In this document: positions 1 to 64,000 of the stretch, one piece after another
How positions within the stretch are numbered: position 1 is the stretch's first letter
How the letters are laid out: every line of letters begins with the position of its first letter
NCBI RefSeq assembly: GCF_002941025.1
Contig: NZ_PTJS01000001.1
Coordinates: forward strand, 5,151,472 to 5,215,471
From: Streptomyces sp. QL37
GTDB lineage: Bacteria > Actinomycetota > Actinomycetes > Streptomycetales > Streptomycetaceae
Length of the DNA: 64,000 nucleotides
Reading direction: 5' to 3'
Program-made: the position numbers and the translations under genes
The notes under the pieces: model-generated
Databases searched by the model: none
Told to the model about the DNA's origin: nothing
What the model saw: the letters and a program-made list of their open reading frames with translations, nothing else

Positions 1-1
1 A

Positions 2-412
2 CTGATGCTCAAGGTCGAGGACATGGGCGGCGCGGTCGACGCCATCGAACGCGGCTTCCAGAAGGGCGAGATCGAGCGCAGCGCCTATCGCATCGCCCAG
101 GAGACGGACAGCGGTGAACGCGTCGTCGTCGGCGTGAACCGCTTCCGCCTCGACGAGGAGGAGCCGTACGAGCCGCTCCGCGTCGACCCGGCGATCGAGG
201 CCCAGCAGGCGGCCCGGCTGGCGAAGCTCCGCGCCGAACGCGACCAGGGGGCGGTGGACGCGGCGCTGGCGGAGCTGAAGAAGGCGGCCGAGGGTACGGA
301 CAACGTGCTCCACCCGATGAAGGACGCGCTCAGGGCCCGGGCCACGGTGGGCGAGGTCTGCGACGCGCTGCGGGAGGTCTGGGGGGCGTACGTCCCGACG
401 GACGCGTTCTGA
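2..412 (+). CDS. Acyl-CoA mutase large subunit, C-terminal end (5' truncated by window)
   Basis: Only the last ~136 codons are present; the reading frame is open from base 2, so the gene begins before the window. The sequence matches the end of the catalytic (TIM-barrel) chain of the methylmalonyl-CoA / isobutyryl-CoA mutase family: GGAVDAIE, then SAYRIAQE and VVVGVNRF, followed by a helical tail ending VGEVCDALREVWGAYVPTD. The family rearranges the carbon skeleton of acyl-CoA thioesters using adenosylcobalamin. The cobalamin-binding domain is not visible in this part, as expected where it sits on a separate small subunit. Which acyl-CoA is the substrate cannot be told from this fragment. Confidence 0.85.
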   Translation: MMLKVEDMGGAVDAIERGFQKGEIERSAYRIAQETDSGERVVVGVNRFRLDEEEPYEPLRVDPAIEAQQAARLAKLRAERDQGAVDAALAELKKAAEGTDNVLHPMKDALRARATVGEVCDALREVWGAYVPTDAF

Positions 413-502
413 AGGGCTCGGCCATCCTCACGGGTGATCTCCTGCCGATCGGCCGCACCCGTGGATAGGCTCGTGAACAGTGGTCTCCGAAAGGAGGATG
501 CC

Positions 503-1108
503 GTGGCTGTGATACAGCACGAGGAGTTGGTGACGATGCAGTCCGAGCTGACGATCGGCGAGGCGGCCGAACAGGCCGCACGCTCGCTGCCCGGGCATCG
601 CGTGGAGATTCTCCAGGGGAGGCTCACTGTGACACCACCGGCCGACGGATCGCACGCTCTGGCACTGTCCTGGCTCAGCGAGGAATTCGGCGCGCGAGCT
701 CGCGGGGTCGGGCTGAGACTGGTCCAGGCGGTCGGGCTCTGGCTACCCACCGGGCCGGACGACTACGCGATTCCTGATCTCGCGGTCGTCGAGTCCGACT
801 TCCGCGACGCCCATGTCATGAGGAACTGCTACGCCCCGCACGTCTTCCGCATGGTCCTGGAGGTCACCTCGACCAACTGGGCGGACGACCTCGGCCCCAA
901 GGTCGAGGGCTACGCCCAGGCCGGAATCCCGGTCTACGTCGTGGCGGACCGCAAGCACGACCAGGTGCTGGTCTGCACCGATCCCCGGGGTGGTGAGTAC
1001 AGGACCCGGACGCCCCACAAGCGGGGCATGTCCTTCAGCGTGCCGGACGTGGTCGGGGTGGAGATGGAGCTCTCGGTGGACCGACTGCTGGACGGCGACG
1101 AGGGCTGA
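503..1108 (+). CDS. Uma2 family (DUF820) putative endonuclease
   Basis: A 201-residue protein of the Uma2/DUF820 family, which has a PD-(D/E)XK nuclease-like fold and is abundant as stand-alone genes in Streptomyces and cyanobacteria. The family marks are visible: VEILQGRL (E35), PDLAVVES (D92), LEVTS (E120), then K133 and Y137 in the PKVEGYAQAGIPVYVV stretch. Biological function of the family is unsettled. The GTG start at 503 is preferred because AAGGAGG (491-497) lies five bases upstream; an upstream in-frame start at 434 has no such site. Downstream of the mutase and separate from it. A second family member is at 31595. Confidence 0.8.
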   Translation: MAVIQHEELVTMQSELTIGEAAEQAARSLPGHRVEILQGRLTVTPPADGSHALALSWLSEEFGARARGVGLRLVQAVGLWLPTGPDDYAIPDLAVVESDFRDAHVMRNCYAPHVFRMVLEVTSTNWADDLGPKVEGYAQAGIPVYVVADRKHDQVLVCTDPRGGEYRTRTPHKRGMSFSVPDVVGVEMELSVDRLLDGDEG

Positions 1109-1166
1109 CCGGCCGCATTCTGGACCGCCCCGCCGGGGTGTCGTACCCGCGTGCGACACTCCGTTC

Positions 1167-1826
1167 ATGCTGGGTGTCACCGATCTTCCGACCTATCTCG
1201 CCGGCCTTGTGCTGATCATTCTGCTGCCGGGGCCGAATTCGCTGTACGTGCTCTCCGTCGCCGCCAGGCGCGGGGTGCGCACCGGTTATGTGGCCGCCGC
1301 CGGGGTGTGGACCGGGGACACGATCCTGATGACGCTGTCCGCGCTGGGCGCCGCCTCGCTGCTCCAGACGACGCCCCTGCTCTTCGCGGTCGTCAAGTTC
1401 GCCGGCGCGGGCTATCTGACCTGGATGGCGATCGGGATGATGCGGACGGCCTTGACGATGTGGCGCGAGCGGCACCAGCACATGGCCGAGCTGACGCTGG
1501 AGGACGAGGCGCCGGCGAAGGACGCCGAGCGTCCCTACCGGCGGGCGCTCGTGGTCAGCCTGCTCAATCCGAAGCTGATCCTGTTCCTCATCTCCTTCTT
1601 CGTGCAGTTCGTCGATCCGGGTTACGCCTATCCCGCGCTCTCCTTCCTGCTTCTGGGGACGCTGCTCCAGATCAGCAGCTTCCTCTACCTCTCCGCGCTC
1701 ATATTCGGAGGCACCCGCCTGGCCGCCGCCTTCCGCCGCCGTAAGCGGCTGTCGGCGGGGGCCACTTCGGCGGCGGGTGTGCTGTTCCTCGGGTTCGCGG
1801 CGAAGCTGTCGTTCAGCAGCGTGTGA
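1167..1826 (+). CDS. LysE/RhtB family amino-acid exporter (LeuE-like)
   Basis: A 219-residue integral membrane protein with about six hydrophobic segments. The N-terminal signature of the LysE/RhtB family is present: a first helix followed by LPGPNSLYV and a conserved G-x-x-x-G region (RRGVRTGYVAAAGVWTGD). The family exports amino acids such as lysine, homoserine or leucine. The region SLLNPKLILFLISFFVQF is the usual second half motif (NPK). The ATG at 1167 matches the family's N-terminus; an upstream in-frame extension would be hydrophilic and unrelated. Single gene, convergent with the MarR regulator on the other strand. The substrate is inferred only from family resemblance. Confidence 0.85.
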   Translation: MLGVTDLPTYLAGLVLIILLPGPNSLYVLSVAARRGVRTGYVAAAGVWTGDTILMTLSALGAASLLQTTPLLFAVVKFAGAGYLTWMAIGMMRTALTMWRERHQHMAELTLEDEAPAKDAERPYRRALVVSLLNPKLILFLISFFVQFVDPGYAYPALSFLLLGTLLQISSFLYLSALIFGGTRLAAAFRRRKRLSAGATSAAGVLFLGFAAKLSFSSV

Positions 1827-1838
1827 GCCCGGCCCGGG

Positions 1839-2297
1839 TCAGTGGTGCCAGGCCTTGCCGCCCACGTTGTGGATCATGCGCTGGAGGACCTTGAGCGCGG
1901 CGACGTACTCCTCGTCGGGGATGCCGGCATGGATCTCCGCGAGCGCCCTGCCGACCCGTTCGGCCGCCTTGGCGTGCAGCGCGTGTCCCTCGGCGGTCAG
2001 CCGCAGGCGGGTGGTGGGGTCCTCGGTGACGAGGCCCCGGGCGATGAGGGTGTCGATCTCGGGCTCCAGCGAGTCGCCGACGTTCAGGTAGCCGCTGAGC
2101 ATCGCGACGACCTCGGCGCGCGGGCGGCCGTGTTCGTCCGCCTCGGTGAGCTGGTTGAGGACCCACCAGGGGGGCTGGGTCAGTCCGATTTCGGCCAGTG
2201 CGGCCCGGATGTGGGTCACGGTCGCGTCGTGGGCCGCCCAGCTCCAGTAACCGATGGGCTGCCGTGCCAGTCCCGCGTCGTCATGTGAGTAGTCCAT
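1839..2297 (-). CDS. MarR family transcriptional regulator
   Basis: A 152-residue winged-helix protein of the MarR type. The segment WWVLNQLTEADEHGRPRAEV is the first helix of the DNA-binding core, and IDTLIARGLVTEDP followed by RLRLTAEGHAL is the recognition helix plus wing, the usual MarR order. No ligand is predictable. It lies directly downstream of a decayed FAD-dependent monooxygenase tail on the same strand. It may once have regulated that gene, since MarR repressors often control aromatic-degradation or drug-modification enzymes; this is inference. Confidence 0.8.
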   Translation of the reverse strand: MDYSHDDAGLARQPIGYWSWAAHDATVTHIRAALAEIGLTQPPWWVLNQLTEADEHGRPRAEVVAMLSGYLNVGDSLEPEIDTLIARGLVTEDPTTRLRLTAEGHALHAKAAERVGRALAEIHAGIPDEEYVAALKVLQRMIHNVGGKAWHH

Positions 2298-2315
2298 GTC
2301 CTGGACCGTAGGACC

Positions 2316-2475
2316 TCAAGCAAAGTTGAGGTCAAGGCCCAGTGGTCCGGCGTACTCCGCGAGCCCTGTGGTGTCCTCGCCGGCCCAGCCGACGTAGCCG
2401 TCGGGACGGATCAGGAACAGGCCCTTGCCGGACCGGGCCGGACTGGCGCGGCCCGCCCCGGTGGGGGTCACTTGG
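2316..2475 (-). pseudogene. 3' remnant of an FAD-dependent aromatic monooxygenase
   Basis: Reading the minus strand from about 2475 to a TGA at 2316-2318 gives a short stretch, KGLFLIRPDGYVGWAGED, followed by TTGLAEYAGPLGLDL. The RPDGYVGW motif is the hallmark C-terminal end of the PheA/TfdB-like FAD monooxygenases. No start codon, FAD-binding GxGxxG or remaining domains exist upstream, where the PHO-box/promoter region of the wall-polymer locus begins. I interpret it as the leftover tail of a gene cut off at the boundary of that locus. Confidence 0.6.
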
Positions 2476-2498
2476 GCGACGCCCAGAGTTCACCGTTC
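2466..2498 (+). promoter_or_regulatory. PHO-box-like direct repeats (candidate PhoP site)
   Basis: Two 11-base units in 22-base register: GGTCACTTGGG (2466-2476) and GTTCACCGTTC (2488-2498). The Streptomyces PhoP direct-repeat unit is described as G(G/T)TCAYYYR(G/C)G; the first unit matches it fully and the second over its conserved first seven bases. A TAGCGT -10 candidate follows at 2537-2542. The site lies upstream of the first GT2 gene of the wall-polymer locus. Confidence 0.5.
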
Positions 2499-2573
2499 GT
2501 CGGGCCGTGCGACACCCGCTCCTTCATCCGCGTCACTAGCGTGTGCGGACCATGATCGAAGGTGAGGGCCCGC

Positions 2574-3539
2574 GTGCCGAAGCTGTCCGTTGTCGTTCCG
2601 TTCCACAATGTCGGCGCCTACGCCGACACGACGCTGGGCAGCCTTGCCCGTAACGCGGGCCCGGACATCGAGTTCCTGCTGGTCGACGACTGTTCCACGG
2701 ACGAGACGCCGGCCGTCGTCGACCGCTGGGCCGACAGACTCCCGCACGCCGAGGTCATCCGGCACGAGAAGAACGTGGGCATCGCGGCGGCCCGCAACAG
2801 CGGCATCGACGCGGCCCGGGGCGACTTCGTCACCTTCCTCGACGGCGACGACTGGTACGCCCCCGGCCACCTGGGCCGGCTGCTGCACGCCGCCGCCGAG
2901 CTGGACTGCGACTTCGCCCGCACCGATCACGTCCAGGCCACCGGTACCAGCCGCGTCGTGAAGCGTGCGCCCGCCCGGCTCCGTGACACGGTGCTGGACC
3001 CACGCGAGGGCATCGCGGCCCCCGAGTGGGAGACCATGGTCGACTACCCCTTCGTATGGGCGGGCGTCTACCACCGGCGGCTCTTCGAGGACGGCGGCCA
3101 CCGCTTCACCACCCGGCTGCGCACCGCGGAGGACCGGCTGTGGATCTGGCAGCTGCACCTGCGCGCCCGCACCTACGCCGCGCTGAACCTGTACGGCATC
3201 TTCTACCGGCGCGGTGTCACCACGTCCCTGACGCAGATCAAGGACTCCCGGCAGCTGGACTTCTTCCCCGCCTACGACACGCTGATCGACGAGATCCTCC
3301 AGGACCCGGACGCGGAGATCCTCCTTCCCAAGGCGGTCCGCACCTACTGCGCGATGATCGCCTTCCACAACGAGAAGGCGGACGCCTACGAACCCGCGAC
3401 GTTCCGGCGTCTTCGCCACGAGTCGGCAGCCGCGCTGCACCGCATGCCGCAGCAGGTGCTCGACCACACCCTGACGATGATGGACACCAGGCGCAGCACC
3501 CTGCTCAACCGCCTGCGTGACAAGCAGAAGGCCGCCTGA
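2574..3539 (+). CDS. Family 2 glycosyltransferase (wall-polymer locus, module 1)
   Basis: A 321-residue GT-A fold glycosyltransferase of family GT2. The N-terminus is KLSVVVPFHNV, followed by LLVDDCSTDE (nucleotide-sugar Asp pair at 38-39) and FLDGDDWY (DxD metal motif, ~90-93). It should transfer a sugar from a nucleotide-sugar donor on the cytoplasmic side of the membrane. GTG 2574 is preferred: GAAGGTGAGG lies just upstream, and the start matches its paralogue at 11234-12217; GTG 2562 is an in-frame alternative. The next gene, a polysialyltransferase-like protein, begins three bases after the stop, so the two form a unit repeated on the minus strand at 9.9-12.2 kb. Confidence 0.85.
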   Translation: MPKLSVVVPFHNVGAYADTTLGSLARNAGPDIEFLLVDDCSTDETPAVVDRWADRLPHAEVIRHEKNVGIAAARNSGIDAARGDFVTFLDGDDWYAPGHLGRLLHAAAELDCDFARTDHVQATGTSRVVKRAPARLRDTVLDPREGIAAPEWETMVDYPFVWAGVYHRRLFEDGGHRFTTRLRTAEDRLWIWQLHLRARTYAALNLYGIFYRRGVTTSLTQIKDSRQLDFFPAYDTLIDEILQDPDAEILLPKAVRTYCAMIAFHNEKADAYEPATFRRLRHESAAALHRMPQQVLDHTLTMMDTRRSTLLNRLRDKQKAA

Positions 3540-3542
3540 CCC

Positions 3543-4892
3543 ATGCCCACGCGCACCCAGATCTTCCAGGTGTCGACCCTGTACGGGGCGGCCACACTCG
3601 CTGCGGCCCTGGACGCCGGCCAGTTCGGACCCGGGCAGGACAGCCACCGCGTCCTGCTCGTGACCAACAACGCGGCGATCCCCGAGACCGCCCTCCGGCT
3701 GGAGGAGATGCGCGGCTACGGGGACATCGCCGCCCGCTTCGACTCCGTCGTCGACTGGAACGAGGCCATCAGCCCGCACCACCCGAGCGGCTGGGGCCCG
3801 CGCGCCGAGGAGACCGAGCTCTGGCAGCGCGCCTTCCGCCTCGCCTGGGGCATCGCCCCCGAGGCCCCCGTCGACCTCGCCGTCGAGTCCATCCAGGTCA
3901 ACCCGGCCCGTGCGCTGGCCGCGATCTTCTCCGAGAGCGCCGTGCACGTCTACGCGGACGGGCTGATGAGCTACGGCCCGACCCGCAACAAGGTGCCGCG
4001 GTCCATCGCCTGCCGCATCCAGCGGGTGCTCCACCTGGATCTCGTACCGGGACTGCGCCCGCTGCTCCTTGCCGAGTCCGGCGTCGAGCCCGAACTCGTG
4101 CCGAACGACGCCTTCCGCAAGGTCCTGGGCGAGATCGCCGGGGCGGCGGACGGAGACCGCCGGCTCGCGGAGGCCGAGGCCGGGGCGCCCACGGCCGTGC
4201 TCCTCGGGCAGTACCTCGCGGCGCTGAACATCCTCACGGCCGAGGAGGAGGAGGACCTGCATCTGCGCATGCTGAGGGGCGCGGCGCGGGCAGGCCACAC
4301 GTCCGTCCTCTTCAAGCCCCACCCCACGGCGCCCGCCCGCTACTCCAGGGCCCTGGACGACGCGGCCGCCGCCCTGGGGATACGGCTGACCACCCTGGAC
4401 AGCCCGCTGCTCGCCGAGACCCTCTACGAGCGGTGCGCACCCACGCTCGTCGTCGGCTGCTTCTCGACCGCGATGTTCACCGCCGCCGCGTACTACGGCA
4501 TCCCCGTCGCCCGGGTCGGCACCCGTCTCGTCCTGGACCGCATCACCCCGTACGAGAACAGCAACCGCATACCGCTGACGATCGTCGACCACCTCGTGCC
4601 CGACCTGGACGAGCAGGCCGCCGGCCGGGCCGTGCCCGAACTCCCCTCCACGGCACCGGAAACCCTCGCACCCCTGATCAGGACGGTCGGCTACTGCATG
4701 CAGTCCGGCCTCCACCCCACGCTGCGCGCCGAGGCCGAGGCCTGGCTGCGGGACCACCTCGGCACCGAGACGCAGCACTACTTCAAGCGGCGCCGTCTGC
4801 AGAAGCTCACCCTGCCCGGCGGCGGCCCGCGAGGAGCGGCGATCCGGCTGCGCCGCACCGTGCGGCGCACCCGCACCAGCCTGGGCCTCTGA
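3543..4892 (+). CDS. Polysialyltransferase-like glycosyltransferase (module 1)
   Basis: A 449-residue protein with the GT-B-type motifs shared by bacterial sialyl/polysialyltransferases: an Asp-Gly motif in VYADGLMSYGP (A138-D139-G140), the His-Pro motif in FKPHPT (H260-P261), and a Ser/Thr pair in GCFSTAMF. The N-terminus (IFQVSTLYGAATLAAAL) is the typical alpha-2,8-polysialyltransferase opening. It probably polymerises or caps with a CMP-activated nonulosonic acid made by the NeuB/NeuA pair in the same locus. The C-terminal 40 residues are very basic, which suits membrane association. It is paralogous to 9903-11237. Acceptor and linkage cannot be read from sequence. Confidence 0.75.
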   Translation: MPTRTQIFQVSTLYGAATLAAALDAGQFGPGQDSHRVLLVTNNAAIPETALRLEEMRGYGDIAARFDSVVDWNEAISPHHPSGWGPRAEETELWQRAFRLAWGIAPEAPVDLAVESIQVNPARALAAIFSESAVHVYADGLMSYGPTRNKVPRSIACRIQRVLHLDLVPGLRPLLLAESGVEPELVPNDAFRKVLGEIAGAADGDRRLAEAEAGAPTAVLLGQYLAALNILTAEEEEDLHLRMLRGAARAGHTSVLFKPHPTAPARYSRALDDAAAALGIRLTTLDSPLLAETLYERCAPTLVVGCFSTAMFTAAAYYGIPVARVGTRLVLDRITPYENSNRIPLTIVDHLVPDLDEQAAGRAVPELPSTAPETLAPLIRTVGYCMQSGLHPTLRAEAEAWLRDHLGTETQHYFKRRRLQKLTLPGGGPRGAAIRLRRTVRRTRTSLGL

Positions 4893-4950
4893 CCCCGGAA
4901 CCGGGGCGCGCGCCCCGGCCGGCCACTGATGACAGAACGGCGGAACGAGC

Positions 4951-6240
4951 ATGGGCCAGACCTTCACGGGGCTGCTCAAGGCAGTGCGGGCGAGAACCGG
5001 GCAGGGCTCCACGGCGCGGCCGGCTCCCACGGCCGCACTGCGCCTGTGCGGCGACTACCTCGCGGGTCTCACCGCGGGCGGTCCCACGGGCGACGCCCCG
5101 CAGACCCGGCTCCTCGCCGCGATCGGCGGCCTCACGTCGGCCTGCGGAACCGACGGGGACGACCTCTTCGACGCCCTGCTCCGCACCGGGCAGCGCGCCC
5201 TGGAGGCCGGCGGGGAGACGGAGACGCACCTCGCCCTGGAGATCGCCGTCGAGGCCACCACGCTGCGTGCCAGGTCCAAGGGCGCATGGCGGCTGCGTGG
5301 GAGCGCGCTCGACGCGCTGGGCCGCCGGGACGAGGCGGAGCAGGCGTACGGAGAACACCTGTCGCTCCAGCGGAACCCGGCGGCGGCCGAGGACATCGTG
5401 CGCCGCGTCGCCACCCTGCGGGACCTCCGCGCCCGTCTGGACGAGGCCGCCCGGCTGCTCCCCGGCGAGGACGGCGCGGCCCTGCGGGCACTGCACAACG
5501 CCCCCGCCGGGCAGGCGCGTACGGTCTTCGCCGAGATCGTGCGCAGGCACACCGCCGAGCGCGGCGGCACCGCCGACCCCGCCGTCCGCCGCCTCACCGC
5601 GCGGTACGCCGCCTACCGCAGGCTCCTGGACCGGGACAGGATGGCCGACCCCCTGCTCGGCGGCGCGGAGCCGGCCGGGGCGGGCGCCCTGCGCCGCACG
5701 GTCGCCGGCCGCTCCGTCTGCGTGGTCGCCGGCGCCGCCCGGATCGCCGACGAGGAACGGGACCCCGGCAGTCCGCTCCGCGAGCTGATCGACGGATACG
5801 ACCTGGTGGTGCGCTGCGACAGCCTTCCGGCCGGCGCCCCGCGCACCGACCTGCACGCGGTCACCCTGCGGGGCGACACCCCGTGGACGGGCCCCGCCTG
5901 GGACCGCAGGGCAGGCACCCGGCTGGTCTTCGGTGACCCGCTGTCGCAGTGGCGCCGCTCGCTGCGCGCCCGCCTGGTCGCCGGCGCGCAGGACCGGATC
6001 GGCGACGCCACGCTGCGGCACCCCCTGGACGACCCGGCGCTGCTCGGCGAGGAGGGCTGGGGGGCCCGGACCACCACCGCGTTCACCGTGCTCAGGCTCC
6101 TGGACTTCCTGGACGCGGCCGACCGCCTCGACCTCATCGGCTTCGGGCTGCCGGGGCAGCTGCTGCCGCGCGAGCGGGAGTGGGTCGCCGCCCGCGCGAC
6201 ACACCAGGACGAGACCGAGATGAGGACCGAGCTGCGATGA
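4951..6240 (+). CDS. TPR protein with GT29-like sialyltransferase domain
   Basis: A 429-residue protein. Residues ~80-230 are helical and TPR-like (GSALDALGRRDEAEQAYGEHL). Residues ~254-429 carry motifs in the order known from eukaryotic GT29 sialyltransferases. A sialylmotif-L-like segment has VCVVAGAARI (256-265) then IDGYDLVVRCDSLPAG (280-295). A motif-S-like segment has TTTAFTVL (374-381) then DRLDLIGFGLPG (391-402). H418-x4-E423 near the end equals the motif-VS spacing (HX4E). I infer a CMP-nonulosonate transferase acting on the wall polymer. It overlaps the next gene by ATGA and follows the polysialyltransferase by 58 bases. A non-catalytic paralogue of the fold remains possible. Confidence 0.6.
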   Translation: MGQTFTGLLKAVRARTGQGSTARPAPTAALRLCGDYLAGLTAGGPTGDAPQTRLLAAIGGLTSACGTDGDDLFDALLRTGQRALEAGGETETHLALEIAVEATTLRARSKGAWRLRGSALDALGRRDEAEQAYGEHLSLQRNPAAAEDIVRRVATLRDLRARLDEAARLLPGEDGAALRALHNAPAGQARTVFAEIVRRHTAERGGTADPAVRRLTARYAAYRRLLDRDRMADPLLGGAEPAGAGALRRTVAGRSVCVVAGAARIADEERDPGSPLRELIDGYDLVVRCDSLPAGAPRTDLHAVTLRGDTPWTGPAWDRRAGTRLVFGDPLSQWRRSLRARLVAGAQDRIGDATLRHPLDDPALLGEEGWGARTTTAFTVLRLLDFLDAADRLDLIGFGLPGQLLPREREWVAARATHQDETEMRTELR

Positions 6241-8657
6241 ACAGCCCCGCCGAGCCCACCGACGACAGACGGCCCGGGCCCGCAGCCCACAAGGGGCGGA
6301 CGCAGCCGGACGCCGACGGCCCGGGACGGACACACCCCGCCGTCGCCGAAGGCCCGGGGCGGAGCGACCCCGCCGTCGCCGACGACCGGAGCGCCGTCAC
6401 CGGGAAGCGGAGGATCGCCTTCGCCGCCTACGCCGACGAGGACCGGATGCCCGGTCTCCTGGTACTGCTGCGCAGCCTCGCGCTCGCGGACCCGGCGGTC
6501 TGCGAGGACTTCCTCCTCCTGCACCCCGGGCTGCCCGACTCCGCGCTCGACGCCGCCCGCCGGCTGCACCCGCGCCTCGTCCCGCGTATCGCGGAGAGCC
6601 GCCTCGACGTCTTCCGGGCCACCGGTTACGACACCGTCGTCGCGCTCGGCCCCGGCATGGTCGTCCTCGGCTCCCTCCGGCCGCTGCTGGCCCTGCGCAC
6701 CGGAGTCGCCGCCGTGCCGCAGCCCGGCCCCGGCGGCGAACGGCTCGTGCGGGACGACGGGCTGCTGGTCATCCAGCGCCAGGACGTGACGGACGCCGTG
6801 CTCGACGCCCTCGCCGAAGGCGGCGAGAACGCGGTGGACCGCGCGCTGACGGGGGCGGGAATCCTAGAACCTCTCGGCTCCTCCTACGACTTCCCGGCCG
6901 ACCGGCTGTACGACGGCATCCCCGTACCCGGCGGCACCGTCGTCCTGCACTTCGGCGAGGATCCCGCCCCCGGCACCCCGGCGCACGAGGCGCGGGAGCG
7001 CTTCGAGCTGGACGACGCGGCATTCCGCGCCGCCTACTGCGCCCTCCCGGGGCCGACCCACCCCGAACTGCTCCTGCACTGTGCCCTGCCGTTCCCCGAG
7101 GAGCGGCGCGCGCCGGTGGACCTGGTCCGCCGGGTCGCGGAGGTGCACCGCCAGCAGGGCCGCTACGACGAGGCCGTCGCCCTGCTGACCGCCGCCGTGG
7201 CGGACCGGCCGGACCTGCCGCGCTGCCAGGAGACGCTGGGCATCAGCCTGATGGCCCTGTCCCGCTACGAGGAGGCCGAGGCCCATCTCCTCCTGGCCAC
7301 CGTGTCACCGGACTTCGCCGCCCGCGCCTACGGCCAGCTGGCCCGGCTCGCCTGGCTGCTGGGCCGGACCGAGGACGCGGCGGCGTACGCGCGCGAGGGC
7401 CTCGACGCCGACCCCACCGACGGCAACTGCCACGCCTGGTACGTCCGTACGCGCTCCGCCGAGGCCCCCGCCCAGGGCCCCGCGGACGAACAGCTCGCCC
7501 ATGTCGCCCTGTTCGCCGACGGTCAGGAGAACGCGGGCGACAAGGTGCTCCCCGAAGCGGTGCGCATGTGCTTCGGTCCGGACACCGGCCCCGCCCGCTG
7601 GCACGAGCGGTCCGTGCACCGGCTGGTCGACGAGCCCGCGCTGGAGGAGCTGAACGCCCGGCGCGGCATCGTCGTCGGCGGTGGCGGGCTCTTCCTCCCG
7701 GACACCGCACCGAACAGCAACAGCGGCTGGCAGTGGAACATCCCCGATGACGTCCTGGCCCGGATCACCGCACCGCTCGCCGTCTTCGCGGTCGGCTACA
7801 ACGTCTTCGACGGCCAGCGCTACCGCAGGGAGCGCTTCGCGGAGAGCCTGCGCGCCCTGGTCGGGAAGTCGGCCTTCTTCGGACTGCGGAACCACGGTTC
7901 GGTGGACCGGGTCAGGGAACTCCTGCCCGAGGAACTGCGCGACCGGGTCCGCTACCAGCCGTGTCCCACGACCGTCGCCCGTCACCTGGACCCCGGCCTG
8001 GACGACGGTGCGCCCCGGGACGACACCGTGCTGGTCAACTGTGCCTACGACCGCGCGGGCCTGCGTTTCGGCCATGACTACGGCCACTTCCTGGCCGAGT
8101 CGGCCGCCGCCGTACGCGCCATCGGCGGACGCGCCGAGGTCCGTTACGCGGCCCACATGCCGGCCGACGAGAAGTTCGTCCACGACCTGCGCCGGGAACA
8201 CGGCATCGCCCTCCCGGTGGAGCCGCTGTACCTGTTCTCCAACGACCGCATCCGCGAGCTCTACCGGCGCACACGCCTGGTGATCGGCATGCGCGGGCAC
8301 GCGGGGATGATCCCCTTCGGCTGCGGCACGCCGATCATCAGCCTGGTCTCGCACCCCAAGCTCGCCTACTTCCTCGCCGACATCGACCGCCCCGACTGGG
8401 GGGTGTCCGTCCACGACCGCTCGCTGGGCGCCCGCCTCGCCGAGCGTGCGGCGGCCGTGCTCGACGACCACGGGGCAGCCGTGGCCGACGTACACGGCCG
8501 GCAGGAGCACCTGTGGTCGGTCACCCGCGCCAACCTCACCGAGCTCCGGGACGTCTTCGCGCTGCCGGACCCGTCGCCCCGGGGCCCGCGTGTCCCCGGC
8601 CCCCGGGCCGCCGAGGAGGCACCGGGCCTTCACCTGCCGGACACCCGGACGAAGTGA
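6237..8657 (+). CDS. Trimodular protein: GT8-like, TPR, polysaccharide pyruvyltransferase
   Basis: An 806-residue protein with three parts. After a Pro/Gly-rich leader (1-55, with two imperfect copies of GPGRxxPAVA), residues ~57-280 resemble a GT8-type GT-A fold (IAFAAYADEDRMPGLLVLLRS). Residues ~290-415 are TPR-like (RQQGRYDEAVALL, LSRYEEAEAHLL). Residues ~425-780 are a WcaK-type polysaccharide pyruvyltransferase: ENAGDKVLPEAV (from residue 430), IVVGGGGLFL, GMRGHAGMIPFGCGTPII. The GT8-like part reads VVALGPGMVVLG where active enzymes carry a DxD, so it may be structural only. The pyruvyltransferase part would add a pyruvate ketal to polymer sugars. ATGA overlap with the gene upstream fixes the start. 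Confidence 0.7.
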   Translation: MNSPAEPTDDRRPGPAAHKGRTQPDADGPGRTHPAVAEGPGRSDPAVADDRSAVTGKRRIAFAAYADEDRMPGLLVLLRSLALADPAVCEDFLLLHPGLPDSALDAARRLHPRLVPRIAESRLDVFRATGYDTVVALGPGMVVLGSLRPLLALRTGVAAVPQPGPGGERLVRDDGLLVIQRQDVTDAVLDALAEGGENAVDRALTGAGILEPLGSSYDFPADRLYDGIPVPGGTVVLHFGEDPAPGTPAHEARERFELDDAAFRAAYCALPGPTHPELLLHCALPFPEERRAPVDLVRRVAEVHRQQGRYDEAVALLTAAVADRPDLPRCQETLGISLMALSRYEEAEAHLLLATVSPDFAARAYGQLARLAWLLGRTEDAAAYAREGLDADPTDGNCHAWYVRTRSAEAPAQGPADEQLAHVALFADGQENAGDKVLPEAVRMCFGPDTGPARWHERSVHRLVDEPALEELNARRGIVVGGGGLFLPDTAPNSNSGWQWNIPDDVLARITAPLAVFAVGYNVFDGQRYRRERFAESLRALVGKSAFFGLRNHGSVDRVRELLPEELRDRVRYQPCPTTVARHLDPGLDDGAPRDDTVLVNCAYDRAGLRFGHDYGHFLAESAAAVRAIGGRAEVRYAAHMPADEKFVHDLRREHGIALPVEPLYLFSNDRIRELYRRTRLVIGMRGHAGMIPFGCGTPIISLVSHPKLAYFLADIDRPDWGVSVHDRSLGARLAERAAAVLDDHGAAVADVHGRQEHLWSVTRANLTELRDVFALPDPSPRGPRVPGPRAAEEAPGLHLPDTRTK

Positions 8658-8707
8658 CTGTTCACCTGACCGGAGTTCACCCCGGGGCCGCCCGTTCATA
8701 GCCTTCG

Positions 8708-9808
8708 ATGACCATGTCTTCCTCTGTCTCCCCGGCCGGCTCGCCCGCCCCCGCGCACTCCCCGGAGCCCGCCCCCGCACCCAGCCCGCGCCGCGAACAC
8801 CGGTACGACATCGATCTGATCCGGCTGCTCTGCTCCGTCGGCGTGATCCTCTGCCACACGGGCTCCGCCTTCGTGAGCACGGCGGGCCGCGACGCCGCGA
8901 ACGGTCCCGGCACCTACTGGGCGGGCCTGGCGGCCGACTCGGCGGGCCGCTTCGCCGTCCCGCTGTTCTTCGCGATCGCCGGCTGGGTCGTCCTCGTCGG
9001 CGCCCCCGTCCGGGACGGCCGGCAGCTCTGGCAGCGCATCGTGCGGATCGTGGTGCCGCTGGCCGTGTGGACGGTGCTCTACGTGGGCTGGGGCCGGCTG
9101 CGCGGCACCAACGACGCACCGGCCGGCGAGCTGGCGTTCGACGCGCTGTTCGCCTCGGTGCGCCCGGCGTACCACCTCTGGTACCTGTACGCCTACATCC
9201 CCGTGATCCTGCTCCTGGCCTTCGCCGCCCTGGTGAAGTCCGGCAAGCGCCCCTGGGGCCTCGGCATCGCCCTCCTCGTGCTGGGCGCCGCCCCGACCCT
9301 CTTCGGCGACCTGGGCAAGGTCACGGACCTGGAACTGCCCCGCTTCGGCTGGAGCTTCGGCCCGTACCAGCTGATCTACGCGGTCCTCGGCGCCCTGGTC
9401 CTCGCACTGCCCGCCGGGACGTTCGGCAGGCGGAGTCTGTGGTGGCTGCTCCCGGCGGGGGCGTTCCTGGCCGCGGTCATCGCCTACCAGCACGAGGTGC
9501 ACTACGCGATCCCGTACGCGAGCGTCCTGGTGGCCCTGTTCAGCGCGGGTGTGCTGGTCTCCCTGCACCGGCTGCGCGTCCCGGAGCGGCTGCGCCCGGC
9601 GCTGACCCGGCTGGCGGGTGCCTCGTTCGGCGCGTACATGATCCACGTGCTGGTGCTGGGTGTCCTCACCGACCTACTCGTCGACGCCGACCTCTCGCTG
9701 CCGGTGGCGGCGGCCCTCGTCGTCACGGTGACCGCCGCCACGACGGCCCTCTCCTTCGGCGCGGCCATGCTGTGGACTCGGCTGGGGCTGACGCGGGTGC
9801 TGGGCTGA
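8708..9808 (+). CDS. Acyltransferase 3 family membrane O-acyltransferase
   Basis: A 366-residue multi-pass protein of the acyltransferase-3 (OafA/YrhL) family: after a Pro-rich cytosolic leader comes DIDLIRLLCSVGVILCH, the usual first helix with its conserved basic residue and His, then about ten hydrophobic segments and the closing region GASFGAYMIHVLVLGVL. Such proteins O-acetylate or otherwise acylate cell-surface glycans. Here the target is probably the wall polymer, since the gene lies inside the locus. There is no ribosome site; CATAGC (8697-8702) six bases before the ATG suggests a leaderless transcript. Two GTTCACC copies (8660, 8675) lie upstream but out of 11-base register. Confidence 0.8.
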   Translation: MTMSSSVSPAGSPAPAHSPEPAPAPSPRREHRYDIDLIRLLCSVGVILCHTGSAFVSTAGRDAANGPGTYWAGLAADSAGRFAVPLFFAIAGWVVLVGAPVRDGRQLWQRIVRIVVPLAVWTVLYVGWGRLRGTNDAPAGELAFDALFASVRPAYHLWYLYAYIPVILLLAFAALVKSGKRPWGLGIALLVLGAAPTLFGDLGKVTDLELPRFGWSFGPYQLIYAVLGALVLALPAGTFGRRSLWWLLPAGAFLAAVIAYQHEVHYAIPYASVLVALFSAGVLVSLHRLRVPERLRPALTRLAGASFGAYMIHVLVLGVLTDLLVDADLSLPVAAALVVTVTAATTALSFGAAMLWTRLGLTRVLG

Positions 9809-9902
9809 GAGCCGACGCCCCGTCACCGCACCGGTTTCGTCGAGGTCGGACAGTACGAGGTGTGACTCCCTGACGCCCGCGCTTCCGCACCGGCGCACCG
9901 TC

Positions 9903-11237
9903 TCATCTCCCGACGCCCCGCTTCAGGGCCCGTGCGCGCCGTGCGAGCCGGCGCAGTGTGGCGTTCCGGCGGACGAAGGCGAGGCGGGCGGGGACGACGC
10001 CGGGGAGGGCCAGCGAACCGAGGCGGCGGCGTTTGAAGTAGCGCCAGGTCCGGGTGTTCAGACGGGTGGAGAGGTAGCGCTCGGCGGCCGGGCGGAGGTC
10101 CGGACGGACGCGTGGCTGCATGGCGAAGGCGACGGCAGGCAGCAGGCCGTCGAGTCCCTCGGCCACCGTGGCCTCCGTCAGCGGAGAGCGGCCCGCCACG
10201 GCGGCGGGGTCGGCCAGGTCGGGCAGCAGGGCGTCGACGACCGTGACCGGGATCCGCGCCGGGTTCTCGTACGGGGTGAGGCGCTCCAGGAGGGTGCCGG
10301 TCCCGGTCCTCGCCACCGGCAGGCCGTAGTACGCGGCCGCGGTGAGCAGCGCCGTCGAGTGCGTGCCGACGACGAGCGCGGGGCGCAGCCGCTCGTAGAG
10401 CACCTCGGCCGGGAGGGCCGAGTGCGGGACGGTCAGCTCGACACCGAGGCGTACGGCCTCCGCACTCAGCGCCGCCAGGGAGGGCGCGGGGCCGCTGGGG
10501 TGGGGCTGGAGGACGAGGTGGGTGTGGCCGAGGGCGGCCGTGCCGCGGATCATCCGCAGGTGGAGCTCCGTCTCCTCGGCGGCGGGGAGGGTCCCGGCCC
10601 TGGAGAGAAGCAGCACCGCGGCTCCTTGCGGCGCCCCGGGATCGGGCGCGGCCTCCGCGAGTTCGGCGAAGACCTTGAGCAGGGCCGGAGCGGGCAGCGG
10701 TCGGGGTGCGGCGTCGAACTCGCCCAGCAGCAGCGGTGTCAGGCCGGGGAGCAGGTCCGGGTGGAGGAGCCGGCGGACGCGGGTGCCGACCAGCGGCGGG
10801 ATCTTGCCCCCGGTCGGGCCGTAGCCGGTCAGCCCGTCCGCGTACACGGTCACCGGCCCGCCGGTGAGGATCTGGACGACGGCCTGGGCCGGGGCGGCGT
10901 GCGGGGACTCCAGGGCCAGCTCGACCTCCTCGTCCCCGAGGTCCCACGCGCGCCGCAGGTGTCGTTCCCACAGGGGGACGTCGTCGGCCCGGGGGGTCCA
11001 GGCGCCGGGGTGCAGCGGGAAGACGGCGTCGTTCCACGAGAGCACCTCGTCGAAGCGGGTGCGCAGCCGTTCGAACCCGGGTGCCGCGTCGACCGGGGGC
11101 GTCGCCTCGGGGACCGCCGTGTCGTCGCTCAGCAGGAGGACGCGGCGACCGGAGCTCCCGAAGCAGCCCGAGTCGAGTGCCGCGGCGAGCAGGGCCGTGC
11201 CGTGGAGGCTGGAGGCGACGAAGATCTGGACGGTCAC
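9903..11237 (-). CDS. Polysialyltransferase-like glycosyltransferase (module 2)
   Basis: A 444-residue paralogue of the protein at 3543-4892, with the same motif order: QIFVASSLHGTALLAAAL at the N-terminus, the Asp-Gly motif in VYADGLTGYGP (133-135), His-Pro in LQPHPSG (246-247), a Ser/Thr pair in GTHSTALL, and a basic C-terminal tail. It is predicted to use a CMP-activated nonulosonic acid. It starts with GTG overlapping the stop of the GT2 gene upstream (GTGA), so both are translationally coupled. The repeated GT2-plus-polysialyltransferase arrangement on opposite strands suggests an old duplication that diverged in specificity. Confidence 0.75.
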   Translation of the reverse strand: MTVQIFVASSLHGTALLAAALDSGCFGSSGRRVLLLSDDTAVPEATPPVDAAPGFERLRTRFDEVLSWNDAVFPLHPGAWTPRADDVPLWERHLRRAWDLGDEEVELALESPHAAPAQAVVQILTGGPVTVYADGLTGYGPTGGKIPPLVGTRVRRLLHPDLLPGLTPLLLGEFDAAPRPLPAPALLKVFAELAEAAPDPGAPQGAAVLLLSRAGTLPAAEETELHLRMIRGTAALGHTHLVLQPHPSGPAPSLAALSAEAVRLGVELTVPHSALPAEVLYERLRPALVVGTHSTALLTAAAYYGLPVARTGTGTLLERLTPYENPARIPVTVVDALLPDLADPAAVAGRSPLTEATVAEGLDGLLPAVAFAMQPRVRPDLRPAAERYLSTRLNTRTWRYFKRRRLGSLALPGVVPARLAFVRRNATLRRLARRARALKRGVGR

Positions 11238-12217
11238 GCGGCGGTCGCTCCCTCGGTGATGGCGGACCGGCGGCGCAGCTTGCGCAGCACGGTCGCCCGT
11301 TCGGTGTCCATCGAGTCCAGGACGTCGTCGAGCACGCGCCGGGGCATGTTTCCGAGCGCCGCCGAGGCGAGTGATTTCAGCCTGCGGGCCACGGGCGGCT
11401 CGAATTTCTCCATCGATCCGACGTGATGCGAAATAACGGCGCAGTATGTCCGCACGGCTTTCGGCATCAGGATGTCCGCGTCGCGATCCGCCGCGGTATC
11501 GGCCACCACCTGGTCATATGCCCGAATGAAATCCAGCTGGCGTTCGTCACCGATCTGGGTGAGGGATGAAGCGACTCCCCGCCGGTAGAAATGGCCCAGT
11601 GTCCCCAGGACCGCGAAGGATTCCGCCTCGCGGTGCAGCCGCCAGATCCACGGGCGGTCCTCGGCGGTGCGCAGCCCGTCGGTGAAATGCAGCAGCCCCC
11701 GGTCCAGCAGGCCGCGGTGGTAGAGCCCCGCCCAGGCGAACGCGTAGTCCACCGAGGTCGTCCGGCCGGCCGGCAGGATCGCCTTTCTGGGGTCGCTCAC
11801 CACTCCCCGCAGGCCGTGCGGGACACGGCGCACCGTGCGGGACGTGCCGGTGACCTGGACGTGGTCCGTGCGCACGAACGCGCAGCCCAGGGCCTCGGTC
11901 CGGGCGAGCAGACGGTCGTAGTGGCCGGGTGCGAGCCAGTCGTCGCCGTCCAGGAAGGCGATGTACTCGCCCCGGGCGGCGTCCAGACCGGTGTTGCGGG
12001 CGGTGGCCAGACCGGCGTTGCGCTCATGTCTGTGCACGACCACCCCCTCGATCTCGTCCCGGGCCCGGCGCAACAGATCCGGCGTCCCGTCGGTCGAGCA
12101 GTCGTCGACGAGGATGAACTCGAAATCCTCACGGGTATTGGCCCGCAGACTTCTGAGCGTGTCGGGAGCGTATGCCTGGACGTTGTAGAACGGCACGATG
12201 ACGGAGAGCTTAACCAC
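11234..12217 (-). CDS. Family 2 glycosyltransferase (module 2)
   Basis: A 327-residue GT2 enzyme paralogous to 2574-3539: KLSVIVPFYNVQAYAPDTL, FILVDDCSTDGTP (Asp pair) and FLDGDDWLAPGHYDR (DxD motif). GTG 12217 is preferred over GTG 12226 and ATG 12223: a -10-like TAGCGT occupies 12230-12225, so transcription would begin at about 12218, and the resulting N-terminus matches the paralogue. The transcript would be leaderless. A PHO-box-like repeat lies 39 bases further upstream. Base composition in the 3' third (11400-11560) is visibly less GC-rich than the neighbours. It couples to the polysialyltransferase-like gene by a GTGA overlap. Confidence 0.85.
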   Translation of the reverse strand: MVKLSVIVPFYNVQAYAPDTLRSLRANTREDFEFILVDDCSTDGTPDLLRRARDEIEGVVVHRHERNAGLATARNTGLDAARGEYIAFLDGDDWLAPGHYDRLLARTEALGCAFVRTDHVQVTGTSRTVRRVPHGLRGVVSDPRKAILPAGRTTSVDYAFAWAGLYHRGLLDRGLLHFTDGLRTAEDRPWIWRLHREAESFAVLGTLGHFYRRGVASSLTQIGDERQLDFIRAYDQVVADTAADRDADILMPKAVRTYCAVISHHVGSMEKFEPPVARRLKSLASAALGNMPRRVLDDVLDSMDTERATVLRKLRRRSAITEGATAA

Positions 12218-12268
12218 CCGCATCACGCTAGGGGTGGCCCCGGCATTTGCCTTGACTGCCGCCCGTAC

Positions 12269-12301
12269 GGAAAGTGAACGGCGCGCATCGGGAAAGTGAA
12301 C
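12269..12301 (-). promoter_or_regulatory. PHO-box-like direct repeats (candidate PhoP site)
   Basis: On the minus strand the 11-mer GTTCACTTTCC occurs twice, at 12301-12291 and 12279-12269, identical and exactly 22 bases apart, which is the helical phasing of Streptomyces PhoP direct-repeat units. It lies upstream of the minus-strand GT2 gene and in the divergent region shared with the plus-strand DUF6716 gene. The -10-like TAGCGT for the minus strand follows 39 bases downstream, close to the arrangement before the first GT2 gene. Confidence 0.55.
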
Positions 12302-12425
12302 CGGCCTGACTGCGGGGCCGATTCGGCGCCCGAGAGGGTCGAATCCCCAACCGTCGACCGGCTGTTAACCATCTGTTGCCATCACGTTGGGCCGCGGATC
12401 GGAATGGCTTCCTAACTTTTACGAC

Positions 12426-13811
12426 GTGCCCCCCCGTACCGATGACGCGGCCGCTCCGGCCGCCACACCAGCAGCCGGCCGCCCGGCCCTCCGTATCGCC
12501 GTGCTCGCCGACTCCGACACCCGGTGGAAGTGGGGCGCGCTCACCGCGCGCCGCCTCTCCGCCGCCCCGGAGGCCGGAGCGGCGGAGCGTCCCGTGCAGA
12601 TCAGCGGACTGCTGCTGCGTGGCCGCGCCACCCCGACGCCCCGCCAGCTCGCCGAAGTGGGCGAGGTCGGCGTCGACGCCGACCGGGTGCGCGAGGTGAC
12701 GGCGGTCGAGTTCCTGCACACGGTGCGGGACGAGGCCTACGACGTCGTCGTCCTCGCCCTCGTGGGCGGCGCGGTCCAGGCGATGCTGCACGGTCTGGCC
12801 GCACTGGAGCTGCCCCGCCGGCCCGTCGTCGTCACCGGCTACGTCGGGGTCGTCTACGAGAAGCTCGCCGACGGACTGCTGCTGCGCCACGGCGCGGACA
12901 TCGTCCTCGCCAACTCGCGCCACGACGGGGAGCGTTTCCGCGCGGTGTACGAAGGGGTCGGCGCCGACGCGTCGTCCGTCACGGAGGCCGCCCTGCCGTT
13001 CCTCGGCGGGGAGCCGCACCGGGCGCAGGAGGGCCGCGACACGGTCGTGTTCGCCGCCCAGCCGTCCGTGCCGGCCTCCCGTGCCGACCGCACGTACCTG
13101 CTGCGCCGGCTCGTCGAGCACGCCCGGCTGCACCCCGGCCGCGAGGTGCTGCTGAAGCTGCGCTCCAAGCCCGGTGAGCACACCACGCACATCGAGGAGC
13201 TGCCCTACCAGCGGCTCGCCGAGCGGATCCCCGGCGGCCTGCCGCCGAACTTCCGCCTCGTGTACGGGCACATGGGTGAGGTCCTGGACCGCACCGACCT
13301 GCTGGTCACCGTGTCCTCGACCGCCGCGCTGGAGTCACTGCACCGGCGGATCCCGACCGCGATCCTCTCCGACCTCGGCGTACGCGAGGCCCTCGGCAAC
13401 CACCACTTCATCGGATCGGGACTGGTCACGTCCTGGGACCACCTCGACGGCGGCCTGCGCCCCGAGCCCGACGAGGAGTGGCTCTCCGGCCAGGGCGTCG
13501 CCGCCGACGGCACCTACGGGACGGCCTACGACACCGCCCGCGCCCGGGTGGCGGGACTGCTCGCCGCCGGGCCGCTTCCCCGCCTCGCCCCCTACTACAC
13601 GCCCGCCACCGCGCCCGGATACCTCCCCGGCATCCTCGCCCGCTACCACCTGGGCCCCGACGGCCACCCGCTTCCGGGCGCCGTCACCCCCAAGGAGACG
13701 GGCCGGGTCCGGGGCGCGGTCCGCGAAACCGTACGCAACGCGGCGCGCGGCGCCTACCGCCACGGCGTGCAGCGGGTCGCCCCCGTGATCCGGCGGATGG
13801 GCGAGCTGTGA
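12426..13811 (+). CDS. DUF6716 putative GT-B glycosyltransferase
   Basis: A 461-residue protein that I place in the DUF6716 putative glycosyltransferase family of actinomycetes. Visible features are ALRIAVLADSDTRWKWG at the N-terminus, VVVTGYVGVVYEKL, LLKLRSKPGE (a His/Lys-Pro-like donor-side motif) and TVSSTAALES, resembling the C-terminal GT-B domain of bacterial sialyltransferases and CDP-glycerol transferases. It heads a plus-strand run with the NeuA-HAD, NeuB and second sialyltransferase-like genes, so it probably handles the nonulosonate or another polymer sugar. The GTG at 12426 follows TAACTT (12413-12418) by seven bases, consistent with a leaderless start; GTG/ATG choices further upstream lack support. 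Confidence 0.65.
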   Translation: MPPRTDDAAAPAATPAAGRPALRIAVLADSDTRWKWGALTARRLSAAPEAGAAERPVQISGLLLRGRATPTPRQLAEVGEVGVDADRVREVTAVEFLHTVRDEAYDVVVLALVGGAVQAMLHGLAALELPRRPVVVTGYVGVVYEKLADGLLLRHGADIVLANSRHDGERFRAVYEGVGADASSVTEAALPFLGGEPHRAQEGRDTVVFAAQPSVPASRADRTYLLRRLVEHARLHPGREVLLKLRSKPGEHTTHIEELPYQRLAERIPGGLPPNFRLVYGHMGEVLDRTDLLVTVSSTAALESLHRRIPTAILSDLGVREALGNHHFIGSGLVTSWDHLDGGLRPEPDEEWLSGQGVAADGTYGTAYDTARARVAGLLAAGPLPRLAPYYTPATAPGYLPGILARYHLGPDGHPLPGAVTPKETGRVRGAVRETVRNAARGAYRHGVQRVAPVIRRMGEL

Positions 13812-13831
13812 CCACCGATTCAGGAGCATCC

Positions 13832-15070
13832 ATGACCCCGCCCCCCACCGTGCTCGCCGTGATCCCCGCCCGAGGCGGATCCAAGGGCGTGCCCGCGAAG
13901 AACCTCGCCCGCGTCGGCGGCGTACCGCTCGTCGCCCGCGCCGTCCGCGCCTGCCTCGCCTCGCCCGAGGTCACGGACGTCGTCGTCACCACCGACGACC
14001 CGGCCATCTCCGCGGCGGCCGTCGCCGCGGCGCAGGCCCTGGGGGAGGACTCCCGGCTGCACTGCGTGCAGCGCCCCGCCGCGATCGCGGGTGACACCGC
14101 CACCAGCGAGGACGCGGTCCTGCACGCCCTGCACAGCTACGAGGCGACGACACACGGCCGGAAGGCCGACGTGGTGCTCCTGGTCCAGTGCACGAGCCCC
14201 TTCATCACCCGCGAGGACATCGACGGCGTCGCCACCGCGGTCGCCCGCGACGGCGCCGACACCGCTGTCACCGTGGCGCCCTTCCACGGCTTCGTGTGGC
14301 GCGACGGCAGTGCGGTCGAGGAGGACACCTACGGCGTCAACCACGACAAGGCCGTACGCCCCCGCCGCCAGGACCGGCCCCAGGACTACCTGGAGACCGG
14401 CGCCGCGTACGCGATGGACGTCGAGGGTTTCCGCACCCACCGCCACCGCTTCTTCGGCCACACGGCGCTCGTGCCGACCGACCCGGCCCGGGTCCTGGAG
14501 ATCGACGACCCGCACGACCTGGCCCGCGCCCGCGCCCTCGCGCCGCTCCTGGACCCCTCCCCGTTCCCCACCCGGGCGGACATCGACGCCGTGGTCCTCG
14601 ACTTCGACGGCACGCAGACCGACGACCGTGTCCTCATCGACTCCGACGGCCGCGAGATCGTCTCCGTGCACCGCGGCGACGGCCTCGGCGTCGCCGCCCT
14701 GCGCCGGGCCGGCCTGCCGGTCCTGATCCTGTCCACGGAGCAGAACCCGGTCGTCGCCGCCCGCGCCCGCAAACTCCAGGTCCCCGTCCTGCACGGCATC
14801 GACCGCAAGGACCTGGCACTCAAGCAGTGGTGCGAGGAGCAGTCCATCGCTCCCGACCGCGTGCTCTACGTCGGCAACGACGTCAACGACCTGGCCTGCT
14901 TCGGCCTGGCGGGCTGGCCCGTCGCCGTCGCGAGCGCCCACGACTCGGTGCGCGCCGCCGCGCGCGCCGTGACCACCAACCCCGGCGGCTCCGGCGCCAT
15001 CCGCGAGATCGCGGCCTGGCTCCTGGGCCCCACCCTCTCCACCGGAAACACCCCCACCCCCACCAGGTAA
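13832..15070 (+). CDS. CMP-nonulosonate synthetase (NeuA-like) fused to HAD phosphatase
   Basis: A 412-residue fusion. Residues 1-~235 are an acylneuraminate cytidylyltransferase: AVIPARGGSKGVPAKNL (nucleotide-binding loop), VVTTDDPAI, LLVQCTSPFI and YLETGAAYAM. Residues ~250-400 are a KdsC-type HAD phosphatase: VVLDFDGTQTDD (nucleophile Asp), LILSTEQNPVV and YVGNDVNDLACF (metal-binding Asp). Together they would remove the 9-phosphate from a nonulosonate such as Kdn and activate the sugar with CTP. The ATG at 13832 has CAGGAG five bases upstream; GTG 13808, overlapping the previous stop, is an alternative. It belongs to the same transcription unit as the NeuB-like gene. Confidence 0.88.
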   Translation: MTPPPTVLAVIPARGGSKGVPAKNLARVGGVPLVARAVRACLASPEVTDVVVTTDDPAISAAAVAAAQALGEDSRLHCVQRPAAIAGDTATSEDAVLHALHSYEATTHGRKADVVLLVQCTSPFITREDIDGVATAVARDGADTAVTVAPFHGFVWRDGSAVEEDTYGVNHDKAVRPRRQDRPQDYLETGAAYAMDVEGFRTHRHRFFGHTALVPTDPARVLEIDDPHDLARARALAPLLDPSPFPTRADIDAVVLDFDGTQTDDRVLIDSDGREIVSVHRGDGLGVAALRRAGLPVLILSTEQNPVVAARARKLQVPVLHGIDRKDLALKQWCEEQSIAPDRVLYVGNDVNDLACFGLAGWPVAVASAHDSVRAAARAVTTNPGGSGAIREIAAWLLGPTLSTGNTPTPTR

Positions 15071-15098
15071 CGTCCCCACCACGTAAGGAAGCACCACC

Positions 15099-16034
15099 AT
15101 GAGCAACACCTCCCGTCTGCGCACGTTCGGCTCCCGCACCGCCGGACCCGGCCACCCCGTCTACGTCACCGGCGAGATCGGCATCAACCACAACGGCGAC
15201 CTCGACAACGCCATCGCGCTGATCGACGTGGCCGCCGAAGCCGGCTGCGACGCGGTCAAGTTCCAGAAGCGCACCCCGGAGATCTGCACCCCGCGCGACC
15301 AGTGGGACATCGAGCGCGACACCCCCTGGGGCCGGATGACGTACATCGACTACCGCCACCGCGTCGAGTTCGGCGAGGCCGAGTACACCGCCATCGCCGA
15401 GCACTGCGCCGAGCGCGGCATCGACTGGTTCGCCTCCCCGTGGGACACCGAGGCCGTCGCCTTCCTCGAGAAGTTCGACGTCCCCGCGCACAAGGTCGCC
15501 TCCGCCTCCCTCACCGACGACGAGCTGCTCCGCGCGCTGCGCGCCACCGGCCGCACCGTCATCCTCTCCACCGGAATGTCGACGCCGAAGCAGATCCGCC
15601 ACGCGGTCGAGGTCCTCGGCAGCGACAACATCCTGCTCTGCCACGCCACCTCGACGTACCCGGCGAAGGCCGAGGAGCTCAACCTGCGGGTCATCAACAC
15701 CCTCCAGCAGGAGTACCCGAACGTCCCGATCGGCTACAGCGGCCACGAGACCGGCCTCCAGACCACCCTCGCCGCCGTCGCCCTCGGCGCCACCTTCGTC
15801 GAGCGCCACATCACCCTGGACCGCGCCATGTGGGGCTCCGACCAGGCCGCCTCCGTCGAGCCGCAGGGCCTCACGCGCCTCGTCCGCGACATCCGCACCA
15901 TCGAGGCGTCGCTCGGCGACGGAGTCAAGAAGGTGTACGAGTCCGAGCTCGGCCCGATGAAGAAGCTCCGCCGGGTCGCGGGCGTCGTCGCCGAGGGCGA
16001 GAACGCGCCGGCCGCCGAGCCGGTCGCGGTCTGA
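15099..16034 (+). CDS. NeuB-like nonulosonic acid (Neu5Ac/Kdn) synthase
   Basis: A 311-residue synthase of the NeuB family, which condenses phosphoenolpyruvate with a hexose or its 6-phosphate to make a nine-carbon 2-keto-3-deoxy sugar acid. Motifs seen: VYVTGEIGINHNGD, AVKFQKRTPE, KVASASLTDDELL, ILSTGMSTPKQI, YSGHETGL and ERHITLDRAMWGSD. The chain stops after the TIM barrel; the C-terminal SAF (antifreeze-like) domain of classical NeuB is missing, as in Sia-9-P/Kdn-9-P synthase-like proteins of other streptomycetes. It sits 28 bases after the NeuA-HAD gene with AAGGAAG before the ATG. With the fused phosphatase, this favours a phosphorylated intermediate and Kdn as product; that is inference. 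Confidence 0.9.
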   Translation: MSNTSRLRTFGSRTAGPGHPVYVTGEIGINHNGDLDNAIALIDVAAEAGCDAVKFQKRTPEICTPRDQWDIERDTPWGRMTYIDYRHRVEFGEAEYTAIAEHCAERGIDWFASPWDTEAVAFLEKFDVPAHKVASASLTDDELLRALRATGRTVILSTGMSTPKQIRHAVEVLGSDNILLCHATSTYPAKAEELNLRVINTLQQEYPNVPIGYSGHETGLQTTLAAVALGATFVERHITLDRAMWGSDQAASVEPQGLTRLVRDIRTIEASLGDGVKKVYESELGPMKKLRRVAGVVAEGENAPAAEPVAV

Positions 16035-16045
16035 CGGGCCGACCG

Positions 16046-17086
16046 GTGAACCTCGCCTTCGTCGAGAGCCCGGTCCAGCTCCTGAACGTCCTGGAGTGGA
16101 CCCACATCCGGGGAGGAACCGACACCACGGTCGTCGTCCTCCCCCCGGTCGACCCGATGTCGCGCGGACAGCTGCGCAGGATGGCGGAGCTGGCCCGCGA
16201 CGAGGGCATCACCGTCCGCTGGCAGGAGGCGCGCGGGGAGACCGGCGCGCCTCTGAAGGCCCTGCGGGCGCTGACCGGCCTGATCCGCAAGGCCGACCGC
16301 ATCGTCATCGGGGACCCCTTCTCCCGGTACGTGCAGCTGCTCCTCACCCTGGTCCGGGCCCGCCGGATCACGGTCGTCGACGACGGCACCGCCACCATGG
16401 AGTTCGTCGCCCAACTGGCGCGCGGCGAACGCCTGGTGCGCTGGCACCGCCGGGGGAGCGGGGGCCCGCGCGAGCTGCTCCTGGCCCCGGTCACCACCGC
16501 TGCCCGCCGCAGCTTCACGCCGTCGGCGTCCCGCACCGTCGAGGTGTTCACCGCGATGCCGGTGGACGCCCCCGAGGGCATCGAGGTCACGGCGAACACC
16601 TTCGCCTGGACCCGGGAGTGCTTCGGCCCGCCCCTCATCACCAAGGGCGCCGACCTGGTCGGCACCTCCCTCGTGGAGACCGGTGTGGTCGACCCCGTCC
16701 CGTACGAGGAGGCGGTCGCCTCGCTGGCCCGTGCCCACGGCGCGACCCGCTACTTCGCCCACCGCCGCGAGTCCGCGGACAAGCTCCACGCCCTGGAAGC
16801 CGCCACCGGCCTGGAGATAGTCCGCCCCGATCTGCCGCTGGAACTCATCGCCCGCAGAGGCCCGGTCGGCCACACGGTGCTGAGCTTCCCGTCCACCGTG
16901 GTCCACACCCTCCCGCTGGCCCTGGCGGGCACAGGCGTGAAGGTCGCGGTGTGCGACATAGCGCCGGAATGGCTCCGCGACACCGCGTCCCCGCGCGCCC
17001 AGGGCTTCCTGAGCGGAGTCACGGAGACCGCCAAGGACGTGCAGCGGCTGGCCCCTTGGCGGGCCACGGCGGTGGCGGAGGGCTGA
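16046..17086 (+). CDS. GT52/polysialyltransferase-like glycosyltransferase
   Basis: A 346-residue GT-B-type protein. The N-terminus LAFVESPVQLLNVLEW is the usual opening of GT52-like and polysialyltransferase proteins ('vespvQlln'), and TVVDDGTATMEF (D112-D113-G114) is the Asp-Asp-Gly catalytic-base motif of bacterial sialyltransferases. A His in YFAHRRES and a Ser-Thr pair in LSFPSTVVHTL would contact the CMP donor. GTG 16046 starts 11 bases after the NeuB stop, so the genes are co-transcribed. It is probably the transferase for the sugar made by the two preceding genes. It is the last gene of the locus before an unrelated region. Confidence 0.75.
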   Translation: MNLAFVESPVQLLNVLEWTHIRGGTDTTVVVLPPVDPMSRGQLRRMAELARDEGITVRWQEARGETGAPLKALRALTGLIRKADRIVIGDPFSRYVQLLLTLVRARRITVVDDGTATMEFVAQLARGERLVRWHRRGSGGPRELLLAPVTTAARRSFTPSASRTVEVFTAMPVDAPEGIEVTANTFAWTRECFGPPLITKGADLVGTSLVETGVVDPVPYEEAVASLARAHGATRYFAHRRESADKLHALEAATGLEIVRPDLPLELIARRGPVGHTVLSFPSTVVHTLPLALAGTGVKVAVCDIAPEWLRDTASPRAQGFLSGVTETAKDVQRLAPWRATAVAEG

Positions 17087-17212
17087 GGGAGGTTGCTGGT
17101 TCCGTGCACGTCGGGGAGCGTCGCCCCGATACGCTGGACGCGATGACGATCACGACCGCACCGACTGCCTCCATGTCCGTCATCGGCATGGCCCGACCTG
17201 GAGTCCGAGCGG

Positions 17213-18124
17213 ATGCCTCACTCGCTGACACCCCGTGACACGGGGAACCTGCCCGCGATCGGCGCACCTCCGCTGATCCGTCTCGACGCCTACGTCGCCG
17301 AGGATGGTTCGACGGTGGTCAACGGCCATCTGCTGGAGATGGGCGGCACGCGTCCGCCCAACGAGGCGATCCTCGACGCCGTGGCCATGTTCGCCCGCAC
17401 CCTGGGGGCTCCGGTGGCGGCGACCGTCATCGACCGCAGCGTGCGGCAGGTGGCGCGGCTCCGGGTGCACCCCGACGGCTCCAGCCGGACCATAGCCGAG
17501 GAGGAGGATCTGCCGCCCGGGCACGAGCGCACCACCGCGGAGGAAGAGGCGTTTCCTCCGCTCGCCCGCGTCGAGCGGATCATTCAGCACGCTCGCCGCG
17601 AGGAGCTGCACGCCGCGTTCGTCCTCGCCGGCGCACTGCGGGAGCACCTGACGCTGCGCCGGGGCGCGGAGGACGAACTGTCACTGGAGGCTCGGGCGAT
17701 CGAGGCGTACATCGCCTATCTCCGCGGCGACTACATGACCTCCACCGCCCTCGCGCTGACCGTCGCGCGCATCCGCTGCCGCACCGATCTGAACCGGTCC
17801 GTGCCCGAGGTGGTCCGGGCCACCGCGGCGTGGCAACGGATGCAGGACGAAGGCCAGATAACGACCCGGGGAAGGGAACTGCTGCATATGTGGGAACGGT
17901 TGTCCGCGGAGGGCCTCTTACGGGAACCGTCCCACCAGGCCATGGCCCAGGCCGTCCGGAGCCGGATACAACAGGGCAGCCAGCGCGTGGAAGGGCAGAA
18001 CCCCGCGCCCGCGGCGGCCCTGACCGCAGCTCAGGTACCCGCCACCCCCGAGGACGAGCCGCTCAGGCCCACCCGAAGGGGATTGCGCCGCTTCACCAGA
18101 CGACCGGCCCGCTCAGACGACTGA
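17213..18124 (+). CDS. Hypothetical protein with a TTA codon
   Basis: A 303-residue soluble protein that I do not recognise. It has no signal peptide or membrane segment. Residues ~130-230 are predicted helical (ARVERIIQHARREELHAAF, LEARAIEAYIAYLRGDYMTS) and the tail is basic and proline-rich (RRGLRRFTRRPARS). Codon 236 is the rare leucine codon TTA (17918-17920), which in Streptomyces makes translation depend on the bldA tRNA and thus on development. The ATG at 17213 overlaps the end of a short unassigned reading frame (17142-17238). It faces the minus-strand kinase gene end to end. Confidence 0.6.
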   Translation: MPHSLTPRDTGNLPAIGAPPLIRLDAYVAEDGSTVVNGHLLEMGGTRPPNEAILDAVAMFARTLGAPVAATVIDRSVRQVARLRVHPDGSSRTIAEEEDLPPGHERTTAEEEAFPPLARVERIIQHARREELHAAFVLAGALREHLTLRRGAEDELSLEARAIEAYIAYLRGDYMTSTALALTVARIRCRTDLNRSVPEVVRATAAWQRMQDEGQITTRGRELLHMWERLSAEGLLREPSHQAMAQAVRSRIQQGSQRVEGQNPAPAAALTAAQVPATPEDEPLRPTRRGLRRFTRRPARSDD

Positions 18125-18140
18125 ACCGGCCCACCACCCC

Positions 18141-18192
18141 TCACGTCAGTTGATCCTGACCGGAGTCCACGGGCGGGTCGGGCGCGGAGCTC
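18141..18192 (-). pseudogene. Orphan copy of the SGNH hydrolase C-terminal tail
   Basis: The minus strand here encodes PPVDSGQDQLT and a stop, very close to the last residues of the SGNH hydrolase at 20064 (DSPVDTGQQQLT). The similarity extends over ~39 bases of DNA (most positions identical) and is lost on both sides. No start codon or other hydrolase domain is present. I read it as a leftover tail beside the kinase gene, either from a tandem duplication or from an insertion that separated the kinase and the hydrolase. Confidence 0.5.
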
Positions 18193-18238
18193 AGGCGTCG
18201 ACACCGCTCACCGGCCGGCACGACCCACGCGCGAAGCC

Positions 18239-19951
18239 CTACCGGTCCGCGTTCCGCCAGACGGTCAGGTCTCCTGTGAGGAAGGCGATGTCCGGGAGGG
18301 CGGTCGACTTCGTCTGGATCGCGTACAGCCCGATGTTGCCCTCGTCGTCCTTCATGCAGATCTCCGTACCGGCCACCGCTGCGGCCAGCGTCCAGCTGTG
18401 CTTCGCGGCGCTCCCGAGCATGAGACGGCACTCGTCGAGGGTCGTGCCATGTCCTCCGAAGATCTGCATGAACACGACGTTGTCGCCCTTCAGTTCACAG
18501 CCGGCCTGCTCGCAACTGAAGCGGATGTCGCCCTTTCGGCCCTTCAGTTCCGGCTCGGAGTTGTTGAGGCTCAGCGAGTTCTTCGCGTCCAGCCACACCC
18601 CGTGGAACCCCTCCGGCCGTGGATCCTGAGGTGTGCCCGAAGGGGACACGGCGTCCTCACCTGCGCCGACCGCCGAGGGATCCGAGGTGTCGGAGGCATC
18701 CGACGGATCCGAGGAGGCGCCCGTCGATGCTCCCGGTGCGGATGCCGACGACCGTGCGGCCGGTCCCGTCGCGGACACCGTGGGGCCGGCCGTGTTCCGG
18801 TCGTCGAGCCGGTCCATGGCATCCATGACCGACCAGGCCAGTGCCACCACGGCCAGCGCCCCACCTACGACGCAAGAGGTCGCGATCAGCGCTGTGCGCC
18901 GCCTGCGCGCCTTACGTTGCTCCGGCGTCGGCGTCGGCCACGCGAACTGCGGCTGCGGGTAGGCCGGGCCGGACGGCACCTGCTGCTGCCGGGCGGTCGG
19001 CGTCGGCGCCGGAACCGGCGGCTGCGGGTAGGCCGGGGTCGGCTCCGGTACCGGCGCCGGGACCACCGGTTCCGGCCCGGTGATCTCCCGCCAGACGGCA
19101 GGCCCGCCGCCCGCGTCGGCGTCCGCCCCCAGCCGGGCCCGGCACCATTCCACGACCTCCTCCGGGGTGGCCCGCGCGTCCGGGTCGGCGGCCAGGCACC
19201 GGGAGAACAGCGGACGCAGCGACTCGGGCAGCAGTGACAGGTCGGGTTCGGAGTGCACGATCCGGTACAGCACGTTGACGGCCGATCCGTCGCCGTAGAG
19301 CGGCCTCCCGAGCAGCGCGAACGCCGCCGTCTGGGCGAGCGCGAAGACATCGGTCGCCGCCGTGATCTCACCGCCGGAGGCCTGTTCCGGGGCCATGAAG
19401 GAGGGCGTGCCTATGGTGCCCCCGGTCGCCGTGTACGAGGTCCCGTCGGCGGCCAGCGCGATACCGAAGTCGATCACCCGTGGGCCGTCGGCGGCCAGCA
19501 GCACGTTCGACGGCTTCAGGTCGCGGTGCACGATGCCCTCGGCGTGGATGGCCTGAAGCGCCTCGGCCACCCCAGCCATCAGCCACAGCGCCGCGGGCAC
19601 CGGCAGCGGTCCGCTCCGGGTCACCGCCTCCGTCAGCGACGGCCCCGGCACGTAGAGCGTGGCCAGCCACGGCGGTACGCCGTCGGCGTCGGCGTCGATC
19701 AGCTCGGCGGTGTAAGCCCCCCGGACCCGCCGGGCCGCCTTGATCTCCCGGCCGAACCGACGCCGGAAATCCGGATCGTCGGCGAGCTCCGGCCGCACGA
19801 CCTTGATCGCCACGGGACGTCCGCCCTGGGTGTGCGACAGATACACCCGACCCATGCCACCGGCCCCCAGCCGCGCGGCGAGCCGGTAACCCGCCACCAC
19901 GGGCGGGTCGTCGGCCTGAAGCGGCTCGAATACATCCATCGCATGGCTCAT
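18239..19951 (-). CDS. Membrane-bound Ser/Thr protein kinase with extracellular sensor region
   Basis: A 570-residue Hanks-type (PknB-like) kinase. The catalytic domain spans ~15-275: GAGGMGRVYLS (P-loop), VAIKVV (ATP Lys), HRDLKPSN (catalytic loop), VIDFGIA (DFG) and APEQASGG. A Pro-rich linker (~290-345) precedes one membrane helix (ALIATSCVVGGALAVVALA), then a Ser/Thr/Asp-rich spacer and an extracellular domain of ~130 residues with four cysteines. There are no PASTA repeats, so it should sense something other than muropeptides. ATG 19951 is preferred because an AGGG-containing site lies upstream; GTG 19969 would add six residues. The gene is flanked by an SGNH hydrolase and an orphan SGNH tail. 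Confidence 0.88.
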   Translation of the reverse strand: MSHAMDVFEPLQADDPPVVAGYRLAARLGAGGMGRVYLSHTQGGRPVAIKVVRPELADDPDFRRRFGREIKAARRVRGAYTAELIDADADGVPPWLATLYVPGPSLTEAVTRSGPLPVPAALWLMAGVAEALQAIHAEGIVHRDLKPSNVLLAADGPRVIDFGIALAADGTSYTATGGTIGTPSFMAPEQASGGEITAATDVFALAQTAAFALLGRPLYGDGSAVNVLYRIVHSEPDLSLLPESLRPLFSRCLAADPDARATPEEVVEWCRARLGADADAGGGPAVWREITGPEPVVPAPVPEPTPAYPQPPVPAPTPTARQQQVPSGPAYPQPQFAWPTPTPEQRKARRRRTALIATSCVVGGALAVVALAWSVMDAMDRLDDRNTAGPTVSATGPAARSSASAPGASTGASSDPSDASDTSDPSAVGAGEDAVSPSGTPQDPRPEGFHGVWLDAKNSLSLNNSEPELKGRKGDIRFSCEQAGCELKGDNVVFMQIFGGHGTTLDECRLMLGSAAKHSWTLAAAVAGTEICMKDDEGNIGLYAIQTKSTALPDIAFLTGDLTVWRNADR

Positions 19952-20063
19952 CGGCCCTGTACCCCCCACAGTGATGCGTTGGCCAACGGCAGCAGCCTAT
20001 GCGGGGTGTCGGCGTGTCCGGTCACGGGATCTCCCCGTGACCGGACACCGGGGAGGGCTGCCC

Positions 20064-20882
20064 CTACGTCAGCTGCTGCTGACCGGTGTCCACCGGGGAG
20101 TCGGGCAGGTCGCGCAACGGCTGGAGCAAGGGGCGTTTCGCGGTGCGGCCGTCGCCCGAGGACCGGCCGCGCAGGCGGCGCCCGAGCCAGGGGCCGAGGA
20201 AGGCGGCGGCCCAGCGCACTTCGGCGCCCGCGGCCTGCCAACGCGAAGGAAGCCGCTGTGCCGGCAGAGGGCGGGTCCAGGCGTCGTCGCTTCCGGGCAG
20301 CTGGATGGCCTGGGCGACGGCGGCGGCGATCCGCTCATGACCGAGCGGGCTGGTGTGGAGTCGGTCCGTACTCCACAGACGTGGATCGGCGGCGGCGGCA
20401 TGCAGGTCGATCTCGGCGACCGCGACCCCATGACGGGCGGCCGCGGCACGGATGTGGGCGTTGAGGGTGAACACGCGGCCTCGGACCGGCCGGGCGAGGG
20501 GCGCGATCTTCCCCACGTCGGGGAAGGTCATCGTCACCACCCGGGCCCCGGCGGCCGTGAGCTCGGCGAACATCTCCTCCAGGTGCCCCGCCACCTCCGC
20601 CGCGTCGAACCGGGGCCGGAGCACGTCGTTGACCCCGGCGACCACGGTGGCCAGGTCGGGCCGCATGGCCAGGGCGGGCCCCAGCTGTTCGGCGCGGACC
20701 TGGCCCGCGACGCGTCCGCGTACGGCCAGGTTCGCGTACTGGAGACCGGGGTTGACGGCTGCGACCTGCTCGGCGAACCGGTCGGCCCAGCCGCGCAGGC
20801 CGACGGTGTCGTCTCCGTCTCCGACACCTTCGGTCTGACTGTCGCCCAGGGCGACATAGCGCGTGTACTCACCGCTCGGCAC
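20064..20882 (-). CDS. SGNH/GDSL-type hydrolase
   Basis: A 272-residue esterase/lipase-like protein. Block I is YVALGDSQTEG (nucleophile Ser), block II includes NLAVRGRVAGQV (Gly), block III is VVAGVNDVL (Asn) and block V is STDRLHTSPLGHERIA (Asp and His of the triad). There is no signal peptide, so it should act in the cytosol; the substrate is unknown. The C-terminal ~70 residues (after HERIA) are a basic extension outside the usual fold. It overlaps the PadR regulator gene by 14 bases, so both are co-transcribed and the hydrolase is probably under PadR control. Confidence 0.85.
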   Translation of the reverse strand: MPSGEYTRYVALGDSQTEGVGDGDDTVGLRGWADRFAEQVAAVNPGLQYANLAVRGRVAGQVRAEQLGPALAMRPDLATVVAGVNDVLRPRFDAAEVAGHLEEMFAELTAAGARVVTMTFPDVGKIAPLARPVRGRVFTLNAHIRAAAARHGVAVAEIDLHAAAADPRLWSTDRLHTSPLGHERIAAAVAQAIQLPGSDDAWTRPLPAQRLPSRWQAAGAEVRWAAAFLGPWLGRRLRGRSSGDGRTAKRPLLQPLRDLPDSPVDTGQQQLT

Positions 20883-21438
20883 GGGTGGACTGCCTTTCCT
20901 TGAGGACGGATGCGATCCGCAGGCACCAGTCCCGGTGCTCCTGCTCGAAGGACAGGCCGCGCAGGCAGGTCAGATACGGTCCGATCCGCTCGCCGTGGCG
21001 GAGGAACTCCTCCTCGCCCACGTCACCGCGGAGCTGCCGCAGGAGCTTGCCGAGAAGCTCGATCTTGCCCTCGGCGGCGGACGCCCGCTCCAGGAGCTGG
21101 CCGATCACCGACGCCGTGCCGACGCGGTCGGCGACCTGGACCTTGACGAGCAGATCGTCCCGGATGGACGAGGGCTTCGACGCGGCCGCGGCGAAGTCCT
21201 CCAGCTCGGCTCGGCCGGCGTCGGTGACCTGGAACAGGCGTTTGTTGGGCCGGGTCTCCTGGACCACCTGCCGGCCCGCGATCAGCCCTTCCTTCTCCAG
21301 CTTGGTCAGCTCGGCGTACAGCTGCTGCGGCAGGGCGTGCCAGAAGTTCGCGACGCCGATGTCGAACGCCTTCGCCAACTGGTATCCGCTGTACTCGCCG
21401 TCCAGCAGCGCCGCCAGCACCGCATGTCGCAGAGCCAT
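20869..21438 (-). CDS. PadR family transcriptional regulator
   Basis: A 189-residue PadR/Vir-type regulator. The winged helix is at the N-terminus (RHAVLAALLDGEYSGYQLAKAFD, then LYAELTKLEKEGLI and the wing RLFQVTDAG), followed by a long helical C-terminal dimerisation region (~90-180). PadR proteins usually repress an adjacent gene and themselves until a ligand binds. Its gene overlaps the downstream SGNH hydrolase gene by 14 bases. A perfect 11-base inverted repeat lies 34-67 bases upstream of its ATG and is the natural candidate operator. Confidence 0.88.
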   Translation of the reverse strand: MALRHAVLAALLDGEYSGYQLAKAFDIGVANFWHALPQQLYAELTKLEKEGLIAGRQVVQETRPNKRLFQVTDAGRAELEDFAAAASKPSSIRDDLLVKVQVADRVGTASVIGQLLERASAAEGKIELLGKLLRQLRGDVGEEEFLRHGERIGPYLTCLRGLSFEQEHRDWCLRIASVLKERQSTRAER

Positions 21439-21471
21439 CGAGGCACCCCCTTCGCTATCCCGCCCGCATCA

Positions 21472-21505
21472 TACTCAAGAATGTGACTAATAAAATTCTT
21501 GAGTA
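21472..21505. promoter_or_regulatory. Perfect inverted repeat upstream of padR gene (candidate operator)
   Basis: TACTCAAGAAT (21472-21482) and ATTCTTGAGTA (21495-21505) are exact reverse complements separated by 12 A/T-rich bases. In a ~72% GC chromosome this AT-rich palindrome stands out. Its position just upstream of the PadR gene suggests the autoregulatory operator of the padR-SGNH unit. Confidence 0.6.
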
Positions 21506-21619
21506 CCGAGGAATGTGAGGCCCCGACGCCCGAACCCCGAAGCTCGATCCCCGGGACTCGACCCCCGAGCGCCGGGATCGGCCGGTTCATCCGTTCGGGT
21601 GTACGCGGGTCGGTGCGGG

Positions 21620-21639
21620 CCCGAAGCTTGAGCTTCGGG
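21620..21639. repeat. Hairpin within a structured spacer
   Basis: CCCGAAGC (21620-21627) and GCTTCGGG (21632-21639) pair perfectly around a TTGA loop. The surrounding spacer (21506-21690) contains further inverted copies of GAACCCCG/CGGGGTTC-type segments but no credible gene. Confidence 0.4.
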
Positions 21640-21694
21640 ATCCGGGAGCCGGGGTTCGAGGGCCGGGACCCGAGACGTGTAGTCAACCGGTAGG

Positions 21695-21724
21695 AAAAAA
21701 GGGTGGGAAAGAACCTCCCCACCC
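21695..21724 (-). terminator. Rho-independent-type terminator, minus strand
   Basis: On the minus strand GGGTGGG (21724-21718) pairs with CCCACCC (21707-21701) and is followed by six T residues (21700-21695). No minus-strand gene ends here; it may shield the padR promoter from antisense transcription coming from the right. Confidence 0.45.
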
Positions 21725-21878
21725 TCCCGGACCCGTCACGGCCAGCAAGTATGACTAATCGTGACCAGCTTGCGGCAAAGCGTCACGGGTGCTTACGGTG
21801 CCCCCAACTGAACGACCCCGACGTGGTGTTGGTCGCACCGTGCCGGGGTCTCACCCCAAGATCGAAGGAAGCGATCTC

Positions 21879-22847
21879 GTGGCTATCCAGCACAGTAACT
21901 CCGCCGTGCGCGCCCCCGCACCCCCCTCCCGCCCGTATGCGAAGGCCAACCCGGGCTACGGCAAGCGCTCCACACCGGACCAACGCCCGCCCCGGCCCGA
22001 CGACTTCGCCCTGCTGCCGGAGCGCGAGCGGTACGTCGCCGGATATGTCGACCACCTGCCCGACGGCGCGGCGATGGACATCAAGTCCCTGGCCAAGTCC
22101 CTTCCGCTGTACGGGCAGATGGCCGTCGGCAGTGCACTGAAGGCCTTGGCGGTCGCCGGGCACCTGCGCCATGTGCGCTGCCCCGCAGACGCCGGTGGCG
22201 GCCAGATCCGCTGGATCACCCGCACCTACTGGTCCCGTACGGCCCGCGACAACGAGTGGTGGGCCACGTTCCTCGGCGGCGCCCCGGCCGCGCCCGCCGT
22301 ACCGCAGCAGCGGACCCAGGAGCCCGAGCCGGTTCTCATCACGGAGGAGGCCCCGCAGGAGCCCCCGCCGGAGACCCCGGCCGACGTGCCCTCGCCCGCC
22401 TACCTCGCCCTCGCCCGGCTCGGCCGTGCCGACGCCCGTCTCGCCCTCTCCGCCGCCGACTGTGCCGCGCTGGAGGAGGCCGCCGCCGCCTGGCTCGTGC
22501 GGGGCGTGGACGCCGAATACCTGGTCCGGACGCTCACGGCAGGGCTTCCGGCGGCCGTCGAATCGCCGGTGGGGCTCGTGAGGCGCCGACTGCGCGACAA
22601 GCTCCCGCCCCTGCTTCCCGCCGCCGCTCCGGCCCCCGCGACGGGCGTGCCCGGACACCACCCGATGGTGGAGTGCGCGGAGTGCGGCGCACCGGGCCGC
22701 CCCGAAGCGCTTCCCGACGGTCTCTGCCGCTCCTGCCGCACCCCTGGGCCGACCGGGACCGACGCCACGGCCGCTCCCGCGCCGCCCGACGAGCGCGATG
22801 TCGCGGCGTATGTGGGCACCCTCCGCGACCTGCTCAGGCTGCCATGA
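21879..22847 (+). CDS. Helix-turn-helix protein with C-terminal zinc ribbon
   Basis: A 322-residue probable DNA-binding protein seen commonly in Streptomyces. Residues ~35-115 form a winged-helix-like unit (PDDFALLPERERYVAGYVDHL, MDIKSLAKSLPLYGQM, ALKALAVAGHLRHVR). The middle is Pro/Glu-rich, residues ~170-250 are helical, and ECAECGAPGRPEALPDGLCRSC (split here) holds two CxxC knuckles for one zinc. The GTG at 21879 has GAAGGAAG seven bases upstream; the longer upstream reading frame starting at 21789 has no such site. It stands alone between the padR spacer and the amidohydrolase. Its targets are unknown. Confidence 0.6.
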   Translation: MAIQHSNSAVRAPAPPSRPYAKANPGYGKRSTPDQRPPRPDDFALLPERERYVAGYVDHLPDGAAMDIKSLAKSLPLYGQMAVGSALKALAVAGHLRHVRCPADAGGGQIRWITRTYWSRTARDNEWWATFLGGAPAAPAVPQQRTQEPEPVLITEEAPQEPPPETPADVPSPAYLALARLGRADARLALSAADCAALEEAAAAWLVRGVDAEYLVRTLTAGLPAAVESPVGLVRRRLRDKLPPLLPAAAPAPATGVPGHHPMVECAECGAPGRPEALPDGLCRSCRTPGPTGTDATAAPAPPDERDVAAYVGTLRDLLRLP

Positions 22848-23010
22848 GTGCGTAGATGTCGCGCAGCCTCGTGCCGGAGCGACGAATGGGGGAGCATACC
22901 CACCTCAACCTCGCGTCACACGTCGCAACACCACTTTTTGTTCCCCTGAGCGGCTGAACTTTTGTCGATCAGTGGCCAGTTGTGGGTACCAGGGGCCTAC
23001 CCTTGACTGG

Positions 23011-24225
23011 GTGAACCAGTTGAAGTCCCGTGCGCCCCACGCCGAGGCCGTCCTGCCCGGCGCCCTGCCCGACGACCTGCGTGCCGAGCTCATCGCCTTC
23101 CGCCGTGATCTGCACATGCACCCGGAGCTCGGCAACCAGGAGTTCCGTACCACCGCGGCCATCAAGGCGAGGCTCGAGAAGGCCGGCCTGGAGCCGCAGG
23201 TGCTGCCCGGTGGCACGGGACTCGTCTGTGACGTGGGGGAGTGGGACGGCGTGACGCCGATGCTGGCGCTCCGCGGCGACATCGACGCGCTGCCGATCCC
23301 GGACACCAAGGCGGGGGTCTCCTACCGGTCCACCGTGCCCGACCGTGCGCACGCCTGCGGGCACGACGTCCACACGAGCTGTGTCCTGGGCGCGGGGCTC
23401 GTGCTGAGCGAGCTGGACCGGCAGGGGCTGCTGCCCCGCCCGGTGCGGCTGCTCTTCCAGCCCGCCGAGGAGGTGCTGCCCGGCGGCGCGTCCGACGCGG
23501 TGGCGGCCGGGGTGCTGGAAGGCGTGGGGCGGATCATCGGGGTGCACTGCGACCCGAAGGTGGACGTGGGCAGGATCGGGCTCCGGATCGGGCCGATCAC
23601 CTCCGCCTGCGACCGCGTGGAGATCTCCCTCGACGGACCCGGCGGACACACCGCCCGGCCGCACCTCACCACCGACCTGGTCACCGCCGCGGCCCGGGTG
23701 GCCACCGACGTGCCCGCGCTGCTCGCCAGGCGCGTCGACGCGCGCGCGGGGCTCGCGGTCACCTGGGGCAGGCTCCAGACCGGCCACGCGCCCAACGTCA
23801 TCCCGCAGCACGCCGAGCTGTCCGGGACGGTCCGCTGCCTCGATCTGGAGAGCTGGCGCCAGGCGCCCGACCTCGTGCACGCGGCGATCGACGAGGTGGC
23901 CGGAATGTACCGGGCCAAGACGGTGATCGACTACGTCCGTGGCGTGCCGCCCGTGGTGAACGAGGCGGAGACGATCGGTCTTCTCGACGCCGCGATGACC
24001 ATCCGCCGCGGGTCGTATGCGATCGAGGACACCGAGCAGAGCCTGGGCGGTGAGGACTTCTCCTGGTACCTGGAGAAGATCCCCGGCGCCATGGCGAGGC
24101 TCGGCGTCCGGACACCGGGTGACACCCGCGGCCTGGACCTGCACCGGGGCAACTTCGACGTCGACGAGGAGGCGATCACGGTCGGCGTGGAGCTGTTCAC
24201 CGCCGCCGCGCTGCTGGACGCCTGA
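23011..24225 (+). CDS. M20 family amidohydrolase/peptidase
   Basis: A 404-residue zinc peptidase of the M20D (amidohydrolase) type. Metal ligands and catalytic residues are in HACGHDVHTS, FQPAEEVLPGGA and GVHCDPKV; the lid domain follows (ISLDGPGGHTARPH), and the last ligand is in SLGGEDFSWYLEK. The family hydrolyses N-acyl amino acids or small peptides in the cytosol. GTG 23011 has no clear ribosome site and follows TACCCT (22999-23004) by six bases, so it may be leaderless. It stands upstream of the nucleoside transporter genes but has its own promoter region and no nucleoside operator. Confidence 0.88.
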   Translation: MNQLKSRAPHAEAVLPGALPDDLRAELIAFRRDLHMHPELGNQEFRTTAAIKARLEKAGLEPQVLPGGTGLVCDVGEWDGVTPMLALRGDIDALPIPDTKAGVSYRSTVPDRAHACGHDVHTSCVLGAGLVLSELDRQGLLPRPVRLLFQPAEEVLPGGASDAVAAGVLEGVGRIIGVHCDPKVDVGRIGLRIGPITSACDRVEISLDGPGGHTARPHLTTDLVTAAARVATDVPALLARRVDARAGLAVTWGRLQTGHAPNVIPQHAELSGTVRCLDLESWRQAPDLVHAAIDEVAGMYRAKTVIDYVRGVPPVVNEAETIGLLDAAMTIRRGSYAIEDTEQSLGGEDFSWYLEKIPGAMARLGVRTPGDTRGLDLHRGNFDVDEEAITVGVELFTAAALLDA

Positions 24226-24360
24226 CCCGGGCCCAGGCCCGCGGGCGGCTGTCCGGCGTGCGGCCACGCGTTACCTCCGGGTAGCCGCACGTAACCGGAC
24301 AGGACACCTCCTGTTCGCGACGATCCGATAACAGCTTCCGTAGGGGTCCTTATCTGACAT

Positions 24361-24372
24361 CTACGCGCGTTA
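24361..24372. promoter_or_regulatory. Nucleoside-regulon operator candidate (bmpA)
   Basis: CTACGCGCGTTA, an imperfect copy of the CTACGCGCGTAG palindrome found upstream of other nucleoside genes in this window; the 8-base core ACGCGCGT is intact. It lies 61 bases before the TTG start of the BmpA lipoprotein gene. Confidence 0.5.
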
Positions 24373-24432
24373 CGATCGCCGCGAAACCAGCGCCGGAAGA
24401 GGCGCTTCGGTCAGGTTTGAAGGAGCCTTCCC

Positions 24433-25482
24433 TTGCGCCGGATCACCAGGATTGCCACCGTGGGCGTCATGTCCGCGGCACTCGCGCTGAGCGTCACGGC
24501 GTGTGGCGAGTCTTCCTCGTCGAGTAGCAGTTCCGACTCCAAGGCCGACAAAACGGCCATTGCCTACGACATCGGTGGCCGCGGTGACCAGTCGTTCAAC
24601 GACGCCGCCTACGCGGGCCTGGCCCGGGCCGAGAAGGACCTCGGCGTCAAGGGGACCGAGGCCGAGCCGTCGGACGGCGAGGCGGACGCCGACAAGGTGC
24701 AGCGCCTCACCGCGCTGGCCCGCGCCGGCAACAACCCGGTGATCGGCGTCGGCTTCGCCTACGCCCCCGCCATCAAGAAGGTCGCGCCGAAGTTCCCGAA
24801 GATCACCTTCGGCATCATCGACGACGCCTCCGTGACCGGCGAGAACATCGCCAACATCGTCTTCAACGAGGAGCAGGGCTCCTACCTCGCGGGTGTCGCC
24901 GCCGCCAAGGTCACCAAGACCAAGACGGTCGGCTTCATCGGTGGTGTCGAGACCCCGCTGATCAAGAAGTTCCAGGCGGGCTTCGAGCAGGGCGTCAAGG
25001 AGACGGACCCGTCGGTCAAGGTCGTCCCCCAGTACCTGACGCAGCCGCCGAACTTCGACGGTTTCTCCAAGCCGGACCTCGGCAAGGCCGCCGCCCAGGG
25101 GCAGCTCGACAAGGGCGCCGACGTGGTCTACTCGGCAGCCGGTCTGGCCGGTTCCGGTGCGATCGAGGCCGTCTCCAAGGCCGGCAAGTGGAACATCGGC
25201 GTCGACTCCGACCAGTACAAGCAGGCGGGTCTGGCCGACTACAAGGACTCGATCCTGACCTCGGTCACCAAGGACGTCGAGGACTCCGTCTTCAACCTGA
25301 TCAAGTCCGTCAAGGACGGCAAGCCGCAGTCCGGTGAGGTCCGTTACGGCCTCGACAAGGACGGCGTCGGCCTGGCCATGTCCAACCCGGCCTTCACCAA
25401 GATGACCGATGTCATCGCCGCCGTGGACAAGGCGAAGAAGGAAATCATCGACGGCAAGATCACCGTCAAGACCGCCCCGTAA
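24433..25482 (+). CDS. BmpA-type nucleoside-binding lipoprotein
   Basis: A 349-residue substrate-binding protein of a BMP-family ABC transporter. It has an N-terminal basic region, a hydrophobic stretch and the lipobox LSVTACGE (lipidated Cys), then a Ser-rich linker. The mature part shows AIAYDIGGRGDQSFNDAAY, VIGVGFAYAPAI and GAVDVVYSAAG-like binding segments (ADVVYSAAGLAGSG) typical of nucleoside-binding BmpA/PnrA proteins. It captures nucleosides outside the membrane for the ATPase and permeases downstream. TTG 24433 is the start, with GAAGGAGCC just upstream. A hairpin after the stop may limit transcription into the following genes, giving an excess of binding protein. Confidence 0.9.
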   Translation: MRRITRIATVGVMSAALALSVTACGESSSSSSSSDSKADKTAIAYDIGGRGDQSFNDAAYAGLARAEKDLGVKGTEAEPSDGEADADKVQRLTALARAGNNPVIGVGFAYAPAIKKVAPKFPKITFGIIDDASVTGENIANIVFNEEQGSYLAGVAAAKVTKTKTVGFIGGVETPLIKKFQAGFEQGVKETDPSVKVVPQYLTQPPNFDGFSKPDLGKAAAQGQLDKGADVVYSAAGLAGSGAIEAVSKAGKWNIGVDSDQYKQAGLADYKDSILTSVTKDVEDSVFNLIKSVKDGKPQSGEVRYGLDKDGVGLAMSNPAFTKMTDVIAAVDKAKKEIIDGKITVKTAP

Positions 25483-25511
25483 CGATCCCGGTCGTCACGC
25501 TGGTTTCCCGT

Positions 25512-25545
25512 GGGCCCGGAGCGCGCACCTCGCCGCTTCGGGCCC
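25512..25545 (+). terminator. Hairpin between bmpA and ABC genes (terminator/attenuator)
   Basis: GGGCCCGGAGCG (25512-25523) pairs with CGCTTCGGGCCC (25534-25545), 12 base pairs with one G-T wobble and a 10-base loop. There is no T-run. It lies 30 bases after the lipoprotein stop. Confidence 0.45.
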
Positions 25546-25654
25546 GTGGGGTGCTCATCGAGGAAGTTGTGCCCTTCGCGATGCCCTGCTCGCACAGGTC
25601 CGGAACCCGGTGTTCGGACCGTGCCGTGCGCCTACGCTTTACGATTCGGCAGCG

Positions 25655-25666
25655 CTACGCGTGTAG
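25655..25666. promoter_or_regulatory. Nucleoside-regulon operator candidate (ABC transporter genes)
   Basis: CTACGCGTGTAG, one mismatch from the perfect palindrome CTACGCGCGTAG. It lies upstream of the ATPase gene and implies that the ATPase-permease-cdd run has its own regulated promoter. Confidence 0.55.
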
Positions 25667-25708
25667 ACGGTCCTCAGGCGCGATAACTTCACCCCGCCCC
25701 CTGCCCCT

Positions 25709-27304
25709 GTGCTCCCGCTCCTGTCCGGCCAAGGAGAGTGCGTCATCAACGCGTCCAGCAGTCCCCCCGCCGTAGAACTGCACGGCATCACCAAGCGCTT
25801 CCCCGGCGTCGTGGCCAACCACGACATCGGCATCACCGTACGCAAGGGAACGGTCCACGCCCTCGTCGGTGAGAACGGCGCGGGCAAGTCCACCCTGATG
25901 AAGATCCTCTACGGCATGCAGAAGCCTGACGAGGGCACCATCGCCGTGGACGGCGAGCAGGTCTCGTTCGGCAACCCCGGTGACGCCATCGCGCGCGGAA
26001 TCGGCATGGTCCACCAGCACTTCATGCTCGCCGACAACTTCACCGTCCTGGAGAACGTCGTACTGGGCGGCGAGAAGCTGCACGGCATCGGCTCCGCCGC
26101 GCGCAAGAAGATCAAGGAGATCTCCGACGCGTACGGTCTGGGGGTCAGGCCCGACGCGCTCGTCGAAGACCTCGGCGTCGCCGACCGTCAGCGTGTGGAG
26201 ATCCTCAAGGTCCTCTACCGCGGCGCCCGCATCCTGATCCTGGACGAGCCGACCGCGGTGCTGGTCCCGCAGGAGGTCGACGCGCTCTTCGCGAACCTCC
26301 GCGAACTCAAGGCCGAGGGCCTCACCGTCATCTTCATCTCGCACAAGCTCGGCGAGGTCCTCTCCGTCGCGGACGAGATCACGGTCATCCGACGCGGCAC
26401 GACGGTCGGCACCGCCGACCCCGCGAACACCACCTCCAAGCAGCTCGCCGAGCTGATGGTCGGCAGCGAGCTCCCCTCGCCGGAGACCCGCGAGTCGACG
26501 GTGACGGACGTGCCGATGCTGCGCGTCGAAGGACTCACCCTCAGCGTGACGGACCCCGACGGGGCCGTGCGTGACGTCCTGTCCGATGTGGGCTTCACGA
26601 TCCACAAGGGCGAGGTCCTGGGCATCGCGGGCGTCGAGGGCAACGGGCAGACCGAACTGATCGAGACGCTCGTCGGCATGCGGAACCCGGACAGCGGAGT
26701 CATCACGCTGGACACCGACGACATCTCGCGCACCCCCACGCGCAAGAGGCGCGAGGGCGGCATCGGATACATCCCCGAGGACCGCCACCGCCACGGGGTG
26801 CTGCTGGACTCCCCGCTCTGGGAGAACCGCATCCTCGGCCATGTCACCGAGAAGCCCAACAGCAAGGGCTGGCTGCTGGACCCGAAGGCGGCACGCGCCG
26901 ACACGGAGCGGATCGTGCGCGAGTACGACGTCCGTACCCCGGGCATCGAGGTCACCGCGGCCTCCCTCTCCGGCGGCAACCAGCAGAAGCTGATCGTCGG
27001 CCGCGAGATGAGCCACAACCCGAAGCTCCTGATCGCCGCCCACCCCACCCGCGGGGTGGACGTCGGCGCGCAGGCGCAGATCTGGGACCAGATCCGCGAG
27101 GCGCGCCGCGAAGGGCTGGCGGTCCTGCTGATCTCGGCGGACCTGGACGAGCTCATCGGGCTCTCCGACACCCTGCGCGTCATGTTCCGCGGGCAGCTGG
27201 TCGCCGACGCCGACCCCGCCACCATCACACCCGAGGAACTGGGCTCGGCCATGACCGGTGCCGCCGCCGGTCACCTCGAAGCAGCACCGGAGGACGAGGC
27301 CTGA
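25709..27304 (+). CDS. Nucleoside ABC transporter ATP-binding protein (two ATPase domains)
   Basis: A ~530-residue fused double ATPase of the sugar/nucleoside importer type. The first domain has GENGAGKST (Walker A), LGVADRQRVEI (signature region) and ILILDEPTAVL (Walker B). The second has the degenerate GVEGNGQTE P-loop, LSGGNQQKL signature and a Walker B in which IAAHPTRGVD replaces the usual Glu, as is common in this subfamily. It powers nucleoside import with the two permeases. The start is uncertain: the strong ribosome site AAGGAGAG (25731-25738) precedes ATC/GTC codons rather than ATG or GTG, while the only standard in-frame start, GTG 25709, lies upstream of it. Its stop overlaps the next ATG. 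Confidence 0.9.
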   Translation: MLPLLSGQGECVINASSSPPAVELHGITKRFPGVVANHDIGITVRKGTVHALVGENGAGKSTLMKILYGMQKPDEGTIAVDGEQVSFGNPGDAIARGIGMVHQHFMLADNFTVLENVVLGGEKLHGIGSAARKKIKEISDAYGLGVRPDALVEDLGVADRQRVEILKVLYRGARILILDEPTAVLVPQEVDALFANLRELKAEGLTVIFISHKLGEVLSVADEITVIRRGTTVGTADPANTTSKQLAELMVGSELPSPETRESTVTDVPMLRVEGLTLSVTDPDGAVRDVLSDVGFTIHKGEVLGIAGVEGNGQTELIETLVGMRNPDSGVITLDTDDISRTPTRKRREGGIGYIPEDRHRHGVLLDSPLWENRILGHVTEKPNSKGWLLDPKAARADTERIVREYDVRTPGIEVTAASLSGGNQQKLIVGREMSHNPKLLIAAHPTRGVDVGAQAQIWDQIREARREGLAVLLISADLDELIGLSDTLRVMFRGQLVADADPATITPEELGSAMTGAAAGHLEAAPEDEA

Positions 27305-28422
27305 TGAGGAAATTCGACAAGGACCGGCTGATCCTGGGCTTCGCCGGCCCGGTACTCGCCCTGGTCGTGGCCTTCGTGCTCAGCACCCTGGTGCTGCTCG
27401 TCTCCGACCGCGACCCCTTCGAGCTGTACCGACTGCTGTTCGAGCAGGTGTCGTACAGCGACGTGCAGGTCCTGATCATCAACCAGGCCGGGACCTACTA
27501 CCTCGCCGCTCTCGCGGTCGCGGTCGGCTTCCGCATGAACCTCTTCAACATCGGTGTCGACGGGCAGTACCGCCTCGCGGCGATGATGGCGGCCCTCGTC
27601 GGCGCCAGCGTCAGCCTCCCCGGGCCGCTCCAGATCGCGCTGATCGTCGTCGTCGCGATGCTCGTGGGCGCCTTCTGGGCCGGTATCGCGGGCATTCTCA
27701 AGACCACGCGCGGCGTGAGCGAGGTCGTCTCGACGATCATGCTCAACTCCATCTCGACCTCGCTGATCGCCTGGCTGATCCTGCCGAAGAACTTCGGTGA
27801 GCAGGCGGTGGGCTCCAACAACCTGACGACGGGCGACATCCCGGAATCCGGCTGGTTCCCGGGCCTGCCCCTGAGCCCCGACGCCGGCGAGATCTACGGC
27901 TTCACCTTCGTCGCCGTCGGCTGCGGTCTCGTCTACTGGCTCGTGCTGAACCGCACCCGCTTCGGCTTCGACCTCCGTGCCACGGGCGCCAGCGAGAGCG
28001 CCGCACAGGCCTCCGGTGTGGACGCCAAGAAGATGATCCTCACCTCGATGCTGATCTCCGGTGCGATCGCGGGTCTCGTCGGGATGCCGACGCTGCTGGG
28101 TGACACCCACACCTACAGCCTCGACTTCCCCGTCGGCCTCGGCTTCACCGGCATCACCATCGCCCTGCTCGGCCGCAACCACCCCGTGGGCATCGCGCTC
28201 AGCGCGCTGCTCATCGCGTTCCTGGACAAGGCGTCGTCCCCTCTCGACCAGTTCGGCTTCGAGAAGGAGATCGCCACGATCATGCAAGGCCTGATCGTGA
28301 TCTCGGTCGTCGTCAGCTACGAACTCGTCCGGCGCTACGGGACCCGCCGCCAGCAGCAGAAGGTCGGCGAGGAACTCGCCGCCGGCCACGCCCTCACCAC
28401 CGAGAAGGAGGCGGCCCTGTGA
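27304..28422 (+). CDS. Nucleoside ABC transporter permease 1
   Basis: A 372-residue permease of the BPD_transp_2 type with about ten hydrophobic segments. The conserved permease stretches are visible: FRMNLFNIGVDGQYRLAAMMAA, GVSEVVSTIMLNSI and FGFDLRATGASESAAQASGV (cytoplasmic loop that contacts the ATPase). With permease 2 it forms the membrane channel for nucleosides. Its ATG shares a base with the ATPase stop codon (TGATG), so translation is coupled. The C-terminal tail is charged and cytosolic. Confidence 0.92.
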   Translation: MRKFDKDRLILGFAGPVLALVVAFVLSTLVLLVSDRDPFELYRLLFEQVSYSDVQVLIINQAGTYYLAALAVAVGFRMNLFNIGVDGQYRLAAMMAALVGASVSLPGPLQIALIVVVAMLVGAFWAGIAGILKTTRGVSEVVSTIMLNSISTSLIAWLILPKNFGEQAVGSNNLTTGDIPESGWFPGLPLSPDAGEIYGFTFVAVGCGLVYWLVLNRTRFGFDLRATGASESAAQASGVDAKKMILTSMLISGAIAGLVGMPTLLGDTHTYSLDFPVGLGFTGITIALLGRNHPVGIALSALLIAFLDKASSPLDQFGFEKEIATIMQGLIVISVVVSYELVRRYGTRRQQQKVGEELAAGHALTTEKEAAL

Positions 28423-29684
28423 GCACCAGCAAAGTCTCCGCCGCACGCGTCGCCGCCCCGAAGGGCGGCGGACGGCGCAAGCTGTCCCTGCCCGTCGTCC
28501 TCCTGATCATCGCCGGTGCGCTCGCCCTCGTCTCGCTCGTGCGTCTCATCAGCGGCGCCGACGACGTGACCTCCGTGGGCCAGGTGAGCGGCGCCCTCGA
28601 ACTCGCGGTCCCGATCGGCCTGGCGGGTCTCGGCGGACTCTGGGCCGAGCGGGCCGGCGTCGTCAACATCGGCCTCGAAGGCATGATGATCCTGGGCACG
28701 TGGTTCGGGGCCTGGGCCGGTTTCCAGTGGGGCCCGTGGGTGGGCGTCCTCTTCGGCATCATCGGTGGCGCGCTCGGCGGGCTGCTCCACGCGATCATCA
28801 CCGTCACCTTCGGCGTGAACCACATCGTCTCCGGTGTGGCCATCAACATCCTCGCCGTCGGCGTCACCCGCTACCTCTCCAACTTCACCTTCGCCGACGA
28901 GCCCGGCGGATCCTCCAAGCAGTCCCCGCGCCTGGAGGAGATCGACAAGATCACCATCCCAGGGCTGTCGGACTGGATGCAGGACCTGCAACAACACCAC
29001 TGGTTCTTCGTGTCCGACGTGGCCGGCATCGTCGGAGGCCTGGTCACCGGACTGTCGTGGCTCACCGTCGTCGCCCTGCTGCTCATCCCCGTCACCTGGT
29101 ACGTGCTGTGGCGCACGCCCTTCGGTCTGCGACTCCGCTCCTGCGGTGAGAGCCCGGTCGCGGCCGAGACCCTCGGCGTGAACGTCTACAAGTACAAGTA
29201 CATCGCCGTCACGATCTCCGGCGGCCTGGCGGGACTCGGTGGCGCGTTCCTGGCCATCGTCGCCACCAGCATCTACCAGGAGGGCCAGACGGGCGGCCGA
29301 GGCTACATCGGTCTCGCCGCGATGATCTTCGGTAACTGGATGCCGGGCGGCATGGCGCTGGGGGCCGGACTCTTCGGCTTCACCGACAGCCTCAAGCTCC
29401 GCGGCGGCGCCGAGAACGTCCACGCGATGCTGCTGCTCCTGGCGATCCTCCTGGTGATCGTCGTCTTCTGGCAGCTGTACCGGAAGAAGTACGTGAGCGC
29501 GCTGATCTCGGCGGTCGTCTCCGGCCTGCTGTTCACCTGGTACGGCCTTGTGGACCAGGTCCCGAGCCAGTTCGTGGACGCCGCGCCGTACGTCACGACG
29601 CTGCTGGTGCTCGCCCTGTCCGCGCAGCGGTTGCGCATGCCCAAGGCGGACGGCGTGCCGTACCGCAAGGGCGAGGGCAAGTGA
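28419..29684 (+). CDS. Nucleoside ABC transporter permease 2
   Basis: A 421-residue second permease of the same family. Recognisable parts are LWAERAGVVNIGLEGMMILG, VNHIVSGVAINILAVGVTRYL and LRSCGESPVAAETLGVNVYK (ATPase-coupling loop). It begins with GTG overlapping the stop of permease 1 by four bases and ends overlapping the cytidine deaminase start in the same way. The unbroken coupling from ATPase to deaminase argues for one transcript that brings nucleosides in and starts their breakdown. Confidence 0.92.
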   Translation: MSTSKVSAARVAAPKGGGRRKLSLPVVLLIIAGALALVSLVRLISGADDVTSVGQVSGALELAVPIGLAGLGGLWAERAGVVNIGLEGMMILGTWFGAWAGFQWGPWVGVLFGIIGGALGGLLHAIITVTFGVNHIVSGVAINILAVGVTRYLSNFTFADEPGGSSKQSPRLEEIDKITIPGLSDWMQDLQQHHWFFVSDVAGIVGGLVTGLSWLTVVALLLIPVTWYVLWRTPFGLRLRSCGESPVAAETLGVNVYKYKYIAVTISGGLAGLGGAFLAIVATSIYQEGQTGGRGYIGLAAMIFGNWMPGGMALGAGLFGFTDSLKLRGGAENVHAMLLLLAILLVIVVFWQLYRKKYVSALISAVVSGLLFTWYGLVDQVPSQFVDAAPYVTTLLVLALSAQRLRMPKADGVPYRKGEGK

Positions 29685-30079
29685 CGACTCCCTCGCCCGT
29701 CGACTGGGACGCGCTCCGCGAGGCCGCCCGGGACGCGATGTCCCGGGCGTACGCCCCGTACTCGGGTTACCCGGTCGGTGTGGCGGCCCTCGTCGACGAC
29801 GGCCGCATGATCACCGGGTGCAACGTCGAGAACGCCTCGTACGGCATCAGCCTGTGCGCGGAGTGCGGGCTGGTCTCGCAGCTGGCCGCCACGGGCGGCG
29901 GCCGGCTGACCCACTTCACCTGCGTGGACGGCACGGGCGCCCCGCTCGTGCCGTGCGGGCGGTGCCGGCAGCTGCTGTACGAGTTCGGGGGGCCCGGCCT
30001 CGTCCTGGAGACGCCCGACGGTCTCCGTACGCTCGACGAGATGCTGCCGCAGGCCTTCGGCCCGCAGCACCTGGGGTAG
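29681..30079 (+). CDS. cdd: Cytidine deaminase
   Basis: A 132-residue cytidine deaminase, the size of the tetrameric form. The active site is visible: GCNVENASYG, then LCAECG (zinc Cys and catalytic Glu) and PCGRCRQLL (two further zinc Cys). It turns cytidine and deoxycytidine into uridine and deoxyuridine in the cytosol, feeding thymidine/uridine phosphorylase next door. It starts with GTG overlapping the permease stop (GTGA). A strong hairpin follows, then deoA with its own operator. Confidence 0.93.
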   Translation: MTTPSPVDWDALREAARDAMSRAYAPYSGYPVGVAALVDDGRMITGCNVENASYGISLCAECGLVSQLAATGGGRLTHFTCVDGTGAPLVPCGRCRQLLYEFGGPGLVLETPDGLRTLDEMLPQAFGPQHLG

Positions 30080-30102
30080 TGCCCCGCCGCCGCTCCGTTC
30101 GT

Positions 30103-30131
30103 CCCCGGCGGGCCCGACCGGCCCGCCGGGG
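30103..30131 (+). terminator. Hairpin after cdd
   Basis: CCCCGGCGGGCC (30103-30114) and GGCCCGCCGGGG (30120-30131) are perfect complements with a 5-base loop. There is no T-run. It separates the transporter-cdd unit from deoA. Confidence 0.5.
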
Positions 30132-30157
30132 GAACGCGGCGGCGGAACGTTCCCTCT

Positions 30158-30169
30158 CTATGCGCGTAG
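30158..30169. promoter_or_regulatory. Nucleoside-regulon operator candidate (deoA)
   Basis: CTATGCGCGTAG, one mismatch from CTACGCGCGTAG; with its flanks the symmetry runs over 16 bases (CTCTATGCGCGTAGAG, 30156-30171). It lies 50 bases before the deoA start. Confidence 0.6.
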
Positions 30170-30218
30170 AGTCAGCAGGACTCTCGCCCACCCCTCCGGC
30201 CGGAAGGACTCCCCTCCC

Positions 30219-31496
30219 ATGGACGCCATCTCCGTCATCCGCACCAAGCGGGACCGAGGCGAGCTCAGCCCCGAGCAGATCGACTGGGTCATCGACGCGT
30301 ACACCCGCGGCGAGGTCGCCGACGAGCAGATGTCCGCACTGGCCATGGCGATCCTGCTCAACGGCATGAACCGCACCGAGATCGCCCGCTGGACCGCCGC
30401 GATGATCGCCTCCGGCGAGCGGATGGACTTCGGCGCGCTCTCCCGCCCCACCACGGACAAGCACTCCACCGGCGGCGTCGGCGACAAGATCACCCTGCCG
30501 CTCGCCCCGCTGGTCGCCGCCTGCGGTGCCGCCGTGCCACAGCTCAGCGGCCGGGGCCTCGGCCACACCGGCGGCACCCTCGACAAGCTGGAGTCCATCC
30601 CCGGCTGGCGCGCCCACCTCTCCAACGCCGAGATGCTGGACGTCCTGGACACCACCGGCGCCGTGATCTGCGCGGCGGGCGACGGGCTCGCCCCCGCCGA
30701 CAAGAAGCTGTACGCGCTGCGCGACGTCACCGGCACCGTCGAGGCGATCCCGCTGATCGCCAGCTCGATCATGTCCAAGAAGATCGCCGAGGGCACCGGG
30801 GCGCTCGTCCTCGACGTCAAGGTCGGCTCCGGCGCCTTCATGAAGACCATCGAGGACGCCCGCGAACTGGCCTCCACCATGGTCGCGCTGGGCACCGACA
30901 GCGGCGTACGGACCGTGGCGCTGCTCACCGACATGGCGACCCCGCTCGGCCTCACCGCCGGTAACGCCCTGGAGGTGCGCGAGTCCGTCGAGGTCCTCGC
31001 CGGGGGCGGCCCGAAGGACGTCATCGACCTGACCCTCGCGCTGGCCCGCGAGATGCTCGACGCCGCCGGACTCAAGGACGCCGACCCGGAGAAGGCGCTG
31101 GCCGACGGCTCCGCCATGGACGTCTGGCGCCGCATGATCTCCGCCCAGGGCGGCGACCCGGACGCCGCGCTCCCCGTCGCCCGCGAGCAGCACGTGATCA
31201 GCGCCCCGTCCTCGGGCGTGCTGACCCGCCTCGACGCGTACGACGTCGGCGTCGCCGCCTGGCGCCTCGGCGCGGGCCGTGCGCGCAAGGAGGACCCGGT
31301 GCAGGCGGGTGCGGGCATCGAGCTGCACGCCAAGCCGGGGGACACGGTGGCCGAGGGCCAGCCGCTGCTGACCCTGCACACGGACACCCCCGAGAAGTTC
31401 GAGTACGCGCTGAAGGCCCTGCCCGGCTCGTACGACATCGCACCGGCCGGCACGCCCTTCACCGCCACGCCGGTGGTGCGGGAACGTATCGCCTGA
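30219..31496 (+). CDS. deoA: Thymidine phosphorylase
   Basis: A 425-residue pyrimidine-nucleoside phosphorylase that splits thymidine or deoxyuridine with phosphate to give the base and deoxyribose 1-phosphate. The family signature is KHSTGGVGDKITLPLAPLVA (phosphate and ribose contacts). Other conserved stretches are GHTGGTLDKLESIPG and ASSIMSKKIAEGTGALVLDVKVG. The C-terminal domain (VAAWRLGAGRARKEDPVQAGAGI) is typical. Preceded by GGAAGGA and by an operator-like palindrome shared with other nucleoside genes. A perfect 15-bp terminator stem follows. Its product feeds the phosphosugar mutase and DeoC encoded at 48-52 kb. Confidence 0.95.
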   Translation: MDAISVIRTKRDRGELSPEQIDWVIDAYTRGEVADEQMSALAMAILLNGMNRTEIARWTAAMIASGERMDFGALSRPTTDKHSTGGVGDKITLPLAPLVAACGAAVPQLSGRGLGHTGGTLDKLESIPGWRAHLSNAEMLDVLDTTGAVICAAGDGLAPADKKLYALRDVTGTVEAIPLIASSIMSKKIAEGTGALVLDVKVGSGAFMKTIEDARELASTMVALGTDSGVRTVALLTDMATPLGLTAGNALEVRESVEVLAGGGPKDVIDLTLALAREMLDAAGLKDADPEKALADGSAMDVWRRMISAQGGDPDAALPVAREQHVISAPSSGVLTRLDAYDVGVAAWRLGAGRARKEDPVQAGAGIELHAKPGDTVAEGQPLLTLHTDTPEKFEYALKALPGSYDIAPAGTPFTATPVVRERIA

Positions 31497-31518
31497 CCTG
31501 CGGCTTTCCCTTTCGGGT

Positions 31519-31552
31519 GAACGGGACCGGTGGGCCACCACCGGTCCCGTTC
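31519..31552 (+). terminator. Terminator hairpin after deoA
   Basis: A 15-base perfect stem (31519-31533 with 31538-31552; GAACGGGACCGGTGG on the left arm) closes a GCCA loop 22 bases after the stop. Confidence 0.7.
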
Positions 31553-31594
31553 GGCATGCTGTCATCGGTGACGCACCGATAAGAGGGGACCGCC

Positions 31595-32185
31595 ATGAGC
31601 GCACTCAGTGTCGATCCCGGGCCGGGCCACGGTCAGGACTGGGACGACCTCGTCCGGATCTGGGAGGAGACGGACGCACCCGAGGGCTGCAAGGTGGAGA
31701 TCATCGAGGGCATCGTCACCGTGGCGCCACCGCCGTCCAAGGACCACAACACCACCGCGGAGCTGCTTCAGCGCAAGCTGTACTCCGTCATCCCGGAGGA
31801 CTGGGGGATCTACCAGACGCTCGGCGTCTCCGTCCCCGGACGGGCCGGGCTCTACATCCCCGATCTCGTCGTCCTGCCCCGCGAGCTCGCGTCCGGGCCG
31901 GGCAATCGCGTACCGGCGGAAGACGTCCGGCTCGTCGTGGAGATCACCTCACCGGCCAATGCCAACCACGACCGCATCGGCAAGGCGCGTGGGTATGCGA
32001 GGGCCGGTGTCGCGCTGTTCCTGCTGCTCGACCCGTGGCACACCGGGCGCCCGACCGCGACCCTGTACGGGGAGCCGAGCGACGGCACCTACCGGGTCCT
32101 GGAAGCGGTCGAGTACGGCGAGACGCTGACGCTGCCGAAGCCGGTCGGGCTGGATCTGGACACCGGGGCATTCCCTGTCAGCTGA
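31595..32185 (+). CDS. Uma2 family (DUF820) putative endonuclease
   Basis: A 196-residue second Uma2-family member. Motifs: VEIIEGIVTVAPPPSKDHN (Glu and His), IPDLVVLPREL (Asp), VVEITSPAN (Glu) and RIGKARGYARAGVALFLLLDP (Lys, Tyr-like end). The PD-(D/E)XK-like fold suggests a nuclease, but no cellular role is established. AGAGGGGAC lies before the ATG. It stands alone between the deoA terminator and a STAS-domain gene. It shows no specific link to nucleoside metabolism, and its similarity to the protein at 503 is family-level only. Confidence 0.82.
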   Translation: MSALSVDPGPGHGQDWDDLVRIWEETDAPEGCKVEIIEGIVTVAPPPSKDHNTTAELLQRKLYSVIPEDWGIYQTLGVSVPGRAGLYIPDLVVLPRELASGPGNRVPAEDVRLVVEITSPANANHDRIGKARGYARAGVALFLLLDPWHTGRPTATLYGEPSDGTYRVLEAVEYGETLTLPKPVGLDLDTGAFPVS

Positions 32186-32248
32186 GTCACAGGCGCGCGG
32201 GCGCCGATGAGTTTCGGGCATCCCGCCGGTCTCCCTGGTGTGGATGCC

Positions 32249-32551
32249 ATGACTCCGAACGCCCTCGTCCTCACCGGCCGCGTCACCCGCGCCGATGTGC
32301 CGGGCCTCTGCGCCCGGCTGGAGGCGCTGCTGAGCGGCGCCCCGGAGGCCGCCGCGGTGGACTGCGACGTGGGCGGGGTCGTGCGCCCGGACCTGGCCCT
32401 GGTCGAGGCCGTCGCCCGGCTGGGGCTCGTCGCACGTCGCGCCGGGGGCGTCGAGCTGCGGCTGCGCAACGTCCCCGCCGAACTCGGGGCGCTGCTCGAC
32501 CTGGTGGGGCTCGGCGACGTGGTGGGCAACATCCGGGCGATCCCGGAGTGA
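32249..32551 (+). CDS. STAS-domain protein
   Basis: A ~100-residue single STAS domain (LVLTGRVTRADVPGLCARLEALL, AAVDCDVGGVV, LALVEAVARLGLVARRAGGVELRLRNVP), the fold of anti-sigma-factor antagonists. The usual phosphorylatable Ser of SpoIIAA-like proteins is replaced by Gly-Gly in this stretch, so regulation by phosphorylation is doubtful. ATG 32249 is chosen as giving a normal STAS N-terminus; ATG 32207 is an alternative 14 codons upstream, neither with a strong ribosome site. It converges on an ECF sigma factor operon, which may or may not be a partner. Confidence 0.7.
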   Translation: MTPNALVLTGRVTRADVPGLCARLEALLSGAPEAAAVDCDVGGVVRPDLALVEAVARLGLVARRAGGVELRLRNVPAELGALLDLVGLGDVVGNIRAIPE

Positions 32552-32558
32552 ACGGCGC

Positions 32559-32861
32559 TCAGCGGGCCGTGGCGCGGTCGCGGATCACGAGGGTCGCGCA
32601 GTCGACCTGCACGGCACGCCCGTCCCTGATCGCGTCCGGCACCTTCGCGGTCGACAACGGGTCGCTGCTCTCCGTAGGCGACGGTGTCGGGCACGAACCC
32701 TCCGGCTGCGGACCGGGCTCCGGGTTGCCGCCCGTCACGCCGGCCGTGGGGGTGGGCCCCGGCCCCGCCGTGGCGGACGGCTCGCCCAGCCACAGCGTCG
32801 CCGCCCAGCCACCCGCCACCAACAGGACCCAGCCGATCACCACAGGGCGTGTCACCCTCAC
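32559..32861 (-). CDS. Small single-pass membrane protein, coupled to ECF sigma gene
   Basis: A ~100-residue protein with one membrane helix (VVIGWVLLVAGGWAATLWLG) near the N-terminus, then a Pro/Gly/Ser-rich outside segment with two cysteines and a short conserved-looking end (AVQVDCATLVIRDRA). GTG 32861 overlaps the stop of the ECF sigma gene by four bases, so the two are translationally coupled. It is in the position of an anti-sigma factor, but has no zinc-binding anti-sigma or RskA-like motif. I do not assign a function. Confidence 0.6.
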   Translation of the reverse strand: MRVTRPVVIGWVLLVAGGWAATLWLGEPSATAGPGPTPTAGVTGGNPEPGPQPEGSCPTPSPTESSDPLSTAKVPDAIRDGRAVQVDCATLVIRDRATAR

Positions 32862-33844
32862 GCGTCGGCCTCCAGGTGGTCCGGCAGCCCGAACAGCGGG
32901 AACCAGCGCGGGGTGTCCAGGAAGCAGTGCATTCCCGTGATGGCACCGTCCGAGATGTCGATGACCTGCACCGCCCACGGGACGAACCCCGGCCCGTCCG
33001 GATTCGGCTTGTAGTGCGCGAAGGCCGGGGAGCCGTTGGCCTCGGTCGCCACCAGCCGGGAACCCGCGCAGCTCGCGCCGATGCTGAGCATGAAGCCGGT
33101 GATGTCGTCGTGCCCCTGGAGCCAGAGGTCGAACGGCGGCATGGTCATCACGGCGTCCTCATGGAGCAGCGCCGTCAGCGCCGCCATGTCGTAACCCTCG
33201 AACGCCGCCACATAGCGGTCCAGCAGCTTGCGCTGCTCGTCGTCCAGCGGATTCGCGGTGTCCGGTGCCGTGGTCTCCGTGTCGGACAGCGTCGCCCGCG
33301 CACGCTGGAGGGCGCTGTTGACCGAGGCGACGGAGGTGTCGAGCAGCTCGGCGACCTCGCTCGCCTTCCACGCCAGGACCTCGCGCAGGATCAGCACCGC
33401 ACGCTGCTTGGGCGGCAGATGCTGGAGTGCGGCGACGAACGCGAGGCGCACCGACTCACGGGCCACGGCCGCCTCCGCCGGGTCGGCCACCGAGGGCAGG
33501 ATGCGGCCGTCCGGCATCGGCTCCAGCCAGGTGTTCTCGGGGAGGGGGTTCAGCGCGGCCTGGGCCAGCGGTGTCGGTCCGGTCAGGTCCACCGGCCTGG
33601 CCCGCTTGTTGCCCGCGTTCAGCATGTCCAGGCAGACGTTCGTCGCGATGCGGTACAGCCAGGAGCGGAGGGAGGAACGGCCCTCGAACTTGTCGAAGTT
33701 GCGCCAGGCGCGCACCAGCGTGTCCTGGACCGCGTCCTCCGCCTCGAAGGCCGAGCCGAGCATCCGGTAGCAGTAACCCGTCAGCTCGACCCGGTGCCCC
33801 TCCAGGCGGCTGTCGATGTCCGCTGTCGCTGTCTGTTCACTCAT
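32858..33844 (-). CDS. ECF sigma factor with C-terminal SnoaL-like domain
   Basis: A 328-residue extracytoplasmic-function sigma factor. Region 2 is CYRMLGSAFEAEDAVQDTLVRAWRNF with SSLRSWLYRIATN; region 4 is LPPKQRAVLILREVLAWKASEVAELL and SVASVNSALQRAR. Residues ~205-325 form a SnoaL/NTF2-like domain (YVAAFEGYDMAALTALLHEDAVMTMPP), as in the SigG/SigJ-type ECFs where it regulates activity without a classical anti-sigma factor. The inter-domain NTWLEPMPDG fits this group. It is first in a two-gene operon with a small membrane protein. The stress sensed is unknown. Confidence 0.88.
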   Translation of the reverse strand: MSEQTATADIDSRLEGHRVELTGYCYRMLGSAFEAEDAVQDTLVRAWRNFDKFEGRSSLRSWLYRIATNVCLDMLNAGNKRARPVDLTGPTPLAQAALNPLPENTWLEPMPDGRILPSVADPAEAAVARESVRLAFVAALQHLPPKQRAVLILREVLAWKASEVAELLDTSVASVNSALQRARATLSDTETTAPDTANPLDDEQRKLLDRYVAAFEGYDMAALTALLHEDAVMTMPPFDLWLQGHDDITGFMLSIGASCAGSRLVATEANGSPAFAHYKPNPDGPGFVPWAVQVIDISDGAITGMHCFLDTPRWFPLFGLPDHLEADA

Positions 33845-33940
33845 CGCTCACCCCTGTTGCGCTGTGACACCGCTCACTCAGCACTGTGGAAGCTACCGCA
33901 GGGCACTGACAACCGGGGCGGGAAGCGTGGAAACCGCTGC

Positions 33941-34657
33941 TCAGGTGCCGGGCTTGCGTCCGTAGACGAAGACGTCGTCGCCGTTCTTCAGCAGCTTCCA
34001 GTATGACTTCGCGTCCGCGGGGCGCATGTTGACGCAGCCCGCCGATCCAGGGTTGTTGTACATGGACTTGGTGACGGAGTGGAAGGCCTGCCCGCCGTCG
34101 AAGAACTGGGCGTACGGCATGCGGACGTCGTAGAGCGTCGACCAGTGGTCGATGTTGCGCCAGTAGATCTTCTTGGCGCCGGTCCGCGTCTCGTCGCCGT
34201 TACGACCCGTGCGCACCGGCACCGGACCGAACTTCAGCTTGGACCCGTCCTGGATCCAGCTCAGCTGCCTGGTCAGGTCCACGCAGGCGATGCGCCCCTT
34301 GTTCGTGGGGCACTTCTTCGCCTTGTTCGGGGTCTTGCCCGCGGCCTTCTGGGCGGTGATCGTCTTCATCGTGCGCCAGGTGACCGGCCCGGCGTACCCA
34401 ATGTCCGGGGTGATGCCCCTGGCGGTCTGGAACGAGCGGATCGCCTTGCAGTCGGCCGTCGACTGCCGGCCGTCGGCCGTCCGCCCCAGCCACTTCTCGA
34501 CCTGCTTCTGGTACGGCCCGGTGGAGGCCGTGCAGGACGCCGCCTGGGCGGCCGTACCCGTGCCCAGGACCAGGGCCGGCGCGGCCACCAGCCCGGCGAC
34601 GGACAGGACGGCCCCGCGCCGCATCCGTACGCCGCGTATGTTCCCCATGATCGTCAT
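33941..34657 (-). CDS. Secreted L,D-transpeptidase (YkuD domain)
   Basis: A 238-residue exported protein. A signal peptide (RRGAVLSVAGLVAAPALVLG then AAQAAS) is followed by a peptidoglycan-binding-like region (~40-100, CKAIRSFQTARGITPDIGYAGPVT split around it) and a YkuD catalytic domain. The active site is HSVTKSMYNNPGSAGCVNM, with the catalytic Cys preceded by Gly and the conserved His. It would form 3-3 cross-links or remodel peptidoglycan outside the membrane. ATG 34657 with GGGGAG upstream is the start; upstream sequence in the same frame is antisense to the neighbouring MFS gene. Confidence 0.88.
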   Translation of the reverse strand: MTIMGNIRGVRMRRGAVLSVAGLVAAPALVLGTGTAAQAASCTASTGPYQKQVEKWLGRTADGRQSTADCKAIRSFQTARGITPDIGYAGPVTWRTMKTITAQKAAGKTPNKAKKCPTNKGRIACVDLTRQLSWIQDGSKLKFGPVPVRTGRNGDETRTGAKKIYWRNIDHWSTLYDVRMPYAQFFDGGQAFHSVTKSMYNNPGSAGCVNMRPADAKSYWKLLKNGDDVFVYGRKPGT

Positions 34658-34746
34658 GTACGCCTGCTCCCCTTCGCGTTCGCCCGCGGTGTGTGACTCC
34701 GCTTGTTGGACGTGCGTCGGGGAGCTGCGGTTGTGCCGGGAAGGTC

Positions 34747-36051
34747 TCAGTTGTGCACCGGTGCCGGGGCCGCTGCGCGGAGCCGCTCGGTCCGGGCCGC
34801 GCGGGTCCCGAACAGGGTGATCGACAGGACGCCGAGGACCGCCAGGACACCCAGCACGACCGTGCCCGCCCAGCCTCCGGCGTGGAACGCGACGGCACCG
34901 AGCGTGCCGCCCGCGCTGGATCCCAGGTAGTACGCGGACTGGTAGAGCGCTGACGCCTGGGCGCGGCCCGAGGTCGCCGTACGGCTCACCGAGGAGGAGG
35001 CGACCGCGTGCCCGGCGAAGAAGCCCGCCGTGATCAGGACGAGGCCGGCCAGGACGGCGGCCAGCTGGTCGGCCAGGGAGACCAGCAGACCCGCGGCCGT
35101 CGTGGAGACGGCGAGGTAGAGCGCGCCCCGGCGGCCCAGCCGGGCGACCAGCCGGCCCGCGGCGGCGGAGGAGACCGTACCGACGAGGTAGACGAGGAAG
35201 ATCGATCCGACGATGCCCTGCGGGAGGCCGAAGGGCTCCTCGACGAGCCGGTAGCCGATCACGGTGTAGACCGCGCCGAACACCGTCATGAACAGGGCGC
35301 CGATCGCGTACAGCCGGCGGAGCAGCGGGTTGGAGAGGTGACCGGTGACGGTCTTCGCCAGGGCCTTCGGGTTGAGCGAGGCGGGGCTGAAGTGCCGGGC
35401 CTTGGGGATCATGAAGTGGAAGACCACGGCGCAGGCCACGGCGAGCAGCCCGATCGCGCCGAGCGCCACCCGCCAGCCCCACAGCTGGGCGACCCAGCCG
35501 GCGAGGATGCGGCCGCTCATGCCGCCGATGCTGTTGCCCGCCACGAACAGTCCGATCGCGGCCACCAGCGCCTTGGGACGCACCTCCTCGGCCAGATACG
35601 CCATCGCGGAGGCGGGCAGCCCTGCCAGGGCGGCGCCCTGGACCGCGCGCAGCGCGATCAGCCAGCCGAGCGAAGGGGCGAAGGGCACGAGCAGCCCGAT
35701 CACCACGGCGACCGACAGGGAGGCCGTCATCATCTGGCGCCGCCCGAAGCGCTCGGAGAGCGCGCTCAGCGGCAGGACACAGAGGGCCAGGGCACCCGTC
35801 GCCGCCGAGACCGTCCAGCTCGCCTGGCCCGCCGTCGCGCCGAAGGAGGCGGAGACGGAGGGCAGCAGGGCCTGGGTGGAGTAGAGGAGGGCGAAGGTCG
35901 CGATCCCCGCCGCGAAGAGCGCGAGGCTCATCCGGCGGTAACCGGGACCGCCGGGCGTGAGGCGGTCCGGGACGGTCGGGGCGGCGGCGGAGGATGACGG
36001 AACGGCGGCGCCCAGCACGATGGTGGACGCCCCGGTACTGGCAGGAGGCAT
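34747..36051 (-). CDS. MFS transporter (YnfM-like)
   Basis: A 434-residue major facilitator with twelve predicted membrane helices. Typical features are ALLYSTQALLPSVSASFGATAGQASW, the loop motif ALSERFGRRQMM after helix 2, and LVARLGRRGALYLA in the second half. It resembles inner-membrane YnfM/arabinose-efflux-type exporters; the substrate is unknown. It is transcribed divergently from a LysR regulator, with a perfect 10-base inverted repeat between the two, the standard layout for LysR-controlled efflux. Confidence 0.88.
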   Translation of the reverse strand: MPPASTGASTIVLGAAVPSSSAAAPTVPDRLTPGGPGYRRMSLALFAAGIATFALLYSTQALLPSVSASFGATAGQASWTVSAATGALALCVLPLSALSERFGRRQMMTASLSVAVVIGLLVPFAPSLGWLIALRAVQGAALAGLPASAMAYLAEEVRPKALVAAIGLFVAGNSIGGMSGRILAGWVAQLWGWRVALGAIGLLAVACAVVFHFMIPKARHFSPASLNPKALAKTVTGHLSNPLLRRLYAIGALFMTVFGAVYTVIGYRLVEEPFGLPQGIVGSIFLVYLVGTVSSAAAGRLVARLGRRGALYLAVSTTAAGLLVSLADQLAAVLAGLVLITAGFFAGHAVASSSVSRTATSGRAQASALYQSAYYLGSSAGGTLGAVAFHAGGWAGTVVLGVLAVLGVLSITLFGTRAARTERLRAAAPAPVHN

Positions 36052-36071
36052 GCACCGAACGTAGACCGCGC

Positions 36072-36098
36072 GGTTTCATGCGTCCAATGCATGAAACC
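36072..36098. promoter_or_regulatory. LysR-type operator candidate, divergent MFS/LysR region
   Basis: GGTTTCATGC (36072-36081) and GCATGAAACC (36089-36098) are exact inverted repeats around 7 bases. A T-N11-A LysR box lies inside. It sits between the MFS and LysR starts. Confidence 0.6.
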
Positions 36099-36113
36099 CT
36101 CATAATCGTTCCC

Positions 36114-37067
36114 ATGGTGCATCAATACAGCTCACAGCCGCGGCTGTCACCGAGCAGTTACGAAGAAGACATCCGGGCCGTGCTCGCTCCACGCCTCGCG
36201 TACTTCGAGGCGGTGGCCCGCCACGAGCACGTCACCCGTGCCGCACACGAGCTCGGCGTCCCGCAGTCGACGCTGTCGCGGGCCATGGTGAGGCTGGAAC
36301 AGGACCTGGGCGTCGCCCTGTTCGCGCGCAGGGGCCGCACCGTCTCCCTCACCCCCGCGGGCCGCACCTTCCTCGGCTCCGCCGAACGCGCGCTGGCGGA
36401 GGTGGAGAAGGCCGCCGACTCGGTGCGCGCCGACGCCGACCCCACGGCGGGCAAGGTCGCCTTCGGCTTCCTCCACACCATGGGCTCCGAGACGGTGCCC
36501 GCCCTGATTCGCGCCTTCCGCGCCGACCACCCCCGGGTCCGCTTCCAGCTCGTCCAGAACTACGGCGAGGCGATGATCGACCGCCTGCGGGCCGGCGGCC
36601 TCGACCTCTGCCTCACCTCGCCCGTCCCCGACGCCCCGGACCTCGTCGCCATGCGCCTGGACGAGCAGCGGCTCCGCCTCGTCGTCCCCGACGACCACCG
36701 GCTGGCGGGGCGCCGCCGCGTCCGCCTCGCCGAGGCCGCCGACGAAACCTTCGTCACCCTGGAACCCGGCTACGGGCTGCGGCGGATCACGGACGACCTC
36801 TGCGCCGAGGCGGGCTTCACCCCGCGCGTCGCGTTCGAGGGCGAGGAGGCGGAGACCCTGCGCGGCCTGGTCGCGGCCGGGCTCGGGGTGGCGCTGCTGC
36901 CGCCGCCCGCCGTCGCCCGGCCCGGCGTGGTCGAGCTGACGGTGACGGCGCCGCGCGCGGCCCGTGAGATCGGGGTCGCCTGGCTCGACGGCCACCCCGA
37001 CACGCCCCCGGTCGCGGCCTTCAAGCGCTTCCTGTTGTCGCGCCGGGGAAGCCTCCTGCCGGACTGA
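36114..37067 (+). CDS. LysR family transcriptional regulator
   Basis: A 317-residue LysR regulator: N-terminal helix-turn-helix (LAYFEAVARHEHVTRAAHELGVPQSTLSRAM, split over helices) then LGVALFARRGRTVSLTPAG, followed by an effector-binding domain (~105-310). It probably controls the divergent MFS transporter. A CATAAT hexamer (36101-36106) ends seven bases before the ATG at 36114, suggesting a leaderless transcript. The palindrome at 36072-36098 overlaps the -35 area of this promoter, so autoregulation is expected. Confidence 0.9.
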   Translation: MVHQYSSQPRLSPSSYEEDIRAVLAPRLAYFEAVARHEHVTRAAHELGVPQSTLSRAMVRLEQDLGVALFARRGRTVSLTPAGRTFLGSAERALAEVEKAADSVRADADPTAGKVAFGFLHTMGSETVPALIRAFRADHPRVRFQLVQNYGEAMIDRLRAGGLDLCLTSPVPDAPDLVAMRLDEQRLRLVVPDDHRLAGRRRVRLAEAADETFVTLEPGYGLRRITDDLCAEAGFTPRVAFEGEEAETLRGLVAAGLGVALLPPPAVARPGVVELTVTAPRAAREIGVAWLDGHPDTPPVAAFKRFLLSRRGSLLPD

Positions 37068-37082
37068 GCTCCTCGGCAGGAG

Positions 37083-37841
37083 TCAGTGCCGCAGCGACCG
37101 CCCGAAACCCGCCGCGAGCGGCATCCGCAGCCCCAGCGGCGGCGGAGCGGCGAACGCGTCGGCGACCGGGCGCGCGTAGGACCGGGCGAACAGCGAGCCC
37201 CGTATGAAGTCCGAAGCCAGCGCCACCACTTCGGACCGGTGCTGGCGCAGGGCGTGCCCGTCCGAGTGGACCTCGAAGCGGCAGGTGTCCCGGTTGGCCT
37301 TCTTGGCCCGCTCGGCCAGCCGGTAGGACAGCTCCGGATTGGTCCGCGCGTCGTTCGTGCCGTGGACGATCAGCACCCGTCGGCCCGCCAGATGTTTCAC
37401 CGGTTCGGATTCCGGGCCGGTGTCCTCCGGAAGCCAGGGGGCCATCGCCAGCACCGAGTTGACGGCCGTGTGCCCGGCGCCGCGCAGCGCGGCCCGGCCC
37501 CCCATGCCGTGCCCGACGAGGCACACGGGGATGTCGCCGTAGCGGCGTACGACCTCGTCGGCCGCCCAGTGGGCGTCGGCCGCAGGATCCGCGTCGGCGT
37601 TCCACCCCCGGGTGCGGTAACGCACCACGTGCACCGCGAGCCCGTCCTCCTGGCCGGCGCGGGCCAGCGTCCGGGCGAACGGCAGCTGTGCCGCGTACGA
37701 GAAGGTGGACGGACGGCGCCGTGAATCGGTCTCGCCGTCCGGGAGCAGCAGGACCACGCCGCTGACCTCGGGTGCTGCTCCGGCCGTGAGGACGGCCCGT
37801 CCCAGCCTGGCGGCAGGCAGGGGAAGTGCGCGCTGTGCCAT
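37083..37841 (-). CDS. Alpha/beta-hydrolase fold protein lacking the Ser nucleophile
   Basis: A 252-residue alpha/beta-hydrolase-like protein. The nucleophile elbow reads [13 protein letters not shown], where the expected pattern is G-x-S-x-G; the codon is GGC (Gly) instead of Ser. A His in SDGHALRQH and Asp in [10 protein letters not shown] are in the positions of the other triad members. Without the serine it may bind rather than hydrolyse, or use a different chemistry (dienelactone-hydrolase-like). No signal peptide. It is divergent from adenosine deaminase, whose operator lies between them. Confidence 0.7.
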
Positions 37842-37916
37842 GACAGAACAGTGTCAGAAGGGCAGGTGTATTCCACCTGGCTTCGCGGTCACTGTTACGC
37901 ATCGACAGCCAGCGCT

Positions 37917-37928
37917 CTACGCGCGTAG
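37917..37928. promoter_or_regulatory. Nucleoside-regulon operator (add)
   Basis: Perfect 12-base palindrome CTACGCGCGTAG. It occupies the spacer just upstream of a -10-like TACAGT (37933-37938) that ends six bases before the adenosine deaminase ATG, so binding here should block that leaderless promoter. Confidence 0.7.
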
Positions 37929-37944
37929 GCGCTACAGTGCCCCA

Positions 37945-39099
37945 ATGACGAGCCAGACCCTGAATGTCCCCGGTCCCGACCAGATCCGCCGCGCGCCCAA
38001 GGTGCTGCTCCACGACCATCTCGACGGCGGCCTCCGCCCCGGCACGATCGTCGACCTGGCGCGGGAGCAGGGCTACGACGCCCTGCCCGAGACCGAGCCC
38101 GACAAGCTCGGCCTCTGGTTCCGCGAGGCCGCCGACTCCGGTTCGCTGGAGCGGTATCTGGAGACGTTCGCCCACACCTGCGCCGTCATGCAGACCCGTG
38201 ACGCGCTGTTCCGGGTGGCCATGGAGTGCGCCGAGGACCTCGCCGAGGACGGAGTCGTCTACGCCGAGGTGCGGTACGCGCCCGAGCAGCACCTCACCGC
38301 GGGCCTGTCCCTCGAAGAGGTGGTCGAGGCGGTCAACGAGGGTTTCCGCGAGGGTGAGCGCCGGGCCCGTGCCGCCGGCCACCGCATCCGCGTCGGCGCC
38401 CTCCTCACCGCGATGCGGCACGCAGCCCGCGCGCTGGAGATCGCCGAACTCGCCAACCGCTACCGCGATCTGGGCGTCGTCGGCTTCGACATCGCGGGCG
38501 CCGAGGCGGGTTACCCGCCCACCCGTCACCTGGACGCCTTCGAGTACCTCAAGCGCGAGAACAACCACTTCACCATCCACGCGGGTGAGGCCTTCGGGCT
38601 GCCGTCGATCTGGCAGGCCCTGCAGTGGTGCGGCGCCGACCGGCTCGGCCACGGTGTCCGCATCATCGACGACATCGAGATCGCCGACGACGGCAGTGTG
38701 ACGCTCGGCCGCCTCGCCTCCTACGTACGCGACAAGCGCATTCCGCTGGAGCTCTGCCCGACCTCCAACCTCCAGACCGGTGCCGCGGCCTCGTACGCCG
38801 ACCACCCCATCGGGCTGCTGCGGAAGCTGCATTTCCGCGCCACCGTGAACACGGACAACCGGCTGATGAGCGGGACGAGCATGAGCCGGGAATTCGAGCG
38901 GCTGACCGAGACTTTCGGATACACGCTCGACGACATGCAGTGGTTCACAGTCAATGCGATGAAATCAGCGTTCATTCCTTTCGATGAACGTCTGGCGATG
39001 ATCAATGACGTCGTGAAGCCCGGGTACGCCGAGCTGAAATCCGAGTGGCTCTTCCGTCAGACGGCTGTGACCAGTGCTTCTTCATCAGTCGCGGGCTGA
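37945..39099 (+). CDS. add: Adenosine deaminase
   Basis: A 384-residue adenosine deaminase converting adenosine and deoxyadenosine to inosine and deoxyinosine. Metal and catalytic residues are visible: [12 protein letters not shown] (HxH), [10 protein letters not shown] (His and Glu), DRLGHGVRI (His) and VNTDNRLMS (Asp-Asp-like pair site). Length fits actinobacterial Add. ATG 37945 appears leaderless, directly after a -10 and the perfect operator palindrome. The products go to the purine nucleoside phosphorylase encoded at 52147-52971, whose gene has the same operator. A classical terminator with a T-run follows. Confidence 0.95.
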
Positions 39100-39114
39100 G
39101 TAAAGCGAAAAGGG

Positions 39115-39146
39115 AACGGCCGGGATCGCGAGATCCCGGCCGTTTT
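39115..39146 (+). terminator. Rho-independent terminator after add
   Basis: A 13-base perfect stem (39115-39127 with 39132-39144) around GCGA, ending in TTTT. It lies 15 bases after the stop. Confidence 0.8.
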
Positions 39147-39233
39147 CCGTGTCCCGGCATGTTTGCGGGACGGGTGGGGAGATGACTACGTTGCAGAGCC
39201 GCTCACATCCCCTTCCCCAAGGATGAATTTCAC

Positions 39234-39530
39234 ATGAAGCAGTCTGCTGTCAGGACCCTCGGTGTCGCAGCCCTCGGTGCCGCTTTCGCCGCCGCCGGCG
39301 CGGGCAGTGCCTCCGCTGTCGCCGTGCCCGTCGACTCCCTGGCCGGCGCCTTGCCCGCCAATGTCGCGCTCGACTCCGTCACCGACGCGCTGCCCGCCGT
39401 GCAGAAGGCGGCCGGCGGTCTGCTCGACCAGCAGCAGCGTGGCGGCGGCGAGCTCTCGGCCCCCGGCACCAACCTGCTCGGCGGTCTGCCCGCCGGCGGC
39501 CTGACCGGCGTCCTGCCGATCGGCGGCTGA
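39234..39530 (+). CDS. Small secreted protein
   Basis: A 98-residue protein with a clear signal peptide (LGVAALGAAFAAAGAGSASA, cleavage near residue 28) and a low-complexity Gly/Leu/Ala/Pro-rich mature part with no cysteine. It resembles the secreted protein at 45637 in layout: signal peptide followed by short V-D-S/L-P-rich repeats without known domains. CAAGGATG precedes the ATG, and a 16-bp perfect terminator follows. Function unknown. Confidence 0.65.
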   Translation: MKQSAVRTLGVAALGAAFAAAGAGSASAVAVPVDSLAGALPANVALDSVTDALPAVQKAAGGLLDQQQRGGGELSAPGTNLLGGLPAGGLTGVLPIGG

Positions 39531-39545
39531 TTCGCCGCACACGCA

Positions 39546-39582
39546 TGTGGGGCGCACACCCGGACCGGGTGTGCGCCCCACA
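39546..39582 (+). terminator. Terminator hairpin
   Basis: A 16-base perfect stem (TGTGGGGCGCACACCC, 39546-39561, with 39567-39582) and 5-base loop between the secreted-protein gene and the convergent PspC gene. Confidence 0.75.
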
Positions 39583-39605
39583 GCTCTTCCCCGTGGTTCC
39601 GGCGG

Positions 39606-39809
39606 TCACCAGGCCGTCGCGGCCGGGCTCTTCTCCGACGGCAGCAGTGCCCACAGCGCCAGGTAGAGCAGGAACTGGGGGCCGGGGAGGAGGCATGACA
39701 CCAGGAAGATGACGCGCATCGTTCCCGCGGAGGTGCCGAAGCGCCGGGCCAGCGCCGCGCACACCCCACCGATCATGCGTCCCTCACGGGGGCGGACAAG
39801 TGCGGCCAT
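39606..39809 (-). CDS. PspC domain protein
   Basis: A 67-residue PspC-domain protein: VRPREGRMIGGVCAALARRFG followed by a membrane helix (VIFLVSCLLPGPQFLLYLALWALL). PspC modules lie in the membrane and are linked to phage-shock-type envelope stress responses. ATG 39809 is preferred because AAGGAG lies upstream at normal spacing; the in-frame extension further upstream has no such support. Stand-alone gene. Confidence 0.85.
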   Translation of the reverse strand: MAALVRPREGRMIGGVCAALARRFGTSAGTMRVIFLVSCLLPGPQFLLYLALWALLPSEKSPAATAW

Positions 39810-39901
39810 GGTGAGCTCCTTCGCGAACCGTTTCGGGGAGCAGCTCCGTCGTGCTCCCTGTACCTCCATAGTGGCTCCGCGGAGGGGGACAAAGCATCGC
39901 T

Positions 39902-40477
39902 CTACGGTGCGATACCGACCCTGGTAATCGTCGGGGTGGACCCCTGAGGGACCTCACCGCGGAACGACCGGGTTCCGTTCCCGAACCTGGACAGGTCGCC
40001 CGCCCCCGCCCGGTTGCCCCGGCGCAGCCGCGACCGCGACAGCGGGACGACCAGCAGATGGGCCAGCGCGACGCCCGCGGTGTTGAGCAGCAGCGAGTCG
40101 ACGTCGACGACCTGGCCGGGGACCCCCGTCTGCGCCAGCTCGATGGCCATCGAGATCAGGGCGCCCGCCGCGACCGTACGGGCCAGTGAGGCCCACGGGG
40201 AGACGAGCAGCCTGCCGCCGGCCATCGGCAGCAGTATGCCCAGCGGTGCCAGCAGCAGCAGGCCCTCACCGATGCGGCGCACCGCCTCGGCGGTGCCGAG
40301 GGCCAGATCGGCCCTGATGCCGGCGAACGGCTGGAGGTTCGCGGCCGTCATCCAGGGCACGTCCAGCGGGCGCAGCGTCAGCCAGCCGACGAACAGAAGA
40401 TGCGCGAGGAGGAGGGTTACCCCCGCCGCGCGGAAGCGGATGACGGCCGGGCCGTCCGAACTGTGACGCACGTGCAC
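39902..40477 (-). CDS. VanZ-like family membrane protein
   Basis: A ~191-residue membrane protein with four to five hydrophobic helices. The VanZ-like signature is visible: LQPFAGIRADL, EGLLLLAPLGILLP and ALISMAIELAQTGVPGQVVDVDSLLLNTAGVAL (split at the helix ends), with the conserved E-x-x-Q and D-x-D-x-x-x-N. VanZ proteins confer low-level teicoplanin resistance in enterococci; the role of the family in Streptomyces is unknown. Start uncertain among GTG 40477, GTG 40471 and TTG 40480. Confidence 0.8.
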   Translation of the reverse strand: MHVRHSSDGPAVIRFRAAGVTLLLAHLLFVGWLTLRPLDVPWMTAANLQPFAGIRADLALGTAEAVRRIGEGLLLLAPLGILLPMAGGRLLVSPWASLARTVAAGALISMAIELAQTGVPGQVVDVDSLLLNTAGVALAHLLVVPLSRSRLRRGNRAGAGDLSRFGNGTRSFRGEVPQGSTPTITRVGIAP

Positions 40478-40555
40478 CAAGACGCCACGACCGCCCGGAT
40501 CGGTTCCGCCCCCCTCCTCACGACCCCTGTGACGAGCGGCACCCCCGTGCCGGGA

Positions 40556-41200
40556 TCAGGAGAGTTCCAGCGCGCCGAGGGTGGGGACCTCACCGGGGAG
40601 GCTCTTCGTCTCCGATGTGCACAGGTATCCGCGCGGGGCGTAGTCGCCCGGCCCGCCCAGCAGCACCGAGCCGCCGGAACCGAGCGCCTCGCTCTCCGCG
40701 TACGTGCACACCACCTGCGCGAGCGCCTCCGCCGGCAGGTCGTCCGGCTGCTGGTCGAGGCGCAGCGTGCCCTCCGGGTCCCCCTTGTGGGCCTCGGCGA
40801 CCCGCAGCCCCGCCGGGACGTCGGTGGAGAAGCCGGCACGCCGCTCATCGGCGTCAGGGTCCCGCTGGAGCTCGCCGAGGAGCGCCCGCGCGACCAGGAG
40901 GGCGTCGGAGCGCGACTCGTCGACCCGGACGGTGCGCTCGACCGTCACCAGCTGCGAGGCGCAGACCAGGTACACCCGTACGGAGACACTCCCCTGCGGT
41001 GGCGCGGTCGCGTCCGCCGACGCCGTGCGGCACGGCATCCGGGACGGCGCGGCCCCCGCGTCGACCGGCACCGAGGTGCTGCGGATGCCGCAGCCCGCGG
41101 CCAGCGCCGTACAGGCCGCGACGGCGGCCAGCGCGGCGGCGGCCCGGCGCCACGGCGCACCCCTGCGCGGCGCGCCGTACGCCCGCTCGCTGCGCGTCAC
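40556..41200 (-). CDS. Lipoprotein in the afsQ operon
   Basis: A 214-residue lipoprotein: basic N-terminus, hydrophobic stretch and lipobox ALAAGCG. The mature part resembles a GerMN-like domain (VSVRVYLVCASQLVTVERTV, LLVARALLGEL, LAQVVCTYAES). It begins with GTG overlapping the AfsQ2 stop (GTGA), so it is co-expressed with the sensor kinase. A lipoprotein directly after afsQ2 is conserved in S. coelicolor. It may modulate sensing by the kinase at the membrane surface; that is inference. Confidence 0.82.
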   Translation of the reverse strand: MTRSERAYGAPRRGAPWRRAAAALAAVAACTALAAGCGIRSTSVPVDAGAAPSRMPCRTASADATAPPQGSVSVRVYLVCASQLVTVERTVRVDESRSDALLVARALLGELQRDPDADERRAGFSTDVPAGLRVAEAHKGDPEGTLRLDQQPDDLPAEALAQVVCTYAESEALGSGGSVLLGGPGDYAPRGYLCTSETKSLPGEVPTLGALELS

Positions 41201-42729
41201 CTGGCGTCACCCTTCTCGTTCCGGTCCGGGTCGTCGTTCCCCGGGGCGCCGGTCAGCCCCTCCGCGTCCCTCGGGAGCCGCAGCACGAACATCGCGCCCT
41301 CGCCGTCCGGCAGATTCGAGGCCGTGATGTCACCGCCGTGGATGTGCGCGTTCTCCACCGCGATGGACAGGCCGAGACCGCTGCCCTCGGAACGCGGGCG
41401 GGAGGCGCTCGCCTTGTAGAAGCGGTCGAACACGTGCGGCAGGACCTCCTCGGGGATGCCGGGGCCGTGGTCGCGTACCTCGATGACCAGATCGTCCTCG
41501 TCGGTCCGCACGGAGACCCGCACCGGTGACCCGCCGTGCTTGAGTGCGTTGCCGATCAGATTCGCCAGGATCACGTCCAGCCGGCGTGGATCGAGCCGCA
41601 CCATGATGCCGCGCTCCGCGTCCAGATCGACCGCGTCCAGCCAGGCGCGGGCGTCGATGCAGGCGGTCACCTGGTCAGCCACGTCGACGGTGTCCAGCAC
41701 GAGGCGGGCCGTACCGGCGTCGAAGCGGGTGACCTCCATGAGGTTCTCGACCAGGTCGTTCAGCCGCCGGGTCTCGCTCACCACCAGGTGCACGGCCGGA
41801 GCGATCATCGGGTCGAGGCTGTCCGCCTCGTCCTCCAGCACCTCGGCGACCGCCGTGATCGCGGTCAGCGGGGTGCGCAGCTCGTGCGACATGTCGGCGA
41901 CGAACCTGCGGCTCGACTCCTCCCGGGCGCTCATGTCCGCGACCTTCTTCTCCAGGGAGCTCGCGGCCTTGTTGAACGTGTGGGAGAGATCGGCGAGTTC
42001 ATCGGTGCCGGAGACGGCGAGCCGGGTGTCGAGCTTGCCCTCGCCGAGCTTGCGGGCCGCGTCACCGAGCCGCTGCACCGGCCGCAGCACGGTCGTCGCC
42101 GCGGCCTGGGCGAGGAGCGCCGAACCGACGAGGGCCAGCGCGGTGGCGATCCCGAGGGACCACGCCAGTGAGTTGAGGTCCTCGCGCTCCTGGTCGAGCG
42201 ACTTCAGCATGTAACCGGCGGGGCCACCGCCGATGATCTTCGTCCCGGCCACCAGGTAGGGCGTGTTGCCCAGGGTCGTGCGCTGCCAGAACAGGTGGTA
42301 CTCAAAGGTGTTGGCCGACGTCAGCGGCTGCTTCTTGTTCACCTGCTTCTGCAGCGAGGCGGGCACCTCGGCCTTGGTGAAGGAGTCGAGGTCGGACGAG
42401 CCGGTGACGGGCTTGCCGTCGCGGGTGCCGATCAGCAGCACGTGATAACCCGGACCGCTGGTGGCCATCTGCTCGGCGGCGTCCCGCAGATCGACCGCCG
42501 TGGGCTCCAGCGGCAGCGAGGCCGCGCGGTTCTGCATCTGGCGGCGGAAGTCCCCGAGCGCCGTGTCCTGCGTACGCGTCAGGACGGCCTCGCGGTTGAG
42601 CCAGTACGCGATGCCCGAGGCGGATACCGCCGCCGTCAGGGCCACCAGCGCGAACACGATCAGGAGCCGGAGCCGCAGGCTGGTCCAGCGAAGACCCGCG
42701 AGTATGGAACGCTTCGCGGGATTGCTCAC
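41197..42729 (-). CDS. afsQ2: AfsQ2 sensor histidine kinase
   Basis: A 510-residue membrane kinase. A first helix (LLIVFALVALTAAVSASGIAY) and a second (LAWSLGIATALALVGSALLA) bracket an outside sensor of ~150 residues. A HAMP segment (TVLRPVQRLGDAARKLGEG), the HisKA box MSHELRTPLTAI with the phosphorylated His, the N box LIGNALKHGG and the G boxes (DHGPGIPEE, GSGLGLSI) follow. It phosphorylates AfsQ1, whose gene overlaps its start by four bases. In S. coelicolor the pair links nitrogen (glutamate) status to antibiotic production and morphology; the identification rests on motif content and on the arrangement with sigQ. Confidence 0.92.
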   Translation of the reverse strand: MSNPAKRSILAGLRWTSLRLRLLIVFALVALTAAVSASGIAYWLNREAVLTRTQDTALGDFRRQMQNRAASLPLEPTAVDLRDAAEQMATSGPGYHVLLIGTRDGKPVTGSSDLDSFTKAEVPASLQKQVNKKQPLTSANTFEYHLFWQRTTLGNTPYLVAGTKIIGGGPAGYMLKSLDQEREDLNSLAWSLGIATALALVGSALLAQAAATTVLRPVQRLGDAARKLGEGKLDTRLAVSGTDELADLSHTFNKAASSLEKKVADMSAREESSRRFVADMSHELRTPLTAITAVAEVLEDEADSLDPMIAPAVHLVVSETRRLNDLVENLMEVTRFDAGTARLVLDTVDVADQVTACIDARAWLDAVDLDAERGIMVRLDPRRLDVILANLIGNALKHGGSPVRVSVRTDEDDLVIEVRDHGPGIPEEVLPHVFDRFYKASASRPRSEGSGLGLSIAVENAHIHGGDITASNLPDGEGAMFVLRLPRDAEGLTGAPGNDDPDRNEKGDAR

Positions 42730-43403
42730 TGAGGCGTGTCCAGCCGGTAGCCCACACCCCGCACGGTACGGATCAGGGTCGGCGAGGACGGCACGTCCTC
42801 CACCTTCGCCCGCAGCCGCTGCACACAGGCGTCCACGAGCCGGGAGTCACCGAGGTAGTCGTGCTCCCACACCAGGCGGAGCAACTGCTGCCGGGACAGG
42901 GCCTGTCCGGGCCTGCGGCTCAGTTCGAGCAGGAGCCGCAGCTCGGTCGGCGTGAGCTGCAGGTCCTCCCCGTTCTTCGTGACGGTCATCGCCGAACGGT
43001 CGATGACGACACTCCCGAAGGTCGCCGAGTCGGTCGACTCCCTCTCCCCGCGGCGCAGGACCGCGCGAATACGGGCATCGAGCACCCGGCCCTGTACGGG
43101 TTTCACGACATAGTCGTCCGCGCCGGACTCCAGTCCCACCACGACGTCGATGTCGTCGCTGCGCGCGGTCAGCAGAATGATCGGCAGTTGGTCGGTACGC
43201 CGGATACGCCGGCAGACCTCGAAACCGTCGATCCCGGGCAGCATCACATCCAGCACAACCAGGTCCGGCCGCTGCTCCCGGAGCAGCTCCAGGCCGTCCT
43301 CTCCCGTCGCCGCGGTGGCCACACGGTGGCCCTGGCGTGACAGTGAGAGTTCGAGGGCCGTGCGGATGGCGTCATCGTCCTCGATCAGCAACAGGAAAGG
43401 CAC
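42726..43403 (-). CDS. afsQ1: AfsQ1 response regulator (OmpR/PhoB type)
   Basis: A 225-residue response regulator, the length I recall for AfsQ1 of S. coelicolor. The receiver domain has LLLIEDDDAIR (acidic pocket), VVLDVMLPGIDG (phosphorylated Asp) and YVVKPVQ (Lys); the C-terminal winged helix has LTPTELRLLLELSRRPGQ and DACVQRLRAKVE, ending IRTVRGVGYRL. GTG 43403 gives the N-terminus PFLLLIEDDD; longer in-frame starts up to 43520 would add unrelated residues. It is divergent from sigQ, with a GTGAC direct repeat between them that fits the AfsQ1 site. Confidence 0.95.
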   Translation of the reverse strand: MPFLLLIEDDDAIRTALELSLSRQGHRVATAATGEDGLELLREQRPDLVVLDVMLPGIDGFEVCRRIRRTDQLPIILLTARSDDIDVVVGLESGADDYVVKPVQGRVLDARIRAVLRRGERESTDSATFGSVVIDRSAMTVTKNGEDLQLTPTELRLLLELSRRPGQALSRQQLLRLVWEHDYLGDSRLVDACVQRLRAKVEDVPSSPTLIRTVRGVGYRLDTPQ

Positions 43404-43485
43404 GGGGGCCATTCTGGCCCATGGTGGTGCCACGTTTCGACAATCCCCCCGACTTGATCCGCCGACTTGAGACCCGACATGCCCT

Positions 43486-43501
43486 GTGACAGCTCTGTGA
43501 C
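43486..43501. promoter_or_regulatory. AfsQ1 binding-site candidate
   Basis: GTGAC-AGCTCT-GTGAC, a direct repeat exactly matching the reported AfsQ1 consensus GTnAC-n6-GTnAC. It lies in the afsQ1/sigQ divergent promoter region. Confidence 0.7.
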
Positions 43502-43584
43502 AGTCGGGGGACAGGGCCATGAAACTGCCCCGGCAAGCTCATTGGCACACGGAACGAACGGACTCCACCGATGGGGGGCGCCAG

Positions 43585-44331
43585 ATGAACGCACTGCACA
43601 GCACCACCTCAAGCGCAGTTGTCACGCGCCTTCACGACGTCGGGCGGAGCCCGGAGAAGTCCGGTGCCGGAGCACGGGGGCGTGTACGTGGCGCCGGGCG
43701 TCAGCACTCGTCGTACCTGGCGATGGTTGACGCGACCACGGGGGAGAACGGGGGAAGCGCGTACGGGGAGGGCTCGGGGGAGCGGAAGTCCCAGGCACGG
43801 ACGGAGGACGCCGAAGCGGCGTTCACCGCCTACGTCCAGGAGCGCCGCGCCTCTCTGTACGCGACCGCCTACCACCTGACCGGCGACCGGTTCGAGGCCG
43901 AGGACCTGTTGCAGAGCGCCCTCTTCTCGACGTACCGGGCGTGGGACAGGATCAGCGACAAGGCGGCCGTCGGCGGATATCTCCGCCGCACCATGACCAA
44001 CCTGCACATCAGCGCATGGCGCAGGCGCAAGCTGAACGAATACCCGACCGAGGAGCTGCCGGAGACGGTCGGCGACACGGACGCGATGCGGGGCACGGAG
44101 CTGCGTGCGGTGCTCTGGCAGGCGCTCGCGCGGCTGCCGGAACTCCAGCGCACGATGCTGGTGCTCCGCTACTACGAGGGCCGCACGGACCCGGAGATCG
44201 CGTCCATCCTCGACATCAGTGTCGGCACGGTGAAGTCCAGCATCTGGCGGTCGCTCCGCCGGCTGCGCGAGGACGAGGTCCTCAGCTTCGGCCGTGACGA
44301 GGAGGAGTCCTTCGGCGAGCTGGTGGCCTGA
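43585..44331 (+). CDS. sigQ: SigQ, ECF sigma factor
   Basis: A 248-residue ECF sigma factor of the SigE/SigM-like group. After an unconserved ~75-residue leader, region 2 reads FTAYVQERRASLYATAYHLTG and FEAEDLLQSALFSTYRAW, with DKAAVGGYLRRTMTNLHI; region 4 reads LARLPELQRTMLVLRYYEGRTD and ILDISVGTVKSSIWRSLRRL. It is encoded divergently from afsQ1-afsQ2, as in S. coelicolor, where AfsQ1 controls it. ATG 43585 is taken as the start; ATG 43519 is an in-frame alternative. The last 52 codons are repeated exactly, inverted, just downstream (44427-44582). Confidence 0.9.
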   Translation: MNALHSTTSSAVVTRLHDVGRSPEKSGAGARGRVRGAGRQHSSYLAMVDATTGENGGSAYGEGSGERKSQARTEDAEAAFTAYVQERRASLYATAYHLTGDRFEAEDLLQSALFSTYRAWDRISDKAAVGGYLRRTMTNLHISAWRRRKLNEYPTEELPETVGDTDAMRGTELRAVLWQALARLPELQRTMLVLRYYEGRTDPEIASILDISVGTVKSSIWRSLRRLREDEVLSFGRDEEESFGELVA

Positions 44332-44352
44332 GGTCTACGGGGGAAAGGCCGC
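44176..44352 (+). repeat. Left arm of 177-bp perfect inverted repeat (sigQ 3' end)
   Basis: Bases 44176-44352 are the exact reverse complement of 44406-44582, with a 53-base centre. The arm comprises sigQ codons 198-248, the stop and 21 following bases. A transcript running past sigQ would fold into a 177-bp duplex. Confidence 0.97.
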
Positions 44353-44410
44353 GGCTTCGGGGGAAGCGGCGGCACGGGGGAAAGGCCGCGGCTTCGGGGG
44401 AAGCGGCGGC
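44338..44410. repeat. Two 36-base direct repeats at the centre of the palindrome
   Basis: The 36-mer beginning CGGGGGAAAGGCCGCGGC occurs at 44338-44373 and 44375-44410, one base apart. It forms the turn of the 177-bp inverted repeat. No coding function is evident. Confidence 0.9.
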
Positions 44411-44582
44411 CTTTCCCCCGTAGACCTCAGGCCACCAGCTCGCCGAAGGACTCCTCCTCGTCACGGCCGAAGCTGAGGACCTCGTCCTCGCGCAGCCGGC
44501 GGAGCGACCGCCAGATGCTGGACTTCACCGTGCCGACACTGATGTCGAGGATGGACGCGATCTCCGGGTCCGTGCGGCCCTC
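44406..44582 (-). pseudogene. Right arm: inverted copy of sigQ codons 198-248 and stop
   Basis: Read on the minus strand from 44582 to 44427, this segment encodes sigQ region 4 (GRTDPEIASILDIS onward) to the natural stop with no substitution. It has no start or promoter and no N-terminal part, so it is a non-functional fragment. The copy stops at TGCGGCCCTC (44573-44582), a 10-base string also present in the uridine kinase gene at 45045-45054, where the sequence switches origin. Confidence 0.9.
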
Positions 44583-44620
44583 CCGCAGATCCCGGAGCAG
44601 GCGACGGCGGAACGTCGTCG
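44573..44620. repeat. 48-bp direct copy of uridine kinase sequence
   Basis: Bases 44573-44620 equal 45045-45092 exactly and in the same orientation. Within it, 44574-44605 and 44617-44648 form a 32-bp perfect hairpin with an 11-base loop. This is the turn between the sigQ copy and the inverted kinase copy. Confidence 0.95.
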
Positions 44621-44787
44621 CCTGCTCCGGGATCTGCGGGAGGGCCGCAAGTCGGTGCCGTTCCTGCTGCGGCGTGGCTGGCGGCTGATGCGGTCCGAAC
44701 GGCGCATCGTGGCCCGCCAGACCGCGCTCGGCGCGTACCCCTGCGCCAAGCAGGAGGCCCTGGGACGCCTGGCCGCCGCCGCGGCGG
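44616..44787 (+). pseudogene. Inverted copy of the uridine kinase 3' half
   Basis: Bases 44616-44787 are the exact reverse complement of 44907-45078 (172 bp). Read on the plus strand they encode VPFLLRRGWRLMRSERRIV and the following kinase residues up to LGRLAAAAA, unchanged. There is no P-loop half and no ribosome site, so it cannot make a kinase. With the intact gene it forms a second large palindrome around a 119-base centre. Confidence 0.9.
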
Positions 44788-44804
44788 CACGGGGGCAGCG
44801 CGAA

Positions 44805-44843
44805 GCGGGGGCGGACAGGCCGGGGGGTCCTGTCCGCCCCCGC
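44805..44843. terminator. Bidirectional terminator hairpin between sigQ and uridine kinase genes
   Basis: A 15-base perfect stem (44805-44819 with 44829-44843; core GGGGGCGGACAGG) and 9-base loop, 26 bases after the kinase stop. It is probably the original terminator of the convergent gene pair. Confidence 0.6.
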
Positions 44844-44868
44844 CGCGTTCGACGGGGGCGCCGAGGCG

Positions 44869-45507
44869 CTAGTTGGGCACCCGGCTGCGCGGGGTGCGGC
44901 AGCGTCCCGCCGCGGCGGCGGCCAGGCGTCCCAGGGCCTCCTGCTTGGCGCAGGGGTACGCGCCGAGCGCGGTCTGGCGGGCCACGATGCGCCGTTCGGA
45001 CCGCATCAGCCGCCAGCCACGCCGCAGCAGGAACGGCACCGACTTGCGGCCCTCCCGCAGATCCCGGAGCAGGCGACGGCGGAACGTCGTCGTCGGCCGG
45101 CCGCGCAGACACAGCGCGTCCGCGAGCAGGCCCAGCTCCTGGCAGCGCTCCACGATGTCCGCCGCGAAGATGCCCTCCGCGACGAAGAGGGGCGTGCGCT
45201 CGATGTCGAGCGTCTCGCGGCCCGTCCGTGAGCTCGTGGCGATGTCGTACACGGGGACGGAGGTGCGCCCCGTGCGGCACAGCTCCGCTATGGCCGCGAC
45301 CGCCCCGTCCGCGTCCCAGGAGAGGGCCGAGTCCCAGTCGATGTCCGCGCTGCCGGTGACCCGCGGCAGTGTCGGATCGTTGACCTCCTTGTAGAAGTCG
45401 TCCAGGCGCAGCACCGGGAGACCGCTGCGGGCCGCGAGGGACGACTTGCCGGAGCCGGACGGACCGGCGAGCAGCACGACGCGCGTGGGGATCGGTTGGG
45501 AACTCAC
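44869..45507 (-). CDS. Uridine kinase
   Basis: A 212-residue P-loop kinase of the uridine kinase/phosphoribulokinase family. Motifs: VVLLAGPSGSGKSSLA (Walker A), VLRLDDFYKEV (catalytic Asp), DWDSALSWD and FVAEGIFAADIV, then RRLLRDLREGRKS (lid Arg residues). It phosphorylates uridine (and cytidine) to the monophosphate for salvage. GTG 45507 is preferred, because it gives the usual short N-terminus and follows a CACACT -10-like element; ATG 45576 is an in-frame alternative. Codons from about 144 to 200 are duplicated in inverted form on the sigQ side. Confidence 0.85.
   Translation of the reverse strand: MSSQPIPTRVVLLAGPSGSGKSSLAARSGLPVLRLDDFYKEVNDPTLPRVTGSADIDWDSALSWDADGAVAAIAELCRTGRTSVPVYDIATSSRTGRETLDIERTPLFVAEGIFAADIVERCQELGLLADALCLRGRPTTTFRRRLLRDLREGRKSVPFLLRRGWRLMRSERRIVARQTALGAYPCAKQEALGRLAAAAAGRCRTPRSRVPN
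44907..45078 (-). repeat. Right arm of 172-bp perfect inverted repeat (inside uridine kinase gene)
   Basis: Exact reverse complement of 44616-44787. This arm is part of the intact kinase gene, so it is presumably the source copy. Confidence 0.97.
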
Positions 45508-45636
45508 AGAACAGAAGTGTGAGGCATTGACCCGCGTAGGGGATCCCCGGGAGGTCCTGTTGGTATCGAGCATCACACCTCAACTACTCTGCGCGCACGG
45601 ATGATTACCCGACACGTCCTGATCAGGTGGGAAAAA

Positions 45637-46062
45637 ATGGCACGTCATGCACTGTCCAAGCCCCGGAAACGCGCGCTGCTGCGCGCCGGTCTGACCCTCA
45701 CCGCGCTGGGCGCGGCGCTCGGCGCCGGAGGTGCGGCGGCCCAGGCGGCGCCGCTGCCCACCCCGCCCGCGACCGGGTCGGACACCGCGGACAGCACTCT
45801 GGGGGCGGTCGGCGACGCTGCCGCGCCCGCGCTGACCAGCGCGCTGGGTTACGGGCTGGCCGGGGCCGTCAAGCCCGTCACCGACCTCCAGCTCGACCCG
45901 CTGGCCGGGACGGGCGTGGACCCGCTGGACAACGCGGTGGGTACCCAGATCGCCGACTTCAAGCCGGTGACGACGGCGGTGGTCACGGACCCGCTGACCA
46001 GCGGCGCCGCGCTCAGCGACCTGCCCGTGGTCGGAGAGGTGACCTCCCTGATCACCGGCTGA
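45637..46062 (+). CDS. Secreted protein of unknown function
   Basis: A 141-residue exported protein. A twin-basic N-terminus (KPRKRALLRAGL) and hydrophobic stretch end at AAAQAAP, a likely signal-peptidase site near residue 37. The mature part has no cysteine and is rich in Ala, Val, Asp and Thr, with short repeated patterns of DPL and PVT (VKPVTDLQLDPLAGTGVDPL, FKPVTTAVVTDPLT). ATG 45637 has AGGTGG upstream at good spacing. It is reminiscent of the secreted protein at 39234. A 20-bp perfect terminator follows, shared with the convergent aldehyde dehydrogenase gene. Confidence 0.7.
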   Translation: MARHALSKPRKRALLRAGLTLTALGAALGAGGAAAQAAPLPTPPATGSDTADSTLGAVGDAAAPALTSALGYGLAGAVKPVTDLQLDPLAGTGVDPLDNAVGTQIADFKPVTTAVVTDPLTSGAALSDLPVVGEVTSLITG

Positions 46063-46071
46063 TCAGGCGTA

Positions 46072-46115
46072 CGCATGCGTGTGGGGCCGCCCGGAGGCGG
46101 CCCCACACGCATGCG
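46072..46115. terminator. Bidirectional terminator
   Basis: A 20-base perfect stem (46072-46091 with 46096-46115) closing a CGGA loop, between two convergent genes. Confidence 0.8.
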
Positions 46116-46121
46116 CGGAGG

Positions 46122-47024
46122 TCAGTACGAGGAGCCCGAGGCCCCCAGGGCGCCCGTCGGGTGCCAGACCGTCTTGGTCTCCAGGAAGGCCGTCAGGCGG
46201 TGGGTCCCCGGGTCCGCCGACCAGTCGCCCGTATCCACAGCCTGTGGACGAAGGACGCGTTTCAGGTTGTCGGCAGCCGCGGCCTCCAGCTCCTTCGCCA
46301 GTGCCGGATCGCCCGCCGCACCCGTCAGGTCGATGGCGTTGACGTCCTGGTGGGACGCCAGAGGTGCCGCGAGCTCCGCGGTCCTCCCCGACAGGATGTT
46401 CACCACACCGCCGGGCAGGTCGGAGGTCGCCAGGACCTCGCCCAGCGAGAGCGCGGGCAGCGGTGCGTCGGCCGAGGCGATGACGACCGCGGTGTTCCCG
46501 GTGGCGATCACCGGGGCGACCACCGACACCAGGCCGAGGAACGACGACTCCTGGGGAGCCAGGACCGCGACCACACCCGTCGGTTCAGGGGTGGACAGGT
46601 TGAAGAACGGTCCCGCGACCGGGTTCGCCCCGCCCACGACCTGGCCGATCTTGTCCGTCCAGCCCGCGTACCAGACCCAGCGGTCGACCGCCGCGTCCAC
46701 CACGGCGGCCGCCTTGGACTTCGACAGCCCTTCGGCTTCCGCGACCTCCCGTACGAACTGTTCCCGGCGGCCCTCCAGCATCTCCGCGACGCGGTAGAGG
46801 ATCTGCCCGCGGTTGTACGCGGTCGCGCCCGACCAGCCGCCGAACGCCTTGCGCGCGGCCACGACCGCGTCGCGCGCGTCCTTGCGGGAGGACTGCGGGG
46901 CGTTCGCCAGCCACTTGCCCTTCGAGTCCGTCACCTCGTACACCCGGCCGCTCTCGGAGCGGGGGAACTTGCCCCCGACGTACAGCTTGTAGGTCTTGAA
47001 GACGCTCAGTCGCCCGTCAGACAT
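46122..47024 (-). CDS. Truncated, non-catalytic aldehyde dehydrogenase domain (ALDH16 C-half-like)
   Basis: A 300-residue aldehyde dehydrogenase-like protein. It aligns with the NAD-binding part (VYEVTDSKGKWLANAPQSSRKDARDAV, then VVAVLAPQESSFLGLVSVVAP and NTAVVIASADAPLP) but has no catalytic Cys and lacks the rest of the catalytic domain. ALDH16-type enzymes carry exactly such a half-size second domain after a full one; here the two are separate genes overlapping by eight bases. It therefore looks like a structural partner of the upstream dehydrogenase rather than a broken gene. It ends at a terminator. Confidence 0.75.
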   Translation of the reverse strand: MSDGRLSVFKTYKLYVGGKFPRSESGRVYEVTDSKGKWLANAPQSSRKDARDAVVAARKAFGGWSGATAYNRGQILYRVAEMLEGRREQFVREVAEAEGLSKSKAAAVVDAAVDRWVWYAGWTDKIGQVVGGANPVAGPFFNLSTPEPTGVVAVLAPQESSFLGLVSVVAPVIATGNTAVVIASADAPLPALSLGEVLATSDLPGGVVNILSGRTAELAAPLASHQDVNAIDLTGAAGDPALAKELEAAAADNLKRVLRPQAVDTGDWSADPGTHRLTAFLETKTVWHPTGALGASGSSY

Positions 47025-48453
47025 CGAGGTAGGCCTCCAGACCGTGACGGCCGCCCTCGCGGCCGAAGCCCGACTCCTTGTATCCGCCGAACGGCGAGGT
47101 CGGGTCGAACTTGTTGAACGTGTTGGCCCAGATGACGCCGGCCCGGAGCTTGTTCGCCACCGCGAGGATGCGGGAGCCCTTCTCCGTCCAGATGCCAGCC
47201 GAGAGGCCGTACTGGCTGTTGTTGGCCTTCGCGACGGCCTCGTCCGGCGTGCGGAAGGTCAGCACCGACAGCACCGGGCCGAAGATCTCGTCGCGGGCGA
47301 CGGTGTGCGCCTGGGTGACCCCGGTGAAGAGGGTCGGCGCGAACCAGTAACCGGCGGAGGGGAGTTCGCACGGCGCGGACCACCGCTCGGCGCCCTCCGC
47401 CTCACCCGTCTCGACGAGCGCGCTGATCCGGGAGAGCTGCTCGGCGGAGTTGATCGCGCCGATGTCGGTGTTCTTGTCCAGCGGATCACCGAGCCGGAGC
47501 GTGGAGAGCCGGCGCTTCAGGGCGTGCAGCACCTCGTCGTGCACGGACTCCTGCACGAGGAGCCGTGAGCCCGCGCAGCAGACCTGGCCCTGGTTGAAGA
47601 AGATGCCGGTGACGATGCCCTCGACGGCCTGGTCGACCGGGGCGTCGTCGAAGACGATGTTGGCGCCCTTGCCGCCCAGTTCGAGCGTGGCCTTCTTGTC
47701 CGTGCCCGCGATCTGCCGGGCGATCGCCTTGCCGACCGCGGTCGAACCGGTGAACGCGACCTTGTTCACGTCCGGATGCTCGACGAGGGCCGAGCCCGCG
47801 TCGCCGTACCCCGTGAGGATGTTGACGACACCCTTGGGCAGGCCCGCCTGGCGGCAGACATCGGCGAAGAACAGGGCCGACAGCGGAGTGGTCTCCGCCG
47901 GCTTCAGCACCACCGTGTTGCCGGTGGCGAGCGCCGGGGCGATCTTCCACGCGAGCATCAGCAGCGGGAAGTTCCACGGGATGATCTGGCCGGCCACGCC
48001 GAGCGGACGCGGGTCCGCGCCGTAGCCCGCGTGGTCGAGCTTGTCCGCCCAGCCCGCGTAGTAGAAGAAGTGCGCGGCGACGAGCGGGAGGTCCGCGTCG
48101 CGGGTCTCCCTGATCGGCTTGCCGTTGTCCAGGGTCTCCAGGACGGCGAGCTCGCGGGAGCGCTCCTGGATGATCCGGGCGATCCGGAAGAGGTACTTGG
48201 CGCGCTCGGAACCGGGCAGCGCCGACCACTTCTCGAACGCCCTGCGGGCCGCCTTCACCGCGCGGTCCACGTCCTCGGCGCCTGCGTGCGCCACCTCGGA
48301 GAGCACCTCCTCGGTGGACGGGCTGACCGTCTTGAAGACCTTGCCGTCGGCCGCCTCGGCGAACTCGCCGTCGATGAACAGGCCGTACGAGGGAGCGATG
48401 TCGACGACGGAGCGGGACTCCGGGGCCGGTGCGTAATCGAATGCGGATGCCAT
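47017..48453 (-). CDS. Aldehyde dehydrogenase (NAD-dependent)
   Basis: A 478-residue full-length aldehyde dehydrogenase. It has PWNFPLLMLAWKIAPALATGNTVVLK (cofactor binding, split), FTGSTAVGKAIA, ELGGKGANIVFDDA (general-base Glu) and NQGQVCCAGSRLLV (catalytic Cys). The gene begins six bases after the deoC stop and overlaps the truncated partner gene. DeoC releases acetaldehyde from deoxyribose 5-phosphate, so oxidation of acetaldehyde to acetate is the obvious role; this is inferred from context. The operon would be controlled by the operator upstream of deoC. Confidence 0.88.
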   Translation of the reverse strand: MASAFDYAPAPESRSVVDIAPSYGLFIDGEFAEAADGKVFKTVSPSTEEVLSEVAHAGAEDVDRAVKAARRAFEKWSALPGSERAKYLFRIARIIQERSRELAVLETLDNGKPIRETRDADLPLVAAHFFYYAGWADKLDHAGYGADPRPLGVAGQIIPWNFPLLMLAWKIAPALATGNTVVLKPAETTPLSALFFADVCRQAGLPKGVVNILTGYGDAGSALVEHPDVNKVAFTGSTAVGKAIARQIAGTDKKATLELGGKGANIVFDDAPVDQAVEGIVTGIFFNQGQVCCAGSRLLVQESVHDEVLHALKRRLSTLRLGDPLDKNTDIGAINSAEQLSRISALVETGEAEGAERWSAPCELPSAGYWFAPTLFTGVTQAHTVARDEIFGPVLSVLTFRTPDEAVAKANNSQYGLSAGIWTEKGSRILAVANKLRAGVIWANTFNKFDPTSPFGGYKESGFGREGGRHGLEAYLDV

Positions 48454-48459
48454 GGCGTA

Positions 48460-49416
48460 TCAGTCCACCGTCACGTAATCGGGGCCGGAGTAACGGCCGG
48501 TGCTGAGCTTCTGGCGCTGCATCAGCAGGTCGTTCAGCAGGCTGGAGGCGCCGAAGCGGAACCAGTGGTTGTCCAGCCAGTCCTCGCCCGCGGTCTCGTT
48601 CACCAGGACGAGGAACTTGATCGCGTCCTTGGAGGTACGGATGCCGCCCGCGGGCTTCACGCCGATCTGTACGCCCGTCTGCTCCCGGAAGTCGCGTACG
48701 GCCTCCAGCATCAGCAGCGTGTTCGCCGGAGTGGCGTTGGTCCCGACCTTGCCCGTCGACGTCTTGATGAAGTCCGCGCCGGCCAGCATCCCGAGCCACG
48801 AGGCCCGCCGGATGTTGTCGTACGTGGACAGCTCGCCGGTCTCGAAGATCACCTTCAGCCGCGCGGAGCCGCACTCCGCCTTCACGGCGACGATCTCCTC
48901 GTAGACCTTGAGGTAGCGGCCGGAGAGGAAGGCGCCGCGGTCGATCACCATGTCGATCTCGTCGGCCCCGGCCGCCACGGCGTCGCGGACGTCCGCGAGC
49001 TTGACGTCCAGCGCGGCGCGGCCGGCGGGGAAGGCAGTCGCGACGGACGCGACCTTCACGCCGGAGCCGGCCAGCGCGGCGACTGCGGTCGCCGCCATGT
49101 CGGGGTAGACGCAGACCGCCGCGGTGCGCGGGGTCGTGCGGTCGGTCGGATCGGGGTTGACGGCCTTGGCGGCGAGAGCCCGGACCTTGCCCGGGGTGTC
49201 CGCGCCTTCCAGCGTCGTCAGGTCGATCATCGAGATGGCGAGATCGATCGCGTACGCCTTGGCGGTCGTCTTGATCGAACGGGTGCCGAGGGAGGCGGCG
49301 CGCGCTTCGAGGCCGACGGTGTCGACACCGGGCAGCCCGTGCAGGAAGCGGCGCAGCGCACTGTCGGACGCCGTCGCGTCGGAGAATGCCGGAGCAGTGG
49401 TGGGCATGGTCACCAC
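48460..49416 (-). CDS. deoC: Deoxyribose-phosphate aldolase
   Basis: A 318-residue aldolase that splits 2-deoxyribose 5-phosphate into glyceraldehyde 3-phosphate and acetaldehyde. Motifs: AVCVYPDMAATA, EIDMVIDRGAFLSG, LKVIFETGEL (Schiff-base region), ADFIKTSTGK (catalytic Lys) and GVKPAGGIRT. The length fits eukaryote/actinobacterial DeoC with an N-terminal extension. GTG 49416 is seven bases past TAGATA (49429-49424), consistent with a leaderless mRNA; ATG 49407 is an alternative. The perfect operator palindrome overlaps this promoter. First gene of the deoC-ALDH-ALDH operon. Confidence 0.92.
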   Translation of the reverse strand: MVTMPTTAPAFSDATASDSALRRFLHGLPGVDTVGLEARAASLGTRSIKTTAKAYAIDLAISMIDLTTLEGADTPGKVRALAAKAVNPDPTDRTTPRTAAVCVYPDMAATAVAALAGSGVKVASVATAFPAGRAALDVKLADVRDAVAAGADEIDMVIDRGAFLSGRYLKVYEEIVAVKAECGSARLKVIFETGELSTYDNIRRASWLGMLAGADFIKTSTGKVGTNATPANTLLMLEAVRDFREQTGVQIGVKPAGGIRTSKDAIKFLVLVNETAGEDWLDNHWFRFGASSLLNDLLMQRQKLSTGRYSGPDYVTVD

Positions 49417-49426
49417 ATGAGCATAT

Positions 49427-49438
49427 CTACGCGCGTAG
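49427..49438. promoter_or_regulatory. Nucleoside-regulon operator (deoC operon)
   Basis: Perfect CTACGCGCGTAG palindrome directly abutting and overlapping the deoC -10 element (TAGATA, minus strand, 49429-49424). Binding would exclude RNA polymerase. Confidence 0.7.
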
Positions 49439-49531
49439 CGACCTGTACAGGGGGCTCCCCGCTTCCGCGCCTTCCGCGGACCGGGAGAGGCCTCTCCCCA
49501 CCCCGCCGGACCGTCAGGCAGAATCGGGGCC

Positions 49532-50170
49532 ATGACGAGCCCCACACCCCCCGCCGAGCCCGCCCACGCCGACCGGACCTTCCGGTCGGGCGCCGGGCTG
49601 GTCAGCGGCGTGCTGCTGATCCTGCTGGTCGGCTGGATCGGCGGCGACGCGGTGGTCCAGGGCAAGGGATGGGTGCCTTGGCTGGCGCTGGCCGCGCTGC
49701 TGGCGGTGATCCCGCTGATCGTGGCCTTCACACTGCGCCCGGCCGTCTTCGCCGACGAGGAACGGATCCGGATCCGCAACCCCTTCCGCACGATCGTGCT
49801 GCCCTGGACGGACGTCTCCACCGTGCGCGCCGCGTACTCGAGCGAGGTCTTCACCCACAGCGGCGACAAGTACCAGCTGTGGGCGGTCCCCGTCTCGCTG
49901 CGCGAGCGCAAGCGGGCGGCCAGGAAGGCCACCCAGCAGGCGCACGACGACCCGTACGGCCGGACCTCCGTGCACGCCGACGTCCGCGACACCCAGGCCC
50001 GCGCGGCCGCCGCCGACCAGACGGTGAGCGACCTGAGAGAGCTCGCCGAGGGCGCAGCCGCCCGAAAGGCAGAGGGCACGACCACCGCGTCGGTCCGCTG
50101 GGCCTACGAGGTGATCGCCCCGGCCGTCGTCGGCGCCGTACTGCTCGTGGTGCTGCTGGCGATCGCCTGA
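49532..50170 (+). CDS. PH-domain membrane protein
   Basis: A 212-residue membrane protein: two helices near the N-terminus (LVSGVLLILLVGWIGG, LALAALLAVIPLIVAF), a bacterial PH-like domain (FADEERIRIRNPFRTIVLPWTDVSTVRAAYSSEVFT split over strands) and one C-terminal helix (PAVVGAVLLVVLLAIA). This layout matches the bPH_6 family common in actinomycetes near house-keeping genes; function unknown. A charged helical region (KRAARKATQQAHDD) lies between. Divergent from deoC. Confidence 0.78.
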   Translation: MTSPTPPAEPAHADRTFRSGAGLVSGVLLILLVGWIGGDAVVQGKGWVPWLALAALLAVIPLIVAFTLRPAVFADEERIRIRNPFRTIVLPWTDVSTVRAAYSSEVFTHSGDKYQLWAVPVSLRERKRAARKATQQAHDDPYGRTSVHADVRDTQARAAAADQTVSDLRELAEGAAARKAEGTTTASVRWAYEVIAPAVVGAVLLVVLLAIA

Positions 50171-50282
50171 CCCCCTCGTCGGGAAGTTGCGGACGCTGAA
50201 ATGCCGTCGAAACGGACACGTTCATGTCCCCGACTTCCCGATGACCCTCGCGGCCACCGGTGGGGGGTGGGGGCGGGGGGCG

Positions 50283-51926
50283 TTAGATGGCTGCTGCCGT
50301 GGCCAGGTCGCGTTTGATGCCGGCCAGCAGCTCGGAGGCCCGCAGCCTCGCTTCCGGGAGTGCGGTTGCGTCGGCTACCGGGACCACGACCTCCAGGTAG
50401 CACTTCAGCTTCGGTTCCGTGCCGCTCGGGCGGACGATGACCCTGGCCCCCGTCAGGTGGTAGCGCAGGCCGTCGGTGGGCGGCAGGGCGTCCGTGCCCT
50501 GCGAGAGGTCCTCGGCCGAGGTGACGGGGAGGCCCGCCAGGGTGGTCGGGGGAGTCTCACGCAGACGCCGCATGGCGTTCGCGATGACGGTCAGGTCCTC
50601 GACCCGGACCGACAGCTGGTCCGTGGCGTGCAGGCCGTGCGCGAGTGCCAGGTCGTCGAGCAGGTCGAGGAGTGTGCGGCCCTTCTCCTTGAGCGCGGAG
50701 GCGAGTTCGGCGATCAGCAGCGCGGCGGTGATGCCGTCCTTGTCGCGGACGCCCTCGGGGTCCACGCAGTAGCCGAGCGCCTCCTCGTACCCGTAGCGCA
50801 GACCCTCGACGCGGGCGATCCACTTGAAGCCCGTCAGGGTCTCCTCGTAGCCCAGGCCCGCCTTCTCGGCGATCCGGCCGAGGAGGGAGGACGACACGAT
50901 CGACTCGGCGAGGACTCCGGTGATCCCGCGGTCCACCAGGTGGGCGGCCAGCAGCGCGCCCACCTCGTCGCCGCGCAGCATCCGCCAGCCGCCCCCGGCC
51001 GACGGGTCGGGCACGGCGACGGCGCAGCGGTCGGCGTCCGGGTCGTTGGCGATGACGATGTCCGGCTGCGCCCGGCGCGCGGTCGCGAAGGCGAGATCCA
51101 TGGCGCCGGGCTCTTCCGGGTTGGGGAAGGCGACGGTGGGGAACGCCGGGTCCGGGTCCGCCTGTTCGGCTACGAGCACGGGTTCGGGGAAGCCGGCCCG
51201 GGCGAAGGCGGCCGTCAGGACGGAGGTGCCCACTCCGTGCATCGCCGTGTAGACCGTCCGCGCGGTGCGGGGGGAGCCGGGGCTGAGGACGGCGTCCGTA
51301 CGTTCCAGGTACGCGGCCAGGACCTCGTCGCCCAGGACCTCCCAGCCGGACTCCGGGCGCGGCACACCGTCGAGCGGGCCGACCGCGGCGATCGCGGCGG
51401 CGATCTCCGTGTCGGCCGGGGGCACGATCTGCGAGCCGTCGCCGAGGTAGACCTTGTAGCCGTTGTCGCGCGGCGGGTTGTGGCTGGCCGTGACCTCCAC
51501 GCCCGCGACGGCCCCCAGGTGCCGTATGGCGTACGCGAGGACGGGGGTGGGCAGCGGGCGGGGGAGCACGGCCGCGCGCAGGCCGGCGCCGGTCATCACC
51601 GCCGCGGTGTCGCGGGCGAAGTCGGCGGACTTGTAGCGCGCGTCGTAGCCGATGACGACGAGTCCGCCGGACTGCCCCTGTGCCTTCAGGTACGCCGCGA
51701 GGCCGGCGGCGGCGCGGATGACGACGGAGCGGTTCATGCGCATCGGGCCGGCGCCGATCTCACCGCGCAGGCCGGCCGTGCCGAACTGGAGCGTGCCCGC
51801 GAAGCGGTCCGCCAGCGCGGCCAGGTCACCGGCGTCGATCAGCGCGGCGAGCTCCGCGCGGGTCTCGGGGTCCGGGTCCTCGGCGAGCCAGGTCCTGGCC
51901 TGCGTGATGAGGTCCTGCTGCTGCAC
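50283..51926 (-). CDS. Phospho-sugar mutase (phosphomannomutase/phosphopentomutase type)
   Basis: A 547-residue alpha-D-phosphohexomutase superfamily enzyme. The phosphoserine loop is GVEVTASHNPPRDNGYK, the metal loop is NDPDADRCAVA, the sugar-binding loop is GYEETLTGFKWIA-like and the phosphate-binding end is RPSGTEPKLKCYLEV. The length and the VTASHNP context fit the PGM2/phosphopentomutase-like group. Lying between deoC and the purine nucleoside phosphorylase gene, it could convert (deoxy)ribose 1-phosphate to the 5-phosphate, bridging the phosphorylases to DeoC; mannose or glucose phosphates are alternatives. It has no nucleoside operator of its own. Confidence 0.88.
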   Translation of the reverse strand: MQQQDLITQARTWLAEDPDPETRAELAALIDAGDLAALADRFAGTLQFGTAGLRGEIGAGPMRMNRSVVIRAAAGLAAYLKAQGQSGGLVVIGYDARYKSADFARDTAAVMTGAGLRAAVLPRPLPTPVLAYAIRHLGAVAGVEVTASHNPPRDNGYKVYLGDGSQIVPPADTEIAAAIAAVGPLDGVPRPESGWEVLGDEVLAAYLERTDAVLSPGSPRTARTVYTAMHGVGTSVLTAAFARAGFPEPVLVAEQADPDPAFPTVAFPNPEEPGAMDLAFATARRAQPDIVIANDPDADRCAVAVPDPSAGGGWRMLRGDEVGALLAAHLVDRGITGVLAESIVSSSLLGRIAEKAGLGYEETLTGFKWIARVEGLRYGYEEALGYCVDPEGVRDKDGITAALLIAELASALKEKGRTLLDLLDDLALAHGLHATDQLSVRVEDLTVIANAMRRLRETPPTTLAGLPVTSAEDLSQGTDALPPTDGLRYHLTGARVIVRPSGTEPKLKCYLEVVVPVADATALPEARLRASELLAGIKRDLATAAAI

Positions 51927-51977
51927 GGTGTCCGCCTTTCTGCGGTACGGGGGGTGGGGGCCGCTGCGCGGGGCTGC

Positions 51978-52147
51978 CGGGGGCTCTGCCCCCGGACCCC
52001 CGCGCCTCGAACGCCGGCGGGGCTGGGTCTGGTTGCCCTGTGCCTCGGGAGAGGCGGGGGATCGTCGGGGGCGAGATGCAAGCCGAGCCGGGCAGAATCA
52101 AGCCCCTCCGGCGATTGAGGAGCGGGGTGCGGGGGCGGAGCCCCCGC
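51978..52147. repeat. Streptomyces intergenic inverted-repeat element (REP-like)
   Basis: Two related hairpins, CCGGGGGC/GCCCCCGG (51978-51996) and GCGGGGGC/GCCCCCGC (52129-52147), flank inverted segments: CCTCGAACGCCGGCGGGGCT on the left and AGCCCCTCCGGCGATTGAGG on the right. I recognise the 'GGCG-TTTGAGG' type of dispersed intergenic element frequent in Streptomyces. The right hairpin touches the phosphorylase stop codon and may act as its terminator. Confidence 0.6.
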
Positions 52148-52971
52148 TAGATCCGGTCCAGCACCCGCGCCAGCAGCGCGCCCATCCGGGTCGCCGAGTC
52201 GCGGCCGGCCTGGAGGACCTCCTCGTGGTTGAGGGGTTCACCGCTGAGGCCCGCCGCGAGGTTCGTCACCAGCGAGATGCCCAGCACCTCCGCGCCCGCC
52301 TCACGCGCCGCGATGGCCTCCAGGACGGTGGACATGCCGACCAGGTCCCCGCCCATGGCCCGGACCATGCCGATCTCGGCCGGGGTCTCGTAGTGCGGGC
52401 CGGGGAACTGCACGTACACGCCCTCTTCGAGCGACTCGTCGATCTCCTTGCACAGCGCGCGCAGCCGCGGCGAGTACAGGTCCGTCAGGTCGACGAAGTT
52501 GGCGCCGATGATCGGCGACGCGGCCGTCAGGTTGATGTGGTCGCTGATGAGGACCGGCTGGCCGGGGCGCATGCCCTCGCGCAGGCCGCCGCACCCGTTC
52601 GTGAGGATGACGGTCCGGCAGCCCGCGGAGACCGCCGTGCGGACGCCGTGCGCGACCGCCGCGACCCCCCGGCCCTCGTAGTAGTGCGTACGGCCCAGGA
52701 AGACCAGGGCGCGCTTCTCCCCGATCCGGTACGAGCGGACCGTGCCGCCGTGGCCCTCGACGGCCGGGGCCGGGAATCCGGGCAGCGCGGTGACCGGGAA
52801 CTCGGCCTCCGGGATGCCGAGCGCATCGCCCGCGGGGGCCCACCCGGAGCCCATCACGAGGGCGACGTCGTGGGTATCGGCGCCGGTCAGCTCGCGCAGG
52901 CGGGCGGCGGCGTCGGCAGCGGCGGCGCGGGGGTCGCCCTGGATGTGGTCCGGAATAACAGATGCGTTCAC
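52147..52971 (-). CDS. Purine nucleoside phosphorylase
   Basis: A 274-residue class I (trimeric) purine nucleoside phosphorylase. Motifs: ALVMGSGWAPAG (phosphate loop), LGRTHYYEGRG, LTNGCGGLREGM, ISDHINLTAASPI and FPGPHYETPAEIGMVRAMG (purine and ribose contacts). It cleaves inosine/guanosine and their deoxy forms to base and (deoxy)ribose 1-phosphate, taking the product of adenosine deaminase. GTG 52971 follows TACCCT (52984-52979) by seven bases, so the mRNA is probably leaderless. A perfect operator palindrome covers the -35 region of that promoter. Confidence 0.93.
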   Translation of the reverse strand: MNASVIPDHIQGDPRAAAADAAARLRELTGADTHDVALVMGSGWAPAGDALGIPEAEFPVTALPGFPAPAVEGHGGTVRSYRIGEKRALVFLGRTHYYEGRGVAAVAHGVRTAVSAGCRTVILTNGCGGLREGMRPGQPVLISDHINLTAASPIIGANFVDLTDLYSPRLRALCKEIDESLEEGVYVQFPGPHYETPAEIGMVRAMGGDLVGMSTVLEAIAAREAGAEVLGISLVTNLAAGLSGEPLNHEEVLQAGRDSATRMGALLARVLDRI

Positions 52972-52996
52972 GCGGATGAGGGTAACCGCTGATTCC

Positions 52997-53008
52997 CTAC
53001 GCGCGTAG
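52997..53008. promoter_or_regulatory. Nucleoside-regulon operator (purine nucleoside phosphorylase)
   Basis: Perfect CTACGCGCGTAG palindrome centred over the -35 region of the predicted leaderless promoter of the phosphorylase gene. Confidence 0.7.
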
Positions 53009-53076
53009 ATGTGTCGGCGGAGAGTCTGGCCGGTCACATTCGTATTTTCGTACAGAACGGGTCCGGAGGGCCCGGC

Positions 53077-53514
53077 TCAGCAGGGCCGTTTGCGCAGGTT
53101 CATCACGTAGTCGTGCGGCGCGCCCGCGGACTCGGCGGCGTCCGCCACCTCGCCCAGGTAGCGCGCGGAGGGCAGCCCGCCCTCGTAGCCGTTGAGGACG
53201 TACATCCAGGCCGGCTCCTCGCCGTCCAGCGTGTGCACGCGCACCCGCATGCGCCGGTAGATGTCGAGACCGACACCCTCCCAGCGGTCCATGGAGTCCT
53301 CGTCCATCGGGGCCAGGTCGTACAGCGCCACGAACACCTGGGAACGGGGTGCCTCCACCACCGTGGCCAGTGCGCCCTCCCAGCCCATCTGCTCCCCGCC
53401 GAACGTGAGCCGCCAGCCGTTGAGCCAGCCCGTGCCGCGCAGCGGGGAGTGCGGTGCGCGGCGCGTCATCAGCCGCGCGTCGAGGTTGCCGGCGTACGCG
53501 GCGTAGAGCGACAT
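53077..53514 (-). CDS. Gamma-glutamylcyclotransferase-like protein
   Basis: A 145-residue GGCT-fold protein. The N-terminal YAAYAGNLDARLM corresponds to the YGSN-type substrate loop, and ATVVEAPRSQVFVALYDLAPMDEDSMDRWEG (split here by strand) has the conserved region around the catalytic acidic residue. Such enzymes act on gamma-glutamyl compounds; many actinobacterial members are uncharacterised. It is cytosolic and stands alone, divergent from the flavoprotein gene. Confidence 0.75.
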   Translation of the reverse strand: MSLYAAYAGNLDARLMTRRAPHSPLRGTGWLNGWRLTFGGEQMGWEGALATVVEAPRSQVFVALYDLAPMDEDSMDRWEGVGLDIYRRMRVRVHTLDGEEPAWMYVLNGYEGGLPSARYLGEVADAAESAGAPHDYVMNLRKRPC

Positions 53515-53764
53515 GGGGTCGAGGGTACGGGAGGCGGGGGGAGCGTGCCGGTTCCCGTACGGGAAAGGGCCCGGTCGTGGGCGTCACCCGGCGCCGGAGG
53601 GCGTGGCCCGGCCAGGCCCGTTCCCGTATGGAGGGCCCCGGGGCGAAGCAGCTTGGCGCGTGCGGGACAATGAATTACGTACTGCATACGCCGGGGCGAT
53701 CCCCCGGACCCCCGGCCGGGGCGGCAGACGGCCGTGGGATGACACCACGCGAGGCGGACTTTTC

Positions 53765-55204
53765 GTGACCCGGATCGTGATCATCGGCGGCGGCCCCGGC
53801 GGCTACGAGGCGGCACTGGTCGGCGCCCAGCTCGGCGCGGAGGTGACCGTCGTCGACTGCGACGGCCTCGGCGGCGCGTCGGTCCTCACCGACTGCGTGC
53901 CCTCCAAGACCCTGATCGCGACGGCCGAGGTGATGACCACCTTCGACTCCTCCTACGAGGAACTCGGCATCATCGTCGCCGACGACACCCCGCACATCGA
54001 GCAGGCCGCCCGGGTCGTCGGCGTGGACCTCGGCAAGGTCAACCGGCGTGTCAAGCGCCTCGCGCTCGCCCAGTCCCACGACATCACCGCCTCCGTCACC
54101 CGCGCGGGCGCCAGGGTCATGCGCGGCCGCGGCCGGCTGGAGGGCCTCCAGGCCGCCGACGGGTCCCGGCAGGTCGTGGTCACCGCAGCCGACGGCACCG
54201 AGGAGCGGCTCACCGCCGACGCGGTGCTGATCGCGACCGGCGGCCACCCCCGGGAGATCCCGGACGCCCTGCCCGACGGTGAGCGCATCCTGAACTGGAC
54301 CCAGGTCTACGACCTCGACGAGCTCCCCGAGGAGCTCATCGTGGTCGGCTCGGGCGTCACCGGCGCCGAGTTCGCCGGCGCCTACCAGGCGCTCGGCTCG
54401 CGCGTCACGCTCGTCTCCTCCCGCGACCGGGTGCTCCCCGGCGAGGACCCGGACGCCGCCGCCGTCCTGGAGGACGTCTTCCGGCGCCGCGGCATGAACG
54501 TCATGGCCCGCTCCCGCGCCCAGTCCGCCAAGCGCGTCGGCGACCGCGTCGAGGTCACGCTGGCCGACGGCCGCGTCATCACCGGCACGCACTGCCTGAT
54601 GGCGGTCGGCGCGATCCCCAACACCGCGGGCATGGGCCTGGAGGAGTCCGGGGTCCAGCTCAAGGAGTCCGGGCACATCAGGACCGACCGGGTCTCCCGC
54701 ACCAGTGCGCCCGGTGTGTACGCCGCGGGTGACGTCACCGGGGTCTTCGCGCTGGCCTCGGTCGCCGCGATGCAGGGCCGGATCGCGATGTACCACTTCC
54801 TCGGCGACGCGGTGGCGCCGCTGAACCTGAAGACGGTCTCGGCGAACGTCTTCACCGACCCCGAGATCGCCACCGTCGGTTACAGCCAGTCGGACGTCGA
54901 CTCCGGCAAGATCGACGCCCGTGTCGTGAAGCTGCCGCTGCTGCGCAACCCGCGCGCCAAGATGCAGGGCATCAGGGACGGCTTCGTCAAGATCTTCTGC
55001 CGGCCCGGCACCGGCATCGTGGTCGGTGGCTGCGTGGTCGCCCCGAGGGCCAGCGAGCTGATCCACCCCATCGCGCTCGCCGTGGACAACAACCTGACGG
55101 TGGAGCAGATCGCCAACGCGTTCACCGTGTATCCGTCCCTCTCCGGCTCGATCGCCGAAGTGGCCCGGCAGCTGCACACCCGTAAGACCGAGGGCGAGGC
55201 GTAG
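53765..55204 (+). CDS. LpdA-type NAD(P)H-quinone dehydrogenase (flavoprotein disulfide reductase family)
   Basis: A 479-residue two-dinucleotide-binding flavoprotein. The FAD site is RIVIIGGGPGGYEAAL, the NAD(P) site is LIVVGSGVTGAEFAGAY, the second FAD motif is APGVYAAGDVTG, and the dimerisation domain follows. The redox-active Cys pair is incomplete: SVLTDCVPSKT keeps only the second Cys, and the C-terminal His-x4-Glu of lipoamide dehydrogenases is absent. This matches Mycobacterium tuberculosis LpdA (Rv3303c), a quinone reductase rather than a lipoamide dehydrogenase. GTG 53765 gives the normal N-terminus. A 14-bp terminator follows. Confidence 0.88.
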   Translation: MTRIVIIGGGPGGYEAALVGAQLGAEVTVVDCDGLGGASVLTDCVPSKTLIATAEVMTTFDSSYEELGIIVADDTPHIEQAARVVGVDLGKVNRRVKRLALAQSHDITASVTRAGARVMRGRGRLEGLQAADGSRQVVVTAADGTEERLTADAVLIATGGHPREIPDALPDGERILNWTQVYDLDELPEELIVVGSGVTGAEFAGAYQALGSRVTLVSSRDRVLPGEDPDAAAVLEDVFRRRGMNVMARSRAQSAKRVGDRVEVTLADGRVITGTHCLMAVGAIPNTAGMGLEESGVQLKESGHIRTDRVSRTSAPGVYAAGDVTGVFALASVAAMQGRIAMYHFLGDAVAPLNLKTVSANVFTDPEIATVGYSQSDVDSGKIDARVVKLPLLRNPRAKMQGIRDGFVKIFCRPGTGIVVGGCVVAPRASELIHPIALAVDNNLTVEQIANAFTVYPSLSGSIAEVARQLHTRKTEGEA

Positions 55205-55224
55205 CACGCGCTGCTCACACCGAC

Positions 55225-55258
55225 GACGGGGCCCCCTATACCACTAGGGGGCCCCGTC
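55225..55258 (+). terminator. Terminator hairpin after the flavoprotein gene
   Basis: A 14-base perfect stem (GACGGGGCCCCCTA, 55225-55238, with 55245-55258) and 6-base loop, 21 bases past the stop. Confidence 0.75.
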
Positions 55259-55327
55259 TGTGTGCAACTTCGCTTATTCGGCGCAAACTGCTGAAAAGCA
55301 ACCTACGGCCAGGTTACTGTCAGTTTC

Positions 55328-56293
55328 GTGTTCGCTGCAGAACGTCGTCAATTGATCCTCGAAATGGTGCGCGCCAACGGGGCGGTATCGCTCCGTGAGC
55401 TCGCCCGCGTCGTCCAGACCTCCGAAGTGACCGTACGGCGGGACGTGCGGGCACTGGAGGCAGAAGGACTCCTGGACCGCCGCCACGGCGGTGCGGTCTT
55501 GCCGGGCGGTTTTACGCGGGAGTCCGGCTTTCCGCAGAAATCCCATCTCTCCACCGCGGAGAAGACGGCCATCGCCGACCTGGCGGCCGGCCTGGTCGGT
55601 GAGGGCGAGGCCATCGTGGTCGGCGCCGGAACGACCACGCAGGAGCTGGCCCGCCGGCTCGCGCGGGTGCCCGGTCTGACCGTGGTCACCAACTCGCTGC
55701 TGGTCGCCCAGGCGTTGGCCCATGCCAACCGGGTGGAAGTGGTGATGACGGGCGGCACCCTGCGCGGGAGCAACTACGCCCTCGTGGGCAGCGGTGCCGA
55801 GCAGTCCCTCCAGGGGCTGCGGGTGAGCCGCGCCTTCCTCTCCGGCAGCGGGCTGACCGCGGAGCGCGGGCTCTCCACGTCCAACATGCTCTCGGCGAGC
55901 GTGGACCGGGCGCTGGTGCAGGCCGCGGCCGAGGTGGTGGTCCTCGCGGACCACACGAAGCTCGGCTCCGACACCATGTTCCAGACGGTTCCCACGGAGC
56001 TGATCACCCGTCTGGTGACGGACGAGCCGCCGGTCCACGACGAGCGCGCGGCCACGGAGCTCCAGGCCCTGGCCGACCAGGGCGTGGAGATCACGGTGGC
56101 GGGGCCCGACACGGAGTCCGGGGGAGACCCCCTGCCACCGGGACGGCAGACACGGCAGGACATGCCGCTGCCGGGACAGCGGCGTACGCAGGGCGGTCAT
56201 GGAGGCCCGGGAGGGCTCGGCCCGCAGCTGCGGAGCGCCGCAGCTCTGGCGGAGGGGCCGGTGGGCCGCGTCGCGGACATGCGGCGCCGGTGA
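55328..56293 (+). CDS. DeoR/GlpR family transcriptional regulator
   Basis: A 321-residue DeoR-type regulator. The helix-turn-helix is RRQLILEMVRANGAVSLRELA with VTVRRDVRALEAEGLLDRRHGGA, and the sugar-phosphate-sensing domain has VGAGTTTQELARRL, VVTNSLLVAQAL and LADHTKLGSD. Family members usually respond to phosphorylated sugars. The C-terminal ~60 residues are low-complexity and unusual. GTG 55328 may be leaderless, lying close to a TTACTGT element. It is a candidate, by proximity only, for the repressor of the nucleoside operators; its own upstream region has no such palindrome. Confidence 0.88.
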   Translation: MFAAERRQLILEMVRANGAVSLRELARVVQTSEVTVRRDVRALEAEGLLDRRHGGAVLPGGFTRESGFPQKSHLSTAEKTAIADLAAGLVGEGEAIVVGAGTTTQELARRLARVPGLTVVTNSLLVAQALAHANRVEVVMTGGTLRGSNYALVGSGAEQSLQGLRVSRAFLSGSGLTAERGLSTSNMLSASVDRALVQAAAEVVVLADHTKLGSDTMFQTVPTELITRLVTDEPPVHDERAATELQALADQGVEITVAGPDTESGGDPLPPGRQTRQDMPLPGQRRTQGGHGGPGGLGPQLRSAAALAEGPVGRVADMRRR

Positions 56294-56317
56294 GGACGTA
56301 GAAGGGCGGAGGCCCCG

Positions 56318-56941
56318 TCAGTCGCCCCTCGGAGCCGACGGTGCGGGGTCGGAGGGGTCGGCCGGGTCGGCCTTCAGGCCGCGGAGCGTCAGCCGCAGCA
56401 GGCGGTCGGCCAGGGCGGGGTCGGACGGGGTCTGTTCCGCTGCCAGCGCGATCGCGTTCGTCAGCTGGAGAAGGTCGTCGATCGACACATCCGCCCGCAC
56501 CGAGCCGCTCGACTTGGCTCGCGCAAGCAGCCGGTCCCCGGCCTGGCGCAGCGGCACATGGCAGGAGGTCAGTGCCGAAGTCCTGTCCCCGGAAGCCGAC
56601 ATGAGCGCCTGTGCCAGCCCGTGGTACTCACCCGCGTGGGTGACGATCGCACCCAGCCACTCCACCAGCGCGGCGCAGGGCCGGTCGGACCGTGCCAGTT
56701 CGCGGGAGCGGTCCAGCAGCGCGGTCAGGGCCTCCTGGAACACCGCGTTCATCAGGGCCTGGCGGTTCGGGAAGTGCCGGTACAGCGTGCCGATGCCGAC
56801 GCCCGCCCGCCGGGCGATGTCCTCCAGCGAGGCATCCGTGCCGTGCGCGGCGAAGGACACCCGGGCCTCGCCCAGCAGCCGGTCGTAGTTGCGGCGCGCG
56901 TCGGCGCGCATCGGCCGTGCCGGTGTCGGTGCCGTGCTCAT
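56318..56941 (-). CDS. TetR family transcriptional regulator
   Basis: A 207-residue TetR regulator: LLGEARVSFAAHGTDASLEDIARRAGVGIGTLYRHFPNR is the helix-turn-helix (split across helices 1-3), followed by a helical ligand-binding domain. ATG 56941 has GGGTGAGGG upstream; GTG 56950 is an alternative. It lies downstream of accA2 on the same strand, separated by a strong 17-bp terminator, so it is expressed separately. Target unknown. Confidence 0.87.
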   Translation of the reverse strand: MSTAPTPARPMRADARRNYDRLLGEARVSFAAHGTDASLEDIARRAGVGIGTLYRHFPNRQALMNAVFQEALTALLDRSRELARSDRPCAALVEWLGAIVTHAGEYHGLAQALMSASGDRTSALTSCHVPLRQAGDRLLARAKSSGSVRADVSIDDLLQLTNAIALAAEQTPSDPALADRLLRLTLRGLKADPADPSDPAPSAPRGD

Positions 56942-56987
56942 CGCCCTCACCCTGTCCTCCCTGGCGTCCGCTCCGCGTCACAAGGAT

Positions 56988-57025
56988 GCCACTGGGGGCC
57001 CGGCGGACGCCGGGCCCCCAGTGGC
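56988..57025 (-). terminator. Terminator hairpin after accA2
   Basis: A 17-base perfect stem (GCCACTGGGGGCCCGGC, 56988-57004, with 57009-57025) and GGAC loop, between accA2 and the tetR gene. Confidence 0.75.
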
Positions 57026-57039
57026 AGGAGAACGCGCGC

Positions 57040-58794
57040 TCAGTCCTTGATCTCGCAGATCGCGGCGCCGGACGACACCGAGGTGCCGACCTCCGCCGCC
57101 AGGCCCTTCACGGTGCCGGAGCGGTGCGCGTTGAGGGGCTGCTCCATCTTCATGGCTTCGAGGACGACGATGAGGTCGCCTTCCTTGACCTCCTGGCCCT
57201 CCTCGACGGCGATCTTGACGATCGTGCCCTGCATCGGGGACGCGAGGGTGTCGCCGGAGGCCGCGGAGCCGGACTTCTTCGCGGCGCGGCGCTTGGGCTT
57301 GGCCCCGGCGGCGAGGCCGGTACGGGCCAGGCTCATGCCGAGCGAGGACGGCAGGGAGACTTCCAGGCGCTTGCCGCCGACCTCGACGACCACGGTCTCG
57401 CGGCCGGACTCCTCGTCGGCCTCCGTGTCGGCGGGGACGGCGAAGGGCTTGATGTCGTTGACGAACTCCGTCTCGATCCACCGGGTGTGGATCCGGAAGG
57501 GGTCCGAGGTGAACGCCGGGTCGGCGACGACCGCGCGGTGGAAGGGGATGGCGGTGGCCATGCCCTCCACCTGGAACTCCGCCAGCGCACGCGCGGCGCG
57601 CTGCAGGGCCTGCTCGCGCGTCGCGCCGGTCACGATCAGCTTGGCCAGCAGCGAGTCCCACGCCGGGCCGATGACGCTGCCCGACTCGACACCCGCGTCC
57701 AGACGGACACCGGGGCCGGTGGGCGGGGCGAAGAGGGTGACGGTGCCGGGGGCGGGCAGGAAGCCACGGCCCGGGTCCTCGCCGTTGATGCGGAACTCGA
57801 AGGAGTGCCCGCGCACCGCCGGGTCGCCGTAGCCGAGCTCCTCGCCGTCGGCGATGCGGAACATCTCGCGGACGAGGTCGAGACCGGTGACCTCCTCGGT
57901 GACCGGGTGCTCGACCTGGAGGCGGGTGTTGACCTCCAGGAAGGAGATCGTGCCGTCCAGGCCGACGAGGAACTCGACCGTGCCGGCGCCGACGTAGCCG
58001 GCTTCCTTCAGGATGGCCTTCGACGCGGCGTACAGCTCCGCGTTCTGCGCCTCGGACAGGAACGGCGCGGGGGCTTCCTCGACCAGCTTCTGGTGGCGGC
58101 GCTGGAGCGAGCAGTCACGGGTGGACACGACCACGACGTTGCCGTGGGTGTCGGCCAGGCACTGGGTCTCCACGTGCCGCGGCTTGTCGAGGTAGCGCTC
58201 GACGAAGCACTCGCCGCGGCCGAACGCCGCGACGGCCTCACGGACCGCCGAGTCGTACAGCTCGGGGATCTCCTCCAGGGTGCGGGCGACCTTCAGCCCG
58301 CGCCCGCCGCCACCGAAGGCGGCCTTGATCGCGATCGGCAGGCCGTTCTTCTCCGCGAACTCCACGACCTCGGCCGAACCGGACACCGGGTCGGGTGTGC
58401 CGGCCACCAGCGGGGCGCCGGCGCGCTGGGCGATGTGACGGGCGGCGACCTTGTCACCGAGGTCCCGGATGGCGTGCGGCGGCGGGCCGATCCACGTCAG
58501 ACCCGCGTCGAGCACCGCCTGGGCGAACTCCGCGTTCTCCGACAGGAAGCCGTAACCGGGGTGGACCGCGTCGGCACCCGAATCCTTGGCGGCCTGGAGC
58601 ACCTTGGCCATGTCCAGGTAGCTGGCGGCCGGAGTGTCACCGCCCAGGGCGAATGCCTCGTCGGCCGCGCGCACATGCAGAGCGTCCCGGTCCGGATCGG
58701 CGTAGACGGCTACGCTCGCGATTCCGGCATCCCGGCAAGCCCGAGCAACACGGACAGCGATTTCGCCACGGTTGGCGATGAGCACCTTGCGCAC
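57040..58794 (-). CDS. accA2: Acyl-CoA carboxylase alpha chain (biotin carboxylase plus BCCP)
   Basis: A 584-residue biotin-dependent carboxylase alpha subunit. The biotin carboxylase part (1-~450) has [29 protein letters not shown] (ATP grasp), [12 protein letters not shown] and [15 protein letters not shown] linker region follows, and the biotinyl domain ends the protein with [10 protein letters not shown] (biotinylated Lys). It carboxylates biotin for the accB/accE carboxyltransferase partners encoded at 60-62 kb. GTG 58794 has AAGGAGGG upstream. In S. coelicolor AccA2 serves both acetyl- and propionyl-CoA carboxylase complexes. Confidence 0.95.
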
Positions 58795-59175
58795 GATGAC
58801 TCCCTCCTTGAGAACAAGCTGAGTTTAGGGACTACCAACACGGCCGTACGACCCGTCCCCAATAGTGAACTTGCCCACACGGAGTGTGATTCGAGGCTTG
58901 CTCGAGTCGCGAAATCCCTTGTCGCACCACGGTACGCCGGGATCCTCAACCGCACAGTAGCCACGAAGTGTGGCCCAAGTCTCTGTTCGTACGGTTAACG
59001 CCGCGCGGCGTTTCTTTGTGGAGTCCCTACGAACGGACGAGGGAATCTTTGCCACCGCCCGGGGGAGGCGCCGCGGGCGGCGGAAGCATGCGCGGCCTCT
59101 TGTCCGGGGCGTTACCCGTTAGTAGGGTCCGCGCTGTACCGGACGTACTACAGGTAACAGGGGGTGGGGGCGGTG
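58795..59175. other. 381-base non-coding region between accA2 and a membrane protein gene
   Basis: It contains the accA2 ribosome site and a TAAACT -10 candidate (minus strand, near 58823-58828). A perfect 16-base palindrome AACGCCGCGCGGCGTT (58997-59012) is followed by a T-rich TTTCTTTG, terminator-like on the plus strand. The lower-GC stretch 58840-58990 encodes nothing convincing in any frame. Confidence 0.5.
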
Positions 59176-59610
59176 GTGCGCAGACCAGTGGCCTTCGTGA
59201 CCGCGGTCGTTCTGTTCGTGGAAGCCGTGGGCATCGTGCTCGTCAACGGCGTCCTCGCGACGGTCGCCGGCAACCAGCGCATGTCCCTGGCCGGGATGGA
59301 CCCGGACGCCATGGTCACCGGCACGTGGGTGATGGGAGGCGTCTCCGGCGTCCTGCTGGTGCTCTGCGGGCTGATACCGCTCCTGGCCGGGGTGCGCGAC
59401 CGGGCTCCGGGCCGCGTGGGCAGGATCACCCTGATCGCCTGCGCGGTCGTCCACGGGGTGCTGGGCGCCCTCGCGGTGGGGCTGATCGGCTGGGCGGCCT
59501 TCGCGTTCCTGATGGTCGTCCTGGCGCTGATCGTGCTGACCCTGGTGGCGTTCGACCGGAGCGAGCCGGAAGCGGTGAAGCCCGCCGGAGCCGCTCCGGA
59601 GCCGGTGTGA
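59176..59610 (+). CDS. Four-helix membrane protein of unknown function
   Basis: A 144-residue integral membrane protein with four hydrophobic segments (AFVTAVVLFVEAVGIVLV; WVMGGVSGVLLVLCGLIPLL; ITLIACAVVHGVLGALAVGL; FLMVVLALIVLTLVAF) and a short charged tail. GTG 59176 is preferred, because the G-rich GGGGGTGGGGG just upstream can serve as the ribosome site; GTG 59164 and 59173 are in-frame alternatives. It converges on maf. Small membrane proteins at this spot are usual in Streptomyces, but I know no function. Confidence 0.7.
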   Translation: MRRPVAFVTAVVLFVEAVGIVLVNGVLATVAGNQRMSLAGMDPDAMVTGTWVMGGVSGVLLVLCGLIPLLAGVRDRAPGRVGRITLIACAVVHGVLGALAVGLIGWAAFAFLMVVLALIVLTLVAFDRSEPEAVKPAGAAPEPV

Positions 59611-59622
59611 CTCCGGCGCCGC

Positions 59623-60225
59623 TCAGACCCACAAGTCGGTGACGGAGACGCCCAGTTCGCCGAGCAGACGGCGGAGCAGCGGCAGCGAGAGCCCGATGAC
59701 GTTGCCGTGGCTGCCCTCGATCGCCTCGACGAACGGCGCCGAGCGGCCGTCCAGCGTGAACGCCCCGGCGACATGGAGAGGCTCACCCGAAGCGACGTAG
59801 GCGGCCACCTCGGCGTCCGTGGGTTCGCCGAACCTGACGACCGTGGACGCGGTCTCCGACACCGTGCGGCCGGTGGCCGTGTCCACGACGCAGTGTCCCG
59901 TCCGGAGGATGCCCGAACGGCCGCGCATGGACTTCCAGCGGGCGGTGGCCTCCTCGCCGTCGGCGGGCTTGCCGAGCGCCTCGCCGTCCAGCTCCAGCAC
60001 CGAGTCGCAGCCGATGACGAGCGCGCCCGAGGTCTCGGGACGGGCCGCCACCGCGGCGGCCTTCGCCTCGGCCAGCACGAGCGCCAGCTCCCCCGGGGAC
60101 GGAGCGGTCAGAGCGTCCTCGTCCACACCGCTGACGATCACCTCGGGGGCGAATCCCGCCTGCCGCAGGAGGCCGAGACGGGCGGGGGACGCGGAGGCGA
60201 GCACGAGGCGGCGCTGGTCAGTCAT
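59623..60225 (-). CDS. maf: Maf family nucleotide pyrophosphatase
   Basis: A 200-residue Maf/Ham1-fold protein: [42 protein letters not shown] and [24 protein letters not shown] (split), with [15 protein letters not shown] at the end. Maf proteins hydrolyse modified or canonical NTPs and are linked to septum formation control. ATG 60225 follows TACGAT by seven bases, so a leaderless transcript is possible, though it may also be co-transcribed with the genes upstream. It is the last gene of the accB-accE-mmpB-maf run. Confidence 0.92.
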
Positions 60226-60265
60226 ACCCGCCATCGTAGGCGGGGCCGCCCCGTCGCCCGTCGCC

Positions 60266-60394
60266 TCACCGGGTGCCCAGGACGAACATCGCCACGACCA
60301 TGGCCAGGGCGAGCAGCAGCCCCGCACGTCGCATCATGTCCTGGGCGTCGCGCAGTTCCTTCGGCGGCTTGTTCTCGGGGTCGGACCACAGCAT
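60266..60394 (-). CDS. mmpB: MmpB-like small morphogenic membrane protein (42 residues)
   Basis: A short gene easily missed by length filters. The minus strand reads [18 protein letters not shown], then [19 protein letters not shown] and VLGTR before TGA, 42 residues in all. A charged N-terminal half and one membrane helix match the protein that I recall being annotated as morphogenic membrane protein MmpB in Streptomyces. It sits between accE and maf, 40 bases before the maf start. The TGCTGTGGTCCGACCCC codon use is normal for the host. Its role in cell morphology is known only by family name here. Confidence 0.7.
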
Positions 60395-60464
60395 GGATCC
60401 GATGGTGCTCCGGGGGCGGCTGCGGCGCCTGAGTACGCGTACTCAAGCGCCGCCCGGACCGCTC

Positions 60465-60671
60465 TCAGGAGGGCCAGTACGTCCGTGCCCAGGACCGGGG
60501 CCCCGGCCGGAGTGCGCCCCGGCGCGCGATCCGCCCCGGGTCGGACCACTGCTCGGGCGGCAGCGGGGCGCCGGACGGCACCTCGGTCACCGCCGCCGCG
60601 CGCGCCCGCACGACGGCGAGGGCGGCGGCGAGCTCCTCCGGGGTCGGATTGCCTCGTACAACCTTGATCAT
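60465..60671 (-). CDS. accE: Acyl-CoA carboxylase epsilon subunit
   Basis: A 68-residue epsilon subunit typical of actinobacterial acyl-CoA carboxylases: IKVVRGNPTPEELAAALAVV is the conserved core that docks to the beta subunit, and the tail has the WSDPGRIARRG and SWARTYW motifs. It raises the activity of the alpha-beta complex. The ATG lies 15 bases after the accB stop, so the two are co-transcribed. Confidence 0.92.
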   Translation of the reverse strand: MIKVVRGNPTPEELAAALAVVRARAAAVTEVPSGAPLPPEQWSDPGRIARRGALRPGPRSWARTYWPS

Positions 60672-60686
60672 GGTGGCTCCCGGTGG

Positions 60687-62276
60687 TCAGAGGGGGATGT
60701 TGCCGTGCTTCTTCGGCGGCAGCGACTCGCGCTTCGTGCGGAGCTGGCGCAGGCCCTTCACCAGGTGCGCCCGGGTGTCGGACGGCATGATCACCGCGTC
60801 GACGTAGCCGCGCTCGGCCGCGACGTACGGGTTGAGGAGGGCGTCCTCGTAATCGGCCATCAGCTCGGCGCGGGTGGCGTCGCGTTCGTCGGGGTCCGCA
60901 ACCGCCGCGATCGTCCGGCGGTGCAGGATGTTCACCGCCCCCTGCGCGCCCATCACCGCGATCTGAGCGGTCGGCCAGGCCAGGTTCAGGTCGGCGCCCA
61001 GGTGCTTGGAGCCCATGACGTCGTAGGCCCCGCCGAACGCCTTGCGCGTGATCACCGTGATCAGCGGGACGGTCGCCTCCGCGTACGCGTAGATCAGCTT
61101 GGCGCCGCGCCGGATGATCCCGCCGTACTCCTGGTCGACTCCCGGCAGGAAGCCCGGGACGTCCACGAAGGTCAGGACCGGCACGTTGAACGCGTCGCAC
61201 GTGCGGACGAAGCGGGCGGCCTTCTCGCTCGCGTTGATGTCCAGGCAGCCGGCGAACTGCATCGGCTGGTTGGCGACGATGCCGACCGGGTAGCCCTCGA
61301 CGCGCCCGAAGCCGGTGAGGATGTTCGGCGCGAACAGTGCCTGCGTCTCCAGGAACTCGCCGTCGTCGAGCACGTGCTCGATGGCGGTGTGCATGTCGTA
61401 CGGCTGGTTCGCCGAGTCCGGGATGAGGGAGTCGAGCGCGCGGTCCTCGTCCGTGGTCTCCAGATCGGCCTCCTCCGGGAAGGCCGGGGCCTCGGAGAGG
61501 TTGTTCGACGGGAGGTAGGACAGCAGGGACTTGACGTACTCGATGGCGTCCTTCTCGTCGCCCGCCATGTGGTGGGCCACGCCGGACGTGGTGTTGTGCG
61601 TGCGGGCGCCGCCCAGCTCCTCGAAGCCCACGTCCTCACCCGTGACCGTCTTGATGACGTCCGGCCCGGTGATGAACATGTGCGAGGTCTGGTCGACCAT
61701 GACCGTGAAGTCGGTGATCGCGGGGGAGTAGACCGCGCCGCCCGCGCACGGCCCGACGATCAGGGAGATCTGCGGGACGACGCCCGAGGCGTGGACGTTG
61801 CGGCGGAAGATCTCGGCGAAGAGTCCGAGGGCGGCCACACCCTCCTGGATGCGGGCGCCGCCGCCGTCGTTGATGCCGATCACCGGGCATCCGGTCTTCA
61901 TCGCGAAGTCCATGACCTTGACGATCTTCTCGCCGTAGACCTCGCCGAGCGAGCCGCCGAAGATCGTGAAGTCCTGCGAGTACACGCAGACGGGACGGCC
62001 GTCGACCGTGCCGTAGCCGGTGACGACACCGTCCCCGTAAGGGCGGTTCTTCTCGATGCCGAAATTGGTGGACCGGTGCCGTGCGAACTCGTCCAGCTCC
62101 ACGAAGGAACCTTCGTCGAGCAGGAGATCGACGCGCTCCCGGGCGGTCAACTTGCCCTTCGCGTGCTGCTTTTCGACTGCGCGGGCGGAACCTGCGTGTG
62201 TGGCCTCTTCGATACGGCGCTGCAGGTCCGCGATCTTGCCCGCGGTGGTGTGGATGTCGCTCTGCGGCTCGGACAT
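60687..62276 (-). CDS. accB: Acyl-CoA (propionyl-CoA) carboxylase beta chain
   Basis: A 529-residue carboxyltransferase subunit. Motifs: [45 protein letters not shown] (acyl-CoA oxyanion hole), [37 protein letters not shown] and [21 protein letters not shown] (carboxybiotin side, split). The Asp in LNLAW-type context and sequence resemblance favour propionyl-CoA as substrate (PccB), giving methylmalonyl-CoA; butyryl- or acetyl-CoA are possible. It is divergent from the biotin ligase gene, which supplies its partner's cofactor. Confidence 0.93.
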
Positions 62277-62444
62277 CGGGTGGCGGCTCCCTGCCTTGTC
62301 ACGGGGACGGCTGGTACATCCAGTGAATGTGCTGGACCGTGCGTGCTCGACGGCTACCTGCTCGTCGGCTGGCTACTGACCCGTAGCGTATCGGCGCGGA
62401 TACGGTTCAGCAGTGCGTCGTTGGCCACACCTAATGTGGGTTGC

Positions 62445-63314
62445 ATGACTCCTCCCGATGCGCCGCACAACCGCTGGTCGGACCTCGACAGGCCGCCCCT
62501 GAACGCCACGGCGCTCCGCCGGGGGCTGCTGAAACCAGGCGGCCTGTGGACCTCGCTCGACATCGTCGAGGCGACCGGCTCCACCAACACCGACCTCGCG
62601 GCACGGGCCGCCGGCGGCGGCCTGGCCGAGGGCGCGGTGCTGGTCGCGGAGGAGCAGACCGCGGGCCGCGGGCGTCTCGACCGGAGCTGGACGGCTCCGC
62701 CCCGCTCGGGCCTCTTCCTCTCGGTCCACCTGACCCCCGGCGCCGTGCCCGTCGAGCGGTGGGGATGGCTGCCGCTGCTGACCGGCGTCGCGGCCGCCAC
62801 GGGCCTCGCGCAGTCGGCGGGCGTGGACATGGCGCTGAAATGGCCCAACGACCTCCTGGTGACGATCGGCGGCACGGAACGCAAGACCGGCGGCATCCTC
62901 GCCGAGCGCGCCGGGGACGGCGTCGTCATCGGCATCGGCCTCAACGTGTCGCTGCGGGCGGCCGAGCTGCCCGCCCCGCACGCCGGTTCGCTGGCGCTCG
63001 CCGGAGCCGTCTCCACCGACCGCGAGACCCTGCTCCGGGCCGTCCTGCGGTCACTGGAACAGTGGTACGGCCGATGGCGCGACGCGAACGGCGACGCGGC
63101 CGAGAGCGGGCTCCAGGCGGCCTACGCGGCGGGCTGCGCCACGCTCGACCGGACCGTGCGGGCCGAGCTGCCCGGCGACCGGTCCCTCGTCGGCGAGGCC
63201 GTCGCGATCGACGGCGACGGTCGGCTCGTGCTGGCCACGGGCGACGGGCTCCAGGAACCCGTGTCGGCCGGCGACATCGTCCACCTGCGCGGGGAGGAGG
63301 GCGGTCTCACCTGA
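62445..63314 (+). CDS. birA: Biotin--[acetyl-CoA-carboxylase] ligase
   Basis: A 289-residue biotin protein ligase. It has EATGSTNTDLAARA, EQTAGRGRLDRSW (biotinyl-adenylate loop), SVHLTPG, LKWPNDLLV and KTGGILAE, with the small C-terminal SH3-like domain. There is no N-terminal helix-turn-helix, so it is a monofunctional ligase and not a repressor. It attaches biotin to the accA2 product. ATG 62445 follows TAATGT (62432-62437) by seven bases, suggesting a leaderless transcript, divergent from accB. Confidence 0.93.
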   Translation: MTPPDAPHNRWSDLDRPPLNATALRRGLLKPGGLWTSLDIVEATGSTNTDLAARAAGGGLAEGAVLVAEEQTAGRGRLDRSWTAPPRSGLFLSVHLTPGAVPVERWGWLPLLTGVAAATGLAQSAGVDMALKWPNDLLVTIGGTERKTGGILAERAGDGVVIGIGLNVSLRAAELPAPHAGSLALAGAVSTDRETLLRAVLRSLEQWYGRWRDANGDAAESGLQAAYAAGCATLDRTVRAELPGDRSLVGEAVAIDGDGRLVLATGDGLQEPVSAGDIVHLRGEEGGLT

Positions 63315-63465
63315 TCCGGCGCCCGCACATACGGGTGATGTCACGTATGACGGAGCCGGAACCGCGCCACCACGGACGTGAGCCAGGGCACACCTGCCGT
63401 ATCGTTGAGGCGATCCAGCGACAGATCGGCAGGGCAGTGCGCAGGGAACGGGCAGGAGGCGGCCG

Positions 63466-64000
63466 GTGACCGTCGACGACACGAACTCCGACGACGGCGC
63501 GGAGCCCTCGTCGGGACCGTCCGTCCACTCGACACCGCATCACGAGGTCGACCACACGGCCGAACCGACGGACGACCCGCTCGCCATCCGGCTGGAGTCC
63601 CTGATCCTGGGGGCCGACCGCCGCTACACGCCGTTCCAGGCGGCCAGGACCGCCGGGGTCTCCATGGACCTGGCGTCCAGGTTCTGGCGGGCGATGGGCT
63701 TCGCCGACATCGGGCAGGCCAAGGCGCTGACCGAGGCCGACGTCCTGGCGCTGCGCCGCCTCGCCGGTCTCGTGGAGGCCGGGCTGCTCAGCGAGCCGAT
63801 GGCGATCCAGGTGGCCCGGTCGACCGGGCAGACCACGGCCCGGCTCGCGGAGTGGCAGATCGACTCGTTCCTGGCGGGGCTGACCGAGCCCCCCGAGCCC
63901 GGCATGACCCGCACCGAGGTCACGTATCCGCTGATCGAGCTGCTCCTGCCCGAGCTGCAGGAGTTCCTGGTCTACGTGTGGCGGCGCCAGCTCGCCGCCG
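63466..64000 (+). CDS. cya: Adenylate cyclase, N-terminal part (runs off the window)
   Basis: The first 178 codons of a class III adenylate cyclase gene, judged by position after birA and by sequence. An acidic leader (1-~40) is followed by the all-helical regulatory domain seen in actinobacterial cyclases: IRLESLILGADRRYTPFQAA, SRFWRAMGFADIGQAKAL and DVLALRRLAGLVEAGLLSEP. The catalytic domain lies beyond the window, so cAMP synthesis is inferred. GTG 63466 has AGGAGG (63454-63459) six bases upstream. In S. coelicolor Cya acts in germination and secondary metabolism. Confidence 0.88.
   Translation, partial: MTVDDTNSDDGAEPSSGPSVHSTPHHEVDHTAEPTDDPLAIRLESLILGADRRYTPFQAARTAGVSMDLASRFWRAMGFADIGQAKALTEADVLALRRLAGLVEAGLLSEPMAIQVARSTGQTTARLAEWQIDSFLAGLTEPPEPGMTRTEVTYPLIELLLPELQEFLVYVWRRQLAA

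Follow-up and report, generated by a model that had tools for sequence, protein, structure and literature searches.

In Escherichia coli, the CytR and DeoR regulons cover nucleoside uptake and the deo operon. The system described here resembles that arrangement, with one or two repressors over nucleoside import and the phosphorylase/aldolase pathway, but differs from it in motif and genes, the present set taking in a nuclease, nucleotidases, a lysozyme and purSQL. According to passages of PMC4052901, CytR belongs to the LacI family and has cytidine and adenosine as its inducers. The same passages present E. coli PurR, which is likewise LacI-type, controls purine synthesis and has a purine ligand, but occurs in three gammaproteobacterial orders and acts by base co-repression, whereas the genes found here are mostly catabolic. 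They also describe UriR of Corynebacterium (uridine utilisation), an actinobacterial LacI regulator of nucleoside use like that envisaged here, but class it as a local regulator, and the candidate protein discussed below scores 119 against the UriR cut-off of 550. NupR of Bacillus thuringiensis also regulates nucleoside transport, but belongs to the GntR/HutC family and has other genes (PMC9430930, in part). The literature searched yielded neither a regulator by which Streptomyces control feeding on nucleosides or DNA nor a published regulator for the motif reported below; the 12-mer occurs in passages of PMC8063756 and PMC8510090, neither of which, by title, concerns Streptomyces.

The window (the whole stretch of DNA analysed, 64,000 nucleotides) contains a 12-nt palindrome, CTACGCGCGTAG, with only three exact copies in the whole 8.78-Mb genome, all of them inside the window and upstream of add, deoC and punA. 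The first-pass annotation had placed these copies at 37917, 49427 and 52997, and close copies at 25655, 30158 and 24361; all six were confirmed, with one mismatch at 25655 and 30158 and two at 24361. The features of the locus are as follows, the palindromic operators being given without a strand.

24361..24372, weak operator CTACGCGCGTTA, two mismatches, 72 bp 5' of the called bmpA start
24433..25482, plus strand, bmpA, substrate-binding protein (PF02608)
25655..25666, operator CTACGCGTGTAG, one mismatch, ahead of the BMP-type ABC operon
25709..29684, plus strand, ABC transporter ATPase (25709-27304) and two permeases (27304-28422 and 28419-29684), best NCBIfam models below cut-off
29681..30079, plus strand, cdd, cytidine deaminase, above cut-off
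30158..30169, operator CTATGCGCGTAG, one mismatch, ahead of deoA
30219..31496, plus strand, deoA, thymidine/pyrimidine-nucleoside phosphorylase, above cut-off
37917..37928, exact operator, 16 nt 5' of the add ATG
37945..39099, plus strand, add, adenosine deaminase, above cut-off
46122..49410, minus strand, deoC operon: deoC (48460-49410, above cut-off) and, downstream, two aldehyde dehydrogenase-like genes (47017-48453 and 46122-47024, below cut-off)
49427..49438, exact operator, ahead of the deoC/aldehyde dehydrogenase operon (minus strand)
52147..52971, minus strand, punA, purine-nucleoside phosphorylase, above cut-off, start picked by eye
52997..53008, exact operator, 25 nt 5' of the likely punA GTG start at 52971 (minus strand)
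55328..56293, plus strand, DeoR/AgaR-type regulator, candidate of the first-pass annotation, not supported as the binder

The cdd gene is the last of the ABC operon and has no operator of its own. At add, punA and a 5'-nucleotidase gene, the operator lies about 4-11 nt ahead of -10-like hexamers (identified by eye), and a TACAGT-like hexamer is found between the operator and the ATG of add, with TAGAGT in relatives. The longest punA ORF begins farther upstream and contains the operator at 52997..53008. In a set of 45 exact sites, in which the 12 core positions are invariant by selection, the base just before the palindrome was T in 28 cases, G in 16, A in one and C in none, a weak preference.

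Raw mismatch-tolerant counts of the motif do not impress. With up to two mismatches, the window contains eight matches versus 4.5 expected, and 9 of 100 shuffles had as many as eight; besides the six above, the eight include two-mismatch copies at 18225 and 45477, such that the earlier observation of no copy elsewhere in the 64 kb holds up to one mismatch, but not at two. In the genome-wide scan at no more than one mismatch, 12 of 18 sites precede regulon-type genes, and the total is lower than that for the reversed pattern (27). In four relatives, the corresponding counts for the motif and the reversed pattern were 25 and 33, 12 and 43, 25 and 61, and 14 and 8. That the reversed pattern mostly matches or exceeds the one-mismatch copies in number would suit a palindrome that is a promoter element, a motif of DNA structure or a chance-preserved word rather than an operator, and alternating CG could take up an unusual DNA form. 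We nevertheless consider this explanation extremely improbable, given the distribution of the sites among upstream regions. It is the exact copies, their position before nucleoside genes and their conservation that are beyond chance.

The motif was found in 80 of 81 genomes of the Streptomyces family and in 9 of 262 genomes of the same class outside it, and 121 genomes of the genus contained 463 exact sites, versus 61 for the reversed pattern. In 15 genomes (our own included), a site with no more than one mismatch was present in 54 of 159 upstream regions of the locus genes, after removal of matches below 40% identity and regions shorter than 100 bases, and with G416 represented by deoC, pgm, punA, lpd and deoR only. 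By comparison, all 119 other palindromes that can be built from these half-site letters were found in a mean of 0.21 and a maximum of 2 of the 159 regions. With no more than one mismatch, the site was present before deoC in 15/15 genomes, punA in 14/15 (15/15 at two mismatches), the ABC operon in 9/14 and deoA, the least conserved of the six, in 3/14 (4/14 at two); add had it in 13/13 genomes, and bmpA carried the same CTACGCGCGTTA in all 11 readable upstream regions, including our own. By contrast with these genes, and against a promoter element or chance word, the same-locus neighbours perm1, cdd, pgm, deoR and the amidohydrolase had no site even at two mismatches, lpd had one in 1/14 regions (at two mismatches), and the motif was missing from 20 of 20 deoA loci of other families. 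A common site thus stands before functionally linked genes beyond chance (54/159 versus at most 2; 12/18), and sites are kept before orthologous genes in related species, where their absence would, according to the first-pass annotation, have counted against a regulon.

The 18 sites of our genome lie before nucleic-acid genes in 11 cases and before a GH25 lysozyme gene in one. Beyond the locus, these are the genes for a nuclease, for two 5'-nucleotidases and for a purine-type permease, together with purSQL and an operon of pyrimidine degradation. Sites recur in G011, from the same genus, at the nuclease, both 5'-nucleotidases, the permease, purSQL and a CN-hydrolase operon, and in G417, from another genus, at the nuclease, one 5'-nucleotidase, the permease, purSQL and the CN-hydrolase; GH25 recurs in neither. 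The purSQL site is kept in four genomes, with four spellings. Among 30 loci opened from 41 genomes searched, the 5'-nucleotidase site was present in all 30 (28 at no more than one mismatch, two at two), and the GH25 site in 19 of 21 loci with the gene and in none of nine without it, two of these nine being shortened by contig ends. Sites in G408:C53 and G411:C3 had been guessed from their spelling to belong to purS, and one in G408:C12 to GH25; tblastn did not confirm these guesses and the sites were not counted. That nucleoside import and deamination share an operator with phosphorolysis and the breakdown of deoxyribose, as originally suggested, is supported, but that gene set was too narrow. 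Because the operator is common to these functions and conserved in relatives, one regulator is probable. That a single regulon lies behind these sites appears to us almost certain, and the sequences suggest that a single repressor, most likely of LacI type, probably switches the genes of nucleic-acid breakdown and uptake together.

The GH25 site also lies in the upstream region of a divergent gene for a MarR protein (L016:1626-2123), which might be a self-controlling regulator of the motif. MarR operators can be 12-bp palindromes, and a conserved CTACGCACGTAG is found about 125 bp before the MarR gene, in 18 of 30 loci at one mismatch and in one more at two. We consider it very unlikely that this protein is the regulator, since the site tracks the divergent GH25 gene (19/21 with, 0/9 without) while the MarR gene remains, and therefore looks like a GH25 operator.

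The first-pass annotation had put forward a DeoR/AgaR-type regulator encoded next to punA, at 55328. All 16 further genera of the family that were compared have an orthologue, at 75-88% identity, and its gene lies beside lpd/punA in all 10 loci of the genus fetched. The protein nonetheless seems unlikely to be the regulator, as a site is missing from all 14 upstream regions of deoR in the family, and operators of DeoR-type proteins are not known to have this form. Moreover, two other families contain four DeoR orthologues, 59-69% identical and with nearly the same recognition helix, which lie (by eye) beside sugar ABC genes in three cases and an aldose-epimerase-like gene in one; their loci have no site at up to one mismatch and their genomes no exact copy of the motif. 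The motif does not, therefore, follow the DeoR orthologue across families (four genomes, two families). A table in PMC4848846 lists SCO4920 (DeoR family) among the carbon-catabolite-regulated regulators, together with SCO4158 (LacI family).

A LacI-family protein was preferred because of the form of the motif and a shared distribution. The candidate is encoded at:

G000:C1:4575776-4576819 (L286:2776-3819), LacI-family candidate regulator, adjoining glnR, in the setting of SCO4158

In being even and having a central CG, the palindrome resembles the motifs of 1173 of 1303 LacI regulators in passages of PMC4052901, but most LacI motifs there are 16-22 nt long, whereas 12 nt are conserved here. 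The candidate matches PF00356 (52.3 bits, cut-off 27), PF13377 and PF00532 above cut-off, and falls below the cut-offs of the NCBIfam equivalogs RbsR (181 of 382), PurR (174 of 501) and CytR (160 of 436), as for UriR, and of the GalS model. It was found in 18/18 family genomes at no less than 69% identity, with a best match of at most 43% in 26 other genomes; this restriction to the family, shared with the motif, was counted in its favour. Over residues 4-28, the DNA-binding segment, 447 of 450 cells (99%, own row included) agree with our own protein, versus 79% in the ligand domain. The distance from this gene to that of the 5'-nucleotidase is about 6 kb in our genome and about 4 kb in G417. 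A degenerate site with two or three mismatches lies at -21/-22 of 15 of 18 candidate orthologues, and is absent in three genera; that at the candidate's own promoter is weak (three mismatches) and partly overlaps the -10 region. A symmetric degenerate pattern for an autoregulated regulator gave 12 matches in our genome, seven of them known sites, versus 20 for the control.

The LacI survey was based on 23 of 39 own LacI matches, and the comparison on 69 proteins from 86 matches, with one gene entered twice (L279 and L287). Two G417 LacI proteins, the candidate among them, were reciprocal best hits at no less than 69% in all three other genera. The regulator survey covered part of the LacI family. 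The motif might instead be bound by a different regulator, of whatever family, or by the second conserved LacI group (L267/L308/L278/L318), which likewise gave reciprocal best hits in each of the three partners, at 69-77%. We doubt this, while giving it some weight; the HTH of the second group (SEATVSRVLNGKPGV) recurs in three proteins of our own genome (L304, L318 and L319) and is of what we take to be the MalR/CebR sugar-regulator type, which was counted against it. The protein beside glnR, judged from sequence, has a probability of a little over one half of being the repressor.

The candidate has glnR (PF21695) upstream and an htrA-like protease downstream, which is the setting of SCO4158 of S. 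coelicolor, and the two were taken as orthologues from this synteny. The title of a study of SCO4158 by Meng et al. (2012) reports effects on antibiotic pigments. In passages of the literature, SCO4158 lies downstream of glnR and is proposed to regulate it (PMC9739823), the neighbouring protease is SCO4157 (PMC3878966), and the SCO4158 promoter is called constitutive and the gene ccpA (PMC4365011); a predicted ArgR site at the gene is reported in one paper, and the literature passages naming SCO4158 assign it no nucleoside targets.

The sites, their positions and their conservation are established directly. From these, we propose that CTACGCGCGTAG may be the operator of one repressor over a regulon, shared across the family, that allows the cells to live from nucleic acids. 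Extracellular digestion would involve the nuclease and two 5'-nucleotidases, signal-like N-termini (by eye) suggesting secretion of the enzymes, and the GH25 lysozyme may open other cells. Uptake would be mediated by the BMP-type ABC transporter and the purine-type permease, and breakdown by the add, punA, deoA and deoC products and the pyrimidine reductive pathway; one purine-synthesis operon, purSQL, would be under the same operator. A dimeric repressor, most likely the LacI-family protein encoded beside glnR, would bind near or over the -10 region and block transcription, until released by a nucleic-acid breakdown product. Taken as a whole, with the glnR-adjacent LacI protein as the likely repressor, this proposal is one that we favour by the slenderest preference.

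Streptomyces reuse material from soil debris and from their own hyphae as these die. The analysis provides one candidate protein, the exact sequence of an operator and about a dozen operons as its targets. The availability of purines also feeds into (p)ppGpp and the control of antibiotics (PMC6627660, in part). It is conceivable, at slightly short of an even chance in our estimation, that feeding on necromass in Streptomycetaceae has the LacI-family repressor beside glnR as its master switch, such that the genes for lysozyme, DNase and nucleotidase and those of uptake, breakdown and purines would be opened together on the sensing of nucleic-acid debris; the family would have gained or rewired this switch at its base, the nucleoside enzymes being older.

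The six copies of the 12-letter palindrome CTAC-GCGC-GTAG that the first-pass annotation had placed before bmpA, the ABC operon, deoA, add, the deoC operon and punA were all confirmed at their reported positions, with, from left to right, 2, 1, 1, 0, 0 and 0 mismatches. The 8.78 Mb genome contains exactly three perfect copies, all inside the nucleoside locus of the window, which spans G000:C1:5151472-5215471. Mismatch-tolerant counts were not significant: the window held 8 matches with up to two mismatches, versus 4.5 expected, and the genome-wide scan at no more than one mismatch yielded 18 sites (three exact and 15 one-mismatch), versus 27 for the reversed pattern. One-mismatch totals in four relatives were mostly likewise not above this control. 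Of the 18 sites, 12 lay before genes of the proposed set (eleven nucleic-acid genes and one GH25 gene). The case for an operator rests on position and conservation, not on bare counts.

The products of deoC, punA, deoA, cdd and add scored above the NCBIfam cut-offs, bmpA matched PF02608, and the ABC subunits matched their best models with scores below cut-off. At punA, the operator lies 25 nt upstream of the GTG at 52971, the longest ORF beginning further upstream of the operator. The add operator stops 16 nt short of the ATG, and a TACAGT-like hexamer (TAGAGT in relatives) lies in the gap. Such closeness to −10-like elements, assessed by eye, is what a repressor would be expected to show. Four genus genomes (L040, L048, L062 and L074) have an additional adenosine deaminase gene (58–61% to add) whose opening codons are covered by an exact operator; in L062, the reading frame across this operator gives MTATRVD.

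Conservation in related species was borne out, with an exact copy in 80 of 81 family genomes and 16 of 17 genera. The family genome with no exact copy (G416) has one mismatch before deoC and two before punA. All 121 genus genomes scanned carried two to six exact copies each (463 in total, versus 61 for the reversed pattern). When one locus per genome was opened around an exact copy, 46 of 49 genus loci had that copy at add, its paralogue, punA, deoC, the ABC operon or a 5'-nucleotidase gene; the exceptions were L035, L039 and L075, the last being the purS-lsr2 gap. In 15 family genomes, sites with no more than one mismatch preceded add (13/13), deoC (15/15), punA (14/15), the ABC operon (9/14) and deoA (3/14). 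The bmpA site was found in 0/11 at this threshold and in 11/11 at two mismatches, and the upstream regions of perm1, cdd, pgm, lpd, deoR and the amidohydrolase gene yielded none at no more than one. Overall, 54 of 159 upstream regions contained the site; the 119 rearranged palindromes averaged 0.21 regions and reached 2 at most. Exact copies were found in 9 of 262 genomes from the remainder of the class. Twenty loci of other families, chosen for deoA, had no site with up to one mismatch, and these loci contained cdd (20/20), add (18/20) and bmpA (17/20). The gene set is the older of the two, the operator having been added to it at the level of the family.

The proposal of one regulator for a nucleoside set is supported as probable for the window genes but is too narrow, as sites also precede further nucleic-acid genes and GH25.

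One-mismatch sites in the genome of strain QL37
ABC operon and deoA, inside the window
L020, nuclease with LTD and endonuclease/exonuclease/phosphatase domains, ExeM/NucH-like (below cut-off)
L023 and L017, two 5'-nucleotidase-like proteins
L024, Xan_ur_permease protein
L016, GH25
L010/L022, PurS-PurQ-PurL
L004/L019, carbon-nitrogen hydrolase gene, followed by aminotransferase and dihydropyrimidinase (above cut-off)
L021:3485-3496, CTACGCGCGGAG, 151 bp upstream of a GDSL lipase gene
L013 (G000:C1:4964552-4964563), GTACGCGCGTAG, rpoB start region (by eye)
L006, L007, L008 and L018, inside genes

We infer a pyrimidine-degradation pathway from the hydrolase, aminotransferase and dihydropyrimidinase genes. 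Chance may account for the GDSL and rpoB sites. GTACGCGCGTAG also occurs at the rpoB start in G011, of the same genus (L451:1449-1460), and G417, of another genus (L248:1590-1601); it may reflect coding or leader constraint, or RNA polymerase synthesis tied to the same regulator.

In G011, 7 of 21 further one-mismatch sites precede the nuclease, both 5'-nucleotidases, the permease, purSQL and the CN-hydrolase, the other 14 being inside genes, at rpoB or unexplained. G417 has sites at the nuclease, one 5'-nucleotidase, the permease, purSQL and the CN-hydrolase, and G408 has two at the nuclease. The 5'-nucleotidase site was present in all 30 loci opened (28 with at most one mismatch, two with two) from a search of 41 genomes, of which G002 lacked a close copy of the gene. 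An operator separating GH25 from a MarR gene was found in 19 of 21 loci with GH25, and the site was present in 0 of 9 without. At purSQL, position is kept and spelling varies (CTACCCGCGTAG in QL37, exact in G216, CTACGCGAGTAG in G011 and CTACGCGCGTTG in G417). In four genomes (L075:1449-2110, L010, L447 and L243), this site lies between purSQL and a divergent gene, identified by Pfam as Lsr2 in L075. Before the second 5'-nucleotidase of G011, two one-mismatch operators lie in tandem, 14 bp apart (L440:1456-1481), resembling the overlapping arrangement, at about 13 bp, of some LacI regulators in excerpts of PMC4052901.

The DeoR/AgaR-type protein beside punA (55328), initially put forward as a candidate regulator, was not supported. 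It has orthologues (75–88%) in 16 other genera of the family, and four in two other families retain the recognition helix with no one-mismatch site. Its own upstream region contained no operator in the family genomes compared. By eye, three of these four adjoin sugar-type ABC genes (L251, L253 and L254) and the fourth an epimerase-like gene. Going by the three, the protein's own target in Streptomyces may be a sugar system no longer located beside it.

The survey for regulators covered the LacI family, by Pfam search of four family genomes (39, 21, 11 and 15 matches; 69 proteins recovered, 23 from QL37). According to excerpts of PMC4052901, most LacI regulators (1173/1303) recognise even palindromes centred on CG, with motifs mostly of 16–22 nt and seven base pairs contacted each side of the centre; our palindrome is alike in form, but shorter. 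Taking the small G417 set as the reference, we found reciprocal best hits of at least 69% in each of the three other genera for two LacI proteins. The first has an HTH common to three QL37 proteins. The other (L286:2776-3819) is flanked by glnR (PF21695) and an htrA-like protease and lies about 6 kb from the 5'-nucleotidase; this glnR-adjacent setting is that of SCO4158 (part of PMC9739823; SCO names carried over by synteny). It was found at 69–100% in 18/18 family genomes (17 genera) and at no more than 43% in 26 others. Residues 4–28 agree in 447 of 450 alignment cells, versus 79% for the ligand domain (QL37 row included), as would be expected if the protein had many operators to recognise. 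In 15 of 18 orthologues, a degenerate site with the core ACnCGCGTAG lies at −21/−22 and overlaps the −10 region of the candidate's own gene (two mismatches in three orthologues, three in twelve). Among close relatives, which are not independent, 78 of 80 have it with up to three mismatches. Against this candidate, its promoter has been used as constitutive, the gene being named ccpA (PMC4365011, in part), and glnR has been proposed as the SCO4158 target (excerpts of PMC9739823). ArgR is a further known influence: in the parts available, an argR mutant has less deoC protein (SCO4914; PMC3293853) and an ArgR site is predicted at SCO4158 (PMC5839063).

We regard a single family-wide nucleic-acid regulon as very likely, and lean slightly towards the glnR-adjacent LacI protein as its repressor. 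Its genes would form one chain, in which nucleic acid is digested, dephosphorylated, imported, deaminated and phosphorolysed, and the deoxyribose and bases used, with the GH25 lysozyme as a possible first step. Here, we infer enzyme secretion, operator binding, direction of control, ligand and protein identity alike. Release of repression by a nucleoside, base or pentose phosphate would be a natural guess, because the best-scoring models for the LacI protein are RbsR, PurR, GalS and CytR, though all well below cut-off. If the site between purSQL and the divergent gene serves lsr2, the control of lsr2 would be of interest.
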